A program made the translations under genes and the position numbers. A stretch of DNA of 64,000 bases from Hymenobacter volaticus. Lineage in GTDB: Bacteria; Bacteroidota; Bacteroidia; Cytophagales; Hymenobacteraceae. Location: positions 4,255,501 through 4,319,500 of the forward strand of contig NZ_CP095061.1 in NCBI RefSeq assembly GCF_022921055.1, read 5' to 3'. Below are positions 1 to 64,000 of the stretch, piece after piece (the stretch's first letter is position 1; the number at the start of each line of letters is the position of its first letter). The notes below the pieces were generated by a model. The model searched no databases, was not told the DNA's origin, and saw only the letters and a list, made by a program, of their open reading frames with translations.

Positions 1-414
1 AAAGAGATGCCATACCTGCTGAATAATGGTGATTGGCTCCTCTACTTCGTGTGTATTCTGAAAACCGTCCTGAATTAACTCAGCCACCATCGAAGCATCT
101 GCTAAGTGAGCTGCTACTAAGGTTTGGTCGCTGTACAGCGCTTCTCCGGCTTGCAAGCGCTGCACTTGCTGCACAAGCATATCACTGGGGCAAATAGCGC
201 CATTGATTACCAGCGCCGGTCCTTGGACGGAACCAGCCGGGTATTTTGCTTGCAAATAAAGTTCTGTGAGATAGCCAACAGGTAACTGCAACCGATGCTG
301 CCATTTTTCGGCCAGCGTAAGTATACCGCAGCGCAAACCCGATATGGGCCGCGTGAACGTGAAAGGCAGCAAGTGCGGCCGGATGGCCGGGTCATCGAAA
401 AGCAGAACGTGCAT
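1..414 (-). CDS. GlmU-like sugar nucleotidyltransferase, Bacteroidota type (partial)
   Basis: The minus-strand frame is open from ATG at 414 to the window edge (138 codons), so the C-terminal part lies outside. The N-terminus MHVLLFDDPAIRPHLLPFTF followed by TRPISGLRCGILTLAEKW matches what I know of the Bacteroidota GlmU-like family (UDP-GlcNAc diphosphorylase / glucosamine-1-P acetyltransferase). There the usual GlmU N-terminus is replaced by a diverged nucleotidyltransferase with a TRP-x-x-x-LR-x-G motif, and a left-handed beta-helix acyltransferase domain follows. Only the start of the transferase half is visible. Expected role is UDP-GlcNAc supply for peptidoglycan and LPS. It lies downstream of and on the same strand as rpmE, separated by a terminator. 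Confidence 0.8.
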   Translation of the reverse strand, partial: MHVLLFDDPAIRPHLLPFTFTRPISGLRCGILTLAEKWQHRLQLPVGYLTELYLQAKYPAGSVQGPALVINGAICPSDMLVQQVQRLQAGEALYSDQTLVAAHLADASMVAELIQDGFQNTHEVEEPITIIQQVWHLF

Positions 415-500
415 TATGGGAATTCCTAGTTTCTAATAGCAAAATGTAGCGTGAAGCATCAACTTTAAGGCGCTATTCGTAGCAAGCCCCAATTCAGGCG

Positions 501-538
501 CAAATAAAAACTCCTGCCAGACAAAGCCGGCAGGAGTT
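501..538 (-). terminator. Rho-independent terminator after rpmE
   Basis: Inverted repeat AACTCCTGCC (509-518) / GGCAGGAGTT (529-538) with a 10-base loop. Read on the minus strand it is followed by TTTTTATTTG. It lies 53 bases past the L31 stop. Confidence 0.8.
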
Positions 539-590
539 ATACAAGACCACCCATTCGGGGCCAGCAGACTGGCAGCGCCGAAACAAGCAG

Positions 591-836
591 TTATTTTTTC
601 TGGTAGCGGTTGCGGAATTTTTCTACGCGGCCAGCCGTGTCGAGAAGCACGTTTTTGCCAGTGTAGAAGGGGTGCGACTCGCTGCTCACCTCCACCTTGA
701 TGACGGGGTAGCTCTTACCGTCTTCCATCGTGACGGTCTCGTTGGAGTTCATCGTCGAGCGGGTGATGAATTTAAATCCGCTCGAAGTGTCCTGAAACAC
801 GACTTCGCGATACTCGGGGTGAATGTTCTTTTTCAT
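591..836 (-). CDS. rpmE2: Type B 50S ribosomal protein L31
   Basis: 81-residue protein starting [20 protein letters not shown], the typical start of type B L31. It has no CxxC zinc-ribbon cysteines, which marks the zinc-independent form. The frame continues 27 codons upstream to another ATG, but that extension is not L31-like, so 836 is taken as the start. It is a component of the large ribosomal subunit, monocistronic, with its own terminator. Confidence 0.95.
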
Positions 837-978
837 GGTCGAAATGCCGTTTGTACCTGGTTGCCTGCCGATTTTGCGGAAGGGACTGCAAAAGTACAAG
901 TTACGCTCAACTTTCAAAAGCTCTACGTGTCTTTTCTGCGTTTGCCCAGGCTCGAAGCGTGTGCTATTGTAAATTGTT

Positions 979-986
979 TATTTTTG
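979..986 (+). promoter_or_regulatory. Possible -7 promoter box
   Basis: TATTTTTG fits TAnnTTTG, the Bacteroidota housekeeping -7 element, 52 bases before the ATG at 1039. No well-placed -33 TTG was found. Confidence 0.3.
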
Positions 987-1038
987 GCGTCGTTGTTAAA
1001 TTATTTATTGCCTATTGATCTCCACTTTATCTTTCGTC

Positions 1039-1455
1039 ATGCTTCAAAAGGCTAGTGTTTCGCTGTTTTTACTTGTGCTGCTGGGAGTATCACTGGCCTT
1101 CGGCGCGACTGTAACGCTCTTCCAAGCCAGCTACGATAATTCCACGGTGCGCGTGGTTTGGGAAGTAGCAAACGAGAGCGGTGTGCATAATTATGATCTG
1201 TATCGCAAAGCCAACAACGAACCGACTTTTACCAAGCTCACCACTCTTTCACCCTCCGGGCAGTCTCGATATCAGTACCTTGATGCCGACGTGTACCGTG
1301 GGCCAGCCAATAGCGCTAGTGCCTTGGGCAGCCCCTTTACTTACCGACTCACCGTGCGCACCACCACCGGCGACCAAAGCTACAACAGCACGCTAGGCCA
1401 GACCCCTAGTGCCGTTCAACGCTCCTGGGGAAGCATCAAGTCGATGTTTCGCTAA
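1039..1455 (+). CDS. Small exported fibronectin-III-like protein
   Basis: 138 residues. An N-terminal hydrophobic signal peptide (roughly residues 1-23, ending in SLAFGA) is followed by one beta-rich domain with VRVVWEVANESGVHNYDLYR, which resembles a fibronectin type III strand pattern. The C-terminus SWGSIKSMFR resembles a short tail I recall from other small Bacteroidota proteins (memory, not searched). The start at 1039 is preferred over an in-frame ATG at 1015 because it puts the hydrophobic core right after the start. Function unknown; probably periplasmic or surface located. Confidence 0.65.
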   Translation: MLQKASVSLFLLVLLGVSLAFGATVTLFQASYDNSTVRVVWEVANESGVHNYDLYRKANNEPTFTKLTTLSPSGQSRYQYLDADVYRGPANSASALGSPFTYRLTVRTTTGDQSYNSTLGQTPSAVQRSWGSIKSMFR

Positions 1456-1492
1456 CGGTTAAGCAGCTAACTGTTTATTATTGCTCTTTAAT

Positions 1493-1514
1493 AGCCGGCT
1501 CGTCCGGCTTTTTT
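1493..1514 (+). terminator. Rho-independent terminator
   Basis: AGCCGG (1493-1498) / CCGGCT (1504-1509) hairpin followed by a T run, 38 bases after the stop of the small exported protein. Confidence 0.75.
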
Positions 1515-1585
1515 GTGCCTTGATACTTCCTTCTCAGCACCCCGCTGCTTCAGGATTATTGATCAATCATTCAACCATTCAGCCC

Positions 1586-2173
1586 ATGCGTCTTTGCTTT
1601 GCTTCCAACAATTCTCATAAGCTTGATGAAATACGACCACTGCTACCGGCAGGCACTGAATTGCTGAGTTTAGCTGACATTGGCTGCCAAGAGGAGTTGC
1701 CTGAAACGCAGGATACATTAGTCGGAAATGCCCGGCAGAAGGCGCTGTATGTGTGGGAGCATTATGGAGTTCCGTGCTTCGCCGACGATACGGGCTTAGA
1801 GGTTACATCCTTACACGGGGCGCCCGGCGTGTACTCAGCTCGCTATGCTGGCCCGCAGCGGTTGGCGGCTGATAACGTAGCGAAGTTGCTGCAAGAATTG
1901 CAGGGTCACTCCGACCGTTCAGCCCAGTTCAAAACGGTAGTGGCCCTCGTGTTGCCAGACGGCACCGTGCACGAATTTGCGGGAGCGGTGGAAGGCACTG
2001 TTACGGAAACCCCGAGCGGTGGTGGTGGCTTTGGCTATGACCCGGTGTTTCAACCCCTAGAAGGTGATGGCCGCACGTTTGCCGAAATGACAACCGAAGA
2101 AAAGAATCAGATAAGCCACCGTGCCCGCGCCGTGGCAGGACTGGTAGCTTTTTTAAACCAGGCTACTTCTTGA
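1586..2173 (+). CDS. rdgB: XTP/dITP diphosphatase (RdgB/HAM1 family)
   Basis: 195 residues. It hydrolyses non-canonical purine nucleoside triphosphates (XTP, dITP, ITP) to the monophosphate and pyrophosphate, keeping them out of DNA and RNA. Family motifs are present: SNNSHKLDEI near the N-terminus (substrate binding), FADDTGLEVTSLHGAPGVYS with the metal-binding aspartates, and GFGYDPVF. Start MRLCFASNN at 1586 matches the family; the in-frame upstream extension to 1481 runs through the preceding terminator and is not protein-like. Confidence 0.95.
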   Translation: MRLCFASNNSHKLDEIRPLLPAGTELLSLADIGCQEELPETQDTLVGNARQKALYVWEHYGVPCFADDTGLEVTSLHGAPGVYSARYAGPQRLAADNVAKLLQELQGHSDRSAQFKTVVALVLPDGTVHEFAGAVEGTVTETPSGGGGFGYDPVFQPLEGDGRTFAEMTTEEKNQISHRARAVAGLVAFLNQATS

Positions 2174-2332
2174 ATAGGGGCGTTAAGTAAATGGCTAACA
2201 GGTATTTTACAAGTTAAAAGTATTATACTTCAACACGCTTTGTTAAGGAACGGCGGGATTTGTGGAGTAAGCTGCGCAGAAAATTATCCGCTCAAGGCCA
2301 TAAGCTCCTGAGTCCTCAAGGCTCGAATTCAT

Positions 2333-2340
2333 TACTTTTG
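2333..2340 (+). promoter_or_regulatory. Possible -7 promoter box of uridine kinase
   Basis: TACTTTTG fits TAnnTTTG and lies 39 bases before ATG 2380. This supports 2380 over the in-frame upstream start at 2260. Confidence 0.35.
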
Positions 2341-2379
2341 CAGGGTTGGCCCCGCCGGTACGGGTCATTTATTCGCCTC

Positions 2380-2999
2380 ATGCAACATCCTTACATCGTC
2401 GGCATCACGGGCGGTAGCGCCTCGGGCAAGACCACTTTTCTGCGCCGGCTGCTGGCCTCCTTTCCTGAAGAGGAAATTTGCCTGATTTCGCAGGACAACT
2501 ATTACCACCCGCGCGAAAGCCAGCAGGTTGACGCGCAAGGCGTCACCAATTTTGACCTTCCTTCTAGCATCGACTCAACTGCCTACGCAGCTGATGTGCT
2601 GCGCATTAGCCAAGGCCTACCTGTTCATCGGCTAGAGTACACCTTCAACAACCCCAACGCAAAGCCTAAGGAACTGGTGTTTCAGCCTGCCCCATTGTGG
2701 TGGTAGAAGGCATCTTTGTTTTCTATTTCGAAGCGGTAGCGAAACTACTTGACCTCAAGGTTTACATCGACGCCGAGGAGCACGTGAAACTGCAACGCCG
2801 CATTGTGCGCGACCGGGATGAGCGGGGCTACGATCTGGAAGATGTGCTTTACCGCTACACCAACCACGTAGCGCCCACCTACGAGAAGTACATCAAACCC
2901 TTCAAACAGGATGCCGACATTGTCATCCCCAACAACCGGCACTTCGACCGGGGCCTAGAGGTCCTAGTATCGTTTCTGCAATCCAAGATTGCAAAGTAG
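2380..2999 (+). CDS. udk: Uridine kinase (frameshifted in this sequence)
   Basis: Phosphorylates uridine and cytidine to UMP and CMP in pyrimidine salvage. The N-terminal part has the P-loop GITGGSASGKTTFLRRLL and SQDNYYHP. The C-terminal part has VVEGIFVFYFE, KLQRRIVRDRDERG and TYEKYIKP. The two halves are in different frames: the first runs into TAG at about 2704. Adding one C to the C run at 2690-2693 restores PAPIVVVEGIF and a continuous 206-residue protein, the usual family length. I read this as a sequencing deletion, not a pseudogene. Confidence 0.9.
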
Positions 3000-3153
3000 T
3001 TGCTCTGTTTGGCAGCCTTTGTGAGTTTTCAGAAAAACCACAAGGGCTGCTTCGGGTCAATGCGCTTTTGCTTGCTCAGATGGTGAGTAGCTGTAGACGA
3101 TCAGTGTGCGTGTAGGTAACGTCTGTGTTTAGTTGATTGTAGTGCCGCAATAC

Positions 3154-3360
3154 TTATTGCAAAGCAGGCGTGTTGAACGCGCTTTGCTCGAACGCCTTGC
3201 GCGTAGCTGCATTCCCGTCGCCTCCTGCAATTGATTCTATGAACCGTACCAAACAGTGTGTGCGGTTCACTTCTACTGTGGCTTGAACAGCAGAAGTAGG
3301 CTGTACAAAACCCCAAAATGTTGTTAGAAGCAGCACAAGTAGAATTAAGGCTTTTCTCAT
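3154..3360 (-). pseudogene. Short exported ORF, possibly a truncated remnant
   Basis: 68 codons with a convincing signal peptide (MRKALILLVLLLTTFWGFV) and then about 45 residues ending FNTPALQ at a TAA. In the same frame after the TAA comes VLRHYNQLNTDVTYTHTDRL, which still looks like coding sequence, before a second stop about 25 codons on. This suggests a gene broken by a nonsense change and then truncated, lying convergent to udk. Family not recognised. A genuine small secreted protein is the alternative. Confidence 0.35.
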
Positions 3361-3474
3361 ACCGATAAGTAGGCTAATAGGAACTCGACTATATATTTTC
3401 TCTTAAAAGGATTATTTCTGCGTGAATTTGCGAGGAGTTAATCAGTTATGCTTTACATGCCTTGTTGATTTGGT

Positions 3475-3482
3475 TATATTTG
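3475..3482 (+). promoter_or_regulatory. Possible -7 promoter box
   Basis: TATATTTG fits TAnnTTTG and ends 17 bases before ATG 3500. It supports 3500 as the start and makes the upstream ORF start at 3422 unlikely. Confidence 0.4.
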
Positions 3483-3499
3483 TAGCCCTGAGGTTGACT

Positions 3500-4026
3500 A
3501 TGCTGCTGCTTATTACCAAAATTTTGCCTCGCTTGCGTTTTGCGCTGCTCACAGCCACTGTGCTGTTTTTGCTGTCGCTCAACCACCAAGCCGTTGCCAC
3601 CTTCCGGGTGCCAACGAGCAAAATCACGCGCATAGGTCAGCCGGCCAAAGTAACCGTGGTGAAGCAAAAAGTGACGCTGGAAGCTGTTGGCACGGTGGAT
3701 TTGCACACTGCGCCGCAGGCCGATGCTTGGCTTCCAAACCCCGCGCCGTATAGCTGGTTGCCGGCCGTACGCCGGGCCCTAGCGGTACCGCGCCCCCTTT
3801 TAGGTATTCGTCCGGCTGCGGTGTTCCGCACCCGGCTTCTAGTGGCGGCCCTCTCGCCGCAGGCTCCCTAGCGCCGCTTGGTCTGAGCGGCCGTCCGTGG
3901 TTGATACCGTGGTGGCTATTTGTTTGTCTTGCTGTTGCGCTGGCATTTTATGGTTATCCGGCGGAGCGTTTGAGTGGCAAGACCCTCCTTTCCAAGCTTC
4001 AACATTTACTATTTATCAATGCGTAA
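3500..4026 (+). CDS. Membrane protein of unknown function upstream of secDF (frameshifted)
   Basis: The first frame encodes a signal or TM segment (about residues 9-30, FALLTATVLFLLSL) and a proline/alanine-rich region ending at TAG 3869-3871. Adding one C to the run at 3866-3868 removes that stop and continues as LAPLGLSGRPWLIPWWLFVC, then LAVALAFYGY, a clear second membrane segment, to TAA 4024-4026. The repaired protein is about 175 residues with an N-terminal and a C-terminal hydrophobic segment. Its stop overlaps the secDF ATG (AATGCGTAA), which suggests translational coupling. No family recognised. Confidence 0.55.
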
Positions 4027-7000
4027 TAAAGGACTAATCATCGGGTTGACGGTTATCGTGTCGGCCCTTTGTATCTACTTTCTGACCTTCACGTTCATTT
4101 CGCGGCGGGTACAGAATGATGCCGTAGTATACGCCACCAAAAACGGCCAAGTAAATCAGCCACTCCGTCAGCACTATCTGGATTCGGTGTGGCGGGCCCC
4201 CGTTACCAGCTTGCTCGGCGTTGACTACACTTACCGGGATGTTCGTTCTTCGGAGCTGGGCCTAGGCCTCGACTTGAAAGGTGGCATGCACGTAACGCTG
4301 GAAGTATCGCCGGTGGAAATTGTGCGCGCCATGAGCGGCAACTCCAAAGACCCCAAGTTCAACCGGGCCATCGAGCAGGCGCAGACTGCGCAGAAGGCTA
4401 ACCCTTCGACGCCGTTCACCACGCTGTTTGCGCAAGCGTACCGCGACGTAGCCCCGGCGACAACTTGGCCCGCATCTTCGCTAACACCACCAACAAAAGC
4501 CGCGGCATCGATATCAACTCCACCAACGAGAAAGTGCTTGGCGCTATCGACAAGGAAGTGGAAGAGGCCATCGACCGTTCATTCAACATTCTCCGCACGC
4601 GTATCGACAAGTTTGGTACCAGCCAGCCAAGCATTCAGCGCGTGAAAGGCACGGGCCGCATTCAGGTGGAATTACCTGGTGTAGACAACCCGGACCGCGT
4701 GCGCAAATTGCTGCAAGGCCAGGCTAAACTAGAGTTTTGGGAAGTATGGCGCCAAGACGAGTTCGGTCCTTACCTCCAGCAACTCGACCAAGCCCTGATT
4801 GCGAAAGAGAAAACCGCTGCTACCCCCGCGACAGCCGCTGCTGGCACCACTGCCAGCGCTACCGATTCGGCCGCTGCTAAAGGTGATTCTACGTCGCTGG
4901 CTAGCCAGTTAGCTAACAAGAAAGCCGCAACTACGGCCAAGGCTGATTCGGCAAAGCCACAGCAAAACTCGGTACTGGCTCGTCTGTTCACGATGCCAAT
5001 CCCGGGCCAGCTAGGTGTAAACCTGCGCGATACGGCCCGCATGAATGCCATTCTTAATTCGCAAGAAGCTCGTGCCATTCTGCCTCCTAACTTGACGATG
5101 CTTTGGAGCGTGAAGCCCGAAGTAATTGAAGGTCAAGAGTATTTGAAATTGAACGCCATCCGCAAAACGCCTGGTACTGAAGCCCCACTAGGTGGTGAGG
5201 TAGTAGCAGACGCTCGCCAGGACTACGACCAGGGTGGCCGCCCGAAGTGAGCATGGCTATGAACCCTTCGGGCGCTAAGCGGTGGCAGAAAATGACTGGC
5301 GCCAATATCGGCCGTCAGGTGGGCATCGTGCTCGACGACTATGTGTACTCTGACCCAGTGGTGCAGTCGGAAATTGCCGGCGGCAACACCAGCATCTCCG
5401 GCAACTTCTCGATTGAAGAAGCGCAAGATCTTTCCAACGTACTGAAGGCCGGTAAACTGCCCGCCCCTACCCGCATTGTAGAAGAAGCGGTAGTTGGTCC
5501 GTCGCTCGGTCAAGAAGCCATCAACCAAGGGTTGTATTCTTCGCTGGCTGGTCTGGTTATCATCATGGCGTTCATGGCGCTCTACTACGGTCGCGCTGGT
5601 ATGGTAGCCGACGCCGCGTTGCTGTTCAACAGCTTTCTGATTTTGGGCGTACTGGCGCAGTTTTCCTTCGCCCTCACGCTGCCGGGTATTGCTGGTTTGA
5701 TACTGGTATTTGCCTCGTCGGTGGATGCCAACGTGTTGATCTTCGAGCGTATTCGGGAAGAACTCGACCACGGTCTGACTTTGCACGATGCTATTGCCAA
5801 AGGGTACTCGCGCGCTTTCTCGGCCATCTTCGACTCCAACGTTACCACGCTCATCATTGCCTTGATTCTGTTCATCTTCGGAACGGGTCCGGTGCAGAAC
5901 TTCGCCGTAACGCTGCTGATTGGTATTTTCACCTCGTTCCTATCGGCCGTGTACATCTCGCGCCTGATCATTGAGTGGCTGGTGAAAGGCAAGACGGTCA
6001 GCAAGATTACGTTCTCGACTTTCCTCTCGCGGAAGCTGTTCACCAACATGAACTTCGACATCGTGGGCAAGCGCAAGATTGCCTACGCCTTCTCTACCGT
6101 CTTCATTGTAATCGGCTTCGTGCTGATGGCTGTGCAAGGTGGCCCGAACTTGGGTGTTGACTTCCGTGGTGGCCGCGCCTACGTGGTTGATTTCGCCAAG
6201 CCTGAGGTAGCATCCGATGTTCGTGAGGCTGTGACCGAAGCCTTCCAAGGCGCGGGCACCGAAGTGAAAACGTTCGGTCAGCCTACTCGTTTGCGCATTA
6301 CCACGGGCTACCTCGCCGACGATGAGAGCGTAGCGGCCGACAAAAAAGTGGAAGCTACATTGATGGCCGGCCTCAAAAAGTATGGCGCCGACAATCCACA
6401 GATCAAGAGCACCTCGAAAGTAGGCGCTACTATTGCCGACGACATCAAGCGGACTTCGGTGTTGAGCCTTGGCCTGACGCTGCTCGGCATTTTCGTCTAC
6501 GTGTTGTTCCGCTTCGAGAAGTGGCAGTACTCGATGGCGGCGGTAGTGGCCCTGTTCCACGATGCGCTGCTGGTTATTGCCTGCTTCCCGATTGCGCGCC
6601 TGTTTGGTCTGAACTACGAGATGGACCAGATTTTCGTGGCGGCGGTGCTTACCATCATCGGTTTCTCGATGAACGACACTGTAGTTATCTACGACCGGAT
6701 TCGGGAATACCTGCGGGAGAACCCCAAGCTCACGTTCGCTCAAGTAGTGAACCCGGCTTTGAACAGCACGTTCTCGCGCACCATGATTACGTTTACCACG
6801 CTGTTCTTAGTGGTGCTCGTGTTGTACATCTTTGGTGGTGAAACGCTTCGCTCGTTCTCGTTTGCAATGCTGGTAGGTATCATCTTCGGTACGTACTCGT
6901 CGTTGTTCATCGCGACGCCGATTATCCTCGATACCTACGGCCGTAAAGAAGCCCGCGAGCGTGGTACCGACCTCTCTACCAAAATTGCCGATGACGTTGA

Positions 7001-7031
7001 CGCGCCTAAGTTGTCGAAGGCTACGGTATAA
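4019..7031 (+). CDS. secDF: Fused protein translocase subunit SecDF (two frameshifts in this sequence)
   Basis: Uses the proton gradient to pull exported proteins through SecYEG. The repaired length is 1004 residues, normal for the fused Bacteroidota SecDF. Visible parts: N-terminal TM (GLIIGLTVIVSALCIYFLTF), the LGLDLKGGMHVTLEV motif, a large periplasmic P1 domain with a low-complexity Ala/Thr-rich insert (about 4800-4960), five TMs with FASSVDANVLIFERIREEL, then the SecF half with NLGVDFRGGRAYVVDF and FSMNDTVVIYDRIREYL. One C is missing from each of the runs 4452-4455 (restores VAPGDNLARIF) and 5241-5243 (restores GGRPEVSMAMN). Two disruptions in a normally essential gene point to sequence error. 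Confidence 0.93.
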
Positions 7032-7054
7032 GTACAGAGTTAACTTTTGCAGAA

Positions 7055-7083
7055 GAGCCCGGCCAATTGGCCGGGCTTTTTTT
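7055..7083 (+). terminator. Rho-independent terminator after secDF
   Basis: AGCCCGGCCA / TGGCCGGGCT stem with a very short loop, then seven T. Confidence 0.9.
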
Positions 7084-7231
7084 GTTACAAACCCCTCGAA
7101 CGCTGTAAGAGTGGTCTTTCTATAGCCTAGAGCCTATTAGGTTTTATGAAGCCGCGTAGGGGTGCAAGTTGATTTTTACTATATTTTCTATTTCTCAAGC
7201 AACCATTTCTTGGTGCCGTGCGAGTGGCCTT

Positions 7232-7852
7232 ATGAATCTTCTCCCCGCTATTGTGCCTAGCCTTGAACTAGATTCTGCGCTGCTTACTGAAATCCTGACC
7301 GGCTGCCAAAGGCTGGAACAGGCTAGTCAGCGGCGGCTGTACATGCTCTACTATAGCTACGGGCTAAGTGTCTGCTTGCGCTACCTCCACGACCGGGATG
7401 CAGCCTTGGAAGCCGTGAACGATGGCTTCATGAAAGTTTTTCAGGATCTGCCGCGCTTCGACACTTCCCGTCATACCGACGTGTCGGGTTCTTTGCGCGG
7501 TTGGATTCGCAAAATCATGGTGCACACGGCCATAGACCGGTTCCGGGCCAATTCGCGGCACGCTTTCCAAACGGATTTGGATACGGTAGCTGGTTCTCAT
7601 GCCGATGGCGGCCATTCTCCGCTCGATAATCTGTCTTTCGAAGAATTGCTGCAGTTGATTGGACAGCTCACACCGGCTTATCGGGCGGTGTTCAACATGT
7701 ACGTCATTGATGGGTATACCCACGAAGAAATTGCCACGCAACTCGGCATTTCGGTGGGTGCCTCCAAATCAAACCTTTTCAAAGCGCGGGAGCATCTAAA
7801 AACTCTTCTTAAAAAAAATAAACACCATGCGTACGCCAAATATGTCGGATGA
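7232..7852 (+). CDS. ECF-type RNA polymerase sigma factor
   Basis: 206 residues. Sigma region 2 is seen in YLHDRDAALEAVNDGFMKVF and GWIRKIMVHTAIDRFR. Region 4 is the C-terminal helix-turn-helix YTHEEIATQLGISVGASKSN followed by LFKAREHLK. Start MNLLPAIVPS at 7232 is preferred to the in-frame ATG at 7169, since the extension adds residues not typical of the family. The stop overlaps the next gene by 26 bases, so the two are probably co-translated. That gene's single-TM product may be its membrane-bound regulator or target (inference). Confidence 0.88.
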   Translation: MNLLPAIVPSLELDSALLTEILTGCQRLEQASQRRLYMLYYSYGLSVCLRYLHDRDAALEAVNDGFMKVFQDLPRFDTSRHTDVSGSLRGWIRKIMVHTAIDRFRANSRHAFQTDLDTVAGSHADGGHSPLDNLSFEELLQLIGQLTPAYRAVFNMYVIDGYTHEEIATQLGISVGASKSNLFKAREHLKTLLKKNKHHAYAKYVG

Positions 7853-9262
7853 AGAGCTGGACGAGCTAGTCCGGCGCAGCGCCGAGGCGTACCCCGAGGA
7901 AATTCCTCTGGGCGGCTGGTTACGCATGGAAGACAAGCTAAACAAGGCCGCAACCGACCAATTGGTGCGCCGGAAAGTAGTGCGTCTGTTTATGCTTGAG
8001 GTAGCCATAGTGGCGTTGCTGCTGCTGCTGTGGCAAGGCTACCGGATAGCAACCACGGGCACTGAAGTAGCGCAGCAGCCAGCTCGCACGACTCTGCCTG
8101 TCACTAAAAAGGCTGCAACAGTTGCTACTTCCGCGGCTTCCGAGCAAACTGCTACTACGCTGAAACCTTCGGTTAGCCCCCACACCTGGTGCCGACCACT
8201 CCGAAGGCACTTGCCAGCCCAGAAGTAGACGAGTCAGCCTTAGCATCCATTGATGCATCAGCCCCTCATTCTTCCCATCGTGTAGCAACAGCGCGCCCTC
8301 GGGCAGAAGCCCCTGACAACCTATTTATAGGTGTCATAACGCCTCGGAAACGCCAGTTGATAGCTGCCGCCGATGAAGCACAACGGAACCTAACGGTCCA
8401 GAATTCTTCCGTTGAAGCCGAAGCATCAAATAACCACCCGGCCACAAACAATGAGCTTGCAGAGGCTGACCCGCTGCTTTCCAAGGAAGTGGCAACTACT
8501 TCTACCACCACACCAGCAATTTCTCAACGACCAGAATTAGCGCAGCTACCCACGATGCCGGCTTCGGTTGCCCCTACCCTGCCGGCCCAGGATACACTGG
8601 CGCAGAAACCAGTTGTTCCAACACCTGCGCCTGATTCAACGCAAACGAAGAAGACGGAACGGCCGCGGCTCGCGCATCGATTGGTGATAGGAGTGCTGGT
8701 GGCGCCCTCGTTTAGCGCGGTACGGCGCCTAGAAACTGCTCGTTTCGGCAACGATCTAGGATTGACACTTGAGTATCGGCTAACGTCACGGCTACGGGTC
8801 CGAACCTCGATAATCAGGAGCGTAAAGCAATATGGAGCAGCTAGTTCCGACTACACCATACCCGCCTCCTGGCCTTGGCGGCAGGGCGACTACGAGGTAA
8901 ACGCCAACTGCCGCATGACCGAAATACCCCTGAATCTGCGCTTTGATGTTGTGAGCCGGCCGAAATACACTGTGTTTGCCAGCGTGGGGCTTTCCTCGTT
9001 GCTAATGCGCTATGAGTGCTACGACTACGATTACCAAGTAAATGGCCAGCCTCGAACGGCTGTTGCGGAGGTGTACAAGGGTAAAAACCATGCGTTTGGC
9101 TTACTCAACTTGTCGGGTGGCGTGGAGCGCCCGCTCGGGAGCCGCTGGTCGTTACAAGCCGAGCCGTTTCTGCAGTTGCCGCTGGGCGGGGTGGGAGCTG
9201 GAAAAGTGCGCTTGACTAGCGGAGGAGCCGCTTTTTCTGTGAAATACGGACTACTGCGTTGA
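7827..9262 (+). CDS. Single-TM protein with C-terminal outer-membrane-barrel-like domain (frameshifted)
   Basis: Starts at ATG 7827 or 7842 (MSDEELDELV). About 55 cytoplasmic-type residues precede a TM segment LFMLEVAIVALLLLLWQGY. Then comes a long Thr/Ala/Pro-rich linker and a barrel-like C-terminal domain (from about RLVIGVLVAPSFSAVRRLET to AFSVKYGLLR). The frame breaks after SVSP; one C missing from the run 8177-8181 restores SPPHLVPTTPKAL and a 478-residue protein. Proteins of this plan often follow ECF sigma factors in Bacteroidota (recalled, not searched). Function unknown. An inner-membrane anchor joined to a barrel-like domain is topologically odd. Confidence 0.65.
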
Positions 9263-9448
9263 ACCTATTTCTTTTTTCAGCATAGCCTACGGGCGCTGTT
9301 TCCTTTGCTTTCTCTGGTCCTGTTCGCGACGGGGCCACTCTTTCAGGCTGGACTTATAGTACGTCTTTGCCGGGCCCGGTATGTGCGCTGCGTAGCCATC
9401 GAGCTAGCCTGACTTTCCTTTTCTGTTCCACCTTTTTTCTAAGAAATC

Positions 9449-10312
9449 ATGCTTAGACAGCCTCTCTATGCCCTGCGCAGCCGCTTTGTTCTAGCGTGGT
9501 ATGCCGTAGTGCTACTCATCACCGGGCTCACGTTTGTTGTCAGCAGTTGTAGCGACGACGATGATAAAACCCCTACTCCCACTGTCAGGCTCGTCGACAA
9601 CACGACGCTTGGTCCTTACATGGTTGATGCGCAAGGCAACACCATCTATTATTTCACCCGTGACTTATCGGGCGCCAACACGTGTACGGGCGGCTGCGCC
9701 GCCGTTTGGCCGATCTACTACGAGCCCAACATAGTACCGGGGGAAGGCCTGAAAGCCGAAGATTTTGCTACCATCACCACTGCTGATGGCCAGCCACAAA
9801 CCACCTACAAAGGCTGGCCCATGTATTACTACTCCCCCGCCGATGCCACAGGACAGAATGTGCGCGAAAAAGCCGGTGAGGTAAAGGGCGAAAACGTGGG
9901 CGGCGTATGGTTTGTGATGAAGCCCGACTATTCGGTGCTACTAGCTCGCACTACTGTTGTCAACAAAACCACCAACCAAAGCACCCTCAAGAACTTCCTG
10001 ATTGACAGCCAGGGGCGCACCCTCTACACTTTCAGCCGCGACCAAACATCTCCTACTACCCAGCCGACCAACTGCAGCGGCAACTGCATTACCACTTGGC
10101 CAGTGTACTTAGAAGAGGGTCGCACGCTGCCTTCCAGCCTCAAAAGCAGTGATTTCGGCGTCATTACGCGGCCCGATGGTCCTAATGGCACCACGCGCCA
10201 ACAGACCACTTACAAGGGTATGCCGCTCTACTACTATGCCCCCGACGGCGCGCAACGCAACAAGGTGGAAGGCGACGGAATCGGCAACGTCTGGGCAGTA
10301 GCAGCACCGTAG
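9449..10312 (+). CDS. Lipoprotein with two secreted repeats (Lipoprotein_15 / COG4315 type)
   Basis: 287 residues. The signal peptide ends in a lipobox (VVSSC, Cys about residue 34) followed by an acidic stretch DDDD. Two homologous domains of about 115 residues each carry the pattern LGPYMVDAQGNTIYYFTRDL ... CTGGCAAVWP ... TYKGWPMYYY and FLIDSQGRTLYTFSRDQT ... CSGNCITTWP ... TYKGMPLYYY. This is the 'secreted repeat of unknown function' family. The paired cysteines in each repeat could bind a cofactor or form a disulfide. First gene of a four-gene run of exported proteins on one strand. Confidence 0.88.
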   Translation: MLRQPLYALRSRFVLAWYAVVLLITGLTFVVSSCSDDDDKTPTPTVRLVDNTTLGPYMVDAQGNTIYYFTRDLSGANTCTGGCAAVWPIYYEPNIVPGEGLKAEDFATITTADGQPQTTYKGWPMYYYSPADATGQNVREKAGEVKGENVGGVWFVMKPDYSVLLARTTVVNKTTNQSTLKNFLIDSQGRTLYTFSRDQTSPTTQPTNCSGNCITTWPVYLEEGRTLPSSLKSSDFGVITRPDGPNGTTRQQTTYKGMPLYYYAPDGAQRNKVEGDGIGNVWAVAAP

Positions 10313-10373
10313 CGCAGGGCCTAGCTAGATCTGCTTGGCTACTTATTGATTCATCACCACATCCACTCGTTCT

Positions 10374-10748
10374 ATGTACAATAAACTTATGCTTCTGCTA
10401 GGGGCAGGATTTCTATTCACTGCCTGCGCTTCCGAAAATGGCGAAGATCAAACGCCTGATGAGGTGCCAACGCCCACTTGTAACACTGCCGATGTTACGT
10501 ACGCACTGACCGTGGCGCCGCTGCTCCAGAAAAACTGCACTTCCTGCCACAACAACAACTTTGCTAGCGGCGGGGTGAATCTGAGCACGTATGCCGCCAC
10601 TCGGACGGTAGCCCTCAACGGGCGGCTCATTGGCTCGGTCAACCACGATGCCGGCTACTCGCCCATGCCCAAAGGCGGCGCCAAGCTCGCCGATTGCGAC
10701 ATCACGCAGTTGCGCAAATGGGTAACCGACGGGGCAGCTAATAACTGA
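10374..10748 (+). CDS. Small c-type cytochrome lipoprotein
   Basis: 124 residues. Signal peptide with lipobox FTAC, then an acidic linker and a single haem c motif, CTSCH, in PLLQKNCTSCHNNNF. A downstream Met in YSPMPKGGAKL is a plausible sixth haem ligand. The C-terminus is a typical cytochrome helix (ITQLRKWVTDGA). Expected to be a periplasmic, membrane-anchored electron carrier. It lies 61 bases after the repeat lipoprotein and 24 bases before the yceI-like gene, so the four are probably one operon. Confidence 0.88.
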   Translation: MYNKLMLLLGAGFLFTACASENGEDQTPDEVPTPTCNTADVTYALTVAPLLQKNCTSCHNNNFASGGVNLSTYAATRTVALNGRLIGSVNHDAGYSPMPKGGAKLADCDITQLRKWVTDGAANN

Positions 10749-10772
10749 TACCTGGCTTTTATTTCTCCCAAC

Positions 10773-11333
10773 ATGAAGCATCAAGTAATACTTATCGTGC
10801 TTTTGCTTAGTGGGCTAACGGCCATGCCTGCATTAGCGCAAAGCAAGTTTCTGACGCGCACAGGCACTATCAGTTTCTTTTCGGCCACGCCCATCGAGGA
10901 CATTGAGGCACGAAACGAGCAAGTGGGCGCCGCCGTGGATGTGCAGTCGGGACAAATTGCCTTTACGGTACCCATGAAGGGGTTTCAATTCCCTAGGTCA
11001 CTAATGCAAGAGCACTTCAACGAAAACTACGTGGAATCGGAGAAGTACCCGAAAGCTACTTTTTCGGGGGCTCTTGTCAACTGGACTGCAGCCGCGCTGC
11101 CCGCAACAGGCCCACAAACTGTGCAGGTGGAAGGCGACCTGACCATTCATGGCGTAACCAAGCGCGTGCGCGTACCGGGCACGCTGGAAAAACAAGGCAA
11201 CCGCCTACTAGTCAAGTCGAAGTTTGCCGTGGCTCCGGCCGATTACAACATTGAAATTCCGGCGCTGGTGCGCAACCAGATTGCCAAATCGGTGGACGTA
11301 ACCGTGAATCTAGCCTGTAACCCAGCTCCCTAA
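10773..11333 (+). CDS. YceI family protein
   Basis: 186 residues with a cleavable signal peptide (ALAQ at about residue 23). The lipocalin-like YceI fold is indicated by FLTRTGTISFFSATPIEDIE, a QFPRSLMQEHFNENYVESEK block and the diagnostic VEGDLTIHGVTKRVRVPGTL. Family members bind long isoprenoid chains; some are implicated in periplasmic quinone-linked redox. Its place between a cytochrome c and a DUF5777 barrel fits a redox role (inference). Confidence 0.92.
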   Translation: MKHQVILIVLLLSGLTAMPALAQSKFLTRTGTISFFSATPIEDIEARNEQVGAAVDVQSGQIAFTVPMKGFQFPRSLMQEHFNENYVESEKYPKATFSGALVNWTAAALPATGPQTVQVEGDLTIHGVTKRVRVPGTLEKQGNRLLVKSKFAVAPADYNIEIPALVRNQIAKSVDVTVNLACNPAP

Positions 11334-11344
11334 CCATTTCTTCT

Positions 11345-12250
11345 ATGATTTCAATCTCAACGCTTTGGCGAGTGGCTGGCGGGCTAGCTGCCGTACTTCT
11401 GCTAACTCCTTTCAACACGAAAGCACAGGATCTGCTGAACCAGTTGGAAAGTGAAACCACGGATAGTTTGCGCCGTGAGTACGTATCGGCCACCTTCAAA
11501 GGCACACGGGTTATCAATGGCCACTCCATCGAAACGCCAGGTAAAGGCAGCTTGGTGTTCCTGATTTCGCACCGCTTCGGCACGTTGAACAGCGGGGCCT
11601 ACGAGTTTTTTGGGCTCGACCAAGCTACCATCCGGCTCGGGCTCGAATACGGCCTCACCGACAACCTAGCCGTAGGCGTGGGGCGCAGCTCGCTGGAAAA
11701 GACCTACGACGGATTTGTGAAGTACAAAGCAATACGCCAAAGCAGCGGCCCGCGCCCCATGCCGATATCGGTGACGCTCTTAGCTACTTCAGCAGTTAGC
11801 ACACTGAAGTTTGAGCCCCAGCCCGAACGCTCCACCACGTCGCGCTTCACTTACACGTACCAAGCCCTGCTGGCGCGCAAGTTCAGTCCCAATCTGTCGG
11901 TACAGCTGATGCCTACGCTGGTTCACCGCAACTATGTGGCCCTGCGCCGCGACCAGAACGACGTGTACGCTATAGGAGCAGCGGCACGGCAGAAACTAAC
12001 GAAGCGCTTAGCCCTCACCGCCGAATATTATTACCTGCTACCCGGCAACACTGCCGACGACTATCGCAATTCGTTGGCTCTCGGCTTTGATATTGAAACG
12101 GGTGGCCACGTGTTTCAGCTGCATTTCACTAACTCACAAGGCATGATAGAGAAATTCTTCGTTCCGCAAACCACGGGCAACTTCTTTGATGGAGATATTT
12201 ATTTTGGATTTAATATTTCCCGCGCCTTTCAGTTGAAAGACTCGAAATAA
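11345..12250 (+). CDS. DUF5777-type outer-membrane beta-barrel protein
   Basis: 301 residues with a signal peptide (NTKAQ cleavage region). Barrel-like alternating pattern with SLVFLISHRFGTLNSGAYEF, IRLGLEYGLTDNLAVGVGRS and a C-terminal IYFGFNISRAFQLK. I assign DUF5777 from memory of the GxxxFxIxHRFG pattern. It is 11 bases after the YceI stop, last of the exported-protein run, and followed by a terminator. Confidence 0.82.
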   Translation: MISISTLWRVAGGLAAVLLLTPFNTKAQDLLNQLESETTDSLRREYVSATFKGTRVINGHSIETPGKGSLVFLISHRFGTLNSGAYEFFGLDQATIRLGLEYGLTDNLAVGVGRSSLEKTYDGFVKYKAIRQSSGPRPMPISVTLLATSAVSTLKFEPQPERSTTSRFTYTYQALLARKFSPNLSVQLMPTLVHRNYVALRRDQNDVYAIGAAARQKLTKRLALTAEYYYLLPGNTADDYRNSLALGFDIETGGHVFQLHFTNSQGMIEKFFVPQTTGNFFDGDIYFGFNISRAFQLKDSK

Positions 12251-12306
12251 GTATTCCTAGTTATCGACATCACACAAGCCACCGTTCTATTCACTCACAG
12301 TCATGG

Positions 12307-12337
12307 AAAAGCCGCGCCTGTTAGGTGCGGCCTTTTT
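12307..12337 (+). terminator. Rho-independent terminator of the cytochrome/YceI run
   Basis: GCCGCGCC (12311-12318) / GGTGCGGC (12324-12331) stem, one mismatch, followed by CTTTTT. Confidence 0.85.
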
Positions 12338-12376
12338 GTTTTCGTGAATAAATCAGTTAAATACTGATTAATAAAA

Positions 12377-12949
12377 TCACTTACGCTCGCCTATTTTCTT
12401 AGCCGGCACTCCTGCCCATATTTCGTTAGCTCCTACCGATTTAGTGACTATTGCGCCAGCAGCAACTATAGCGCCCTGCCCAATCGTTACGCCTTTCAGC
12501 ACCACCACGTTTACACCCAGCCACACATCAGGCTCTATGATAATAGCTTCTTTAGGGCCGACCTGCGTCCTCATCAATTCGTTGAGCGCCGTGCCGTGGT
12601 TATGGTCAATAAATCGGCACCCCGAAGCAATTAAAGCATCATTACCAATAGTAATTCCCTCACTGATATTGAACTCGCATCCTGAGCCAATAAAAACATT
12701 ATCGCCAATTTTTATGGCAGATCCAGGCTGCCAAATACCATCATATTTGAAATAAATGTCGTGTTCTAGTTTGCAATTAACACCTAGTGTTACTTGGTGA
12801 GGCCACGTAATATGCAGGCGAGGCAGCTCCGTACCTTTTCCTACTTTCATACCTTGGAAACCCAACCATAGTTTTCTGAAAAAATGCTGAAACCGCGCGT
12901 AATATCTTTGTCTGAGAACGAAAGAACCGTGCTGGATTAAATAACTCAT
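12377..12949 (-). CDS. Hexapeptide-repeat acyltransferase
   Basis: 190 residues with a left-handed beta-helix. Repeats include [40 protein letters not shown] and [20 protein letters not shown]. The His in FIDHNHG is the usual catalytic residue of the xenobiotic/NodL/maltose acetyltransferase group. The C-terminal [13 protein letters not shown] is also typical. Start MSYLIQHG at 12949; the in-frame ATG at 13015 would lie inside the downstream part of a terminator. Substrate unknown; probably a sugar or surface glycan. Confidence 0.85.
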
Positions 12950-12999
12950 TTTAAACTTGGTTGGGCTTGGCAAGCTGCGTTGGGCTCGAAATATAGCGC

Positions 13000-13031
13000 A
13001 AAAAAATGCCTCCACTTAAAGTAGAGGCATT
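13000..13031 (-). terminator. Rho-independent terminator after nfuA
   Basis: Stem with AATGCCTC and GAGGCATT arms. On the minus strand it is followed by a run of T. Confidence 0.7.
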
Positions 13032-13114
13032 GTTCAGAAACCTAGCAAGGTTACGTTTCTAGGCTTCTATGAACAAAAGCCTTAGAAGCTTAAGGCAAAA
13101 ATGGAAGGTCCAGT

Positions 13115-13740
13115 TTAGACAGTAACGCCTTCTGCTACCACTTCTTTCACCTCGGGCACCATACGCTTGAGCAGGTTTTCGATGCCTGATTTCAGCGTAA
13201 CGGTAGCCGATGGGCAGCCCGAGCAAGAGCCTTGCAAATTCACCGTCACGACACCATCGAGGTAGCTTTTGAAGGTGATGTTGCCACCATCTTGCTCCAC
13301 GGCTGGGCGCACATAGTTATCGAGCAGGTCGATGATTTTTTGGCTGGTTTGCTGATCAGCTTCCGACGAGTCGCCGGTGGCGGCAGCTTGCTGAGCGGCT
13401 TTTTGCTCGGCAGCTGGGTCAACGATGAACACGGGCCAGCCGCCTCGATGTACGACTTCAGGAAAGTGCGCAACTCGGGGATAAGCTGGGCCCACTGCAA
13501 GTCCGTGACCTTGGTGATGGTCACGAAGTTTTGCGCAATGAACACGCGGCCTACATAATCGAAATTAAATAGCTCCTGGGCCAGCGGCGAATTAGCAGCG
13601 GCTTCCAGGTTGGGATAGTCCACGCTCACACCGTCAGCTAGCAGCTGCGAGTTGAGCACGAACTTCATGGATTCGGGGTTGGGGCTGGCTTCGGCGTAGA
13701 TTGAAACCGGTGCAGCGGGGGCAGTGAGTTGTTCAGCCAT
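13115..13740 (-). CDS. nfuA: NfuA-like Fe-S scaffold protein (frameshifted in this sequence)
   Basis: Carries and transfers iron-sulfur clusters to apoproteins. An N-terminal Nfu-N domain (SIYAEASPNPESMKFVLNS) is followed by the C-terminal NifU domain with CSGCPSATVTLKSGIENLL; the CxxC binds the cluster. The frame shifts at about 13440: one G (minus strand) is missing from a short run, and its repair reads SYIEAGWPVFIVDPA and gives 208 residues. Start MAEQLTAPAA at 13740. Known single-protein Nfu families share this two-domain order. Confidence 0.9.
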
Positions 13741-13902
13741 GTTTGAAAGACTTGGAGACAAGCGGGAGAAAGTCAGCCGGTTTCGGTACCGGTCTGTCAT
13801 ATAAAACCGCGCGAGGCGGGATTAGTTGCAAAGATAGAGAAGTCAACGAGGATAAGATAGCAAAGGGCAACCCATCCGACGACTGCCCCGTATCTTGCCA
13901 GT

Positions 13903-15257
13903 ATGCTTGCCCGTCTCACTGCTGCTTTATTTCGCCCCATTGATATTGCCTGGCTTATAGTAGCTCGTATAGGTATAGGCAGTTTGCTGGCCCTGGAAAT
14001 GGCCGGTAGCTTAGCCCTTGGCTACACCCGCGAGTACATAGAGCCACAAGTACATTTCTCCTATCTTTTTTTTGACTGGCTGCCGCATTGGTCGCCGCCC
14101 TAATCATTGCCATTCACTTGGGGGCTATCGCGGGCGGCATTGCGGTAGCAGCTGGCTGGCACTTTCGCTTGGCGGCCCTTCTCCTGACGCTCTGCTACAC
14201 ACTACTATTTCTAGCCGAAGAAACTCGCTTCATTAACCATTTCTACCTCTATTGCCTTGTAGCCGGAATGCTCGGGCTGACGCCGGCGCACCGTGCCGCC
14301 TCGGCCGATGTTCGTGCGGGCCGGGTACCACCGGCTGCCACTACACCCGCCTGGACGCGCTACTTGTTGCTGTTTCAGATGAGTTTGGTCTATTTCTATG
14401 CCGGACTAGCTAAGCTCAACGCCGATTGGTTTATGGCGCGGCCCCTCACGGTGTGGCTGGCCCCGAAAGCTCACTATCCTGTTATTGGCCCCATACTCGG
14501 GAGCAGTATCACGCCCTGGGTGATGAGCTACGCGGGCGTGGCCTTCGATCTGCTGGTGGCACCCCTGCTCTTGTGGCGCCGCACTCGGCCGTGGGCTTTT
14601 GCGGCGGCCGCGTTTTTCCACATTTCCAACGTCCTTGTTTTTGGCTTAGGTACGTTTCCCTGGTTTTCGCTATTCATAACGGCTGCGTTGTTTTTCCCGC
14701 CATCCTGGCCACGGTACACCCCCAGCCTACGCCGTTGGATAGCCACCCGCGTGCCTTTACCCGCGTCAGCCGTTACGCTTTCTGCTGCCACTATACCTCG
14801 TTATGCGCCCGTTTTGTTAACCGCGCTTGGCTTGTATGCGGTAGTGCAGGTGCTGGTTCCGCTTCGGCATTTTACGTATCCTGGTGATGTACACTGGACT
14901 GAAGAAGGCCACCATTTTGCTTGGCACATGATGTTACGCAGCAAAACGGGCTCGATTACCTACCGGGTGGTGTTGCCTAATGGCCGCATTGAAACCATTG
15001 CGCCCACAGCGTACCTTACGCCCCGCCAATACAGCAAGCTAATCGGCCAACCCGACTGTATTCTGCAATTCGCACATTTTCTAGCAGCAGATTATGCCCG
15101 ACGCGGCCTTGGCCCAGTGCAGGTTTATGCCGATTCCTACGTGCAGCTCAACCAGCGTCCTGTTCGCCCCATTGTGGCGCCCACCGTCAATCTGGCCGCT
15201 CAGCCTCGTACTCTCCAACCCTATACCTGGATAACTCCTGCCCCACCTTTAAAGTAA
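13903..15257 (+). CDS. HTTM-domain membrane protein (vitamin K carboxylase-like; frameshifted)
   Basis: Multi-pass membrane protein, 451 residues once repaired. The first segment is IDIAWLIVARIGIGSLLALE. After the break come several TMs with LFLAEETRFINHFYLYCLVA and LLLFQMSLVYFYAGLAKLNADW, the hallmark of the HTTM family (PF05090-like, related to vitamin K-dependent gamma-glutamyl carboxylase). The C-terminal about 120 residues are soluble. One C missing from the run 14098-14100 turns SPPLIIAIHLG into a stop. The role of bacterial HTTM proteins is unclear. Transcribed divergently from nfuA. Confidence 0.85.
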
Positions 15258-15339
15258 CTGGTTAAGGAAGTAAAGGCATCAACACTACCAAAAAATGCGA
15301 CGCATCGAGCCATGCACGCAATGACGTCCTGCTAAAGCG

Positions 15340-16425
15340 TTACTCCGTCACTTTATTAGCCCGGGCCCGTAGCAGCATATCGGCCAGCACAAGGCTGGTC
15401 ATGGCGTCGACGATGGGCACAGCGCGTGGTAGCACACAAGGGTCGTGGCGGCCCCGGCCAGCCAGCGTGATTTCCTCGTTTTGGTCGTTGAGGGTTTGCT
15501 GAGGCTGCAAAATGGTAGCTACCGGCTTGAAAGCAACGCGGAAATAGATGTCTTGCCCGTTGCTGATACCTCCTTGGATACCACCCGAGTGATTGGTGCG
15601 GGTGCGTACGGCGCCGGCTTCGTCGGTATAAAAGGTGTCGTTGTGCTCGGAGCCAAACAGCAGCGTGCCGGCGAAGCCAGAACCGTACTCGAAGCCTTTC
15701 ACGGCATTGATGCCGAGCATGGCCCGGCCAAGTTCGGAGTGCAGCTTATCGAATACTGGCTCGCCAAGCCCTGCCGGCACACCAGTTATGACGCCGGTCA
15801 CAAGGCCACCTACGGTGTCGTGCCGGTCGCGGGTCTGGCGGATAAGGTCGGCCATGCGCTCGGCGGTTTCGGGATGTGGGCAGCGGACCGGGTTGCTATC
15901 AATAAGCGCTAGATCGAGTTGTTCGTAACCCACAGGTACCTGCACAGCACCTACTTGTGACACATAGCTTTGCACCGCAATGCCGTAATGTGCCAAAAAC
16001 TTTTCGGCTATGGCGCCGGCCGCTACGCGAGCAGCCGTTTCGCGGGCTGAACTGCGGCCACCACCGCGGTAGTCGCGGCGGCCATATTTCTGGTCGTAGG
16101 TGTAGTCGGCGTGCGAGGGGCGGTAGGCGTGCTCGATGTGGGAGTAGTCGTGGCTGGCCTGATCCTGGTTGCGGATATAGAGGCTTATGGGCGTACCCGT
16201 GGTGTATCCCCCAAAAATACCCGACTGAATTTCCACTTGGTCCGCTTCCTTGCGGGGCGTAGTCAGGTCACTTTGGCCGGGCCGCCGCCGGTCCAGCGCC
16301 GCCTGAATGTCGGTGGCTTCTACTGCCAACCCTGCTGGGCAGCCATCCACTATCACGCCAATACCCGGCCCATGCGACTCACCGAAGGTGGTAATGCGAA
16401 ACAGCGTACCGAAGGAATTAGACAT
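15340..16425 (-). CDS. aroC: Chorismate synthase
   Basis: 361 residues. Converts 5-enolpyruvylshikimate-3-phosphate to chorismate, the last shikimate step, using reduced FMN. Signature motifs: [55 protein letters not shown] and [14 protein letters not shown]. Start [10 protein letters not shown] at 16425; the in-frame ATG at 16476 adds 17 residues not seen in the family. Single gene with no aro neighbours. Confidence 0.97.
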
Positions 16426-16518
16426 GAGACGAGCGAGTGAGTTGGTGAAACAGTAAGTTGCTATTCGGAAAGGCAAAGCTACCAGAACATCAACTTACAA
16501 CCTCATCCACATGCTATT

Positions 16519-18019
16519 TCAACGTTTTCGCCACCAACCCCAGACCGCCACCCCCAGCAAAACAACCAAAATATAGTTGGCGTAGCGGCGTACGTCGTCG
16601 TAGGCATCGAGTGGTTGTAAAGTATTGTTGGCGTCGAAAAGCACATTTTGGTAGAACGGGTCGTCGCTGGGTGCGCGGAAGGTACTGGCATTGCGCACCG
16701 GCCCCGAATGATGGGCGCTAATTCAGCACGGAGCGTATCATACCGGCCAACCGTAGGATCAAAAAACACCAGACTTAGCAGACTATCGAGTTGCAACTTG
16801 CCGGGTTGGCGAGCCACCAAGCGGTAGGTGAACACCTTACGCCCACCAACCCTGCCGGCCTGCCGGGTTAGTTCTTGCTGCACATCGGGGCCGTATACCT
16901 CCAGACCTGGCTTGGGCGGCACAACCGGGGCGCTAACCGCCGCCAAGTTGCCTTCGCCTTCCACCCCGAAACTGTACGTAAAGGCCTGTCCGGTCCGAAA
17001 CGTGGTTTGGTTGACGGCCTCGCGCAGCTGGTAATGGCCCACGGGCACTAAGTCGCGCAACGGATGAGGTGGCAGCGGCTTCACCCGAATAGTGCGAGCT
17101 GTGGTCAGGTAGGTTTTATATCCTTCGAGGCGGTTGTCGAGGCCTTCCGCTGGGTTTTTGGCCAGTCGGTATTTCACCATGCGCAGCGCCACAGACGGAA
17201 AAACCAGGGGCTCGGCGTTGAGCGGGTAGTACTCAGCTTCGTAGAGACGGTAGCGCAAAAAAGGCTTACCGCCCATCGTCACCGACTCCGGCACTATCTC
17301 TTGCTCATTGAAAGGCTCTTCCCAAGCCGTACGCTGCCGCAGCTGTTGCAAAATATCGGGCAACTGTCCGGCAAAGTTGTAGAAGTCGAGCAGGCCTTGG
17401 TCGGCGGGCGTGAGGTAGAAATACAAGCCTACGTGCACGCCTTCACCCACGAAAGCACTGGTTTTGTCGGGCACTAAGGCCAGGAAGGCATTGTCTTTCG
17501 GCTCCACGTATTCCTGCGGTTTCGGTTTGCCAAATAAGTTGTCGAGCAACCCGATGCCTTGCAAGCCGCCACCCGCTGGTGTAGTGGCTCCAGCTCCGGC
17601 CGTTGGTGCGGGCCCTACCCTCACCGTCAGGCCGTTGGAGCGCACCGTCAGGCCGTTGATAGTCATCGTGAACGGTTTCACGACAATCTCGCCCTCAGTG
17701 TAAGCCGCGTAGCGCTGAGTAATGGTCAGTTCAGTGGTGGTTTGGCCTTCTACTATGCGGGTGGTTGTCGTGCTCGACTTACCACTTTTCTTGAAGCCTT
17801 CTAAGTCGGGGAAAGCGGAATAGCGCTCCAAAGCCGCCCCACGCAGCCGAAAACTGATGGTGAAATACTCGGTAACTGGAAGTGCCGCAGGCCCTAGTTC
17901 TAGCTCTGCTTGTGCTGCTGGTGCTACCCCGACGGCTTGGCCGGCTGCTGCGCACCACTCAGCGGTGGCATGAAGCAGCAGCAGGAAAAAATAATTAAGC
18001 TGAAAAGTAAACGCAGCAT
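16519..18019 (-). CDS. batD: BatD-like oxygen-tolerance protein (two frameshifts in this sequence)
   Basis: Exported protein with repeated Ig-like domains, here 500 residues after repair. The true start appears to be ATG 18019 with signal peptide MLRLLFSLIIFSCCCF. A G missing at 17927-17930 (minus-strand GGGG) shifts it into the main frame at SGVAPAAQAELELGPAALPV. The main part contains TEYFTISFRLRGAALERYSA and VGEGVHVGLYFYLTP. A second missing G at 16702-16705 restores PIIRGPVRNASTFRAPSDD, then a C-terminal TM (YANYILVVLLGVAVWGWW) and RKR to the stop at 16519. BatD belongs to the MoxR/BatABCDE set, yet the MoxR gene here lies 36 kb away. Confidence 0.8.
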
Positions 18020-18314
18020 AAAGCGAGTGGTAGCAGTTCAAAGCTACGCAAAAAGCCTTTTCCAAGCAGAAAAAGGGCTTTTTATGAATCACTTCGATAA
18101 GCTGGCAAGCTCAACGTTAGCATAGTCGCGGTTTCAGGTTCAAGAAGCCCAACAATAAAATTACGCCCTTACGAAATCCGCCTTCGCCTGCACCGCGTAA
18201 GTGCCTTCCAAATACCACATAGTCATTCCCAGAATTTTACAATACACAGCCCCACAAGAGCTGTGCAGGGGGCTTTGTTTGCTGAAATTTTCCTTTACTC
18301 AAATCATTCATCAC

Positions 18315-19037
18315 ATGTCCAACAATCTCAAAAAGGGCGGCGACGAGGCAGAAATTGCCAAGCCGCTTTACGTTCCCATCAAGCGTCGTTCGTTCTTCAT
18401 GTATGCCGGTGCCACTGCTGGCGCTACGGCTCTGCTCCTTTCTGGCTGCGATGATGACGACACGGGCGGCGGCATGCCTGCTGGTACCGTTAGCTTGGGT
18501 TCTGGCGACGTAGGCGTACTCAACTACGCGTATGCTTTGGAGCAGCTAGAAGCCGCTTTCTACGCTCAAATTGTTGCTACCCCTTATGATGGCATACCCG
18601 CCGATGAAAAGGCTGCGCTAACCGCTATTGCCAAACACGAAGAAATCCACCGCGAATTCTTCAAAGCAGCCATTACTGCTGCTGCTCCTACCATGATTAT
18701 CCCCGGTTTGACGCCAGACTTCTCGAAAATTAATTTCAAGGATCGGGCCTCGGTGCTAGGTGCTGCCAAAACGTTCGAAGATTTAGGTGTAGGTGCTTAC
18801 AACGGTGCTGGCAAGCTTATCAAGGACAAAAACTATCTGCTGCTGGCTGGCAAGATTGTATCCGTGGAGGCTCGTCACGCAGCCTATGTCCGCGACTTGA
18901 TTACGCCCGGCAGCTTCTCGGCTAGTGATGTAGTTAACGCAGCCGGTCTCGATCAAGCCCTTGATGTAACAACCGTGCTGACTGCAGCACAAACCTACAT
19001 CAAGGAAAAAATCAACGGCGACAACGTCGGCAAGTAA
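18315..19037 (+). CDS. Exported ferritin-like protein, copy A
   Basis: 240 residues. N-terminus KRRSFFMYAGATAGATALLL then SGC45: twin-arginine-like plus lipobox, so possibly Tat-exported and lipidated. A ferritin-like four-helix domain (PF13668 type) follows, with LEQLEAAFY, KHEEIHREFF, FEDLGVGAY and VSVEARHAAYV carrying Glu/His residues at the positions of a di-iron site. Start MSNNLKKGG at 18315 puts the RR motif at residues 24-25. Followed 31 bases later by copy B. Function of the family is unproven; oxidative or desiccation stress is often suggested. Confidence 0.85.
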   Translation: MSNNLKKGGDEAEIAKPLYVPIKRRSFFMYAGATAGATALLLSGCDDDDTGGGMPAGTVSLGSGDVGVLNYAYALEQLEAAFYAQIVATPYDGIPADEKAALTAIAKHEEIHREFFKAAITAAAPTMIIPGLTPDFSKINFKDRASVLGAAKTFEDLGVGAYNGAGKLIKDKNYLLLAGKIVSVEARHAAYVRDLITPGSFSASDVVNAAGLDQALDVTTVLTAAQTYIKEKINGDNVGK

Positions 19038-19068
19038 TCCACCTTCTCATAACTGACTTCTTCTGCAT

Positions 19069-19938
19069 ATGAACCTGTTTCAAATAATTTCCGAGTTGGA
19101 AAAGGTGGATCCTGAAATCATGGACCGCCTCACGCATCGCCGTAGCGCCTTCACTGCCCTCGGCAACTTTGGCAAAAAGCTGGCTCTAGCTGCTGCTCCT
19201 ATTGCTATCGGCTCGGCCTTCAACAAGGCAGTAGGCCAAAACACTTTGATGGGCGTAAATGAAGTGTTCAACTATGCGCTGCTTCTGGAGCGTCTGGAAT
19301 ACAGCTTCTACGACCAAGCGCTGAAGGCCGCTACTCTTACTGTTCCCCTAACTGGTATTGCCCGTACAGCTATCGAAACGATTCGCGGTCATGAGCAAGC
19401 ACACGTAGCATTGTTGACTGCTGCCCTTGGCACTAATGCCAATCCAGCTCCGGCCAATGGTTTTGATTTTGGTAACGCTTTCGCTACCTATGAGAGCTTC
19501 CTGATATTTGCTCAAGCATTCGAGGACACGGGCGTACGAGCATATAAAGGCCAAGCTGGTAACATCGATGCTTCATTGAACCCAACAATTGGTGGTGCTC
19601 AATATAATTTACTGCAAACTGCCCTCCAGATTCACTCGGTAGAAGCTCGCCACGCCGCACATATCCGCGTTATGCGCCGGGGTGCTACTGCTGGCAACCA
19701 GACGAACATCTTCCCGTGGATTATCAACGCCGAACCGAACGGGGTTCCTGCAGGAGTATATGGTGCTGGTAACCCGGTAGCTACTTTCCCTACTGAAGGC
19801 AATCTGGTACAAGGTGGTCTTACGCTTACCTCAGTAGGTGGCAAGACCTATACGGCCGAAGATGTAAGCGCTGCGTTTGACGAAGCGCTTGATAGCACGA
19901 CCGTAACAAACATTGCGCGTTCGGTAGTGAAGTTCTAA
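19069..19938 (+). CDS. Exported ferritin-like protein, copy B
   Basis: 289 residues. Begins with a conserved cytoplasmic-type segment MNLFQIISELEKVDPEIMDR, then RRSAFTALGNFGKKLALAAA (twin arginine and hydrophobic core, no lipobox). The ferritin-like helices read LLERLEYSFYDQAL, GHEQAHVALL, FEDTGVRAYK and HSVEARHAAHIRVM, so all expected Glu/His ligands are present. A longer C-terminal region holds ITNAE/GVPAGVYGAG-type loops. Co-directional with copy A and closed by a terminator, so A and B look like a two-gene operon. Confidence 0.85.
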   Translation: MNLFQIISELEKVDPEIMDRLTHRRSAFTALGNFGKKLALAAAPIAIGSAFNKAVGQNTLMGVNEVFNYALLLERLEYSFYDQALKAATLTVPLTGIARTAIETIRGHEQAHVALLTAALGTNANPAPANGFDFGNAFATYESFLIFAQAFEDTGVRAYKGQAGNIDASLNPTIGGAQYNLLQTALQIHSVEARHAAHIRVMRRGATAGNQTNIFPWIINAEPNGVPAGVYGAGNPVATFPTEGNLVQGGLTLTSVGGKTYTAEDVSAAFDEALDSTTVTNIARSVVKF

Positions 19939-19960
19939 GACAGTAACAGTATCAGCTTTA

Positions 19961-19999
19961 AAAAAGGCGTCTCCAGAATTGGGGACGCCTTTTTCATGC
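19961..19999 (+). terminator. Rho-independent terminator after the first ferritin-like pair
   Basis: AAAAAGGCGTCTCC (19961-19974) / GGGGACGCCTTTTT (19981-19994), one wobble pair. Confidence 0.9.
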
Positions 20000-20037
20000 A
20001 ACCTAATTCGTTGTTAGAGCATCCCACTATAAGGAGT

Positions 20038-20045
20038 TACCTTTG
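20038..20045 (+). promoter_or_regulatory. Possible -7 box for the second ferritin-like pair
   Basis: TACCTTTG fits TAnnTTTG, 50 bases before ATG 20096. A TTG at 20011-20013 could be the -33 element, though the spacing (24) is slightly long. Confidence 0.4.
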
Positions 20046-20095
20046 CTTACTTCCAAGCCGAGTTTGCTGCGGCGTTGTTTCGTGATTATCTGCTT

Positions 20096-20827
20096 ATGTC
20101 AACCTTTCTTTCAGCGCGTGCCATGCAGCGGCGTTCTTTTTTTCGGGTGGCGGGTGCTACCCTAGCTACTTCGACTCTAGTACTAGCGGGCTGCAAAGAC
20201 GATGAGGAACCGGTTACGCCAGTCGCAAGCAACGTGCTACGACTTGGAGTAGTTACAAGTGCTAGTGGGGCGGAGACAGTAACTCAAGAGAGTCAAGAGA
20301 ATGGTGTTCTGAACTATGCGTATTTGCTAGAACAGCTCGAAGCTGCTTTCTACACACAAGTGGTAGCCGCCCCACCCGCTGATCTGCTGTCAGATGAATT
20401 AGCTTATCTCACCGACTTGCGCGACCATGAGCTTATTCATCGAGAGTATTTGAAAGCGGCTTTGGGTGCATCAGTCTACGACGCTAGCCTGAGCACACCA
20501 TTAAAATTCAACTTTTCTTCCTTCACCCTTACCACCCGGGTAGGTGTTTGGACGGCGGCCCAACAACTCGAAGACATCGGCGTAGCAGCATACAATGGCG
20601 CAGGCAAACTGCTCACTGTAACTACCAACTTACTAGCCCTTGGTAAAATTGCTTCGGTAGAAGCGCGCCATGCTGCCTTGGTTCACGAGGTGTTGCAGTC
20701 CGATTCTTTCGCGTCTACGATAGGGGCTGATGGCCTCGACGATGCCAAAACGCCAACCGAAGTTATCGAGTTGATTAAGACCCTTTTGCCCATTGAAGTA
20801 TCTGTAGCGGCCTTGCCGACTGCCTAA
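20096..20827 (+). CDS. Exported ferritin-like protein, copy A-prime
   Basis: 243 residues, clearly paralogous to the protein at 18315. N-terminus QRRSFFRVAGATLATSTLVL then AGC33 (twin arginine plus lipobox). Helices LLEQLEAAFYTQVV, DHELIHREYLKAAL, LEDIGVAAYNGAGK and ASVEARHAALVHEV keep the Glu/His set. Start MSTFLSARAM at 20096 rather than 20075, which keeps the RR motif at residues 12-13. It pairs with the gene 14 bases downstream exactly as 18315 pairs with 19069. Confidence 0.85.
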   Translation: MSTFLSARAMQRRSFFRVAGATLATSTLVLAGCKDDEEPVTPVASNVLRLGVVTSASGAETVTQESQENGVLNYAYLLEQLEAAFYTQVVAAPPADLLSDELAYLTDLRDHELIHREYLKAALGASVYDASLSTPLKFNFSSFTLTTRVGVWTAAQQLEDIGVAAYNGAGKLLTVTTNLLALGKIASVEARHAALVHEVLQSDSFASTIGADGLDDAKTPTEVIELIKTLLPIEVSVAALPTA

Positions 20828-20841
20828 GGCTGTATACTGCC

Positions 20842-21708
20842 ATGAATATTCTGAAGCTTCTGGCCGATTTGGCCGCCACTACTCCCGACCAGTTCGAACA
20901 ACCTGCCGTGCGGCGCGATGCCCTTAATGAGCTAGGTCGGTTCGGGGCGAAAACACTTGCTGCTGCCTTGCCATTGGGGCTAGCGAGCGTACCAGCTCTG
21001 GCCCGCGACACACGCACCATTCTAGATTCGTTGCTGCTTGCCTTGCGGCTGGAGCGGCTGCAAAACGCTTTCTATACGCAAGCACTAGCCGCCCCAGCTA
21101 CTTTCTTTCCTGCCGATGCCAGCATTCGAGCATCGATTGTAAAGATACAGGCGCACCAACAGCAGCATGCCACCCTGTTGGTACGTCTCATCAGCACTTC
21201 TAATGGCGACGTGCCCGCCTTACCTAGGTACGATTTTACGGGCAGCAAAAACAACACCCAGGCAGCCCTCTTCCCAAGCGTGTTCAGCAATTTCGACGAG
21301 TTTCTGAGGCTGGCCCAGCTGCTCGAAGACACAGCAGTACGCGCGTACAAGGCCATGGTGGAGTTCCTAGTGCAGGACAACTACATCTTGCAAACTGCTT
21401 TGCAGATCCATTCCACTGAAAGCCGGCACGCTTCCCGCATCCGTACCATACGGCGCCAGCGCGGAGCCGTAGTTAAGTCGTGGCCCAGCCCCGCCGATGC
21501 TGACATTACGGTGGCCAACAAAACTGCCGTTGTGTATGCCACTGAGCATGCCACTAATCAATTGTTAGCCGACTATACATCGGTGCCTTTCCGGTTGTTG
21601 CCCATTGGGTCTGGCCCCAACCTCCTAACGCAAAGCGTACCCGAAGCTTTCGACGAACCGTTGGCAGCTGATAGCGTAGATGGGCTGCTCAACTTATTCA
21701 CGCTGTAA
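20842..21708 (+). CDS. Exported ferritin-like protein, copy B-prime (metal ligands altered)
   Basis: 288 residues, paralogue of the protein at 19069 with the same layout: MNILKLLADLAATTPDQFEQ, then RRDALNELGRFGAKTLAAAL, the ferritin-like domain and a C-terminal tail ending SVDGLLNLFTL. Helix 1 reads LERLQNAFY where B has LERLEYSFY. Helix 2 reads AHQQQHATLL where B has GHEQAHVALL. So two acidic residues expected at the metal site are Gln. Helices 3 and 4 (LEDTAVRAY, STESRHASRI) look intact. It may bind metal poorly and act structurally with A-prime (inference). Confidence 0.82.
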   Translation: MNILKLLADLAATTPDQFEQPAVRRDALNELGRFGAKTLAAALPLGLASVPALARDTRTILDSLLLALRLERLQNAFYTQALAAPATFFPADASIRASIVKIQAHQQQHATLLVRLISTSNGDVPALPRYDFTGSKNNTQAALFPSVFSNFDEFLRLAQLLEDTAVRAYKAMVEFLVQDNYILQTALQIHSTESRHASRIRTIRRQRGAVVKSWPSPADADITVANKTAVVYATEHATNQLLADYTSVPFRLLPIGSGPNLLTQSVPEAFDEPLAADSVDGLLNLFTL

Positions 21709-21760
21709 GCAAATTAGCCTGTTTCATAGCAGAGAAACCAGTTTGTTAATTTTTTTAGAA

Positions 21761-21791
21761 AAAAAGGAACTCAAAAGGGTTCCTTTTTTTT
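21761..21791 (+). terminator. Rho-independent terminator after the second ferritin-like pair
   Basis: AAAAAGGAAC (21761-21770) / GTTCCTTTTT (21779-21788), extended T run. The rest of the gap to 22018 shows nothing else recognisable. Confidence 0.8.
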
Positions 21792-22017
21792 ATGCACATC
21801 GAGCGGAACATAGCTGTATTACCTTATTAATAAGTAGCTCATCGTCTAAATCTTATACCGCTGCATGTAAGTAATTTTACTAAATTCCCTGGCCTTAATC
21901 CTACTACAAATAAGTTGCTCTACTCGGTCGGAACGCACCCTTTTTTCAGCGTTCCGTATACATGCTCACCGACCCAAAAATCTCACCCACAACCAAAAAG
22001 TAAATAAGCTTACTCCT

Positions 22018-22209
22018 ATGTTGGAATATGCAAAAACCATCCTGCTCAAAGTGAGCTTTGATAAAATCCTATTCGAGAAAGAGCTCCGCAAAGCTCTTCG
22101 TATGTTAGTACCCGCTGAGCTAGCCCAATTCCGAGTGTGGTGTTACGAGCAGTTTTCCCGTATTTATCACCGCATCCTCAACCGCGTGTTTGCTCAGCCA
22201 GCACTTTAA
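22018..22209 (+). CDS. Small basic helical protein, conserved type
   Basis: 63 residues: MLEYAKTILLKVSFDKILFE followed by KELRKALRMLVPAELAQFRV, ending RIYHRILNRVFAQPAL. It is predicted all-helical and basic, with no signal peptide. I recall near-identical short proteins in other Cytophagales (memory, not searched). A strong terminator follows directly. Function unknown. Confidence 0.65.
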   Translation: MLEYAKTILLKVSFDKILFEKELRKALRMLVPAELAQFRVWCYEQFSRIYHRILNRVFAQPAL

Positions 22210-22230
22210 GCTAGCTAGCCTTACCTATCA

Positions 22231-22295
22231 AGGGCCCCATTCCGGTAAGCTTCCGTTTCGACTGGCTAGCTTATCCAGAATGGGGCCCCTCTCTT
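22231..22295. terminator. Bidirectional terminator between the 63-residue gene and queG
   Basis: Long imperfect hairpin: GGGCCCCATTC (from 22232) pairs with GAATGGGGCCC (ending 22288), with inner GGTAAG / CTTAT-type pairing. It is followed by TCTCTTTTA on the plus strand. The two genes converge on it. Confidence 0.75.
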
Positions 22296-22311
22296 TTATA
22301 GGATTGTGCGC

Positions 22312-23247
22312 TTATTTGTCGTCCGTTACAAAGCGTATATTCCGTTGTAGCCCGGCATATCCAGTCCGCTTCACCGCCGACTGCCGAAATAGCTCCGAGA
22401 ATAGCTCGTGCGTAATTTCCTGCCAGTCGCCGGGGCGCAGGTCTTTCAGGCCCGGATGCGGGGTGAATTGCGGTTCCTGGTGGGGCTTAGAGAATCGGTT
22501 CCAGGGGCATACATCCTGGCAGATGTCGCAGCCGAACACCCAATTGCCAAATTTACCTTCCACTTCACGAGGTATCTGGTCTTTTAGCTCGATGGTAAAG
22601 TAGCTAATGCATTTGCTGCCGTCTACCACGTAAGGCTCGGTGATAGCGCCGGTAGGGCAGGCATCAACGCACTTAGTGCAGGTACCACAATAGTCTTTGA
22701 TGGGACCGTCGTATTCCAGCTCCAGATCTATAATCAGTTCGGCTATAAAGTAGAAAGAGCCCGCACCGGGCGTGATCAGGTTGGTATTTTTGCCCATCCA
22801 GCCCGCTCCGCTCCGCTTGGCCCAAGCTTTGTCCATTACCGGGGCCGAATCAACGAATACCCGGCCGCCTACTTCCCCTATTTCCTCCTGGATAGCCGCC
22901 AACAGCGTTTTCAGCTTGTCTTTGATGACGAAGTGATAGTCGCGGCCGTAGGCGTACTTACTTACTTTGAGCGTATCGTCGGGCTGCTGAGTTTCCTCGG
23001 GCGGGTAGTAGTTGAGCAGCAACGAAATCACCGACTTCGCACCCTCCACCAGCAAACGTGGATCGAGGCGCTTATCGAAGTGATTGGCCATGTAACCCAT
23101 CTGGCCGTGCATGTTGCGATTCAGCCAATTTTCGAGGCGCGGCGCTTCTTCTTCTAGAAACTCAGCTTTCGAAATACCGCAATACATAAAGCCCAGCTCC
23201 GCCGCGCGTTGCTTGATAAAGGCAGTATAGTGAGCGCTGGGGAGCAT
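22312..23247 (-). CDS. queG: tRNA epoxyqueuosine(34) reductase QueG
   Basis: 311 residues. Reduces epoxyqueuosine to queuosine in the wobble position of tRNAs for Asp, Asn, His and Tyr, using cobalamin and two [4Fe-4S] clusters. Seen: DUF1730-type N-terminus with [28 protein letters not shown], and the cluster motifs [12 protein letters not shown] and [11 protein letters not shown]. Start [10 protein letters not shown] at 23247; an in-frame ATG six codons upstream (23265) is possible. Confidence 0.95.
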
Positions 23248-23322
23248 TTGATACAAGTACAACAATTACAAAGATACCTATTAAGCAGCGCAGCTACTCG
23301 TGAGGCCGTTGGCGTGAATATG

Positions 23323-23625
23323 CTAAAGGCTAGTTCTCATATAAGCAAAGCAAAAAGCAAGCAAACCAACAACAAATAGTATCAGCCCTAATATCAGATT
23401 AGCGTAACCGATATCCTTTTTCTCACGGTCGTTGGTCCGAATGGAAAGCCTCATTCCTAGCACAGTAAAAATGATACCTCCTGCTGCAAGTGGGAATAAC
23501 CCCACAAAGAAGCCTCCTAAAAATAACCCCTCCCCGATTCCTAACATTGCCAAGATCAGGAACATAAAGGGTGTTACATAGCAGTATATAGCACGTTTAT
23601 AAAGCTTAGATATACGCGGCCGGCT
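23323..23625 (-). CDS. Small membrane protein of unknown function
   Basis: 100 residues from MSRPRISKLYK (in-frame ATG also at 23658). Three hydrophobic segments are visible: YVTPFMFLILAMLGIGEGLF, LFPLAAGGIIFTVLGM and ANLILGLILFVVGLLAFCFA, with a charged loop RTNDREKKD between the last two. AT-richer than its neighbours. No family recognised. It lies between queG and ruvB on the same strand. Confidence 0.6.
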   Translation of the reverse strand, partial: SRPRISKLYKRAIYCYVTPFMFLILAMLGIGEGLFLGGFFVGLFPLAAGGIIFTVLGMRLSIRTNDREKKDIGYANLILGLILFVVGLLAFCFAYMRTSL

Positions 23626-23716
23626 CATAACAACAAATACAGTAAGTGTTACAATCAATGGATACTATAATAGATGTTCTCAGCAATATTGACCTCACGG
23701 TATACTATTAGTAAAT

Positions 23717-23745
23717 AGAAACGCACCGCTGAGAGCGGTGCGTTT
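23717..23745 (-). terminator. Terminator hairpin after ruvB
   Basis: Perfect 12-bp stem AAACGCACCGCT (23719-23730) / AGCGGTGCGTTT (23734-23745) with a 3-base loop, 24 bases beyond the ruvB stop. Confidence 0.85.
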
Positions 23746-23769
23746 CAACTATGACTGAAAACTTTTTAC

Positions 23770-24810
23770 CTAGCTGAACAACTCGCCGGTGTTGCCGCGC
23801 AAGTGCTGAGGCATGAGCTTACCGAGGTGCTGATAGGCGTGCTCGGTGGCTTCGCGGCCGCGGCTGGTGCGCTTGATGTAGCCTTCCTGGATGAGGAACG
23901 GCTCGTACACTTCCTCGATGGTTTCGGCTTCTTCCCCGCAGGCTGTTGCAATAGTGCTTAGGCCTACCGGACCACCCTTAAACTTGTCGATGATAGTGGT
24001 GAGAATGCGCTTATCCATGTCGTCAAGGCCACGGGCGTCTACGTCGAGGGCATTTAGCGCAAACTGGGCTATTTCTACCGTGATAGTACCGTTGCCTTTG
24101 ATCTGAGCAAAGTCGCGGGTGCGGCGCAGCAAGTTGTTAGCAATACGCGGCGTACCACGCGAGCGGCGCGCGATTTCAAAGGCCGCATCCTCATGAATAG
24201 GTGTGCCCAAGATTTCGGCCGAGCGCTGCACGATGCTGGTCAGCAGTTTGGAGTCGTAGTACTCCAAGCGTGAGCTGATGCCGAAACGAGCCCGCAGCGG
24301 CGAGGTGAGCATGCCGGAGCGCGTAGTGGCCCCAATCAGGGTGAAGGGCGACAACGTAATCTGTACGGAACGCGCGTTTGGACCCGAGTCGAGCATGATA
24401 TCGATGCGGTAGTCCTCCATGGCGGAGTACAGGTATTCTTCCACCACCGGGTTAAGGCGGTGAATTTCGTCAATGAAGAGTACATCGTGCGGCTCGAGGT
24501 TGGTCAGCAAGCCGGCTAGGTCGGAAGGCTTGTCGAGCACCGGGCCGCTGGTCATCTTGATGCCGGATTCCAGCTCGTTGGCGATGATGTGAGATAGGGT
24601 GGTTTTACCCAAGCCGGGAGGCCCGTGCAACAACACGTGGTCGAGGGCGTCGCCACGACGCTTGGCAGCCGCCACAAACACTTTCAGGTTCTCGACTACC
24701 TTGTCCTGTCCCGCGAAGTCGTCGAACGAAAGCGGACGGAGGGCCTTGTCAATGTCCTTTTCGGAGGCATCCATGTGGTCGTTGCCGCCGGTGAGATAAG
24801 ATTCGCGCAT
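23770..24810 (-). CDS. ruvB: Holliday junction branch-migration helicase RuvB
   Basis: 346 residues. AAA+ motor that drives branch migration with RuvA. Walker [19 protein letters not shown], Walker [13 protein letters not shown], sensor [18 protein letters not shown], and the C-terminal winged helix with [20 protein letters not shown]. Start MRESYLTGG at 24810; the in-frame ATG at 24861 adds a non-family tail. On the minus strand just upstream there is a TACCTTTC sequence close to the -7 consensus. No ruvA or ruvC nearby. Confidence 0.97.
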
Positions 24811-25099
24811 AGAGCCGAATGGAAAGGTTGATGTTGGAAAGGTAACACCTCTGCCTAACAAAATGTCCCTTTTTTAGCAAAAAAACATTCAGATACACCA
24901 ATTAGCTAATTTCATTAGCAATAAGTTGGCATAACCCCTGTTTTGACCTTGATTTAGCCTGATTATTGCACCAAAATGAAGGCTTGAAGTTCTGCACAGA
25001 AGGCTTTGCGGGCTTTGATTTGCAGGCTCGTAAATCCCTTGATTGAATCCTTAAACGAAGGCTCCCGTAACTTGCAGCTTCCATTGCTTTTGCTGCTGC

Positions 25100-26062
25100 A
25101 TGTCTTCTTCTGCTTCCAATAATTGGCTTGAAACGCTCCCTGCCGACTTTTACGACCAACTGGCACATTGCCTCTCTCTACATGGCATGGCTTGCCTAGA
25201 GTTGCTTAGTCGCTCACAGGATGCTTCTATTCGCCAACTCATGACTATTACTGGTCTCACTGTCGAGCAGGTCAACCAACTCAACACCGTTGCCAGCCAC
25301 GAGCAATTAGTACAGACCCTCGAAAATCAACCCCGTCCTCTGTACGATCTGCTCCTGCTAGGCCGCCTCACGCTGGATACTAGTTTGGCAGTGCCCGTCA
25401 TGGCGTATGTGCAGCGCCAAATGGGTGTTGGCATCGCGCAGATGCAGCAGTTGAAAACGTACTGCCAAGAATTGAGCGGCGCGTTTTTGGCCACGCTCGA
25501 GCAGCAGCTACCAGCGGAAATGCTTTTGGGCTTGCACCGGCTGCGAGTCGAAGAGGTGTTTCAGGCCTACGTAGCCGCTCATCCGGCACCAGCGCCCATG
25601 GCGGCTACCATCCGGTTTTCGGAGGCGCAGTTGCAAATGGTGCGTTTGGCGTTGCTCTTGGTCCACTCCCTGCCCGAAGCCGGTGACCATGCGTTTCTGC
25701 GCGCTGTAGCGGCTTTGCCCAACTTGCAGCCAGCCGCGCTGGAGCCGATGATTGAGCGCCTAGGCAAATTACAGGCCGCCGAGGAACTACCGCTGAGTTT
25801 AGCGGAGCTAGTACAGCTCTACCAGGCCATGCAGGTGTGCGGCATGGTGTTCGTGTCGGAAGTGCTGGAGCGGTTGGGGCTGGAAGGGCTCTTTCCAGCT
25901 CGGCCCGCTGAAGAAACAGCAGCTGCACCAGCACCCAGCCATCGGCAGGCGGTAGGCGAGATGGTGAGTGGCTTCACGCGGTGGGTGCAACACACCTTTC
26001 CGCAGGAGCCTGCTTTGCTAGCGGCCCGGCAGCAAGTGCTGGCCCTCGCCGATTGGCTATAG
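25100..26062 (+). CDS. Hypothetical helical protein
   Basis: 320 residues, no signal peptide or TM. Rich in Leu, Ala and Gln with a regular helical pattern (for example LETLPADFYDQLAHCLSLHG and LYDLLLLGRLTLDTSLAVPV). A proline/alanine break lies near residue 275 (ARPAEETAAAPAPS). Ends LLAARQQVLALADWL. Codon use resembles its neighbours. Family not recognised. Starts ATG 25100, about 290 bases from ruvB and divergent to it; that gap shows no other feature. Confidence 0.65.
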   Translation: MSSSASNNWLETLPADFYDQLAHCLSLHGMACLELLSRSQDASIRQLMTITGLTVEQVNQLNTVASHEQLVQTLENQPRPLYDLLLLGRLTLDTSLAVPVMAYVQRQMGVGIAQMQQLKTYCQELSGAFLATLEQQLPAEMLLGLHRLRVEEVFQAYVAAHPAPAPMAATIRFSEAQLQMVRLALLLVHSLPEAGDHAFLRAVAALPNLQPAALEPMIERLGKLQAAEELPLSLAELVQLYQAMQVCGMVFVSEVLERLGLEGLFPARPAEETAAAPAPSHRQAVGEMVSGFTRWVQHTFPQEPALLAARQQVLALADWL

Positions 26063-26089
26063 CGCGCTGCTGATCAGTACTGGTCGTTG

Positions 26090-26431
26090 TTATTGATTGC
26101 TAGGTAACAACAGCACTTCAATCTCTAAGTGCAGCCATTCTTCTTCCCAGGCTTTGTGGTTGAGACGGGCTTCGAGCGGGAAACTCGCATCCAGGAGCCG
26201 GGCCACGGTTTCGTTGCGGCCTTCAGGCAAGTAACCGAGCCACACGGGTTCGGCATCGGCAGTCAGAACGCGTACTGCCCAATCGTCGTAGGTGCTGTCG
26301 GCCTCGCGCACTAGCACTAGGCGCTGCCCAATTTGCAGCTGCGGTTCGTATTTGGGCAGGCCAGGGCGGTGGGTGGTGCCGGCCACCAGGCATTCAAGCA
26401 AAACAAGAGCGGAAGAATTGGGAGCGGCCAT
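26090..26431 (-). CDS. HIRAN-domain protein
   Basis: 113 residues that are essentially one HIRAN domain: VLLECLVAGTTHRPGLPKYE, IGQRLVLVREADSTYDDWAV, and VWLGYLPEGRNETVARLLDA. HIRAN domains bind 3-prime DNA ends in some helicases, but stand-alone bacterial copies are uncharacterised. Converges with the hypothetical at 25100; the stops are 28 bases apart. Confidence 0.75.
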   Translation of the reverse strand: MAAPNSSALVLLECLVAGTTHRPGLPKYEPQLQIGQRLVLVREADSTYDDWAVRVLTADAEPVWLGYLPEGRNETVARLLDASFPLEARLNHKAWEEEWLHLEIEVLLLPSNQ

Positions 26432-26594
26432 AGGAACGAGGCTGGTGAGGACGTAAAGTAAAGAAGTAGCCTTGAGCTTCGTAATAGCTTTCTAAAAATC
26501 TTCGGCCAGCCCTCTCCTACTCTCGTATTTAATTTGTTGCGGCCAAAGCTGCGGTGTTCACTACCTAGCCACTGTAGAAGGCCATCATGCCATT

Positions 26595-27056
26595 ATGTAC
26601 AGCAAAACAGAAGTCTCACAAATTCGCCAAGCCTTTTGGACTACGTTCGGTCAGTATATGGCCCCGGTGCCGTCGGCGGAGGGGGTTCCAACGAACTGGA
26701 TCAACTACAAAACCGGCCTCAAGCACGTATATTTCCGGTTGCACGCCGACGGGCGTCGCGGTTCTATTGGCATCGAGCTTACGCATCCCGATGCCGGTAT
26801 CCGTGAATTGTTTTTCGAGCAGTTCCGGGAGCTACAACCCATGCTTCACGAAACATTGGGCGAGACTTGGCAATGGGAACCTGACACCGAAGACGCCAAC
26901 GGTCAATCTATCAGCCGCATCTACCAGGAACTACAGCCCGTCAACTTATTTAGCCGCGACGATTGGCCTAAGCTCATTTCTTTCTTCAAGCCCCGCTTGG
27001 TCGCGCTCGACGAGTTCTGGAGCACTGCGCAGTATGCGTTTGATGATCTACGGTAA
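26595..27056 (+). CDS. DUF4268 domain protein
   Basis: 153 residues: MYSKTEVSQIRQAFWTTFGQ, NWINYKTGLKHVYFRLHADG and SIGIELTHPDAGIRELFFEQ. This matches the DUF4268 pattern I know from Bacteroidota, a domain found alone or at the C-terminus of restriction-like nuclease-fold proteins. Here it is stand-alone. Cytoplasmic; function unknown. Confidence 0.85.
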   Translation: MYSKTEVSQIRQAFWTTFGQYMAPVPSAEGVPTNWINYKTGLKHVYFRLHADGRRGSIGIELTHPDAGIRELFFEQFRELQPMLHETLGETWQWEPDTEDANGQSISRIYQELQPVNLFSRDDWPKLISFFKPRLVALDEFWSTAQYAFDDLR

Positions 27057-27075
27057 GACTGGCCTTATACTTCAC

Positions 27076-27109
27076 AAAAAAGCGGCTCCTTGATAGAAGC
27101 CGCTTTTTT
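27076..27109 (+). terminator. Rho-independent terminator after the DUF4268 gene
   Basis: AAAAAAGCGGCT / AGCCGCTTTTTT stem with a short loop. Confidence 0.9.
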
Positions 27110-27140
27110 ATGCTTTAAGAATATCTTCCTTGATTAGCTT

Positions 27141-27559
27141 TTAGGATTGATTGCCGCTTTTGCTGCCTTGGCTACCGTCGCCGCTATTATCACCGCGCGG
27201 ACTCTTGCTGGTGTGCGACGTTGGGGCGCTCGGAGTGCGCAAGTATGGCTCACAGCTTTGCCTCGCACCGATAGTAGCGCCTTGGCCGCCATCGGGAGTG
27301 GTATTTGCCTTTACTTCGTCCAAGTTGTGGTAGCGGCCCCCGTTGTTGCCGCCGTCGCCGCCTATGGTTTTGGCTATGCCATCGGTGGAGCCGGTTTCAG
27401 CTTGGCTATCGGGTGTGAAGTTGCCGTCGCCGGAACGGGTGCGGTCGTGGTGCTGCATGTTCGGATCCGGACCACCTTGGCCCATTTCGTTGCCTTCGTT
27501 GCGATACTGCTCTTCGTCATGCTCGCGGCGCTCCTGCCGACGCGACTCGGCATTTTCAT
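27141..27559 (-). CDS. Hydrophilic Gly/Asp/Asn-rich protein (frameshifted)
   Basis: From ATG 27559 the frame is lost after two codons. One A missing from the run 27553-27556 (minus-strand AAAA) gives M-K-N-A-E-S-R-R-Q-E-R-R and continues EHDEEQYRNEGNEMGQGG to the stop at 27141, about 139 residues. The product is highly charged at the N-terminus and then low-complexity (GDGNFTPDSQAETGSTDG, GGDGGNNGGRYHN), probably disordered. A plus-strand ORF over the same bases is long but hydrophobic in a way typical of an antisense shadow. Function unknown. Confidence 0.5.
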
Positions 27560-27648
27560 GTGGTTGGTTGCTTTCTATGCTGTCGATATATAATGTTGAA
27601 TATCAATATTATAAGGATTTTACTATCACTTGGCTACACAAAAACCTC

Positions 27649-28149
27649 CTACATATAGATCAGCAATGCTTGGTTAGTAGCCGCAGCCTCATGTACGAAC
27701 TGCCTTAATTCCTTGAAAGTGGTTGTTAGCCATTCCACTATTTCCTCCAACTTTTCCTCCTTGCTCCAATCCAACGGGTAGATTTCCAATTCGTCCATTG
27801 TTGCACTATCGTAGCGCGCCTTGAAGTCTAATTCGGACAAACCAGCCAGCGCCGCAGCGAATCGGCTGACTGCGATGCTTGTCAGCCCACGTGCCGGACC
27901 ATAGCCCAAGTCATGGTCTTCCTCATTACCGACGAACTCGCCGCCATCTAGTAAATATGCGAAAGGCTCCGGCCCATCCCAGTTTGAACCTGTGAGCATG
28001 AAGTGAAGTCCGTGCCATGCTTTGTCCAGATCTAACTCCTGATTGGCGGAAACCGGACTATCAACAAAATCCAGAATCAAATCAGGCTCATCCAGTAACT
28101 CGCGTAGCTGCTCGTCGCTTACTTTCCTAACTGTCATCGTCATGCTCAT
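27649..28149 (-). CDS. DUF1877 (YfbM-like) family protein
   Basis: 166 residues: LDLDKAWHGLHFMLTGSNWD, LGYGPARGLTSIAVSRFAAA and LEEIVEWLTTTFKELRQFVH. The DKAWHGLHFLLTG and GYGPAR motifs are typical of DUF1877. Cytoplasmic, unknown function. ATG 28149 is taken; MTMTVRKVS two codons on is an alternative. Confidence 0.85.
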   Translation of the reverse strand: MSMTMTVRKVSDEQLRELLDEPDLILDFVDSPVSANQELDLDKAWHGLHFMLTGSNWDGPEPFAYLLDGGEFVGNEEDHDLGYGPARGLTSIAVSRFAAALAGLSELDFKARYDSATMDELEIYPLDWSKEEKLEEIVEWLTTTFKELRQFVHEAAATNQALLIYM

Positions 28150-28175
28150 AAACGGATTGCTGTCAAGGTGAAATG

Positions 28176-28214
28176 AAATAAAAAACGGCCACTCTGCAAG
28201 CAGAATGGCCGTTT
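28176..28214 (-). terminator. Rho-independent terminator after the acyl-CoA dehydrogenase
   Basis: AAACGGCCACTCTGC (28183-28197) / GCAGAATGGCCGTTT (28200-28214). Minus-strand T run beyond. Confidence 0.85.
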
Positions 28215-28234
28215 CAAGGTAGCTAAATCGGTAA

Positions 28235-29467
28235 TTATTTGAACGCCTGGATACCCGTAATATCGGCGCCGGTGATGAGCAGGTGGATATCGTGGGTGCC
28301 TTCGTAAGTGATGACAGATTCCAGATTCATCATGTGGCGCATGATAGGATATTCGCCGGTGATGCCCATGCCGCCGTGGATCTGGCGAGCTTCGCGGGCT
28401 ATATGCAAGGCCATATCCACAGAGTTGCGCTTGGCCATGCTAATTTGGGCGCTGGTGGCTTTGCCTTCATTTTTGAGCGTGCCGAGGCGCCAGGCCATCA
28501 GTTGCGCTTTGGTGATTTCGGTCAGCATTTCGGCTAGCTTCTTCTGTTGCAACTGGAAGCCCCCGATGGGTTTGCCGAACTGCGTGCGCTCCAGCGAGTA
28601 CTTCAGAGCCGACTCGTAACAGTCGATGGCGGCACCGATGGCACCCCAGGCAATGCCGAAACGGGCGGAATCGAGGCAGGACAAGGGGCCTTTGAGGCCG
28701 TCGATGTTGGGCAGCACGTTTTCTTTGGGAATGCGCACATCCTCGAACACCAACTCGCCCGTGGTGCTGGCGCGTAGGCTCCACTTGTTGTGGATTTCGG
28801 GGGTGCTGAAGCCTTCCATACCGCGCTCCACTATTACGCCCCGGATGCGGCCATTGTCGTCCTTAGCCCACACGACGGCTAGTTGCGCTTCGGGCGAATT
28901 ACTGATCCAGAGCTTGGCGCCGTTCAGCAGGTAATAGTCGCCTTTGTCTTCGAGCTTAGTTACCATGCCGCCGGGGTTGGAGCCGTGGTCAGGTTCGGTG
29001 AGCCCGAAGCACCCGAGCCACTCGCCGGACGCTAACTTGGGCAGGTACTTGCGGCGCTGCTCTTCGGAACCATAAGCGTAGATCGGGAACATCACCAACG
29101 AACCCTGGACCGAGGCTGTGGAACGCATGCCCGAGTCGCCCCGCTCGATTTCCTGCATGATCAGGCCGTAGCTGATGTAGTCGAGGCCACCGCCGCCGTA
29201 CTCGGTGGGGATGGTGGGGCCGAAGGCGCCTACGTCGCCGAACTTCTTGACGATTTCGGAAGGAAAGTGCGCGTCCTGCGCCCACTTCTCGATGTTGGGG
29301 CTGATTTCCTTTTTTACAAAGTCGCGGATGCTCTGGCGAATCAGCTTGTGCTCTTCGGTGAGCAGGCCGTCGAGGTCGAAGTAATCGGTGAAGCCGGCGG
29401 CGTTGGTGGAACCGTGGACTTTGGTGGCTTTGGCCTGGGGCGAGAGGACGTCAGCTTGCGAAGACAT
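28235..29467 (-). CDS. Acyl-CoA dehydrogenase, glutaryl-CoA dehydrogenase type
   Basis: 410 residues. FAD enzyme. Motifs: GLDYISYGLIMQEIERGDSG, RSTASVQGSLVMFPIYAYGS (the glutaryl-CoA dehydrogenase form of this region), GCFGLTEPDHGSNPGGM, WISNSPEAQLAVVWAKDD, and VITYEGTHDIH, whose Glu is the expected catalytic base. Likely reaction: glutaryl-CoA to crotonyl-CoA with loss of CO2 in lysine and tryptophan breakdown. No pathway partners are next to it, so substrate is inferred from similarity only. Confidence 0.88.
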   Translation of the reverse strand: MSSQADVLSPQAKATKVHGSTNAAGFTDYFDLDGLLTEEHKLIRQSIRDFVKKEISPNIEKWAQDAHFPSEIVKKFGDVGAFGPTIPTEYGGGGLDYISYGLIMQEIERGDSGMRSTASVQGSLVMFPIYAYGSEEQRRKYLPKLASGEWLGCFGLTEPDHGSNPGGMVTKLEDKGDYYLLNGAKLWISNSPEAQLAVVWAKDDNGRIRGVIVERGMEGFSTPEIHNKWSLRASTTGELVFEDVRIPKENVLPNIDGLKGPLSCLDSARFGIAWGAIGAAIDCYESALKYSLERTQFGKPIGGFQLQQKKLAEMLTEITKAQLMAWRLGTLKNEGKATSAQISMAKRNSVDMALHIAREARQIHGGMGITGEYPIMRHMMNLESVITYEGTHDIHLLITGADITGIQAFK

Positions 29468-29666
29468 GGCAGATTGTTGGGTGGGGATATAAACTCAAAG
29501 ATAGGGGTTTCAGCCAGCAGAACAGGCGGCTACAAGGTATGGTTCGGGCCTTAAGACGCCGCCGCTTACGAGGCCGCCACTGAAATTTCTGCGGCTTCTC
29601 TTTCCAATAATTGGTTTCCTCCGTAGAGCTACCCATCCGCCCATCGACTTCTGTACTTACTACCTT

Positions 29667-31403
29667 ATGAGCCACGAAAAAAAACTCAACGAATTAGAAG
29701 CCACCGCTATCTGCGGTAACGATATTTCGTCGTCGTGTCTGTACGTGTCGGCACTTTCTATTGCGTATGCCGGGCAGTATGCTTGGGCAGCACTGCTAGT
29801 AGTCGGGGCAGTGCTGTTTCTGTTTCGCCGCATCTATGGAGAAGTGGTGGGCGCACTGCCACTCAACGGCGGCGCTTACAACGTGTTGCTCAACACCACT
29901 AGCAAGCGCAACGCCGCCGTAGCCGCCTGCCTAACCATCTTGTCGTACATGGCTACGGCCGTTATTTCGGCTTCCGAGGCTATGCACTACCTGCATACGC
30001 TCTGGCACGGGTTGCCCATTATTCTGGCGACGATCCTGCTGCTTGGGCTTTTCTTGCTACTCACCATCCTCGGCATTTCCGAGTCGGCGGTGGTGGCAGT
30101 GGGCATCTTTTTGCTGCACTTGTTTTCGCTTACGCTGCTGGTTGGCGTCACGGCGTGGTATCTGTTTACGCACGGCATCGATACGCTGATAACCAATTGG
30201 CACATGCCGCTGAAAACCAGTTTAGTTTCAGCGTTATTTCTTGGGTTCAGTGCCGCCATGCTCGGGATTTCGGGATTCGAGAGTTCTGCCAACTTTGTGG
30301 AAGAGCAGGCCCAGGGCGTGTTTCAGAAAACGTTGCGCAACATGTGGGTGGTCGTGACGGTGTTTAACCCGCTGCTGGCGTTTCTGGCCGTGGCAGCGCT
30401 GCCTCTGGTAGAAGTTGGCCAACATACCGAGACCTTGCTTTCGCACTTAGGCAATAAAACAGGTGGCCCCTGGCTCTCGACGCTGATTTCAGTTGATGCT
30501 GTAGCTGTGCTAAGCGGCGCGGTACTCACCTCGTTTGTTGGTGTGAGTGGCTTGATGAAACGCATGGCCCTGGACCGCATCCTTCCGCAGTTCTTTTTGA
30601 AGGAGAATGGCCGCAAAAGCAACTACATCATCCTCATCACCTTCTTCCTGCTTTGCTTGTCGGTGTTGCTGATTACCAATGGCGAGCTAGGCCCGCTGGC
30701 CGGAGTATACACCATCTCGTTTTTGTCGGTAATGGCCTTTTTTGCGCTCGGCAACTTCCTGCTTAAGAGCAAGCGCCCCAAGTTGCCTCGGCCCGTATAT
30801 GCCAGCATAGTCACGGTTTCACTGGCTCTGCTAGGCGTGTTGGCGGCGCTTTACGGCAACATCCGCATTCGGCCCGATTACCTCATTGTATTCCTGCAAT
30901 ACTTCCTTCCCTCCATGCTGGTAGTGTCGGCTATGCTCAACCGGACGGCTATTCTGAACTTGGTGCTAGCAGCCGCCGAGTCGCTGGCCAAGCATTCGCC
31001 TCGGATTTCAAGCCTTACGCAAGCCAACATTCGGCGGCAACTAGATGAATTGCACAAGCAGGAATTCGTCTTCTTCACCAAAGGCGACAACGTTTCCAAC
31101 CTCAACAAAGTGATGGCCTACGTGGTGGAAAACGAGTTTACCAACCGCTTGAAAATCGTAACGCTGCTTAAAGAAGGCGAAACCTACCCCCAGGATTTGC
31201 TTAAGGACATTAATGTGCTAGACCGCGCCTACGAGCAAATTGAAGTGGATTTCGTCACGATCAATGGCACGTTTGGACCCGAGCTCATTGACCGGCTATC
31301 CAACGAGTGGCAGATACCGAAGAACTTCATGTTCATTGGCTCCCCCGGCAATGCCTTTCCTTACCAAATTTCCGAGCTAGGCGGCGTCCGACTCATTATT
31401 TGA
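29667..31403 (+). CDS. APC family permease with C-terminal cytoplasmic extension
   Basis: 578 residues. Begins LNELEATAICGNDISSSCLY, an APC-type TM1 with the substrate-binding break, then GEVVGALPLNGGAYNVLLNT and about 12 TM segments to around residue 430. FLGFSAAMLGISGFESSANF is the usual TM6 motif. The last 140 residues are soluble (IRRQLDELHKQEFVFFTKGD onward) and could be regulatory. Probably an amino acid or amine transporter; substrate unknown. Confidence 0.85.
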   Translation: MSHEKKLNELEATAICGNDISSSCLYVSALSIAYAGQYAWAALLVVGAVLFLFRRIYGEVVGALPLNGGAYNVLLNTTSKRNAAVAACLTILSYMATAVISASEAMHYLHTLWHGLPIILATILLLGLFLLLTILGISESAVVAVGIFLLHLFSLTLLVGVTAWYLFTHGIDTLITNWHMPLKTSLVSALFLGFSAAMLGISGFESSANFVEEQAQGVFQKTLRNMWVVVTVFNPLLAFLAVAALPLVEVGQHTETLLSHLGNKTGGPWLSTLISVDAVAVLSGAVLTSFVGVSGLMKRMALDRILPQFFLKENGRKSNYIILITFFLLCLSVLLITNGELGPLAGVYTISFLSVMAFFALGNFLLKSKRPKLPRPVYASIVTVSLALLGVLAALYGNIRIRPDYLIVFLQYFLPSMLVVSAMLNRTAILNLVLAAAESLAKHSPRISSLTQANIRRQLDELHKQEFVFFTKGDNVSNLNKVMAYVVENEFTNRLKIVTLLKEGETYPQDLLKDINVLDRAYEQIEVDFVTINGTFGPELIDRLSNEWQIPKNFMFIGSPGNAFPYQISELGGVRLII

Positions 31404-31421
31404 ATTGCTCTGCCCAAAAAC

Positions 31422-31465
31422 AAAACGCCCTGCGCTGCTTCCTATAGCATCGCAGGGCGTTTTTG
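31422..31465. terminator. Bidirectional terminator between permease and TonB receptor
   Basis: AAAACGCCCTGCG (31422-31434) / CGCAGGGCGTTTT (31451-31463), A run on one side and T run on the other; the two genes converge here. Confidence 0.9.
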
Positions 31466-31477
31466 TGAGGTCTGTTT

Positions 31478-33972
31478 TTAAAACTTCACGCCCACCGACG
31501 CCAAGAAGTTGCGGGTGGCTTGCGGGAAATACCAGTTGAATGTTTGCTGGCGCCCGGTAGCATCGGGGTAGCCGTAGGTGTAGCCGTTGGCCACGTATTC
31601 GCGGTTGAGCACGTTGTTTACGAGCAAGCCCAACTCAATTTCCTTCACAAACGTCGGCCGGATGGCGTAACGCACCCGGAAGTCCAGCACTTGGTACGGC
31701 TTGATGCTGCGCTCCAAGCTGGCGGAGTTGTCGAGGTACTGGCGGCTGACGGTTTTGTAGAGCAGCGCCAGGCGTAGGTTCTTCACTGGCTGTCCTTCCA
31801 GCGTATGCGCCGACACGGCAGCGGGCGAGTAGGAAATGGTCGTGGTGCGAGGCTGCGCATCCACAATGGGGGTGTAGTTCTCGTCGTAGATGACGTTGCG
31901 GTAGTCTAGGATACGGTTGCGGCTCAGCGTCAGGGTGCTGCTCAAGCTAATCTTGTCGTCGGCGGAGGCAAAGCCGGTCAGCTCCACGCCCGTTCGGTAG
32001 CTGCGGGCTACGTTGGTGCGCAGGGCCGTACCCACGTCGTTCAGCTGGCCGGTAGCTACCAGTTGGTCGCGGTAGTTCATGTAGAAGTAGTTGGCTTCGA
32101 ACCGCAACGAGGTTTTGGGTCCAAGCAAGCTAGCATCAGAACGAGTGAAGCGGTAGCCTCCTTCAAAGTCTTCGAGACGCTCGGCCTTGGCGCTTTGGTC
32201 GCCGGCGGGGCGGTCGGTAAAGTCGGAGCGGACGGGCTCCCGCTGGCCTATCGCAAAGCTGGCGTAGAGTTGCTGCCCTTCGGCTAGTGCGTAGGTGGCA
32301 CCGGCTTTGGGGTTGAAAAAGGTGTAGCGGGCGCGGGTCGTTACGTCGTTCTGGTCGTCTTCTACGCCATCAATGTCGTACTCGATGTGCCGCACTTGCA
32401 GGTCGCCGTACACACCGAGCTTGGGCAATACCTGCCAGGTGGCGCGGGCGTAGGCGTTGTAGTCGGTTTTGGTGGCGTCGTTGAAGTAGTAGCGCTGGCC
32501 GATGGTGCTATTAGAAGCGTATTGCGCCCAGATTATTTCGCCGTAGTGGTCGTTGGTGAAGCGGTTCCAGGCGCCGCCTACTGTGGCCTGAAAACGGTCG
32601 TTGTCGTGGGGCTGATAGTTGAGGGCGAAGGTGCCGCCATAGAAATAGTTATCGAGCCACTTGCGGTCTACCAGGTTCGTGCGCGTGATGGTGTCGCCAC
32701 CGATAACAACATTGGCTAGGTTGTAGTCTGAAAAGCGCCGGTTGGCGCGGTAGTTTTCATAGTAGCCGAAGCCGCGGGTGAGGTGCAATGCGGCCCCAAT
32801 GTTCCAATCCTGACCTAACCCCTGCGTGAGGTGCAGTTGGTAATGGTTTTGCTGGTAGTTGTCGGTTTGGTTGTCGTAGGTGTAGTAGCTGTAGCGGCGG
32901 CCTTCCTGCTGTACTCGCGCTGCATCCGCTTCCGATAGTTCGCCGTTGTCGATGTACTGTTGCAAGAGCGCCCGGTTGCCGGTAATGGCCGGTTCGGGTA
33001 CCCCGTTCCACGCCTGATAAGTTTTCTCGCGCCCCGAAAACGCAATAAACTTCAGCAACGTGTTCTTGGCCTGGTAGCCCGCCGCAAAGTAGTACGACTT
33101 CAAATCCGAGGAAGCCCGGTTCATGTAGCCGTCGGTGGCAATGCGCGATAAACGGCCATCCACCATGAAGTGGCCGCCGAGCAGCCCGGTTCCGAACTGC
33201 ACGTTGTTTTTCCAGGTGTTGAAAGAGCCGTAGGTGTTCTGCGACTCCCCGTAGGCTTCGCGGCGGTTGTCCAGCGTCGAGATGTTGATGCTGGCCCCGA
33301 AGGCAGCCCCGCCGTTTTGACTGGTGCCCACGCCACGCTGCACTTGCAGGCTGCTAATCGACGAAGCCAGATCGGGCAAATTCACCAGAAACGACCCGTG
33401 CGACTCGGCATCGTTGAGCGGCACCCCGTTGATGGTCATGTTGATACCTGTGTTGCTCGTGCCCCTGATACGAATATCGGTGTAGCCTACACCGGCGCCG
33501 GCATCAGAGTTTACAACTACCGAAGGAGTCTGGTCGAGCAAATAAGGCAGGTCTTGGCCGAAGTTGCGCTTATTCAGCTCTTCCCGGCTCACGTTGGTAT
33601 AGGCCGTGGCCGTGCGGTTGTTGGCGCGGGAAGCGGTTACGAGGGCTTCGCCGGTGAGTACGCCCCCGGCTGCAACGTGGTACTGAGGCGCTGCTCGGTG
33701 GCCTGCCCTTGCAGGCGGCGCAACAGGGTTTCGTAGCCAAGAAACGAGACGCGCAGCTCATGCGGCCCGGCGGGCACGGCAGACAACGAGAAAGTCCCGG
33801 TGGCATCGGTGGCGGCGCTGGCCGTGCCATCGAGCAAGATGGTGGCGCCGGGCAATGCAGTGCCGGTGCGAGCATCCAATACAGTACCCAACACTGGACC
33901 TTGTGCCCAGGCCGAGGAAGAAAGCAGAGGCAGCGCCAAAAGCACAGTCCCGGAAAGCAGTAAACTTTTCAA
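31478..33972 (-). CDS. TonB-dependent receptor under TPP riboswitch control (frameshifted)
   Basis: Outer-membrane active transporter, 831 residues after repair. Start is a TTG at 33972 (KSLLLSGTVLLALPLLSSSA signal peptide, cleavage near SAWAQ); there is no in-frame ATG after the riboswitch. A carboxypeptidase-regulatory-like domain (GTVLDARTGTALPGATILLD) follows, then the plug (RIRGTSNTGINMTINGVPLN) and a 22-strand barrel ending in Phe (ASVGVKF). One G is missing from the run 33663-33667; repair reads QPGGVLTGEALVTASRANNR. Given the riboswitch, thiamine or a precursor is the likely ligand (inference from regulation). Confidence 0.9.
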
Positions 33973-34047
33973 AAATGAAAACTGAAAAGGTAGAACGGGC
34001 CCTGCGCCAGGGGTCGGCACGTTGGCAGTATCGTTCGCGGATCGTCT

Positions 34048-34128
34048 GTTCCCTTCGCCGGCATTACCCGGATCAGGTTCAATGGGTATGATCTCAGCCT
34101 TGGCCTTATTGGCGTGGGGCACCCCTAA
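34048..34128 (-). promoter_or_regulatory. TPP (thi-box) riboswitch
   Basis: Read on the minus strand the element carries, in order, the conserved thi-box blocks: GGGGTGCCCC, AAGGCTGAGATCATACCC, TTGAACCTGATCCGGGTAAT and GCCGGCGAAGGGAAC. CUGAGA (HMP-binding arm) and ACCUGAUC/GGGUAAU (pyrophosphate arm) are the diagnostic parts. It ends 75 bases before the TTG start of the TonB receptor. In that linker CTTTTCA and TGAAAAG could pair and bury the start codon, suggesting translational control (inference). Confidence 0.95.
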
Positions 34129-34138
34129 ACTTCTGCTG

Positions 34139-34146
34139 CAAAGGTA
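34139..34146 (-). promoter_or_regulatory. Possible -7 promoter box of the riboswitch transcript
   Basis: Minus-strand TACCTTTG fits TAnnTTTG and lies about 10 bases upstream of the first riboswitch block, the expected distance for transcription to begin just before the aptamer. Confidence 0.5.
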
Positions 34147-34414
34147 ACCCCTTTCCGCCTGTTGTTGCGAGCCAACCAGAGAATCTATATTCTTTCGTTG
34201 AAATGATTGTACTCGGCATAAGCGCTGCGCTTAGATCGGTAATCAGGAAGAAGAATTCGAGAGGTCTTTACTTTCGATTGATAATCAATTACCTTAGGAA
34301 GGCTTTCCATTTATCAAACCCGGGTGGTGAGAAAACAACAAGAGCCTTGGCGCCGTTATTTACTTGGCACCCACCGCTAGTCTGCTCGTTCGTCCTTTCA
34401 TCCTACCTCCGACC

Positions 34415-34659
34415 ATGACCCCCCTCGTGTACTTACTTGTCGTTCTAGCTATCACGATTTATTTCTTGCTGATTCCACGGCGGCGTTACCCCAATCCGCC
34501 CCAGCCCGACAGCGACGACGACGGGGAGAACCGCTCGACGATGGCCTCCCCGACTTGGACCTTCCGCCCGGTATCACCCGCCCCATCAACGATTGGGAAC
34601 CGGATTACAACCGGCGGCCGCAACGACCCGTGCGCCCCACCGCGCCCCACCTTTCCTAA
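34415..34659 (+). CDS. Short single-TM protein with acidic/proline tail (frameshifted)
   Basis: ATG 34415 gives MTPLVYLLVVLAITIYFLLI, a TM anchor, then PRRRYPNPPQPDSDDDG. One G missing from the run 34523-34526 changes the tail: repaired it reads GEPLDDGLPDLDLPPGITRP then INDWEPDYNRRP to a stop at 34659, 81 residues. The repaired tail is far more protein-like than the unrepaired one. Function unknown. The 270-base gap before it shows no other gene; a 71-codon ORF there is not convincing. Confidence 0.5.
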
Positions 34660-34690
34660 CGTACGTTATAAATACTGCCTATACGGCATT

Positions 34691-34776
34691 AAATCCAACG
34701 ACCCTTCCGGCGCTGTTTCCCGTTGTTAATCGTGGCTGATGCAACAGAAACAGACCTTGGAAGGGTCGTTGGGTTT
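34691..34776. repeat. Long nested inverted repeat
   Basis: Arms 34691-34708 and 34759-34776 are 18 bases each with one mismatch (AAATCCAACGACCCTTCC on the left). Inside, CTGTTT pairs with AAACAG and GTTGTTAATC partly with GATGCAAC, so most of the element can fold into one hairpin. It lies between convergent genes without a clear T run. It may be a repeat element rather than a simple terminator. Confidence 0.6.
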
Positions 34777-34831
34777 AGTGTGAATGGAAGCTAAAGCAGA
34801 TGCTAGTGTCGCCTAATCCCGAGCTTGTTGT

Positions 34832-35245
34832 CTACAGTTCGCGGCCCATTCGCACATAAGGAATCGGGCCTTTATAAAAGACGGATCCTTGAGGCAGCAG
34901 CCCAAAACGGGCGTAGAATTCGGCGCTGTCTTGGCGGGCGTCGCACCAGATGTGGGTGGCATCGTGGCGGCGCGCTTCGGCCATAACGTGTTGCAGCAGG
35001 GCGCTGCCGATGCCTTGCCGCTGGTAGTGGGGGTGCGTAGCAAATTTGCGAAAACGGGCTTCGGTGTTTTCTACGAAAAGCGAAATAACGGCCACTAGCG
35101 CATCTTTCACGAAAGCCCCAAAGTGCAGACCCGCCGCATCATTTTCCACTTTCACGTAGTCTAGCGGCTTGTCGGGCCATAGCACCTGGTGGCGCAGCGC
35201 GTACGTATCGGCGGGGCTAATGGAGCGAATGTCAACGGCGGGCAT
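34832..35245 (-). CDS. GNAT family N-acetyltransferase
   Basis: 137 residues. The acetyl-CoA-binding motif A is RKFATHPHYQRQGIGSALLQ (Q-x-x-G-x-G). ARQDSAEFYARFGLLPQGSV is the usual motif B. Start MPAVDIRSIS at 35245. Substrate unknown. Stop of the neighbouring epimerase-like gene is 11 bases from this start, so the two are likely one transcript. Confidence 0.88.
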   Translation of the reverse strand: MPAVDIRSISPADTYALRHQVLWPDKPLDYVKVENDAAGLHFGAFVKDALVAVISLFVENTEARFRKFATHPHYQRQGIGSALLQHVMAEARRHDATHIWCDARQDSAEFYARFGLLPQGSVFYKGPIPYVRMGREL

Positions 35246-35256
35246 AACAGCAAGTG

Positions 35257-36132
35257 CTATTCGGCGGTGATACTGTAGGATGCCACGAACTCCTGGCCCG
35301 GCTGTAGCGTCAGAATACCTTCCTTATCGGCTAGGTCGCCGGAATCGCCGACGGAGCTGGCGATGCCGTGCCATGGCTCGATGCACACGAAACGGGCGCC
35401 GGGGCCCTTGGTCCAGAGGCCGAGGTAGGGAAAGCCGTCGAAGCGGACGCGCACAGCGCGCTCGGAGCGGCGGCTACGGAGCGTAACGTGCGTGAAGTCG
35501 AAGTTCTTTAGTACCAGCGCATCTTGCTCGAACAGCTCATACCGCAAAGGCATGGCCGTTTCTTCGTTCAAAATAGGCTCCGTCTGGCCGTTGAGCAGGC
35601 CACCTTCCAACAGATGTCGCTCGAACGTAACGAGGTGGTCGAACACGAATTCATAGTCCTCGAATTGCTCGTTGGCAAGCAGTGGGCACCGGAAAGCGGG
35701 ATGTGCCCCAATGCCAAACAGCAGTTCGCCAGTCCCGATGTTGGTTACCTCCCACCCAATGGTAAGCATGGGGCCCGCCAGCCGGTAGCTAATCAGCAAG
35801 CTAAAATCGAAGGGAAACAGGGCGCGCGTAGCCTCGTTAGCGCGCAGTTCCAGCACTAGCTCGGCCGGCATTTGGCGCACGAGCGTGAAGTCTTGGTCGC
35901 GTGCAAAACCGTGCTGCGTGAGGCGGTAGCTCTGACCTTGATAGGTATACGTATCATTCGGCAGGCGTCCCACAATAGGGAAAAGCACCGGTGCATGACG
36001 AGCCCATACGGCAGGGTCGGCCTCCCATATATACTCCAAGTTGTCGAGGTCTTTGCGAATGAAGCTGCTCAGTTCGGCGCCGTTGGACTGTATGGTCACG
36101 CGGGACTGTTCGTTTTCGAGGGTGTAGGTCAT
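35257..36132 (-). CDS. Aldose 1-epimerase family protein (LacX-like)
   Basis: 291 residues. Galactose mutarotase-like beta-sandwich with VLFPIVGRLPNDTY, LTQHGFARDQDF (His), LLFGIGAHPAFRCPL (second His) and FVCIEPWHGIASS (catalytic Glu). This spacing is that of the LacX-like subgroup, interconverting sugar anomers. Start MTYTLENEQS at 36132; the in-frame ATG at 36210 adds 26 non-family residues. Sugar substrate unknown. Confidence 0.88.
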   Translation of the reverse strand: MTYTLENEQSRVTIQSNGAELSSFIRKDLDNLEYIWEADPAVWARHAPVLFPIVGRLPNDTYTYQGQSYRLTQHGFARDQDFTLVRQMPAELVLELRANEATRALFPFDFSLLISYRLAGPMLTIGWEVTNIGTGELLFGIGAHPAFRCPLLANEQFEDYEFVFDHLVTFERHLLEGGLLNGQTEPILNEETAMPLRYELFEQDALVLKNFDFTHVTLRSRRSERAVRVRFDGFPYLGLWTKGPGARFVCIEPWHGIASSVGDSGDLADKEGILTLQPGQEFVASYSITAE

Positions 36133-36278
36133 GGGAGGGATAGATGATGAACTAACGATAATAGGCAGCGAAGAGGAAAAAGGTTGTGCAGAATCTAACC
36201 AAGCTTTCAAAAACTCACCCTGCCTGATCTGATATACACTTGCTACAGCGCCTCAGGCACTGACATCAAAGCAAGTAT

Positions 36279-36377
36279 TGTCATGCTGAGCGGAGCCGAA
36301 GCATCTCGCTAGTGTGGTAGCTCCCACTACTTGCCCAATGAATCGGGCGAGATGCTTCGGCTCCGCTCAGCATGACA
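36279..36377. repeat. Perfect 31-bp inverted repeat, REP-like intergenic element
   Basis: Left arm 36279-36309 and right arm 36347-36377 are perfect reverse complements over 31 bases, with a 37-base loop. The left arm contains CATGCTGAGCGGAGCCGAAG. The loop itself can form a small hairpin (GTGG/CCAC). Similar intergenic palindromes are, from memory, frequent in Hymenobacter genomes. A diverged single arm is at 40876-40908. Confidence 0.85.
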
Positions 36378-36402
36378 GTTACTTTGGCATTCGCATCGAG
36401 GC

Positions 36403-36930
36403 TTATCTGCCTAGCAACTCATCCACCAGCTGCCGGGCTTGCTCGAAACGCTGGTCTAGCGCCCCGCTGATTATAGAGAAGTTTGCTTTCTGGTCAACTA
36501 GGGCTTGTTGGTAGACTTGAAAGAAATGCTGGCGCAAGTGCGGATGTTCGCGTAGCGGATCGGGCTCCCACGGCAAATCCACGTTCAGCAACAGCGCCAA
36601 GTCGTAGAGTTGCTGTCCGATGCGCTGCAAAATCCAGTCGGGGCAGTGCCCGAAAGCGTGTTCGGCCCACACTTTTATTACCAGTAAGTCGGTGTCGCAG
36701 AAGAAAACAGCGTGGCCTTGCGCCTGCGCTTCGGCGGCGGCTTGCTCTTCTTCACGAAGCTGGCCGCGGGCTATTTCCTCTAAGTCAGGCAAGGTATAGC
36801 TAGGGCCTTTTTCCTCTAAGTAAGCACGGGCGTACTCGGGAGCCCACGTGGTATGGTAGTGCGCCGCTAGCTGCCGGCTAAGCGTGGTTTTGCCCGTTGA
36901 CTCGGGGCCCGTAATGGCAACGCGCAGCAT
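36403..36930 (-). CDS. NadR-like P-loop kinase (AAA_28 type)
   Basis: 175 residues. Walker A VAITGPESTGKTTLSRQLAA; EYARAYLEEKG and FFCDTDLLVIKVWAEHAFG match the ribosylnicotinamide-kinase half of NadR. Expected to phosphorylate nicotinamide riboside to NMN. There is no adenylyltransferase or DNA-binding domain, so it is the kinase part only. Start MLRVAITGP at 36930 (MLKN four codons up is possible). It is 45 bases downstream of pnuC on the same strand, so transporter and kinase form a salvage pair. Confidence 0.88.
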   Translation of the reverse strand: MLRVAITGPESTGKTTLSRQLAAHYHTTWAPEYARAYLEEKGPSYTLPDLEEIARGQLREEEQAAAEAQAQGHAVFFCDTDLLVIKVWAEHAFGHCPDWILQRIGQQLYDLALLLNVDLPWEPDPLREHPHLRQHFFQVYQQALVDQKANFSIISGALDQRFEQARQLVDELLGR

Positions 36931-36975
36931 GTTTTTCAACAAGAAGTAGGTATGTAATGGCGAACAGTAGACTTT

Positions 36976-37602
36976 CTATTCTGCTTCCTGAATTTGTAGC
37001 TGCTCTTTGTGCATGGCGCGGCGCCATGCTAGGTAGCCATACACGGCTAAGCCGAGGTAGAGGGCGTAGAGGGCACTAGTCGGATAAAGGTGCTTGTACC
37101 ACAGAATAGGCACGTAGATAATGTCCACCAAAATCCAGAGCCACCAGTTTTCCAGGCGTTTGCGCATAAGTTGGTATTGCGCCGCCATGCTGACCGCCGT
37201 AGTGAAACTGTCCCAATGCGGCACAGTAGCATCGGTTTTATAGTCTAAATAATAGCCAAAGCCGACCGTAAACGCCACCACAAACAGCGCACAAGCCACC
37301 CACTCCCGGCGCCGCGTGTGCGACACCGGCAACTCGGTTTTGCCGCGCCCGCCGTAGAGCCATTCATACCAGCCGTACACACTCAGCGCGATAAACATCA
37401 CCTGAAGCATAGAGTCGGAATACAATCCGGCACGCAGATAAACCACGATGTAGAGGCCGCAGCTTACAATAGCAATAGGGAAATTCCAGAGCGACTCGCG
37501 GGCGGCCAGCCACACGCAGGCAAACCCCGTCAGCACGGCCACCCACTCTAGCGGACTATTGCCGACGGCGGCAGTCCAAAACTCGTATAACGACTGCACC
37601 AA
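36976..37602 (-). CDS. pnuC: PnuC family nicotinamide riboside (or thiamine) transporter
   Basis: 208 residues, about seven TM segments. RESLWNFPIAIVSCGLYIVV, LQVMFIALSVYGWYEWLYGG and VPHWDSFTTAVSMAAQYQLM are PnuC-family motifs. The family moves nicotinamide riboside by facilitated diffusion, trapped by NadR-type kinase, and the next gene is exactly such a kinase. A thiamine-specific branch (PnuT) exists in Bacteroidota, so substrate is not certain. Confidence 0.9.
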   Translation of the reverse strand: MVQSLYEFWTAAVGNSPLEWVAVLTGFACVWLAARESLWNFPIAIVSCGLYIVVYLRAGLYSDSMLQVMFIALSVYGWYEWLYGGRGKTELPVSHTRRREWVACALFVVAFTVGFGYYLDYKTDATVPHWDSFTTAVSMAAQYQLMRKRLENWWLWILVDIIYVPILWYKHLYPTSALYALYLGLAVYGYLAWRRAMHKEQLQIQEAE

Positions 37603-37728
37603 AACGATAGGCTAAGAACTGAAACACTTTCCTCGCTGCTTACAACCAGCTTGCAGGAAGAAGCCAAAGCTAACGAGCCACCACCTAATTTTGTGCTTTC
37701 TTCTTTTTGTCTCGCTTTTCCTGCCGCC

Positions 37729-38052
37729 ATGCTCCCTGAACTCACACCCGAAGAACTGAATCGACGCCTTTCCTCCGGCGAAGACATTCAGCTTATTGAT
37801 GTGCGGCAGCCCGAAGAATACGAGTATTGCCGCATCGAGGGCAGCCACCTAATTCCGCTTGGTGACCTGCCCCACCGAGTAGACGAGCTAGACGAGACGC
37901 GCCCTATCGTTCTGATCTGTCACCACGGTGTGCGCTCCATGCAAGCCCTGGCTTACCTCCAGCATCGCCACGATAAAACCAACCTGCTGAATCTGCGCGG
38001 CGGTATCCACGCCTGGAGTTTGCGCGTGGACCCATCGGTGGCTGTGTATTAA
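37729..38052 (+). CDS. Single-domain rhodanese-like sulfurtransferase
   Basis: 107 residues: one rhodanese domain with IQLIDVRQPEEYEYCRIEGS, HLIPLGDLPHRVDELD and the active-site loop CHHGVRSMQALAYL (Cys nucleophile), ending LLNLRGGIHAWSLRVDPSV. Start MLPELTPEEL at 37729 is standard for this subgroup; the upstream in-frame ATG at 37651 is not. Transcribed divergently from pnuC. Sulfur acceptor unknown. Confidence 0.92.
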   Translation: MLPELTPEELNRRLSSGEDIQLIDVRQPEEYEYCRIEGSHLIPLGDLPHRVDELDETRPIVLICHHGVRSMQALAYLQHRHDKTNLLNLRGGIHAWSLRVDPSVAVY

Positions 38053-38129
38053 TTAGCGGATTTTTAGCCCGCACAAACACAATCCAGGTGCTAAGCTCAT
38101 CTGCGAAAATCCACTGAACAAACTAGCCC

Positions 38130-40753
38130 GTGCACTTCCCCGACCTTCCCATAACTGCTGCACTGCCAGACCTACTTTCCGCATTGGCTACGCACGAGCG
38201 GGTGGTGCTGCAAGCGCCGCCGGGCGCGGGCAAAACCACTGTGGTGCCGCTGGCCTTACTCGAAGCTGCTTGGCGCGACGGAGGCCGAATTCTGGTATTG
38301 GAGCCTCGGCAACTAGCGGCCCGCGCGGCCGCCAACCGATTGGCCAAGCTGCTCGGCGAAACCGTGGGCGAAACGGTAGGCTACCGGGTCCGGTTGGAAA
38401 GCAAAGTATCGGCCCGCACCCGGATCGAGGTTATCACCGAAGGCATCCTGACGCGCCTAATTCAGGACGACCCGGCGCTAGAAGGGGTAGCGGCGGTAGT
38501 GTTCGACGAATTTCACGAACGGAGCCTGCGGGCGGATCTTGGGCTGGCCCTCACGCTGGATGTGCAAGCCGTGCTGCGGCCTGAACTGCGGATTTTGGTG
38601 ATGAGCGCCACGCTGGAAGCCGAACGGTTAGGCAGCTGGCTAAATGCCCCTGTAGTTAGTAGCGCCGGCTTTCTGTTTCCGGTCGAGACGCACTACCTGA
38701 GTCCACGCCAAGCCGCTGTGGGCGGCACGCGGCCCGCTGAAAGAGTAGCCGCGCTGGTACCAACCGCGGTGCGCGAAGCACTTCGTACCCATTCTGAAGG
38801 CGACGTTCTGGTGTTTCTGCCGGGCCTTGCTGATTTGCGCCGGGTAGCTGACAAGCTAGAGCCTGCCCTACCCGAAACCACGCGCTTGCACCTGTTGCAC
38901 GGCGAGTTGCCGCTCGAACAGCAAGACGCGGCCCTGCGCCCTGCGCCGGCAGGCTACCGCAAAGTTGTACTCAGCACCGCAATTGCCGAAACCAGCCTTA
39001 CCATTGAGGGAGTACAGGTAGTGGTGGATGGTGGCTTTGCGCGGGTGCCGCGTTTCCAAGCCCGCACGGGCTTCACTACGCTCGAAACTGTACCCGTCAG
39101 CCAAGCCGCCGCCGATCAGCGCCGCGGCCGCGCAGGTCGGTTGGGTCCTGGCACCTGCTACCGCCTCTGGACCACCGCCGAGCACGCCGCTCTCCCTGCG
39201 CACCTGCCACCCGAAATTCTCACTGCTGATCTTAGTGGCTTGGCCCTGGAATTGGCGCTATGGGGTGCCACTCCCGCCGGACTACGTTGGCTCGATACGC
39301 CCCCTACTCCTGCCCTAGCCTTAGCCAACGACTTATTGCGTCGGCTCGGAGCCGTGGAGGCCACCGCCGATAAGCAACTGGACTCTGTAGTGAACGAGGA
39401 CTACGCTGCTTCTACCGCAATTGCCAACGTTTCACCGTCCGTTCCTATCAAGCCCACAGCCCACGGCCGGGCGCTGGCACGGCTCGGATTAGCGCCTCGC
39501 TTAGGCCACTTAGTGGTGCGAGGTCACGAACTAGGACATGGCCCGGCTGCCGCGGCTTTAGCGGCATTGCTTTCCGAACGCGACGTGCTGCGCGCCGCCG
39601 ATGCGCACCCTACCCCACCTGATTTGCGGCTGCGCTTTGAAACCATTGCGCATGGCCGCCCGGCCCTACCGGGCTTGCTGGTGCAGCACAACACGCTGCA
39701 CCGCGTCCGGGATGCGGCCCGCAATTTGCGCCAGCGCTGCGGCATCCGCGACACGGCTACCTCCGCCGATGCTGATGCGGCAGGCTTACTCACGGCTCTC
39801 ACCTACCCCGACCGTATTGCCCAGCGCGAAACCACCGACCGAGTGCGCCTCGCCACTGGTCAGCGCGTACTGCTGCCCGCCGAGTTTTTCGGCCGCGACG
39901 ATCAATTTATGGCAGTAGCGTACCTAGAAGGCCCGCCCACCAATTGCGGGCCGCACTGGCTGCGCCCGTGAGCCGCCCGGAGCTAGAGCAGCTATTTGCC
40001 GACCAGATTGAAGCCCGCGACGAGGTCCGGTGGGACGCTGCTACTGGCCGCGTGCTGGCCCGCCGCCTCCGCCGGCTCGGCGCGCTAGTGCTCTCGGACA
40101 CCCAACTCACTCAACCCGACCCCGAGCTACTAGCGCACGCGCTACTAGATGCCTTACGCACCGCCGGCATTGCAAGATTGCCGTGGAGCGAGTCGGCGGT
40201 TGAGCTACGGCAACGGTTGGCTTTTTTGCAACATCACTTCCCAAACGATTGGCCTGATGTTTCAGATGAAGCCCTAGCAGCCGAACTAGACGAGTGGTTG
40301 GAGCCACATTTGGTCGGGTTGAAGAGTCTGAACGAAGTAAGCCGGCTCGACTGGAACGAGTTGCTGCTCCAACGCCTGCCCGGTGGCTGGACCCAACGAC
40401 AAGAATTAGACCGCCTAGCTCCTTCGCACCTTGCCGTGCCAAGCGGCTCTCGCGTGGCCTTAGACTATACCGACCCTACTGCACCTGTGTTGGCTGTGAA
40501 ACTGCAAGAGGTTTTTGGCTTGCTCGATACGCCGTTTGTGGCGGCAGGCCGGGTGCCACTTACCCTGCATCTTTTATCTCCCGGCGGCCGACCGGCGCAA
40601 GTCACCCGCGACTTACGCAGCTTCTGGCAGACGGGCTACTTCGAGGTGCGCAAAGACCTGCGCGGGCGCTACCCCAAGCACCCTTGGCCCGACGATCCGC
40701 TCACTGCTATTCCAACCAAACTCACTAAAAAACGCTTCGAGGCCGGTCAGTAA
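38130..40753 (+). CDS. hrpB: ATP-dependent helicase HrpB (frameshifted in this sequence)
   Basis: DEAH-family RNA helicase, 874 residues after repair. GTG start at 38130. Motif I QAPPGAGKTTVVPLALL, motif II VVFDEFHERSLRADLGLALT (DEFH box typical of HrpB), motif III VMSATLEAERL, motif VI QRRGRAGRLGPGTCYRLW. The HrpB-specific C-terminal domain includes FWQTGYFEVRKDLRGRYPKH. The frame breaks near 39944-39945: one T missing restores GPPTNLRAALAAPV. Function of bacterial HrpB is poorly defined. Confidence 0.92.
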
Positions 40754-40875
40754 CGCAAGTAGCCTTAGGCTGCATCTAGGTAGATACGTTCCACTATTAT
40801 CATAACAGATAACGTAAGAACCGTTATAGCGAGCGTAATCAAAGGCTCTAGGGTGCCGAGGTTGTCAAGGTAATC

Positions 40876-40908
40876 GTCTTGCTGAGCACAGCCGAAATAT
40901 CTCGCTCG
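40876..40908. repeat. Degenerate single arm of the 36279 repeat
   Basis: About 26 of 31 bases match the left arm of the 36279-36377 palindrome (GTCTTGCTGAGCACAGCCGA versus GTCATGCTGAGCGGAGCCGA at its start). No second arm is seen. It lies in a 440-base gap (40754-41194) that otherwise holds nothing I recognise. Confidence 0.55.
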
Positions 40909-41194
40909 AATCGTTTAATAAGTTTACCAACTCAGCACGCGCAATGCCTCGGCAAGCGCAGCAGGACTTATCAAAAGGTGCATAATACTTTAGCTGATTT
41001 CTATGACGGTAGGTTAGCATTAGTAGTATGCAAAGTGCTTTTGCTATAGCACAGCTATCTGAATAGTACTTTTTCTATATAATACTTGATTAAACGAGCA
41101 AGCAACAAAACTTCGTAAGTAGCTGACAGGCAAAACACAAAATATAGTTGGTAACATTGGGATAATACTGTTAATGATTTCATAATATAGGTTT

Positions 41195-41986
41195 ATGAAA
41201 TCATTTTTACCCTCTCCTAGCATACAACTACTGGTTTTGTTGCTGTTGAGTTTGGCGAGCGGGGCGCAGGCACAAACGCACAGACTAACAGCTACTCCGC
41301 CCTCCTATCGGCGCTTCAACTCATGGCTGATGGTGAACAGCGACGCTCGCCTTAACGACAAGTGGGGCTTGCACACCGAAGCCCAGCTACGTGAGGTGAA
41401 AGGCCCAAACGCGCCGCAACAAAAGTTTTTGCGCATCGGCGCCAACTACTACGCGGCCAATATACTTGTGCTCTCGGCTGGTTATGCCTACACCATGTCG
41501 TTTCCTGAGGGCAACGATTCGGAACTAGGGAGCTTGCCCGAACACCGCAGCTACCAGCAGCTCCTGCTTCGCTTCGACAGCAGCCGGGTTCAGACGCAGC
41601 ATCGGTACCGCTTAGAGCAACGTTGGGTACGTCGCCCTGGCAGCGGGCAATTCACCTATCTCAACCGCTTGCGTTATCAATTGCGCCTCACGTTGCCACT
41701 CAGCTCGCAAAAGAAAGTTCTACCGGGCACTCCCTACCTCACCGGCTACGACGAGGTATTTATTGGCTTTGGCCGCAATTCCGACGGCAATATTTTCAGC
41801 CAGAACCGTGCGTGCCTAGCTCTGGGGTATCAAATCAGCCATGCTACTTCGGTTGAAATGGGATACCTCAATCAGATGGCGTCACAAGAAGAAATGGCTT
41901 CTCTGGCCGCTAATCACATTCTTCATCTGGGCCTCAACTTCAATCCAGACTTCCGGAAAGGCAAGCTTACGGCTGAAAGCAACTGA
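41195..41986 (+). CDS. DUF2490 outer-membrane beta-barrel protein
   Basis: 263 residues with a signal peptide (SLASGAQAQ). Pattern of DUF2490: FNSWLMVNSDARLNDKWGLH, RIGANYYAANILVLSAGYAY, PEHRSYQQLLLRFDSSRVQT, HRYRLEQRWVRR and a C-terminal short-strand barrel. Function unknown. Converges with the FRG gene, whose stop lies 12 bases beyond. Confidence 0.88.
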   Translation: MKSFLPSPSIQLLVLLLLSLASGAQAQTHRLTATPPSYRRFNSWLMVNSDARLNDKWGLHTEAQLREVKGPNAPQQKFLRIGANYYAANILVLSAGYAYTMSFPEGNDSELGSLPEHRSYQQLLLRFDSSRVQTQHRYRLEQRWVRRPGSGQFTYLNRLRYQLRLTLPLSSQKKVLPGTPYLTGYDEVFIGFGRNSDGNIFSQNRACLALGYQISHATSVEMGYLNQMASQEEMASLAANHILHLGLNFNPDFRKGKLTAESN

Positions 41987-41998
41987 AACCCTCTAGTG

Positions 41999-42838
41999 CT
42001 ATCCTGAAATCTGGTCTTCTTCTAGGTTCGAGCGGTTTTGGTTTGGAGTAGGCGTGTAATGACGGTGTAGCCAACGGCTCAGGCCCCCGAGACCCGGAAA
42101 AAGTACCCGCTCGGTGATGTTGGCTTGGTCGAGCTTGTCCCGAATTTCCCACTTGAGCCGAGCCGGAATAATAATGCGAAAATAAAGCTCTGGGTGCTGT
42201 TCCAGCCACTCGTGCAAGGTAGCGCGGGCCGTATTCATCAACGAGAATAGTGCGTACTGATGCACAATACGGGCATCGAGAGACGGGGGCTCCAGAAACA
42301 GCAGAAACTGCTCGTCGCGCAACAATTCCAACTCCCGCAGCGTGGTGCAGAGGGGTTCTAGCAGTTCGGGCGTGAATACATTGGAGCCCTCCGCCCGTAA
42401 AGCTTCGCGCAAGCTCGGAGGCAACGATTCGGCAGCCAGCACATAGTTGATAGCCCAAATAACCCCGTCATCACCATAAGCCTCTAAGTCATCGGTGGCA
42501 AAGTGCAGGGCAACGTAGGGCGAATAGGTCCAGTCGAGGAGGCGGGTGGGAAGGCCGTGGTGCTGCGCCAGCGCCAGCCAGTTCCACACCGAAGCGCCGG
42601 GTTGGCTGAAGTCGCGGCCATACTTGCGGAAGTTGCGCAGCAAGTGGTTTTCCAGCTGCTGATATTCGCCGCCCAGGCGCTGCAAGCTGGTAGTGAGCAG
42701 CCAGTTGGAAGAGCGCAGCCCCCGGTACACGAAAGGCGAACGAAAACGACCGATACGCGGATCCCAAGTGTCGCGAAAAAGCGCCTCCTGCAAGTCGGTC
42801 CAGGAAGTGACGTGTATATCGTTGGCGGAAAGCGACAC
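41999..42838 (-). CDS. FRG-domain protein
   Basis: 279 residues. The N-terminal FRG domain is clear: FVYRGLRSSNWLLTTSLQRL, then WNWLALAQHHGLPTRLLDWT and SPYVALHFATDDLEA. The conserved Tyr-Arg-Gly and Gln-His-x-Gly-x-Pro-Thr-Arg-Leu-Leu-Asp motifs are complete. The C-terminal half (from about residue 150) is helical, with LDARIVHQYALFSLMN, also typical. FRG proteins are of unknown function and sometimes occur in variable regions. Confidence 0.88.
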   Translation of the reverse strand: MSLSANDIHVTSWTDLQEALFRDTWDPRIGRFRSPFVYRGLRSSNWLLTTSLQRLGGEYQQLENHLLRNFRKYGRDFSQPGASVWNWLALAQHHGLPTRLLDWTYSPYVALHFATDDLEAYGDDGVIWAINYVLAAESLPPSLREALRAEGSNVFTPELLEPLCTTLRELELLRDEQFLLFLEPPSLDARIVHQYALFSLMNTARATLHEWLEQHPELYFRIIIPARLKWEIRDKLDQANITERVLFPGLGGLSRWLHRHYTPTPNQNRSNLEEDQISG

Positions 42839-42943
42839 AGAAAATTGAGTTTAATATGTATTACGAGTGATGCCTAAAGTACAGCGCAACGACTTATCAC
42901 TCATCGAATGATTTAGTGTTCACCCTGCTTGCTTAGACAATAA

Positions 42944-42994
42944 AAAGCGCCGTTGGCTACCCTACGCTTATATGTAGGACAACCAACGGCGTTT
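42944..42994 (-). terminator. Rho-independent terminator after the SDR gene
   Basis: Core stem CGCCGTTGG (42948-42956) / CCAACGGCG (42983-42991) with an inner CCTAC/GTAGG hairpin. Minus-strand T run follows. Confidence 0.8.
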
Positions 42995-43014
42995 CAACTA
43001 CCTCTTATTCGAAT

Positions 43015-43863
43015 TTATTCTCCCTCCGGAAAATCAGCGGCGTCACCAATGGCGGCTACGCTTTCCAGCTCTTGCAGTAGGTTCGTGAACTTGTCACGGG
43101 CGCCTTTCACAGCTGCTTTACCGAGAGGCAAGTGCAACGGTGGATTCTCTTGGCGCACCAAGTCGAACATGGCTTTGGCAGCGCGCTGCGGGTCGCCGGG
43201 CTGCTTGCCACTGTAGCTCTGAATGCCTTTTAGGTTTTCGCCTACTGTGGCGCGGTAGTCTTCGATGGCCGTATCGACGAAGCTGGCGGAGCGGCCAGCC
43301 CAATCGGTGCGGAAGCCGCTAGGCTCAATATTGGTAACGTGAATGCCGAGGGGTTTCACTTGCTGAGCCAGACTCTCGCCAATAGCTTCAAGGGCAAACT
43401 TACTGGCATTGTAGACGCCTACACCTGGGAAGGTTTTCAGGCCGCCAATGCTCGTGATGTTAAGTATATGGCCACTTTTCCGCTCCCGTAGGTGCGGCAG
43501 CACCGCCCGCAGCACGTGCAGCGGCCCAAACACGTTCACGTCGAACTGGCGCTGTACTTCTTGGGCCGAAATTTCCTCGATGCTGCCCATGGAGCCATAG
43601 CCCGCATTATTTACCACCACGTCGATGTGACCGAGGGCCTGAATGGCTTCGGCTATGGCCTGCTTTACTTGCTGTTCGTCGGTTACTTCGCAAACCAAGC
43701 CACGGCCGTTTTCGCCAGCTTTCTGCGTGAATTCGTCGGCTTGCTCTTGCTTGCGGAAAGTAGCGGCTACTTTGTCTCCTTTGCTAAGGCAGTACTCGGC
43801 TAGCTCTTTGCCAAACCCGGTACTTACGCCGGTGATAAACCAGTTTTTGTTGTCAGTTGCCAT
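43015..43863 (-). CDS. Short-chain dehydrogenase/reductase
   Basis: 282 residues, classical SDR. NAD(P)-binding WFITGVSTGFGKELAEYCLS, VVNNAGYGSMGS, ILNITSIGGLKTFPGVGVYN with Ser and the YNASK catalytic Tyr/Lys. TFRKQEQADEF after beta-2 suggests NADP preference (Arg-Lys). The C-terminal region with IEPSGFRTDWAGRS is typical of the oxidoreductase subgroup annotated as retinol-dehydrogenase-like. Substrate unknown. Confidence 0.88.
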   Translation of the reverse strand: MATDNKNWFITGVSTGFGKELAEYCLSKGDKVAATFRKQEQADEFTQKAGENGRGLVCEVTDEQQVKQAIAEAIQALGHIDVVVNNAGYGSMGSIEEISAQEVQRQFDVNVFGPLHVLRAVLPHLRERKSGHILNITSIGGLKTFPGVGVYNASKFALEAIGESLAQQVKPLGIHVTNIEPSGFRTDWAGRSASFVDTAIEDYRATVGENLKGIQSYSGKQPGDPQRAAKAMFDLVRQENPPLHLPLGKAAVKGARDKFTNLLQELESVAAIGDAADFPEGE

Positions 43864-44362
43864 AATTGAATACTAAAAGGAAGATGCCAAGCCTCAAGGC
43901 CACGGCGGCCTTTTCAACTCGTAAAAGGCAATAGAGGTTTTGATTGCAACAATAAAAGCTGACTAGTGGTGTACCAGCACGAGCTTGAACGGGCGACCTG
44001 ATATGGCTATTTGCTTGCTGAGCCAAGACAGCTTGTAAGCAGTTAGCTACTTGGAAAACCATTGCTCATGCATCGTTCACTTTCGCGAGTTGATGTTTAC
44101 AGCATTCCACTTATCACTAACGTCCGAAATGGAGCCTTCCAAATCAATTATCCTTCCCGCAGGCCACCAGTTGGCGGTGATAGGCAGGTAATTCATTTGG
44201 GTTATCCTAGAGCATACTGCTGCTAAACGAACGCAGCGAAAATGCACCGGAAGTAAGTCATAACAGTTTCTGCTTTCACTATACGGTACTAATACAAGAC
44301 TACCACAGGCTATTGCAGCCTAGTAATAAGAACCCTGTCCCTGTTCTTCCCTCTCTCCATGG
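43864..44362. other. Long intergenic stretch without a convincing gene
   Basis: About 500 bases with no ORF that looks like protein; the best (53 codons from ATG 44069) has unusual composition. It ends in an intrinsic terminator that serves no visible gene, so a small RNA or long leader is possible. Confidence 0.3.
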
Positions 44363-44397
44363 AAAAGCTCTGGCGTATCGCCGGAGCTTTTTTGTTT
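44363..44397 (+). terminator. Terminator-like hairpin upstream of guaB
   Basis: AGCTCTGGCG / CGCCGGAGCT stem (one wobble) followed by TTTTTT. No plus-strand gene precedes it within 2 kb. It could end a small RNA or act as an attenuator. Confidence 0.65.
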
Positions 44398-44474
44398 TTC
44401 TGCAAATACTTCGTCTAGGAGGCGCAAGCCTTGCAAAACAACCATTTGATAATCTGCATTCCAACTTTTCGTCG

Positions 44475-44482
44475 TAGCTTTG
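44475..44482 (+). promoter_or_regulatory. Possible -7 promoter box of guaB
   Basis: TAGCTTTG fits TAnnTTTG, 35 bases before the guaB ATG and downstream of the terminator-like hairpin. A TTTG near 44446 is a possible -33 element. Confidence 0.4.
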
Positions 44483-44493
44483 ACCGGCAATAA

Positions 44494-45999
<1,506 letters not shown>

Positions 46000-46020
46000 G
46001 CAGTAGCCTTGGTAATGTAG

Positions 46021-46058
46021 AAGCGGGCCGGCTCCTTGGGAGTAGGCCCGCTTTTTTT
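46021..46058 (+). terminator. Rho-independent terminator after guaB
   Basis: AGCGGGCC (46022-46029) / GGCCCGCT (46045-46052) stem followed by a T run. Confidence 0.9.
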
Positions 46059-46195
46059 GCGCTAGGAGATATCTAGCCTTATAAATATATCCTGCTTGCC
46101 TAAGCGGATTCAGCTGCTTGCTGTATTCTCAACAGGTGGCGGCTGTCGTAGTTTTTACCTTATAAAAGTAAGACAGCGTAGGCGCAGTGTTCACT

Positions 46196-46624
46196 ATGCG
46201 CGTTTTCAGCTCATCTTATTTACATATCCATCACGTGCCCTAGCTGCATTCCTTGGAACTGGAATGGCGGGGACGTGCGCAGGGAGATGAACTACGAACT
46301 GGTACCTCCAAAGGCATTCAGTTTGCGCAGCATCAGATTCGGACGTGGATTGCCAATATGACCAACATGCTCGTTATCAGCCCTGAGGATCAGGCATGGC
46401 TTAAGGCGAAATGGCTTCCGCAGCTTCGTTTGCTTGGCATCGAGTTTCTTGCCATCGTCATTTCCACTGATGCCCTCAGCCGCCTGAGTGTTCACAATAG
46501 TATGTGCGAAAGTGAACAAGACGGCCAGGCCCCATTCGAAACGGTTTATTTCACTTCGGTGCAGGATGCCCGGAACTGGGTACGCCAGGCTTATTCGCTA
46601 CCTTGGGTAGCACGTCGGCACTAG
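46196..46624 (+). pseudogene. Short STAS/SpoIIAA-like protein interrupted by an in-frame TAG
   Basis: ATG 46196 reads MRVFSSSYLHIHHVP, then TAG (46241-46243), and in the same frame continues LHSLELEWRGRAQGDELRTG, FAQHQIRTWIANMTNMLVIS and WLKAKWLPQLRLLGIEFLAI to a stop at 46624. The whole (142 codons with one stop) resembles a family of about 140-residue Hymenobacter proteins I recall with an SpoIIAA-like fold. Unlike other broken genes here this is a substitution, not an indel. A shorter product from TTG 46253 is the alternative. Confidence 0.5.
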
Positions 46625-46839
46625 CATAAAACAGTTTCTATTACTTCTTGCTTACTTATCCGGTATGCATTACAGCCAACAGCCAAGCGGTTAGCGGCTT
46701 TTATTATTTAAAGAAAATTTTTACTTAGGCTTGGTTGAAGCACGCAGGCAACAATATTCCTGCCGCACTTCTATCTTAGCGGTCCGTTTTTGCTAGAGCT
46801 TGCCACTTTTCTTGTTGGGCTGGCTCCGTTTCTTACTTT

Positions 46840-48939
46840 ATGCCCTTTCGCCAGAAGCTGAAAGCTGTTACTTTTCCTCTCACCGTCCTTAGCTGGCTGT
46901 TGCTGCTACTAAGCACGCTAAGCAATACCAATGGCCGCGCCGCCGAGTGGCTAGGTGGTCCCTGGCCCGAATGGGTAACCTTGACTGCTCAAGCGGCTTT
47001 TGCTGCTGGGGCCTTCGTTTTCCAACGTGGCCGCCCCGACCCTTTGCATGGCAACGATTTTGTTGGCTTGCTTCGACGCTTGTTGTTAGGGCCTGGTATG
47101 CTGGCTACTGTCTGCGTAGGGTTGCATTTGCTTGAACGGCTTGTGCAGGCGAAGCTACCGACCGATGACCAAACCTTTTATGCCTGTATTTACACCATAA
47201 ATCTGGCCTTGTTTGTCACGCTTCTGGCGTACACAAACTATTCTTGGCGCAGCTTGGTGCTTTTTCGAGCCTCCCCGCTTATCCAGCGCCAATGGGTATG
47301 GTTTGAAGTGTTGCTCGGCTTTACGCTGCTTTTTCGCTTGCTTGATTGGGTACCACCCCACCCCCTCGATTACGTGATAGTAGGTGGGTTGGGCATATTC
47401 GGGGTATATCTGAGCGGCAATCAGCAGTGGGTGGCCTACCTGAACCGTCGGCAGAAATGGGAAGCGGTGTTGCTGCAAATCGCCATTATGCTGGCTATGG
47501 CCGTGTTTGTGGCTTACTTCCTACGAATTCGCAACGACCTGAAATTGGTGGCTCCGGCACCGCAACATGCCTTCTTGCTCCTCAACGCTTTCTTCGCGAC
47601 CTTCTATGCCTTTATGGGGCTGATGGTTACCGTCTTCAACCTACCCACGGCCGGTGTATTCGAGCAAAAGCGCGAAGAGATTTTGAGCATGCAGCGCTTG
47701 ACGCAGCTTATCCAAAAGGGCCAGAACGAGGAAGAAGTGTACGCTATGCTTTTCGATTCGGCTGTCCAAACCATGGATGCCGACGCGGCTTGGCTCACGC
47801 TCGAAGAAGATAATGACGTGACTACCGTGCAACGCTACCGAGTGTCGCAGGAGCAGGTCAACGAAGTGCAGCGCCTACTGCAAGAGTACAAGCTGCACCA
47901 AATTGAATACCTCAACAACGACCTGGCGAGCAGTAGCGGTTTTCGCGAACTGAACTTACCTTACAATTCTTTGATTGTGATGCCGTTGCGCTCGGCCAAG
48001 CGCAGATACGGAGCGCTTTACATGCTGAAGGGACACCGATACGGCTTCGACCGCGAAAACTTGAGCATTCTTCAAACCTTCGCTAGCCAGACGGTACTTA
48101 GCATCGAGAACCTACAATTGGTGCATATCTCACTGGAAAATCAGCGGGTGCAGGAAGAGCTGAAAATTGCTTCGGCGGTACAAGACAGCCTCATTCCCAA
48201 GGACCTGCCCATCGACAGTTGGTTTGATATCAGTTCCTACGCGGCCTCCGCCAAAGAAGTAGGCGGCGACTTTTATGATTTCCTGCATTTGCCGGGCCGC
48301 CAACTGGCCATTCTGATCGGCGACGTATCGGGCAAAGGGGTAACGGCAGCTTTCCACGTGGCGCAGATGAAAGGCATTTTCCACGCGCTGATGCAAGAAA
48401 ACCACTTGGCCCGCTCGGAGCGCGAGAAGTTTCCGGTGCCAAGCCGCTTCATGACGCAAGCCAACACAGCTCTCGCACGCTGCTTGGAACGGTCCGCTTT
48501 CGTTACGGCCTCTCTCTACATCATCGACTACGAGAATGCCGGGTTTGTATTTGCGCGGGCCGGCCACTGCCACACGCTTTACTACCACTCTATTAAGGAG
48601 GAGGTTTCCTATTTTCAAACTGCCGGCTTGGGCTTGGGCATCATTCGGAACGACTCCTACGAAAAGCACATCAAGAATCAGTTCTACGACTACAATCCGG
48701 GCGACGTGATGGTGATTTACACCGACGGAATTGTGGAAGCACGCAACGCCGAACAAGAAGAATACGGCGAGCAGCGTCTGCACGACATGCTAGAACAGAC
48801 TTTCTCGATGGAGGCAGATGAAATTAAGGAGCATATTTTAAATGATTTAGCGCAGTTTAGTGCTGGCCAGCCTATGCACGACGATCAAACGCTATTGGTC
48901 GTCAAGTTCAAATCCGCTCAACCCGACACCTTGAACTGA
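46840..48939 (+). CDS. Membrane-bound GAF/PP2C-type (SpoIIE) phosphatase, RsbU-like
   Basis: 699 residues. Seven or more TM segments occupy about residues 10-265. A GAF-like domain follows (about 290-430, with SLIVMPLRSAKRRYGALYML). The C-terminal SpoIIE phosphatase domain (about 450-695) has AKEVGGDFYDFLHLPGR, ILIGDVSGKGVTAAFHVAQM, FARAGHCHTLYY, VIYTDGIVEARNAEQEEYGE and MHDDQTLLVV, which supply the metal-binding aspartates. Expected to dephosphorylate the STAS protein encoded 14 bases downstream when sensing an input. Confidence 0.92.
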   Translation: MPFRQKLKAVTFPLTVLSWLLLLLSTLSNTNGRAAEWLGGPWPEWVTLTAQAAFAAGAFVFQRGRPDPLHGNDFVGLLRRLLLGPGMLATVCVGLHLLERLVQAKLPTDDQTFYACIYTINLALFVTLLAYTNYSWRSLVLFRASPLIQRQWVWFEVLLGFTLLFRLLDWVPPHPLDYVIVGGLGIFGVYLSGNQQWVAYLNRRQKWEAVLLQIAIMLAMAVFVAYFLRIRNDLKLVAPAPQHAFLLLNAFFATFYAFMGLMVTVFNLPTAGVFEQKREEILSMQRLTQLIQKGQNEEEVYAMLFDSAVQTMDADAAWLTLEEDNDVTTVQRYRVSQEQVNEVQRLLQEYKLHQIEYLNNDLASSSGFRELNLPYNSLIVMPLRSAKRRYGALYMLKGHRYGFDRENLSILQTFASQTVLSIENLQLVHISLENQRVQEELKIASAVQDSLIPKDLPIDSWFDISSYAASAKEVGGDFYDFLHLPGRQLAILIGDVSGKGVTAAFHVAQMKGIFHALMQENHLARSEREKFPVPSRFMTQANTALARCLERSAFVTASLYIIDYENAGFVFARAGHCHTLYYHSIKEEVSYFQTAGLGLGIIRNDSYEKHIKNQFYDYNPGDVMVIYTDGIVEARNAEQEEYGEQRLHDMLEQTFSMEADEIKEHILNDLAQFSAGQPMHDDQTLLVVKFKSAQPDTLN

Positions 48940-48953
48940 CGTACCCTGACCTT

Positions 48954-49283
48954 ATGAAAATAACTCAACATTCTTCCGCCGGTACGCTTACTCTAATTCT
49001 TGACGGTGAACTGGATGCTAGCTCATCGGTATTGCTGGATACAGAGTTGGCTAAGCCCGAAACACTTCAGTTTCAGAAGGTGCTCATTAACTGCAAGCAG
49101 CTGAATTACATTTCTTCGGCTGGCCTTGGAGTTTTTATTTCTCACTTACAGCAGTTTCAGGATGCCGGTGTGAAGCTGGTATTCTTCAACATGCAAGACA
49201 AAGTGTATAACGTCTTTGAAATTCTTGGCCTCGACACGCTGATGACGATTGTGCCATCGGAAGAAGAGGCAACTGCCGCATAA
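48954..49283 (+). CDS. STAS-domain anti-sigma factor antagonist (RsbV-like)
   Basis: 109 residues, one STAS domain. GTLTLILDGELDASSSVLLD and LNYISSAGLGVFISHLQQFQ; the Ser in the YISSAGL loop is the expected phosphorylation site. LVFFNMQDKVYNVFEILGLD completes the fold. It lies 14 bases after the phosphatase and 24 bases before the kinase-like gene, giving the order phosphatase, antagonist, kinase. Confidence 0.92.
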   Translation: MKITQHSSAGTLTLILDGELDASSSVLLDTELAKPETLQFQKVLINCKQLNYISSAGLGVFISHLQQFQDAGVKLVFFNMQDKVYNVFEILGLDTLMTIVPSEEEATAA

Positions 49284-49307
49284 ACTTATTTTGAACGATC
49301 AGCAGGG

Positions 49308-49727
49308 ATGAAAAACGCACTTCGGATTAGTTGTAGCCGAGTCAACCTGAAGGCTGTCCGCGACTTTGTTGCGGCTTCCCTGCTAGATTGCAACCTATCG
49401 AATACGCAGCTCAACCAAATTATACTCGCTGTAGATGAGGTAGTTGCTAACCTTATTATCCACGCTAATGGTGAGGATGAGTCGCAATACCTAGACCTTG
49501 CCATCGATATTAAGGATCAGTTATTCGCTATCGAGATATTCGATAACGCCGCTACCTTCTACAGCCCCTCCACCTACCACGAACCCGATTTGACGGAATT
49601 CATTCGCCAAGGAAAAAGAGGTGGGGTGGGTATGACCCTAGTCAACCGGATCATGGACCGGGTGGAATTCACGAGCAATGGCGGCCAGAACGTTTGTCGG
49701 CTGTTCAAGCACCTGGTGTATGAATGA
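49308..49727 (+). CDS. RsbW-like serine kinase / anti-sigma factor (GHKL ATPase)
   Basis: 139 residues. The N-box is LNQIILAVDEVVANLIIHAN, the G1-type motif IEIFDNAATFY, and the glycine loop KRGGVGMTLVNRIMD. This is the HATPase_c_2 type found in RsbW/SpoIIAB. In known systems it phosphorylates the STAS partner and sequesters a sigma factor or other output. No sigma factor lies next to it, so its output partner is unknown. Confidence 0.9.
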   Translation: MKNALRISCSRVNLKAVRDFVAASLLDCNLSNTQLNQIILAVDEVVANLIIHANGEDESQYLDLAIDIKDQLFAIEIFDNAATFYSPSTYHEPDLTEFIRQGKRGGVGMTLVNRIMDRVEFTSNGGQNVCRLFKHLVYE

Positions 49728-49831
49728 GAGCTTGCGCTAGAGCATGTCGTCTACCGTGCCTTACTGTTTCTCCGTTCACCGACCTTGTTCATGTATAAGC
49801 TCAATGCCAAGACTCAGTGCTATTCCAGTCG

Positions 49832-49966
49832 GTGAAGCGTAAAATTTGCACGCTCACAGATTTAGCTAGCACCCAACGGCAAGAGGTAAAGTATCGGAAG
49901 CCAGTGGAAATAAAGGGCATGCAGTGGGTATTCCGCTATGGCTTTAACAAGAAGCTACTGCACTAG
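49832..49966 (+). other. Possible small ORF or gene remnant
   Basis: GTG 49832 starts 44 codons, KRKICTLTDLASTQRQEVKY then IKGMQWVFRYGFNKKLLH, ending TAG 49964-49966. The composition looks like a real protein C-terminus. No ATG and no start context, so it may be a fragment. The rest of 49728-50084 shows nothing. Confidence 0.25.
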
Positions 49967-50084
49967 ATGCCCGCTTAATTTAGCGAGTAGGCGGAAAAAA
50001 TTACGTAAAATTGCGTCAGGCAGTTCGCTACGCCAGTCGACTTTGGGGGGCAATTGCTGCGTATTGCAGTTTCTTATACTTTAT

Positions 50085-52406
50085 ATGCACAAACGCATTT
50101 TGTACGCCGGCACTGTCGCCGTCGCGCTATTAGCCGCCTGTCAGGCTACGAAATCCACTACCACTGCCAAACAACCTGTTGTTGAAACGCTTGGCACCAC
50201 TCCGGTGCCAGCTGGGGAGTTTGCGTACGTTTACCGCAAAAACAACAGTTCCGCTCCTGAATACGGCACGCGCGCTAGCGTCGCAGAGTACTTGGATTTG
50301 TACACCAACTTTAAGCTGAAAGTACTGGAAGCCGAGCAGCGCGGCCTCGACACCACGCAAGCTTTCAAGCGCGAGCTAGATGGCTACAAGCAGCAACTGG
50401 CACAACCTTACCTCACCGAGAAAAGCGTAACCGACCAGCTGGTGCGGGAAGCTTATGAGCGGATGAGCAAGGAAGTGAACGCCTCGCACATTCTAGTGCG
50501 CTTGCCCGCCGAGCCCACTCCTGCCGATACGCTTGCTGCCTTCCAGAAAGCCGTGGCGTTGCGTCAGCGCGTGAGTAGCAGTGCCAACTTCGAGCAGATA
50601 GCACGGGAAGTGAGCGAAGACCCTTCGGCCCGCGAAAACGGCGGACGCCTGGGGTACTTCACGGCTATGCAGATGGTGTATCCTTTCGAAACTGCCGCCT
50701 TCAAAACTCCGGTAGGCCAAATCTCGCAGCCAGTGCGGACACGCTTCGGATATCACTTGATCAAGGTGAATGATGTGCGGCCGGCTCAAGGCGAAATTAA
50801 GGTGGCGCACCTAATGATTCGGGCGACGCCCGGCATGCCAAAAGCTGACTCGGTAACGGCGAAAAAGAAGATCGACGAGCTCTACAACCGCCTCACGCAG
50901 CGCAAAGAGAACTGGGAGAAGCTGGTCGCGCAGTTTTCGGAAGATGCTGGCTCGGCTGCTAATAGTGGCGAACTACCTCCCTTCGGTACGGGCCGTATGA
51001 TTCCCTCGTTCGAGGAAGTTGCCTTTAAGCTCCAGACGCCAGGTCAAATTTCGGCACCGGTCCAAACGCCCTACGGCTGGCACATCATCAAGCTGATCGA
51101 AAAGCAGCCGGTGCCAACTTTCGAAGCTATGGAGCCCACCCTCAAAAGCAAAGTGGCTAAAGACTCTCGCTCTGAGTTGAACAAAGCCGCTTTCCTGAAG
51201 CGCGTACGCACCGAAAACCAGTTCACCGAAAATCAGGCAGGCAAAGACTACGCCTTTACCAAAGCCGATACTTCGCTGGTGAGTGGCCGCTTCAAGTACG
51301 CAGCTCCTGCCACTGCTGCTACCACCGGTAAAGCCAGCAAAGGCGCCAAGAAAGTGGAAGGCGATGCGCAAACCTTGTTTAGCATCAAAGACAAGAGCTA
51401 TACGGTATCTGATTTTCTGACCTACGTGCAGAAAACCCAACGGCCTCGGCCCGGTGCCGAGCCCCGCTTTGTGGCCCAGCAGCTCTACGATCAATATGTG
51501 GAGCAAAGCCTAACTGATTTCGAAAAGAACAACCTCGAAAACAAGTACGAAGATTACCGGATGCTAGTAAAAGAGTACCGCGACGGTATCCTGCTGTTCC
51601 AACTCATGGATGAGAAAGTATGGAGCAAGGCCATTGAGGACACGGTGGGTCTACAGAAATTCTTCACCGAAAACCAAAGCAAATATCAGTGGGAAAACCG
51701 GGTGCAAGGCACCGTTATTAGCGCGGCCTCACCGGCTCTGCTAACCCAGGCGCGGCAGCAGCTCCAACTCGGCCGCTACGCTGTACCACGCTTGGCGCCC
51801 CAGCCTATTGGCTTTACTGGCAATACCGATAAGCTTACCAAAAACGCAAGCCTACCGCTAGATGGCCTGACTGGTGCCCTACAAGCCGACACCGCATTGA
51901 GCGTTACGGTTACGGGCCGCGCCAAGAAAGGCGAAGCTGCCGGTATTGCGCGCCGGCGGGCCGCTGCTGTTGCCGCTTACCTGACCAGCAAAGGCGTACC
52001 GGCCAGCCGCATCAAACAAACCACCCAGGCTAATGCAGCAGCCAACAACACGGCAGTTGCCACTGTATTCAGCTCGAATACGACGGCCCTGGAAGAGCAG
52101 CTGAACGCGCAGAATCCACTGTCGGTCCAGATTATGCAGAAGGCGTTTGCCAAAGGCGACAACAAAGTAGTAGATGAACTGATGAGCCGCGGACCTGGCT
52201 CGTACGATGTGCAAAAAGATGGTCGCTATTACACGGTTGTTATCGACAAAACGCTACCTGCTGGCCCTAAAACGCTAGCTGAGGCACGCGGCCTTGCCAC
52301 TTCCGATTACCAGAACTATCTGGAAAAAGAGTGGATAGGGCAGCTCCGCACTAAATATCCGGTGCAAATCAACCAGCCTGAAGTAGACAAGTTGGTGACC
52401 AGATAA
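50085..52406 (+). CDS. Peptidylprolyl isomerase lipoprotein with two PPIC domains and an OmpA-like segment
   Basis: 773 residues. Lipobox AVALLAAC at the N-terminus, so probably anchored on the periplasmic side. First rotamase domain: VNASHILVRLPAEPT ... ENGGRLGYFTAMQMVYPFET ... TRFGYHLIKVNDV. Second: VAHLMIRATPGMPK ... ANSGELPPFGTGRMIPSFEE ... TPYGWHIIKLIEK. Between about 51840 and 52060 a stretch with LSVTVTGRAKKGEAAGIARR and AYLTSKGVPASRI resembles part of an OmpA-C domain. Start MHKRILYAG at 50085 puts the lipobox correctly. Likely an outer-membrane protein folding factor. Confidence 0.88.
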   Translation: MHKRILYAGTVAVALLAACQATKSTTTAKQPVVETLGTTPVPAGEFAYVYRKNNSSAPEYGTRASVAEYLDLYTNFKLKVLEAEQRGLDTTQAFKRELDGYKQQLAQPYLTEKSVTDQLVREAYERMSKEVNASHILVRLPAEPTPADTLAAFQKAVALRQRVSSSANFEQIAREVSEDPSARENGGRLGYFTAMQMVYPFETAAFKTPVGQISQPVRTRFGYHLIKVNDVRPAQGEIKVAHLMIRATPGMPKADSVTAKKKIDELYNRLTQRKENWEKLVAQFSEDAGSAANSGELPPFGTGRMIPSFEEVAFKLQTPGQISAPVQTPYGWHIIKLIEKQPVPTFEAMEPTLKSKVAKDSRSELNKAAFLKRVRTENQFTENQAGKDYAFTKADTSLVSGRFKYAAPATAATTGKASKGAKKVEGDAQTLFSIKDKSYTVSDFLTYVQKTQRPRPGAEPRFVAQQLYDQYVEQSLTDFEKNNLENKYEDYRMLVKEYRDGILLFQLMDEKVWSKAIEDTVGLQKFFTENQSKYQWENRVQGTVISAASPALLTQARQQLQLGRYAVPRLAPQPIGFTGNTDKLTKNASLPLDGLTGALQADTALSVTVTGRAKKGEAAGIARRRAAAVAAYLTSKGVPASRIKQTTQANAAANNTAVATVFSSNTTALEEQLNAQNPLSVQIMQKAFAKGDNKVVDELMSRGPGSYDVQKDGRYYTVVIDKTLPAGPKTLAEARGLATSDYQNYLEKEWIGQLRTKYPVQINQPEVDKLVTR

Positions 52407-52431
52407 CACCATGCTCAAACTTCTATAAGAA

Positions 52432-52458
52432 AGCCCCGGTCTCGGCCGGGGCTTTTTG
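52432..52458 (+). terminator. Rho-independent terminator
   Basis: AGCCCCGG (52432-52439) / CCGGGGCT (52446-52453) followed by TTTTTG. Confidence 0.9.
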
Positions 52459-52533
52459 TTTTAAGGTAATTGAACTGTCAAAGAGCTCTTCAGAAATGCG
52501 CTACGATTCCTACATGGTAGGAACCAGTTACTA

Positions 52534-52600
52534 TTTCGACGCAGGAGAAATCTGAGTTAGGCCGCTCAACGACGCTATTCGGGCTTCTCCTGCGTCGAAA
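52534..52600. repeat. 16-bp perfect inverted repeat, second REP-like type
   Basis: Arms TTTCGACGCAGGAGAA (52534-52549) and its exact reverse complement (52585-52600), loop of 35 bases. A small separate palindrome (TTCCTAC/GTAGGAA) lies just before, at about 52508-52522. Unrelated in sequence to the 36279 element. It sits in a 475-base gap (52407-52880) whose short opposing ORFs I do not trust. Confidence 0.75.
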
Positions 52601-52880
52601 CGACAGATGTCCATTTGCATAAGATATGGCCTTCCACTGCGGTTCATGTGCGGCAGTTAGAAGCTTATCCAGAGCTATTTGGGCGTTTTGAAAAGTTGCT
52701 TTGGCAGCCATGCAACGCGGCAGGTGGTTCCCGTCTCTTTGCTTTAAAACCCGGATGCTGGCTGGTTTTTGTCAGAGAAAGGATTTATGTTGAAATTTAC
52801 GCGTGGCTTTCTGCGTTCTGTAAGCTGCCTGGTTCGGTAGTATTGTTGCTCGGTACCGGACGTACCCCTTGAATCATCCC

Positions 52881-54269
52881 ATGACTCATTCTATTGATGT
52901 ATTGAAACGGGCAGCCCTGCTGACCGTATTGCTGTTGGCCGGCACCTTTTCTGCCACCTATGCCCAGTTGGGTGTGGGTCGCCCCGTCGGCCAAACCATT
53001 GTTGATGGTATCATTGCCAAAATCGACAACCAGATTGTATTGCGCTCTGACCTGGAGACCATCATGGCACAGGAAAAGGCGCGGGCCGAGGGTAAGCCTC
53101 TTCCGCCCGATATGCAGTGCCGCGTGTTGCAAAGCTTGGCCCTGAATAAGCTGCTGCTAGCCAAAGCCGAAACCGACTCGGTGGTAGTGGAAGATTCGCA
53201 GGTGAAAGGCGAGCTAGACCGCCGGATGAATTATTTCGCTCAGCAGATTGGCTCGGAAAAGAAGCTGGAAGAGTACTACAACAAGCCTATCAAGCAGTTG
53301 AAAGAAGACCTACGCTCCCAGGTGAAAGAGCAGTTGGTTCAGCAAAAGATGCAGGAACAGATTTCCGGCAAAGTGACCGTAACACCTCGGGAAGTGCGCC
53401 AGTTTTTCAACCGCATTCCTAAAGACAGCCTCCCTTACTATTCTACTGAAGTGGAAGTAGGCCAGATTATCAAGTTTGCCAAGGTAAACACCACTGCCAA
53501 GCAGGCCGCCCAAGCTAAGCTTAACGATTTGCGGGCGCGCATTCTGGCCGGTGAAAGCTTCGAGACGTTGGCCAAGCAGTTTTCCGAAGATCCAGGTTCA
53601 GGAGCACAAGGCGGCTATCTAGGCTTCTTTGGGCGCAAAGAGCTGGTACCTGAGTACGAAGCCGCCGCATTGCGCCTAGATCCAGGAGGCTTGTCGCCAG
53701 TGGTGGAGTCACAGTTCGGCTTTCACCTTATTCAGCTGATCGAGCGCAAAGGCGACAAATACAGCACTCGCCACATTCTAATTAAGCCAACCACTGGCAG
53801 CACCGACGTCAACGAAGCTGCTAAAGAACTTACCAACTTGCGCCGCCGCATTTTGGCCGACAGTATCACGTTTGCCAAAGCCGCTAAAGACAACTCCGAC
53901 GACAAGCAGTCGGGCGCGAATGGGGGCCTGCTCCAGAACCGCGAGGACGGCAGTAGTTATTTGCCGCTCGATAAGCTGGACCCGGCCATCTTCTTTACCA
54001 TCGATACCATGAAGGTGGGCCACGTAACACCGCCTATGCCCTATCGCACCGACGATGGCAAAGACGCCATGCGCATCATCTGGTTGAAGTCGAATACGCC
54101 GCCTCACCAAGCCAACTTCAAAGACGACTATCAGAAGCTAGCCCAGGCTGCTTTGTCGGAGAAGAAAAACAAGGCGCTGGATGAGTGGTTTGAAAAGAAC
54201 CGCGGCAGCGTCTTCATCGAAGTCGACCCGCAGTATGGTGGCTGCAAGCTGCTCAATACGGTAAATTAA
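52881..54269 (+). CDS. SurA-like peptidylprolyl isomerase
   Basis: 462 residues. Signal peptide (LLTVLLLAGTFSATYAQ), then the SurA N-terminal module VDGIIAKIDNQIVLRSDLET with a helical chaperone region (residues about 35-170). A first PPIC domain follows (VEVGQIIKFAK ... GAQGGYLGFFGRKELVPEYE ... SQFGFHLIQLIER) and a second, more divergent one (STRHILIKPTTG ... GANGGLLQNREDG). Start ATG 52881 is used rather than TTG 52869. Role: periplasmic chaperone for outer-membrane proteins, as with the preceding PPIC lipoprotein. Confidence 0.9.
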   Translation: MTHSIDVLKRAALLTVLLLAGTFSATYAQLGVGRPVGQTIVDGIIAKIDNQIVLRSDLETIMAQEKARAEGKPLPPDMQCRVLQSLALNKLLLAKAETDSVVVEDSQVKGELDRRMNYFAQQIGSEKKLEEYYNKPIKQLKEDLRSQVKEQLVQQKMQEQISGKVTVTPREVRQFFNRIPKDSLPYYSTEVEVGQIIKFAKVNTTAKQAAQAKLNDLRARILAGESFETLAKQFSEDPGSGAQGGYLGFFGRKELVPEYEAAALRLDPGGLSPVVESQFGFHLIQLIERKGDKYSTRHILIKPTTGSTDVNEAAKELTNLRRRILADSITFAKAAKDNSDDKQSGANGGLLQNREDGSSYLPLDKLDPAIFFTIDTMKVGHVTPPMPYRTDDGKDAMRIIWLKSNTPPHQANFKDDYQKLAQAALSEKKNKALDEWFEKNRGSVFIEVDPQYGGCKLLNTVN

Positions 54270-54285
54270 TTGCTAATTGTTGAAG

Positions 54286-54335
54286 AGTTGATTGTTGCTT
54301 TGCCGAAGCGGCGTGAGCGACAATCAACTTTTTTT
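54286..54335 (+). terminator. Rho-independent terminator after the SurA-like gene
   Basis: AGTTGATTGTTGC (54286-54298) / GCGACAATCAACT (54317-54329), one mismatch, followed by seven T. Confidence 0.85.
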
Positions 54336-54378
54336 CGTAACAAGTAACGATCAATAATTAGCCTCTAACACTTATAGA

Positions 54379-55344
54379 ATGCGCACATTTTCTTCTGATA
54401 AAGAAGCCGCCGACGCCTTGGCTCAGTCGTACCAGACGCTACGCAAGGAAATCGGCAAAGTGATTATTGGTCAGGACGAGGTAGTACGGCTGGTGCTGAC
54501 CGCTGTATTTTCGCAGGGGCACTGCCTGTTGGTAGGGGTACCAGGCTTGGCCAAAACGCTGCTCATTCAAACCATTGCCGACTCGCTGGACCTCTCGTTC
54601 AACCGGGTGCAGTTCACGCCGGACCTTATGCCTTCCGACATCGTTGGCTCCGAGACGCTTACCCAGCAACGCGACTTTCAGTTTGTGCGAGGTCCTATCT
54701 TCGCCAATATTGTGTTGGCCGACGAAATCAACCGCACCCCGCCTAAGACCCAAGCGGCCCTACTGGAATCGATGCAGGAATACGCCGTGACGGTTGCCGG
54801 TCGGCGTTACCCTTTGGAGCGGCCGTTCTTCGTGCTGGCTACCCAGAATCCCATCGAGCAAGAAGGTACTTATCCTCTACCCGAAGCCCAGCTCGACCGG
54901 TTTATGTTCAATATTGAGCTAGGCTATCCGAGCTACGAGGCGGAGTTACAGATTGTGAAGAACACCACTTCCGACAGCAAGCCTACGGTCAGCAAAATTC
55001 TGCACGCCGACGAAATTCAGGCGTTTCAGCACCTTGTGCGCCGTGTGCCCGTAGCCGACAACGTGGTAGAGTATGCCGTAGGTCTGGTACACAAAACGCG
55101 CCCTAACACTGGCCGGGGCGCTGCCCGTGCTACGCAGCTTTTGGAATGGGGTGCCGGGCCACGTGCCTCGCAGCACCTTATTGTGGGAGCCAAGTGCAAC
55201 GCTCTGCTCAATGGCAAGTACTCGCCCGACATCGAGGATGTAAAAGCGGTAGCCTTGCCCATCTTGCGTCACCGTTTGGTCCGCAACTTCAAAGCCGAAG
55301 CTGAGAACGTGTCAGTAGAGCAAATCGTAAAAGAACTGCTTTAA
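54379..55344 (+). CDS. MoxR family AAA+ ATPase
   Basis: 321 residues. Walker A CLLVGVPGLAKTLLIQTIAD, FTPDLMPSDIVGSETL, Walker B ANIVLADEINRTPPKTQAAL, LESMQEYAVTVAGRRYPLER and ATQNPIEQEGTYPLPEAQLD are all MoxR signatures. MoxR ATPases act with von Willebrand-A proteins as chaperones or metal insertases. The usual DUF58/BatA-E partners do not follow; a helical hypothetical does. Confidence 0.95.
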   Translation: MRTFSSDKEAADALAQSYQTLRKEIGKVIIGQDEVVRLVLTAVFSQGHCLLVGVPGLAKTLLIQTIADSLDLSFNRVQFTPDLMPSDIVGSETLTQQRDFQFVRGPIFANIVLADEINRTPPKTQAALLESMQEYAVTVAGRRYPLERPFFVLATQNPIEQEGTYPLPEAQLDRFMFNIELGYPSYEAELQIVKNTTSDSKPTVSKILHADEIQAFQHLVRRVPVADNVVEYAVGLVHKTRPNTGRGAARATQLLEWGAGPRASQHLIVGAKCNALLNGKYSPDIEDVKAVALPILRHRLVRNFKAEAENVSVEQIVKELL

Positions 55345-55403
55345 GCGCTTGACTTTGCATTAGCTGCCTAGCCCTCTATTCAAGAAAATTCAGAAATACG
55401 TCC

Positions 55404-55856
55404 ATGGAAGTTTCCGCTTATTACCAGCAATTCGAGCGCAACATCTTTATCATACTCGATGCCTTAGCTGCTGGCCTCGACTTGCGCACCACTGCCCTGA
55501 ATACGTCTCTGCCCCTAGAAGTGTACGTGCTGTGCGAAGTGCTCAACCAAGGTGGCGGTCAGTTCCGCTTAACCACTGAAGGCTTAGAGCGGCTTCGTGA
55601 GTTTCAGGCACAGTATCAGCAGCGCGAAGCTGACACCGAAGCCATCATGCGTCGGATCTTGGAAGACAAGCGCGCAATGATGCGTACCCCTGAAGGCCGT
55701 GTTCTAGTCAAAGAAATGTTGATTCGTCGCCTTGAGTTTTTCAACGAAGCGGCTCGGCAGGTGAACGTAATGCGTATTCAGCAGTCGTTGGGCAGCCCAC
55801 CGCAGTACCGTTCTGGTATTGGTGCCGCATTGCAGAAAGCCGAAGTCCATAAGTAA
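55404..55856 (+). CDS. Hypothetical helical protein downstream of MoxR
   Basis: 150 residues, no signal peptide. MEVSAYYQQFERNIFIILDA, LPLEVYVLCEVLNQGGGQFR, then a long charged coiled-coil-like helix (QAQYQQREADTEAIMRRILE). Ends SGIGAALQKAEVHK. It is 59 bases after moxR and before a shared terminator, so probably co-transcribed. No family recognised. Confidence 0.65.
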   Translation: MEVSAYYQQFERNIFIILDALAAGLDLRTTALNTSLPLEVYVLCEVLNQGGGQFRLTTEGLERLREFQAQYQQREADTEAIMRRILEDKRAMMRTPEGRVLVKEMLIRRLEFFNEAARQVNVMRIQQSLGSPPQYRSGIGAALQKAEVHK

Positions 55857-55890
55857 AGCGTAGCGGTTCACGCTGCTTGCTAGTATACCA

Positions 55891-55936
55891 AAAAAATGAG
55901 AGCGGCTTGCCATATGGCAAGCCGCTCTCATTTTTT
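55891..55936. terminator. 46-base perfect palindromic terminator, bidirectional
   Basis: A perfect palindrome centred on CATATG at 55911-55916, with AAAAAA at one end and TTTTTT at the other (inner arm GAGAGCGGCTTGCCAT). It serves the plus-strand moxR run and the convergent SDR gene. Confidence 0.95.
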
Positions 55937-55951
55937 AATTGTCGCCTGATT

Positions 55952-56836
55952 CTAATTGACCATAGTGCCGGCCGCTGCTTCCCGGATCTTGGTGTTGCCA
56001 TCTTTGGCATGCTTCAAGTTCAACTCCCCCTCTGGCTCACGGCGCAAATGGCTCGGAACATCAGCGCCGGGGGTGCCTTTAGAATTGGTGATACCACCAT
56101 CCACGAAGTAGAGTGCGCCCGTTACGTAGCTGGCTTCATCAGAGGCCAGGAACAGGTACACGTTAGCTACTTCTTCGGGCGTGCCGCGGCGGCCCAACGG
56201 TGGCGCGTCCACGTTCTGCTTCTCCATCTTGGCGCTCATCGGGCCTGTTTCCTTGTGGGTCCAAGCAGTATCGATGGGGCCAGGGCAGACACAGTTAGCG
56301 CGGACGCCGTACTTGGCCTGCTCCGTAGATATTCCCTTTACAAAAGCGTGGTTGAATGCTTTGGTGCCGCCGTAAGGTGTGTTTTCGGCAATACCCATCC
56401 AGCCTGCTTCCGAACCAGCTGTCACGATGTTGCCGTGGGTTTTCTGCAAGTAGGGCAACGCCGCGCGCGTCATCATGAAAGTGGAGTAGATGTTGTTCTT
56501 GATCATGTACTCGAAAGCATCTACCGGATACTTATCTAGTTCGGCGGTAGCCGGAAACACGCCAGCGTTGTTGATTAGAATATCCAGCTTGCCAAAATCG
56601 CTGATGGCTAGCTGCACGCATTCCTCGGCATTTTTTTCGTGCGAAATGTCGCCGAGGTAGCCTACGGCAGCTCCACCACGCCGTTGGATTTCGTCCACCA
56701 CTTTGCGCACTGGGTCGCTTTCCAGGCCTACCACCACTACGGCAGCTCCTTCATTAGCAAATTTCTTACAAATGGCTTCGCCAATGCCCGAGCCTCCGCC
56801 GGTCACAATGGCTACTTTTCCTTCAAGTCGTCTCAT
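55952..56836 (-). CDS. SDR family oxidoreductase (glucose-1-dehydrogenase-like)
   Basis: 294 residues. VAIVTGGGSGIGEAICKKFA (NAD-binding), DILINNAGVFPATAELDKYP, IVTAGSEAGWMGIAENTPYG and YGGTKAF (catalytic Tyr/Lys), CVCPGPIDTAWTHKETGPM and the C-terminal ASYVTGALYFVDGGITN. A charged tail of about 40 residues after the usual end is unusual. Start MRRLEGKVAI at 56836; the in-frame ATG at 56884 adds 16 non-family residues. Substrate unknown. Confidence 0.9.
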   Translation of the reverse strand: MRRLEGKVAIVTGGGSGIGEAICKKFANEGAAVVVVGLESDPVRKVVDEIQRRGGAAVGYLGDISHEKNAEECVQLAISDFGKLDILINNAGVFPATAELDKYPVDAFEYMIKNNIYSTFMMTRAALPYLQKTHGNIVTAGSEAGWMGIAENTPYGGTKAFNHAFVKGISTEQAKYGVRANCVCPGPIDTAWTHKETGPMSAKMEKQNVDAPPLGRRGTPEEVANVYLFLASDEASYVTGALYFVDGGITNSKGTPGADVPSHLRREPEGELNLKHAKDGNTKIREAAAGTMVN

Positions 56837-57037
56837 AGCTAAGTGGTAAATGAAATTGAGCGAGTAAAACAGATCCATCACCATTGCCTCGATTGGGCGA
56901 AGGGTAGTCTGGCTCTGAAACTAACGACATCGACTTGTCAGAGTTACTGCCACGTATTCAGCCTCGCCTTTTTTCAGCGCTAATACGTTGCTGTGCGTAG
57001 GTACTTGCATTGTTTTCCCCAAATCATACACGCCGCT

Positions 57038-57595
57038 TTGCCTCCGCCGCTCACGCCCCTTACCACTGCCCGCCTCACGCTTCGCCCTTACCAACCTACC
57101 GACGAAGCCGACTTCTTCGCCGTGCTCAATCAAGACCGCCGCCGACTGGAACCGGCGTTTCCGGCCCGCGTGGCTGCCGTGCAAACGCCAGCCGATGCCA
57201 CCCGCACTATTTCTCAATTTGCGCAGGACTGGCGCACCGGTCGCCTCTACGTGTTCGGAATTTGGCACCGCGAAACCGCCACTTACCTCGGCGACATCAG
57301 CTTGCGGCCCAGCTGGCAAACCCCTCTAACCGCTGAAGTTGGTTATTATTTGGCGGCCCACGCCGAAGGCCATGGTTACGCGCGTGAGGCGTTGGCTGCC
57401 ACTGTGCAATTCGGTTTTAGCGAACATCTACAAGCTCACTACTTAACGCTACGTTGCCGCCGCAATAATCCGCGTAGCTTGGCTGTAGCCGAGGCAGTAG
57501 GCTTTCGCCCCATCAACACTACCCGGCGGCGCATATGGCCTTTGCGCGGCAAGGAATCAGAAATCGTGCATTACCGCCTGGACCCTACTGCTTGA
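57038..57595 (+). CDS. GNAT family acetyltransferase (RimJ/RimL type)
   Basis: About 185 residues from TTG 57038 (GTG 56993 would give 200). TTARLTLRPYQPTDEADFFA is the usual RimJ-like opening. LGDISLRPSWQTPLTAEVGY, then YYLAAHAEGHGYAREALAAT (acetyl-CoA motif with G-x-G) and RCRRNNPRSLAVAEAVGFRP. No ATG lies before the domain, so the start is unusual or has been lost. Substrate could be a ribosomal protein N-terminus or a small molecule. Confidence 0.85.
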   Translation: MPPPLTPLTTARLTLRPYQPTDEADFFAVLNQDRRRLEPAFPARVAAVQTPADATRTISQFAQDWRTGRLYVFGIWHRETATYLGDISLRPSWQTPLTAEVGYYLAAHAEGHGYAREALAATVQFGFSEHLQAHYLTLRCRRNNPRSLAVAEAVGFRPINTTRRRIWPLRGKESEIVHYRLDPTA

Positions 57596-57654
57596 CAGTT
57601 CACGTGGCCCCACCTTAGCTGATGGGCAATGATAGCCCTGCTTTACTATGATGC

Positions 57655-58824
57655 TTACTCGCTTTGCCGGAGCGTACCAAGCAAAAACTCGTAATTAAAG
57701 TTTAGGTAAGCTCCGAATGAAAACTCGATCTGCTTGTTCTGCAAATCGTAAAAAGGCTCGAAACGAGTACTCAACGTAACGTTGCCGGGCAGATGATAAT
57801 CTTTAAGGAAGCGCAGAATCAATAGCTGACGCTGCCGCTCCGTGTAATTGGGATTGTTGACGGTACTGGAAATGGACTGATAGAGCTTTCCCCCCTGCGG
57901 GGCCACAAACCCGTTGCCCGACCAATAACTAATCATTACGGTGGAAAGAGGGGTGTCTACACTGGCATTGAGATATAAACCAGTGCCGCGCTTGTAGGGC
58001 AATACTTCTTCGAATGAGTAGTCAGTGAATCGGGTGACGTAGCCGTCGAAATACAGCGCTGTGGCAAACTCGGAGTTTAACCTGCGCCGCACACGCACGC
58101 CGGTAGCAAAGTTGAATAGCGTTTGCAGCGGGACATCAATGGTGTCGAGTTGGCCACCATGATGAATCGCCAAGAATTGCAACGGCACCACTCCTACGCG
58201 CCAGCCCGACGAATCCTGATACGCCGTGAATTCAGAGGTGAGCCCACCAGCTACTTCTTCTTGAAAATTACTGTACCGATACTGTTGCCGCTGCCAATCC
58301 ACCCAGGCATCGAGTTGCAAGCGCGACGTCTGCAGCCGATACTGCATGCCTTCCTCTAGCCTGTTGAGCATCACCCGCTCGAAATCAAATAGAGGCTCTA
58401 TGTAGCCATGGTTCAACTGTCCTTCAATATTGCCGAACAACAAACTGTGTGGGCCGTTCTGATATTTAGCCGTAAACACTGGTCGTACCTGTCGCAGTCG
58501 GGGTGTACCATAGTCTTTGTAGAGAAAAATACCCGCCTCTAACCGCAGATTACCGCTCGGAAAGTAAACCAGACGGGGGGCAAGCTGTGTTCCATAAAGG
58601 GTTTTGCCTTCGTTTATCTTGTTGAAATACTCGTTGTCCTTGGAAAACAAAAACCCTTGCACTGCCACCCGAAGCTGCCCACTATTCTCGGGCTTGATAG
58701 GTAAACGGTATACAAAGGCTTGATTGTTCAGTTGACCCCAAGCTGCATTCAGGCCTCCCAACCAGCTTACCAACGTCAGTATCAAGGCGGTAGAAAACGA
58801 GCTATTTCCTAAAATTTTTAGCAC
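57655..58824 (-). CDS. Outer-membrane beta-barrel-like protein, unknown function
   Basis: 389 residues with a signal peptide (WLGGLNAAWGQ). Strongly alternating strands throughout, for example LAPRLVYFPSGNLRLEAGIF, PVFTAKYQNGPHSLLFGNIE and RLQLDAWVDWQRQQYRYSNF; ends AYLNFNYEFLLGTLRQSE. It appears to form a large single barrel. Family not recognised. Transcribed divergently from recA. Confidence 0.7.
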   Translation of the reverse strand: MLKILGNSSFSTALILTLVSWLGGLNAAWGQLNNQAFVYRLPIKPENSGQLRVAVQGFLFSKDNEYFNKINEGKTLYGTQLAPRLVYFPSGNLRLEAGIFLYKDYGTPRLRQVRPVFTAKYQNGPHSLLFGNIEGQLNHGYIEPLFDFERVMLNRLEEGMQYRLQTSRLQLDAWVDWQRQQYRYSNFQEEVAGGLTSEFTAYQDSSGWRVGVVPLQFLAIHHGGQLDTIDVPLQTLFNFATGVRVRRRLNSEFATALYFDGYVTRFTDYSFEEVLPYKRGTGLYLNASVDTPLSTVMISYWSGNGFVAPQGGKLYQSISSTVNNPNYTERQRQLLILRFLKDYHLPGNVTLSTRFEPFYDLQNKQIEFSFGAYLNFNYEFLLGTLRQSE

Positions 58825-59012
58825 AGAAAAATTTCCCTAAATTCAACGAAAATTTTTAGCATTGCGGGGACAAAATATAGGTCAGTGACGTTACCACTAG
58901 CCTACCCCAAACAGAGTAGCTTGGCACGTTGCGAAGCCACTTCTGGGTTGCGCAGGCAACCTAAAACGCCTACATTCACCAAACCTAAGCATTTCCCCCA
59001 AACCCTATTCTA

Positions 59013-60103
59013 ATGGCTGCTACTACTGACAAAGCCGATAAGGTTGCCAATCCTCAAACCGAGAAATTGAAGGCCCTCCAGCTCACGCTGGATAAGCTCG
59101 ATAAGAACTACGGCAAAGGAACGGTCATGAAGCTGAGCGACAACAAAGTTGTTGACATTCCGGCTATCAGCACCGGCTCACTAGGCCTCGACATTGCGCT
59201 GGGCATCGGGGTCTGCCCCGCGGCCGTGTGGTTGAGATCTACGGTCCAGAATCGTCGGGTAAAACTACGCTCACGCTGCACTGCATTGCCGAAGCCCAAA
59301 AGAAAGGTGGCATGGCCGCTTTCATTGACGCCGAGCACGCCTTCGACCGCAGCTACGCCGAGAAGCTAGGCATCGACACCGAAAACCTGCTCATCGCGCA
59401 GCCCGACAACGGCGAACAAGCCCTTGAAATAGCCGACCAGCTGATTTCTTCAGGTGCTATCGATATCATCGTTATTGACTCCGTAGCTGCTCTCGTACCG
59501 AAAGGTGAATTGGAAGGCGACATGGGCGACTCGAAAGTGGGCTTGCACGCCCGCCTCATGAGCCAGGCCCTCCGTAAGCTGACCGGTACTATCAACAAGA
59601 CAGGCTGCTGCTGCATCTTCATCAACCAGCTTCGCGAAAAGATCGGTGTGATGTTCGGTTCGCCCGAAACCACCACCGGTGGTAACGCGCTAAAATTCTA
59701 CGCTTCGGTTCGCCTCGATATCCGCCGCATCGGTCAGATCAAAGAAGACAAAGACAACGTAACCGGTAACCGTACCAAGGTGAAGGTTGTGAAAAACAAA
59801 GTAGCGCCACCATTCAAAGTGGTGGAGTTCGACATCATCTACGGCGAGGGCATCTCGAAAGTGGGTGAAATCCTTGACCTCGGCGTTGACATGGGCATCA
59901 TTGCTAAGTCGGGCTCGTGGTTCTCGTACAACGGCGACCGTCTGGGCCAAGGCCGTGAGGGTGTGAAAACCATCTTGCAGGACAACCCCGAGCTTGCCGA
60001 CAAGATTGAAGCTCAGATCCGCAACTTGGTGAAAGGTGAGCCCGAAGTAGCGATGGCGGCCATTCCGGTAGACACTACTGTTGAAGACGACGACACGCTG
60101 TAA
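59013..60103 (+). CDS. recA: Recombinase RecA (frameshifted in this sequence)
   Basis: Forms filaments on single-stranded DNA for strand exchange and SOS induction. The frame breaks at 59208-59211: one G missing from a GGGG run. Repair reads [20 protein letters not shown], then the Walker [21 protein letters not shown]. Also seen: [60 protein letters not shown] and [20 protein letters not shown]. The repaired length is about 363 residues, normal. A frameshifted recA would be strongly deleterious, so this is almost surely a sequence error. Confidence 0.95.
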
Positions 60104-60135
60104 ACGCTTGCTATTAAGATAAGATCAAGAGGTAG

Positions 60136-60169
60136 AAAAGTCTCGCTGGTAATCCGGCGGGACTTTTTA
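60136..60169 (+). terminator. Rho-independent terminator after recA
   Basis: AAAAGTCTCGCTGG / CCGGCGGGACTTTT stem with G-T wobbles, T run. Confidence 0.8.
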
Positions 60170-60278
60170 CGTTATAACCTATACCTCAGAGAGGAGATGC
60201 GCCGTAAGTGGAATGGTGGTTTCGAAGAAAACTCAGTTGGTTGTAAATCAACTGTTCCGGCCCGTCAACACATTGCGT

Positions 60279-60286
60279 TATATTTG
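60279..60286 (+). promoter_or_regulatory. Possible -7 box of the DUF3108 gene
   Basis: TATATTTG fits TAnnTTTG, 56 bases before ATG 60343. Confidence 0.4.
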
Positions 60287-60342
60287 CTGGCACCTCTTTT
60301 GTCTGAGGCATCCAGGAGCCTGTTTTTCCTGCTTATAACTCT

Positions 60343-61167
60343 ATGAATCGCCGTTGGCTATTATCCTTTTTTGTTCTTTTACCACTGGTGGGCTTATGGG
60401 CCTTCCAACCTTCTGGTGGTCTTCGGTCAATACCTAATACCAGTTTTACCAAGGGGGAGGTACTCCAGTATAAGGTGCACTATGGTCTCATCAACGCGGC
60501 CGAAGCAACCATCGAAGTAGATGGTGGCCTGCACCGTATCAACGACCGAACTTGTTTCCGGGCTACCGTCACGGGCAAAACCACAGGTTCGTTCGACGTT
60601 TTTCTGCGCATTCGCGACACTTGGCGCAGCTATATCGACACGACTAGCATCGTGCCCCAGCGCTTTTTCCGCAACATCGAGGAAAATAACTACCGTCGGC
60701 GCGAGACCGTTGATTTCGATCATTTCACCGACATGGCGCAGATGGAGCGTCACGGCAAAGACAAAAACAAGATCAAGCGGGGCAGCTACAAAGTACCTGA
60801 CAATGTGCAAGATATCGTAAGCGGCTTTTATTTCTTGCGCACGCTCAACTACGACCAGCGCCACATTGGTGAAGTGATTCGCGTGCAGGGCTTCTTCGAT
60901 GAGAGTGTATTTTCGATGGACGTAATCTACAAAGGCCGCGAAACAGTGGAAACGAAAGCTGGCACTATTCGGGCTATTAAGCTGGTTCCGAAAATGCCGA
61001 GCAACAAGCTATTTAAGGGGGAAAACGCTATTTCAGTTTACCTCTCCGATGACCGGAACAAGATCCCGGTCCTTATTCAAGCTGAAATGTTTGTTGGGGC
61101 GGTTAAGGTGGATATGTTCAAGTACCAAGGTCTCAAAACTCGTCTCAACCTAGTAGCTCGTAATTAA
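60343..61167 (+). CDS. DUF3108 domain protein
   Basis: 274 residues. N-terminal signal peptide or anchor LLSFFVLLPLVGLWAF. Then TKGEVLQYKVHYGLINAAEA, a DUF3108 opening, and VSGFYFLRTLNYDQRHIGEV and VFSMDVIYKGRETVETKAGT, also typical. Beta-rich periplasmic domain of unknown function. Bracketed by a promoter-like box and a terminator, so monocistronic. Confidence 0.88.
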   Translation: MNRRWLLSFFVLLPLVGLWAFQPSGGLRSIPNTSFTKGEVLQYKVHYGLINAAEATIEVDGGLHRINDRTCFRATVTGKTTGSFDVFLRIRDTWRSYIDTTSIVPQRFFRNIEENNYRRRETVDFDHFTDMAQMERHGKDKNKIKRGSYKVPDNVQDIVSGFYFLRTLNYDQRHIGEVIRVQGFFDESVFSMDVIYKGRETVETKAGTIRAIKLVPKMPSNKLFKGENAISVYLSDDRNKIPVLIQAEMFVGAVKVDMFKYQGLKTRLNLVARN

Positions 61168-61175
61168 CAACTTGG

Positions 61176-61206
61176 AAAGCGGCCACGTTGGGAGCCGCTT
61201 TTTTTG
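61176..61206 (+). terminator. Rho-independent terminator after the DUF3108 gene
   Basis: AAAGCGGC (61176-61183) / GCCGCTTT (61194-61201) stem followed by a T run. Confidence 0.9.
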
Positions 61207-61273
61207 TGCCCAGTTCCTGCTAATCGAAGCAGCGGTTAACGAAAAGGTAACATTCTAGACTCAGGCGTGGCGG

Positions 61274-61281
61274 TACTTTTG
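61274..61281 (+). promoter_or_regulatory. Possible -7 box of the response-regulator gene
   Basis: TACTTTTG fits TAnnTTTG. It lies inside the first codons of the longest ORF (GTG 61267), which argues for the start at GTG 61318, 36 bases downstream. Confidence 0.4.
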
Positions 61282-61317
61282 TCTGCGCTTTCTTTTTTAC
61301 TTCAAACACCTCGTACC

Positions 61318-62016
61318 GTGCAAGCACCCGCTAATCCCAATGCGTACAAGATTTTGGTAGTCGATGATGACCCTGATATTGTGGAGCTACTCGAGTACAA
61401 CCTGCGCAAGGAAGGCTACTCGGTAGCATCAGCACCCGACGGCCGCCGGGCGCTGGAAATTGCCCCCCAATTTGCGCCCGACATCATCCTGCTGGACGTA
61501 ATGATGCCTAACCTCGATGGCATTGCCACCTGCCGGCACCTGCGCGAACAGCCCAAGTTCAAAGACACCTACATTATCTTCCTCACGGCGCGTGCCGAGG
61601 AGTTTTCAGAAGTAGCCGCCTTCGAAGCGGGTGCCGACGATTTCATTGCCAAGCCAATCAAGCCCCGGGCATTACTCAGTCGCCTCGCTGCCTTCGTCCG
61701 CCGCGACCGGGACCCGCAATCCGTGCAAGACACCATCGAAATCAACGGGCTCAAGATTGACCGCACGGGTTTCTCGGTGTATCAAGAAGGCCGCAAGATC
61801 ACGCTACCAAAAAAGGAATTCGAGCTACTTGCGTTTCTAGCGGCCACACCACACAAGGTATTTGGGCGCGAGGAGCTGTTGCAAAACATCTGGGGCAACG
61901 ATGTATTTGTGCTGGCTCGCACCGTGGATGTGCACGTGCGCAAAGTGCGCGAGAAAGTAGGCGACCACCACATCCAAACCATCAAAGGAGTCGGCTACAA
62001 ATTCAATACGGATTAA
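61318..62016 (+). CDS. PhoB/OmpR-type response regulator
   Basis: About 232 residues from GTG 61318. Receiver domain: ILVVDDDPDIVELLEYNLRK with the acidic pocket, phosphoacceptor Asp in DIILLDVMMPNLDGI, then IIFLTARAEE and AGADDFIAKPIKPRALLSRL with the conserved Lys. The C-terminal winged helix (Trans_reg_C) has LPKKEFELLAFLAATPHKVF and TVDVHVRKVREKVGDHHIQT. Its sensor kinase follows after about 195 bases. In Bacteroidota such pairs are often annotated PhoB/PhoR; the input is not shown by sequence. Confidence 0.93.
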   Translation: MQAPANPNAYKILVVDDDPDIVELLEYNLRKEGYSVASAPDGRRALEIAPQFAPDIILLDVMMPNLDGIATCRHLREQPKFKDTYIIFLTARAEEFSEVAAFEAGADDFIAKPIKPRALLSRLAAFVRRDRDPQSVQDTIEINGLKIDRTGFSVYQEGRKITLPKKEFELLAFLAATPHKVFGREELLQNIWGNDVFVLARTVDVHVRKVREKVGDHHIQTIKGVGYKFNTD

Positions 62017-62036
62017 CAATCAGCAATCTCGATAAC

Positions 62037-62103
62037 AAAGGCCTCTTTTGGACGGCAGAGCGGTACTTGATAGAAGTGTCCTCTGGTTCGAAAGAGGCCT
62101 TTT
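62037..62103 (+). terminator. Hairpin between response regulator and kinase
   Basis: AAAGGCCTCTTT (62037-62048) / AAAGAGGCCTTT (62091-62102) with a 42-base loop. It could end the regulator transcript or reduce read-through to the kinase. Confidence 0.6.
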
Positions 62104-62210
62104 CATATTGCTCTAGCAGTTCTCCTGGTAGCTGAATTGGCCTTCACTACAACCGTGGAAAGCTTATAATCATCATTTGATCATTTATCTTTAACCTTGA
62201 ATTAATTGTT

Positions 62211-63344
62211 GTGTTTGGCTTGAATATCTCATCGCGCATTATTGCCATCATTCTGTCGTTGCTCGTCGCGGCTGCGCTAACCACGCTAGCGTGGGTAGGC
62301 CCTACTATGGAGTTGCGCGAGGGCGTTTTGGCGGCGGGCATCACAGTGGCCACATGCTTTTTGCTGCTGTACTTGATGTTCGAGGCGTTGATTTTCCGCG
62401 AAATCAACAGCATCTATTCCAGCTTGGAAAATGTGAAGCGCAAGGAATTTCGGAAGCTGTCTAACAAGTTTCTGTTCCGGCCCGAGCCCCTCAAGCGCAT
62501 GCGCGACGAGATAGTGGAAATGGCCGAGCGCAAGCAAAAGGAAATCGACGAACTGAAGCGGCTACAGGCGCTGCGCCGCGAATTTCTGGCCGATGTATCG
62601 CACGAGCTGAAAACGCCCATATTCGCCGCACAAGGCTTCTTGCACACCATCCTCGACGATGAGGATGTAGACGATTTCACCCGTCAACGGTTTCTGCAAA
62701 AGGCCGCCAAGAGCCTCGATTCATTGGATACGCTGGTCCAGGACCTCGTTACTATTTCGCAATTAGAAAAAGGAGTAGTACGGATGCGCCGCCACAGCTT
62801 CGACTTAGTGGCCTTGGTGCAAGAAATTTTCGAGCAATTGGAGTTGAAAGCTACGCACCGCAACGTGCGCTTAGAACTATTTCCACCCGCCTTACCCGAA
62901 ACTGGCGTGCGCGTACTGGCCGACCGTAACCGCATTCGCCAAGTACTCGTCAATTTAATTGATAACGCCATTAAATATGGGCGCGAGCACGGGCACGTAG
63001 TCGTCTCGTTGCAGGAAAGCGGCAAAGCAGTGCGCATCTCCGTGCGCGATGATGGAGCAGGCATCCCAAAGCAGCACATGAATCGCATCTTCGAGCGATT
63101 CTACCGAATCGACAAAAGCCGCTCGCGCGACTCGGGTGGTTCTGGCTTAGGCCTGGCTATTTGCAAGCACATAATCGAAGCGCATAAATCGACCATTCGG
63201 GTGCGCAGCGAAATGGGCCAAGGCACTACGCTCGAGTTCAAACTGATAAAGCCCAAGAATGCGCTGCCTGAAGTGAAAGAAAAAAGTGATGAGCTGACCT
63301 TCGATGGGCAGATAAGCGACAACGAGTTATCGGAAAGCAGATAG
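62211..63344 (+). CDS. Sensor histidine kinase (PhoR-like)
   Basis: 377 residues from GTG 62211. Two TM segments near the N-terminus (IIAIILSLLVAAALTTLAWV and LAAGITVATCFLLLYLMFEA) with almost no periplasmic loop, so it likely senses in or near the membrane. H-box ADVSHELKTPIFAAQGFLHT (phosphorylated His), N-box LVNLIDNAIKYGREHGHVVV, G1 RDDGAGIPKQHMNRIFERFY and G2 SGGSGLGLAICKHIIEAH. Partner of the response regulator just upstream. Confidence 0.93.
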   Translation: MFGLNISSRIIAIILSLLVAAALTTLAWVGPTMELREGVLAAGITVATCFLLLYLMFEALIFREINSIYSSLENVKRKEFRKLSNKFLFRPEPLKRMRDEIVEMAERKQKEIDELKRLQALRREFLADVSHELKTPIFAAQGFLHTILDDEDVDDFTRQRFLQKAAKSLDSLDTLVQDLVTISQLEKGVVRMRRHSFDLVALVQEIFEQLELKATHRNVRLELFPPALPETGVRVLADRNRIRQVLVNLIDNAIKYGREHGHVVVSLQESGKAVRISVRDDGAGIPKQHMNRIFERFYRIDKSRSRDSGGSGLGLAICKHIIEAHKSTIRVRSEMGQGTTLEFKLIKPKNALPEVKEKSDELTFDGQISDNELSESR

Positions 63345-63413
63345 CGGGCCGCAAATAGATGGCACCTTAGTGCTTACTGTTTTGTCAGGTAGGAGCCGTC
63401 ACTTCATTCCGCT

Positions 63414-63421
63414 TACCTTTG
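63414..63421 (+). promoter_or_regulatory. Possible -7 box of the RluA-family gene
   Basis: TACCTTTG fits TAnnTTTG, 10 bases before ATG 63432, which implies a very short leader. Confidence 0.35.
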
Positions 63422-63431
63422 CGGCTTCCTT

Positions 63432-64000
63432 ATGAAGCTACCTAATTTTCAAGACCTCGTTCTGTTTGAAGACGAAGACTATGTCGTCATCAACAAACCT
63501 CCTTTTCTAGCTACTCTCGACGAGCGATTCGGCGGCGCACCGAACATCTTACGTCTCGCCCGCGAGCAGTACGATGACGTGCAGGCCTGCCACCGTCTCG
63601 ACAAAGAAACGAGCGGTTCGTTGGCACTTGCTAAAAACCCGGCTGCGTATCGCCATTTGGCTATGCAGTTCGAGGACCGCAAAGTGCGCAAAATCTATCA
63701 TGCTGCCGCTTGGGGAGTGCACCAATACGAAGGCTTACGCGTAGAGCGCAACATCGAAACTACCACCAAAGGCAAAGCTCGGTTGGCCTACAACGGCAAA
63801 CCTGCCGTGACACTGGTGCGCACCTTGGAAGCATTTGCCCGCCACACGTTGCTCGAGTGTCAGCCTATCACTGGCCGCATGCACCAGATCCGTCTGCACC
63901 TAGCCTATCTGCAAGCCCCCATTATCGGCGACAAGATGTATGGCGGCGAGGATTTCTATCTGTCTTCCCTGAAGAAGAAATTCAACATGAAAGAAGGTGA
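63432..64000 (+). CDS. RluA-family pseudouridine synthase (cut by window end)
   Basis: ATG 63432 is open to the window edge (189 codons and part of another). Begins NFQDLVLFEDEDYVVINKPP, with no S4 domain. The catalytic motif CHRLDKETSGSLALAKNPAA contains the active-site Asp. Later QPITGRMHQIRLHLAYLQAP and IIGDKMYGG are RluA family motifs. It would isomerise a uridine in rRNA or tRNA; target not determinable. Confidence 0.93.
   Translation, partial: MKLPNFQDLVLFEDEDYVVINKPPFLATLDERFGGAPNILRLAREQYDDVQACHRLDKETSGSLALAKNPAAYRHLAMQFEDRKVRKIYHAAAWGVHQYEGLRVERNIETTTKGKARLAYNGKPAVTLVRTLEAFARHTLLECQPITGRMHQIRLHLAYLQAPIIGDKMYGGEDFYLSSLKKKFNMKEG

Follow-up and report, generated by a model that had tools for sequence, protein, structure and literature searches.

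Why should a short stretch of a bacterial chromosome hold so many genes split by a single missing base, recA and secDF among them? The stretch in question, hereafter the window, covers 64 kb within a 5.31-Mb contig of a Hymenobacter assembly that totals 7.13 Mb in 10 contigs. The original prediction had listed 14 one-base deletions in 12 genes. Our comparison of sequences indicates that the breaks are almost certainly not biology but errors left in the consensus of a long-read assembly.

Frame breaks in the window

We compared the window with the intact proteins of Hymenobacter sp. YC55, the nearest relative found, using an aligner that permits frame changes, and cross-checked the sites against three further relatives. 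Genes were chosen greedily from lists of open reading frames (ORFs) full of antisense and out-of-frame entries, so that some spurious ORFs were included. Gene order in the window is that of YC55. Alignment to YC55 proteins confirmed 12 of the 14 proposed sites, in 10 of the 12 genes, each as a one-base loss (Table 1), and nine of these sites were also a base short relative to at least one of the three further relatives. YC55 has a single open frame across each confirmed site; its proteins span the breaks end to end with one base missing here, at 92–100% amino acid identity except in the barrel protein (78%), and the broken genes showed zero internal stops. All 12 are losses, and each sits at a G or C homopolymer 3–5 bases long. 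As G/C runs of at least three bases make up 6.3% of coding bases, and runs of at least four make up 1.6%, this concentration is above chance.

Table 1. One-base losses confirmed in the window, followed by two sites at which no break was found
Feature	Position	Strand	Run	Relatives with the extra base	Product matches and remarks
Uridine kinase gene (udk)	2690..2693	+	C	YC55, G023, G002	Uridine kinase match slightly below NCBIfam cut-off; PF00485
secDF, first break	4452..4455	+	C	YC55 and further relative(s)	NF009585 (SecDF)
secDF, second break	5241..5243	+	C	YC55 and further relative(s)	
"Barrel protein" gene, 481 aa	8177..8181	+	C	YC55 only	No NCBIfam or Pfam match
nfuA-like Fe-S scaffold gene	13433..13435	-	G on + strand	YC55 and further relative(s)	Pfam Nfu_N and NifU
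HTTM-domain gene	14098..14100	+	C	YC55 only	PF05090
batD, C-terminal break	16702..16705	-	C on + strand	YC55 and further relative(s)	PF13584
batD, N-terminal break	17927..17930	-	C on + strand	YC55 and further relative(s)	
TonB-dependent receptor gene	33663..33667	-	C on + strand	YC55 and further relative(s)	PF00593, PF07715
Small TM protein gene, 98 aa	34523..34526	+	G	YC55 only	Otherwise 100% identical to YC55
hrpB helicase gene	39936..39938	+	C	YC55 and further relative(s)	TIGR01970
recA	59208..59211	+	G	YC55 and further relative(s)	TIGR02012; break at residue 66 of 363
Small protein encoded at 3422-3871	3866..3871	+			No break; natural stop common to relatives
Small protein	27553..27556	-	A, four bases		No break; run identical in YC55

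Two of the breaks were real but misplaced: the loss in hrpB had been put at a T at 39944-39945, and that in nfuA at 13440. In secDF, the downstream open frame is 610 aa long here, compared with 994–1077 aa in the best matches from the same genus; the exception is genome G003, which has a 655-aa frame and a second copy of 992 aa. recA is the single match in the assembly.

Two other sites did not hold up. At the supposed membrane-protein break at 3866, four relatives lack an indel and all carry a TAG stop. The codon pattern around this stop was matched in 34 of 79 scanned sequences (the window plus 33 loci), across which the preceding residues align in the same frame, the final four residues and the stop being alike by construction of the pattern. 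At the A run, alignment to YC55 was gap-free over the same four bases, and the gene differs instead in its start codon, which is ATG in YC55 and ATA here.

It had also been claimed that no site requires a base to be removed. This was true against YC55 proteins, which gave zero gains, but not against the three other relatives, which gave gains at 846, 16423, and 63431. These lie near protein starts (residues 16, 39, and 19, respectively), and none is backed by YC55. Further apparent losses at 999, 13884, 24812, 49288, and 50032, and stops at 36405, 46241, and 56981, were rejected as lying upstream of likely starts or in spurious ORFs.

Losses across the assembly

A wider curated comparison took in 279 kb with 207 genes, 212.8 kb of which aligned to YC55 proteins; all stretches sampled in this work together amount to about 0.6 Mb of the assembly. 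The raw count was 38 one-base losses, two one-base gains, one two-base loss, and two stops, the 8177 site being excluded from the 38 by the low identity of its protein (78%). Curation left 35 losses in 31 genes and zero gains. The three losses set aside were at offset 117758 (upstream of the aligned ATG), offset 171434 (away from any G/C run), and offset 213475 (adjoining a five-G run, but within a divergent N-terminus, at residue 24); two of the three touch no G/C run of at least three. One gain was upstream of an ATG, and the other was in a doubtful 85-aa ORF that also held the two-base loss, which was left unused, as were the two stops.

All 35 accepted losses abut or fall within a G or C homopolymer of 3–7 bases. 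The estimated rate of loss climbed with the length inferred for the true run: 10/676 at four bases, 17/133 at five, and 6/17 at six. At 17 of these sites, the YC55 base opposite the gap differs from the run, so what was lost there need not belong to it. When the search was reversed, with YC55 tested against this assembly, YC55 showed 19 gains and one loss. Runs with exactly matching flanks pointed the same way in small numbers, G/C runs being shorter here than in YC55 by 8 to 3 and A/T runs by 4 to 6. G/C runs of at least six, by contrast, were only mildly depleted (6.1 versus 11.4 per 100 kb), and the run-length spectrum is too weak a test by itself. In uncurated alignments of 39–165 kb, this assembly showed 11–37 one-base losses and 1–4 gains relative to each relative, compared with 0–3 losses and 0–2 gains per pair among the relatives themselves.

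We also applied a coding model that runs without an aligned relative, although its training set included some of these relatives. The model called 65 losses and 21 gains in 364 kb of this assembly, versus six losses and 12 gains in 220 kb of YC55, and it found parity in 64 named loci (0.77 losses and 0.76 gains per 10 kb). On the nine other contigs it called 50 losses and 18 gains in 180 kb, with no contig having fewer losses than gains; as the modelled coding fraction there is low, down to 0.48, part of this excess may reflect real decay or model misfit. Within the window the model called 14 events, nine of which coincide with confirmed sites. Four (7804, 20799, 35261, and 48937), all situated where genes end or overlap, were absent from the YC55 alignment, and the remaining one, at 27552, is the start-codon case. 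Three confirmed sites were missed (8177, 14098, and 17927).

The original prediction had stressed that the deletions strike genes that the cell can hardly lose. The breaks in recA and secDF were confirmed, and the pattern extends beyond the window, where one-base losses at G/C runs split rpoC, ftsH, pyrH, and the genes for ribosomal proteins S10 (rpsJ), L3, and L18. rpoC is divided between frames and has no other match in the assembly; rpsJ has no other copy here and is whole in three relatives. rpoB is intact. A split rpoC was also seen in one congener, G108, a two-contig assembly.

Discussion

The losses were concentrated at homopolymers, rose with run length, were spread through the assembly, and struck genes that must be intact, and sequencing error is supported as the only reading considered that fits all tests. 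It is favored because the accepted losses are one-directional, confined to G/C runs and steeper with run length, and because sampled stretches across the assembly are affected, relatives show no such excess, and indispensable genes are hit. A true G/C run of about four bases or more would sometimes be left one base short in the consensus, and the dropped base would put a conserved and otherwise intact gene out of frame. The DNA itself would then carry the longer runs. The long-read error proposed at the outset thus stands in substance, but as residual consensus error rather than raw read error, and two of its 14 quoted examples fall outside it. The platform was probably nanopore, with older chemistry or little short-read polishing, or possibly another long-read technology. 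Some observations weigh the other way: rpoB is whole, the set-aside loss at offset 171434 is away from any G/C run, long G/C runs are only mildly depleted, and at 17 of the accepted sites the lost base need not belong to the run.

Published accounts of nanopore-only bacterial assemblies resemble this case in part. The Homopolish paper (PMC8011154) and PMC8486125 describe systematic homopolymer indels, worse at C/G than at A/T, with a deletion-dominated residue in one isolate example and an excess of false pseudogenes; the former gives 151–5298 pseudogenes for nanopore consensus genomes. By comparison, the rate here is low, about 1.3 breaks per 10 kb (36 over 279 kb), the accepted losses involve G/C only, and many runs are of 4–5 bases. 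According to PMC8486125, C/G runs are read worse than A/T runs, more so with length, and homopolymer lengths below five are quite well estimated. The Kastor paper (PMC12007338) reports, as here, deletions commonest after runs of four to five and pseudogene calls as the result, but most errors in its example are at A/T runs, with A/T deletions outnumbering G/C deletions. One example in PMC8011154 even has more insertions than deletions after Medaka. Set against these three sources, losses confined to G/C runs, at lengths of 4–5, do not follow the textbook pattern of any single platform. Our literature search found no paper that joins complete Hymenobacter genomes with nanopore frameshifts.

The main alternative is that the genes are true pseudogenes, broken by real one-base slippage deletions under relaxed selection or in a mutator (for example, after loss of mismatch repair). 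Replication slippage also favors runs, its rate might in principle be increased by a defect in recA or in a mismatch-repair gene, and the breaks are present in the sequence as given. Slippage would, however, be expected at A/T runs of 6–8 and also as gains, and we saw no excess of either (35 accepted losses against zero accepted gains). The high identity to YC55 and the lack of further stops argue that the broken window genes have not decayed outside the break, and no growing cell would tolerate rpoC and rpsJ split without a second copy. We therefore regard true pseudogenes as very unlikely.

Still less likely is that the breaks are real and that slippage during transcription, or frameshifting by the ribosome, restores the frames at the G/C runs. 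According to PMC3017870, such rescue has been proposed or shown for homopolymer-tract frameshifts in insect endosymbionts, including in DNA replication genes; for Blochmannia and Buchnera it is proposed at poly-A/T tracts. Blochmannia vafer resembles the present case in that short homopolymer indels break the frames of otherwise conserved genes, but there the tracts are poly-A/T in an AT-rich endosymbiont and the indels were read as real mutations; here the runs are short, consist of G/C, and belong to a free-living genus. Those AT-rich genomes have many runs of at least nine bases, compared with 3–5 in the window. By inspection, we saw no common context beyond the run itself, and neither a long tract prone to slippage nor a recoding site conserved in relatives. 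The frame is open in most relatives for secDF, recA, and rpoC, and secDF and batD would each require two rescues. That a free-living bacterium should carry hundreds of real G/C-run losses with frames restored by polymerase or ribosome slippage, unlike its sister species, is extremely improbable.

The chance that this region alone is poor, through low coverage, a collapsed repeat, or a contaminant, is close to nil: the window is somewhat denser in breaks (12 in 64 kb) than the 279-kb stretch (36), secDF and batD carry two each, and single 20-kb stretches of the chromosome contig vary from zero to eight losses, but the excess of losses extends over the sampled stretches of that contig pooled and over those of the other contigs pooled, and the secDF stretch has one location in the assembly amid YC55 gene order.

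Read as residual consensus error, the breaks would be a matter of data quality only, with no real biological feature behind them. Gene calls based on this assembly will probably list false pseudogenes, among them recA, secDF, rpoC, and ribosomal protein genes, and analyses of gene loss, completeness, or selection based on it would be misled. Separately, similar breaks were observed in two public Hymenobacter chromosomes and one further congener; given these three genomes, few-contig genomes of the genus deserve a check for frame breaks before gene absences are interpreted.

Results

The window (G000:C1:4255501-4319500) belongs to an assembly of 7.13 Mb in 10 contigs, with completeness of 97.3% and contamination of 1.4%. 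Its nearest sequenced relatives among those found, used here for comparison, are H. norwichensis, H. telluris, and Hymenobacter sp. YC55, whose contig carries the name 'spades'. With YC55, three blastn blocks in the window's first 17 kb share 86–90% DNA identity, so coding indels are easily placed, and the C-terminal 594 residues of SecDF share 97–99% amino acid identity with all three relatives. YC55 open frames were run on the assembly, and later on a longer stretch of 279 kb, with a purpose-written protein-to-DNA aligner permitting frame changes of one or two bases; five genomes were also aligned with one another in this way, each pair both ways round, on sampled stretches. A reference-free coding-potential model, used without an aligned relative, was trained on loci of relatives including YC55. 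Genes were named from NCBIfam and Pfam scans of intact YC55 proteins; the scan behind the TonB receptor's name used the downstream part in the window itself.

The original prediction held that 14 single-base deletions in 12 window genes looked like raw long-read sequencing error. Twelve of the 14 are one-base losses in alignment to YC55 proteins, in udk, secDF (two), a 481-aa 'barrel' protein, nfuA, HTTM, batD (two), the TonB receptor, a 98-aa protein, hrpB, and recA. Each of the 12 falls at a G or C run, with four runs of length 3, six of length 4, and two of length 5; the hrpB break had been assigned to a T, but the alignment places it at the adjoining C run. Nine recur against one or more of three further relatives (H. 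norwichensis, H. telluris, congener G002), and the breaks in 'barrel', HTTM, and the 98-aa protein are seen against YC55 only. The 'barrel' and 98-aa small proteins, whose labels come from the original prediction, have no NCBIfam or Pfam family match.

The breaks at 3866 and 27553 did not hold. At 3866, the same PQAP-stop ending is found in YC55, H. norwichensis, H. telluris, and G002, with no indel; the residues before the stop align in the same frame, and its codon pattern occurs in 34 of 79 scanned sequences. The inverted repeat after this stop may have been mistaken for a new reading frame. The gene at 27553 is gap-free against YC55, with an identical four-base run. Where YC55 starts it with ATG the window has ATA, which is either genuine or an erroneous substitution, and a start-seeking reader would therefore jump frame; the reference-free model jumped here just as the original prediction had.

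Locations of individual features and side observations
Location	Feature	Observation
Window 3422–3871	Small protein upstream of secDF	No Pfam match; 33 loci in relatives have a similar C-terminus with terminal PQAP
Window 3872–3891	Short inverted repeat directly 3′ of small-protein stop, upstream of secDF	Arms covary in H. norwichensis and H. telluris (four sequences compared); possibly a terminator or attenuator
Window 8177–8181	'Barrel' protein site	
Window ~27578, minus strand	Start codon	ATG in 145-aa YC55 gene, ATA in window
Window 34523–34526	98-aa protein site	
G000:C2:1-20000 (L165)	Heavy-metal RND efflux cluster on 330-kb extra contig	~80% identity with plasmids of Hymenobacter
G003:C1:3029349-3031112	secDF in a congener with two copies	One copy has an open frame of only 655 aa
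G108:C2:659741-664074	rpoC in a congener	Two overlapping pieces in different frames

Across 279 kb including the window (207 genes, 212.8 kb), alignment to YC55 placed 38 one-base losses against 2 gains, along with 1 two-base loss and 2 stops. Setting aside three losses and both gains leaves no gain at all and 35 losses, spread over 31 genes and each in contact with a run of 3–7 G or C; the base that YC55 has in addition matches the run at 18 of them and differs from it at 17. The reference-free model called 65 losses versus 21 gains in 364 kb (16 stretches, two slightly overlapping the window), 15 versus 8 in a further 80 kb of the chromosome contig, and 50 versus 18 in 180 kb sampled from the other nine contigs, which at 101–330 kb may be plasmids. 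Two YC55 samples gave 6 losses versus 12 gains and 9 versus 10. In 64 named loci, losses (0.77 per 10 kb) equaled gains (0.76), a parity that exposes the false calls which the model makes as background where genes overlap.

Taking true run length as the observed length plus one base, the fraction of G/C runs with a loss was 1.5% (10/676) at length 4, 13% (17/133) at 5, and 35% (6/17) at 6. A/T runs showed no shortening bias against YC55 (the shorter run is the assembly's in 4 cases and YC55's in 6), although runs of 6–8 in these genes number 74 for A/T and 12 for G/C.

Outside the window, one-base losses split rpoC, ftsH, pyrH, and the genes for ribosomal proteins S10, L3, and L18. In searches of the assembly, rpoC and S10 each turned up solely as a pair of fragments in separate frames, recA as a single match, and secDF as a single close match; rpoB is whole, as expected if only some genes are affected. 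S10 is unbroken in all three relatives searched. An rpoC search of 101 congeners matched 100; among the matches listed, rpoC is otherwise cut at contig ends in G054 and G100 and lies in two frames in two-contig G108, perhaps through the same kind of error, so that a split is rare and not unique to this assembly. The broken window genes keep 92–100% amino acid identity to YC55 ('barrel', 78%) with no further stops. Taken together, these observations come very close to excluding real loss in a growing cell.

Discussion

The sequencing-error reading was borne out by losses in one direction at G/C runs, rising with run length, in genes such as rpoC and S10, and the breaks are almost certainly error, not a biological feature. 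Among the examples in the Homopolish paper, covering two programs' output, deletions dominate in one isolate and insertions in another genome (PMC8011154). In the Kastor paper, deletions are most frequent after runs of four to five, and in its example A/T runs fare worse than G/C (PMC12007338), whereas the accepted losses here fall at G/C runs with no A/T bias. By analogy, nanopore would be the likeliest platform, other long-read platforms being possible. The significance is practical: the assembly is unfit for gene-absence claims.

Two other chromosomes carry a similar signature. rpoB is split in both Hymenobacter sp. BRD67 (NZ_CP053904, L048) and H. qilianensis JCM 19763 (NZ_CP060784, L098), each having two one-base losses at or beside G runs and no gain. 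Completeness is 94% and 93%, respectively, and the reference-free model called 6 losses to 1 gain in BRD67 and 5 to 0 in H. qilianensis.
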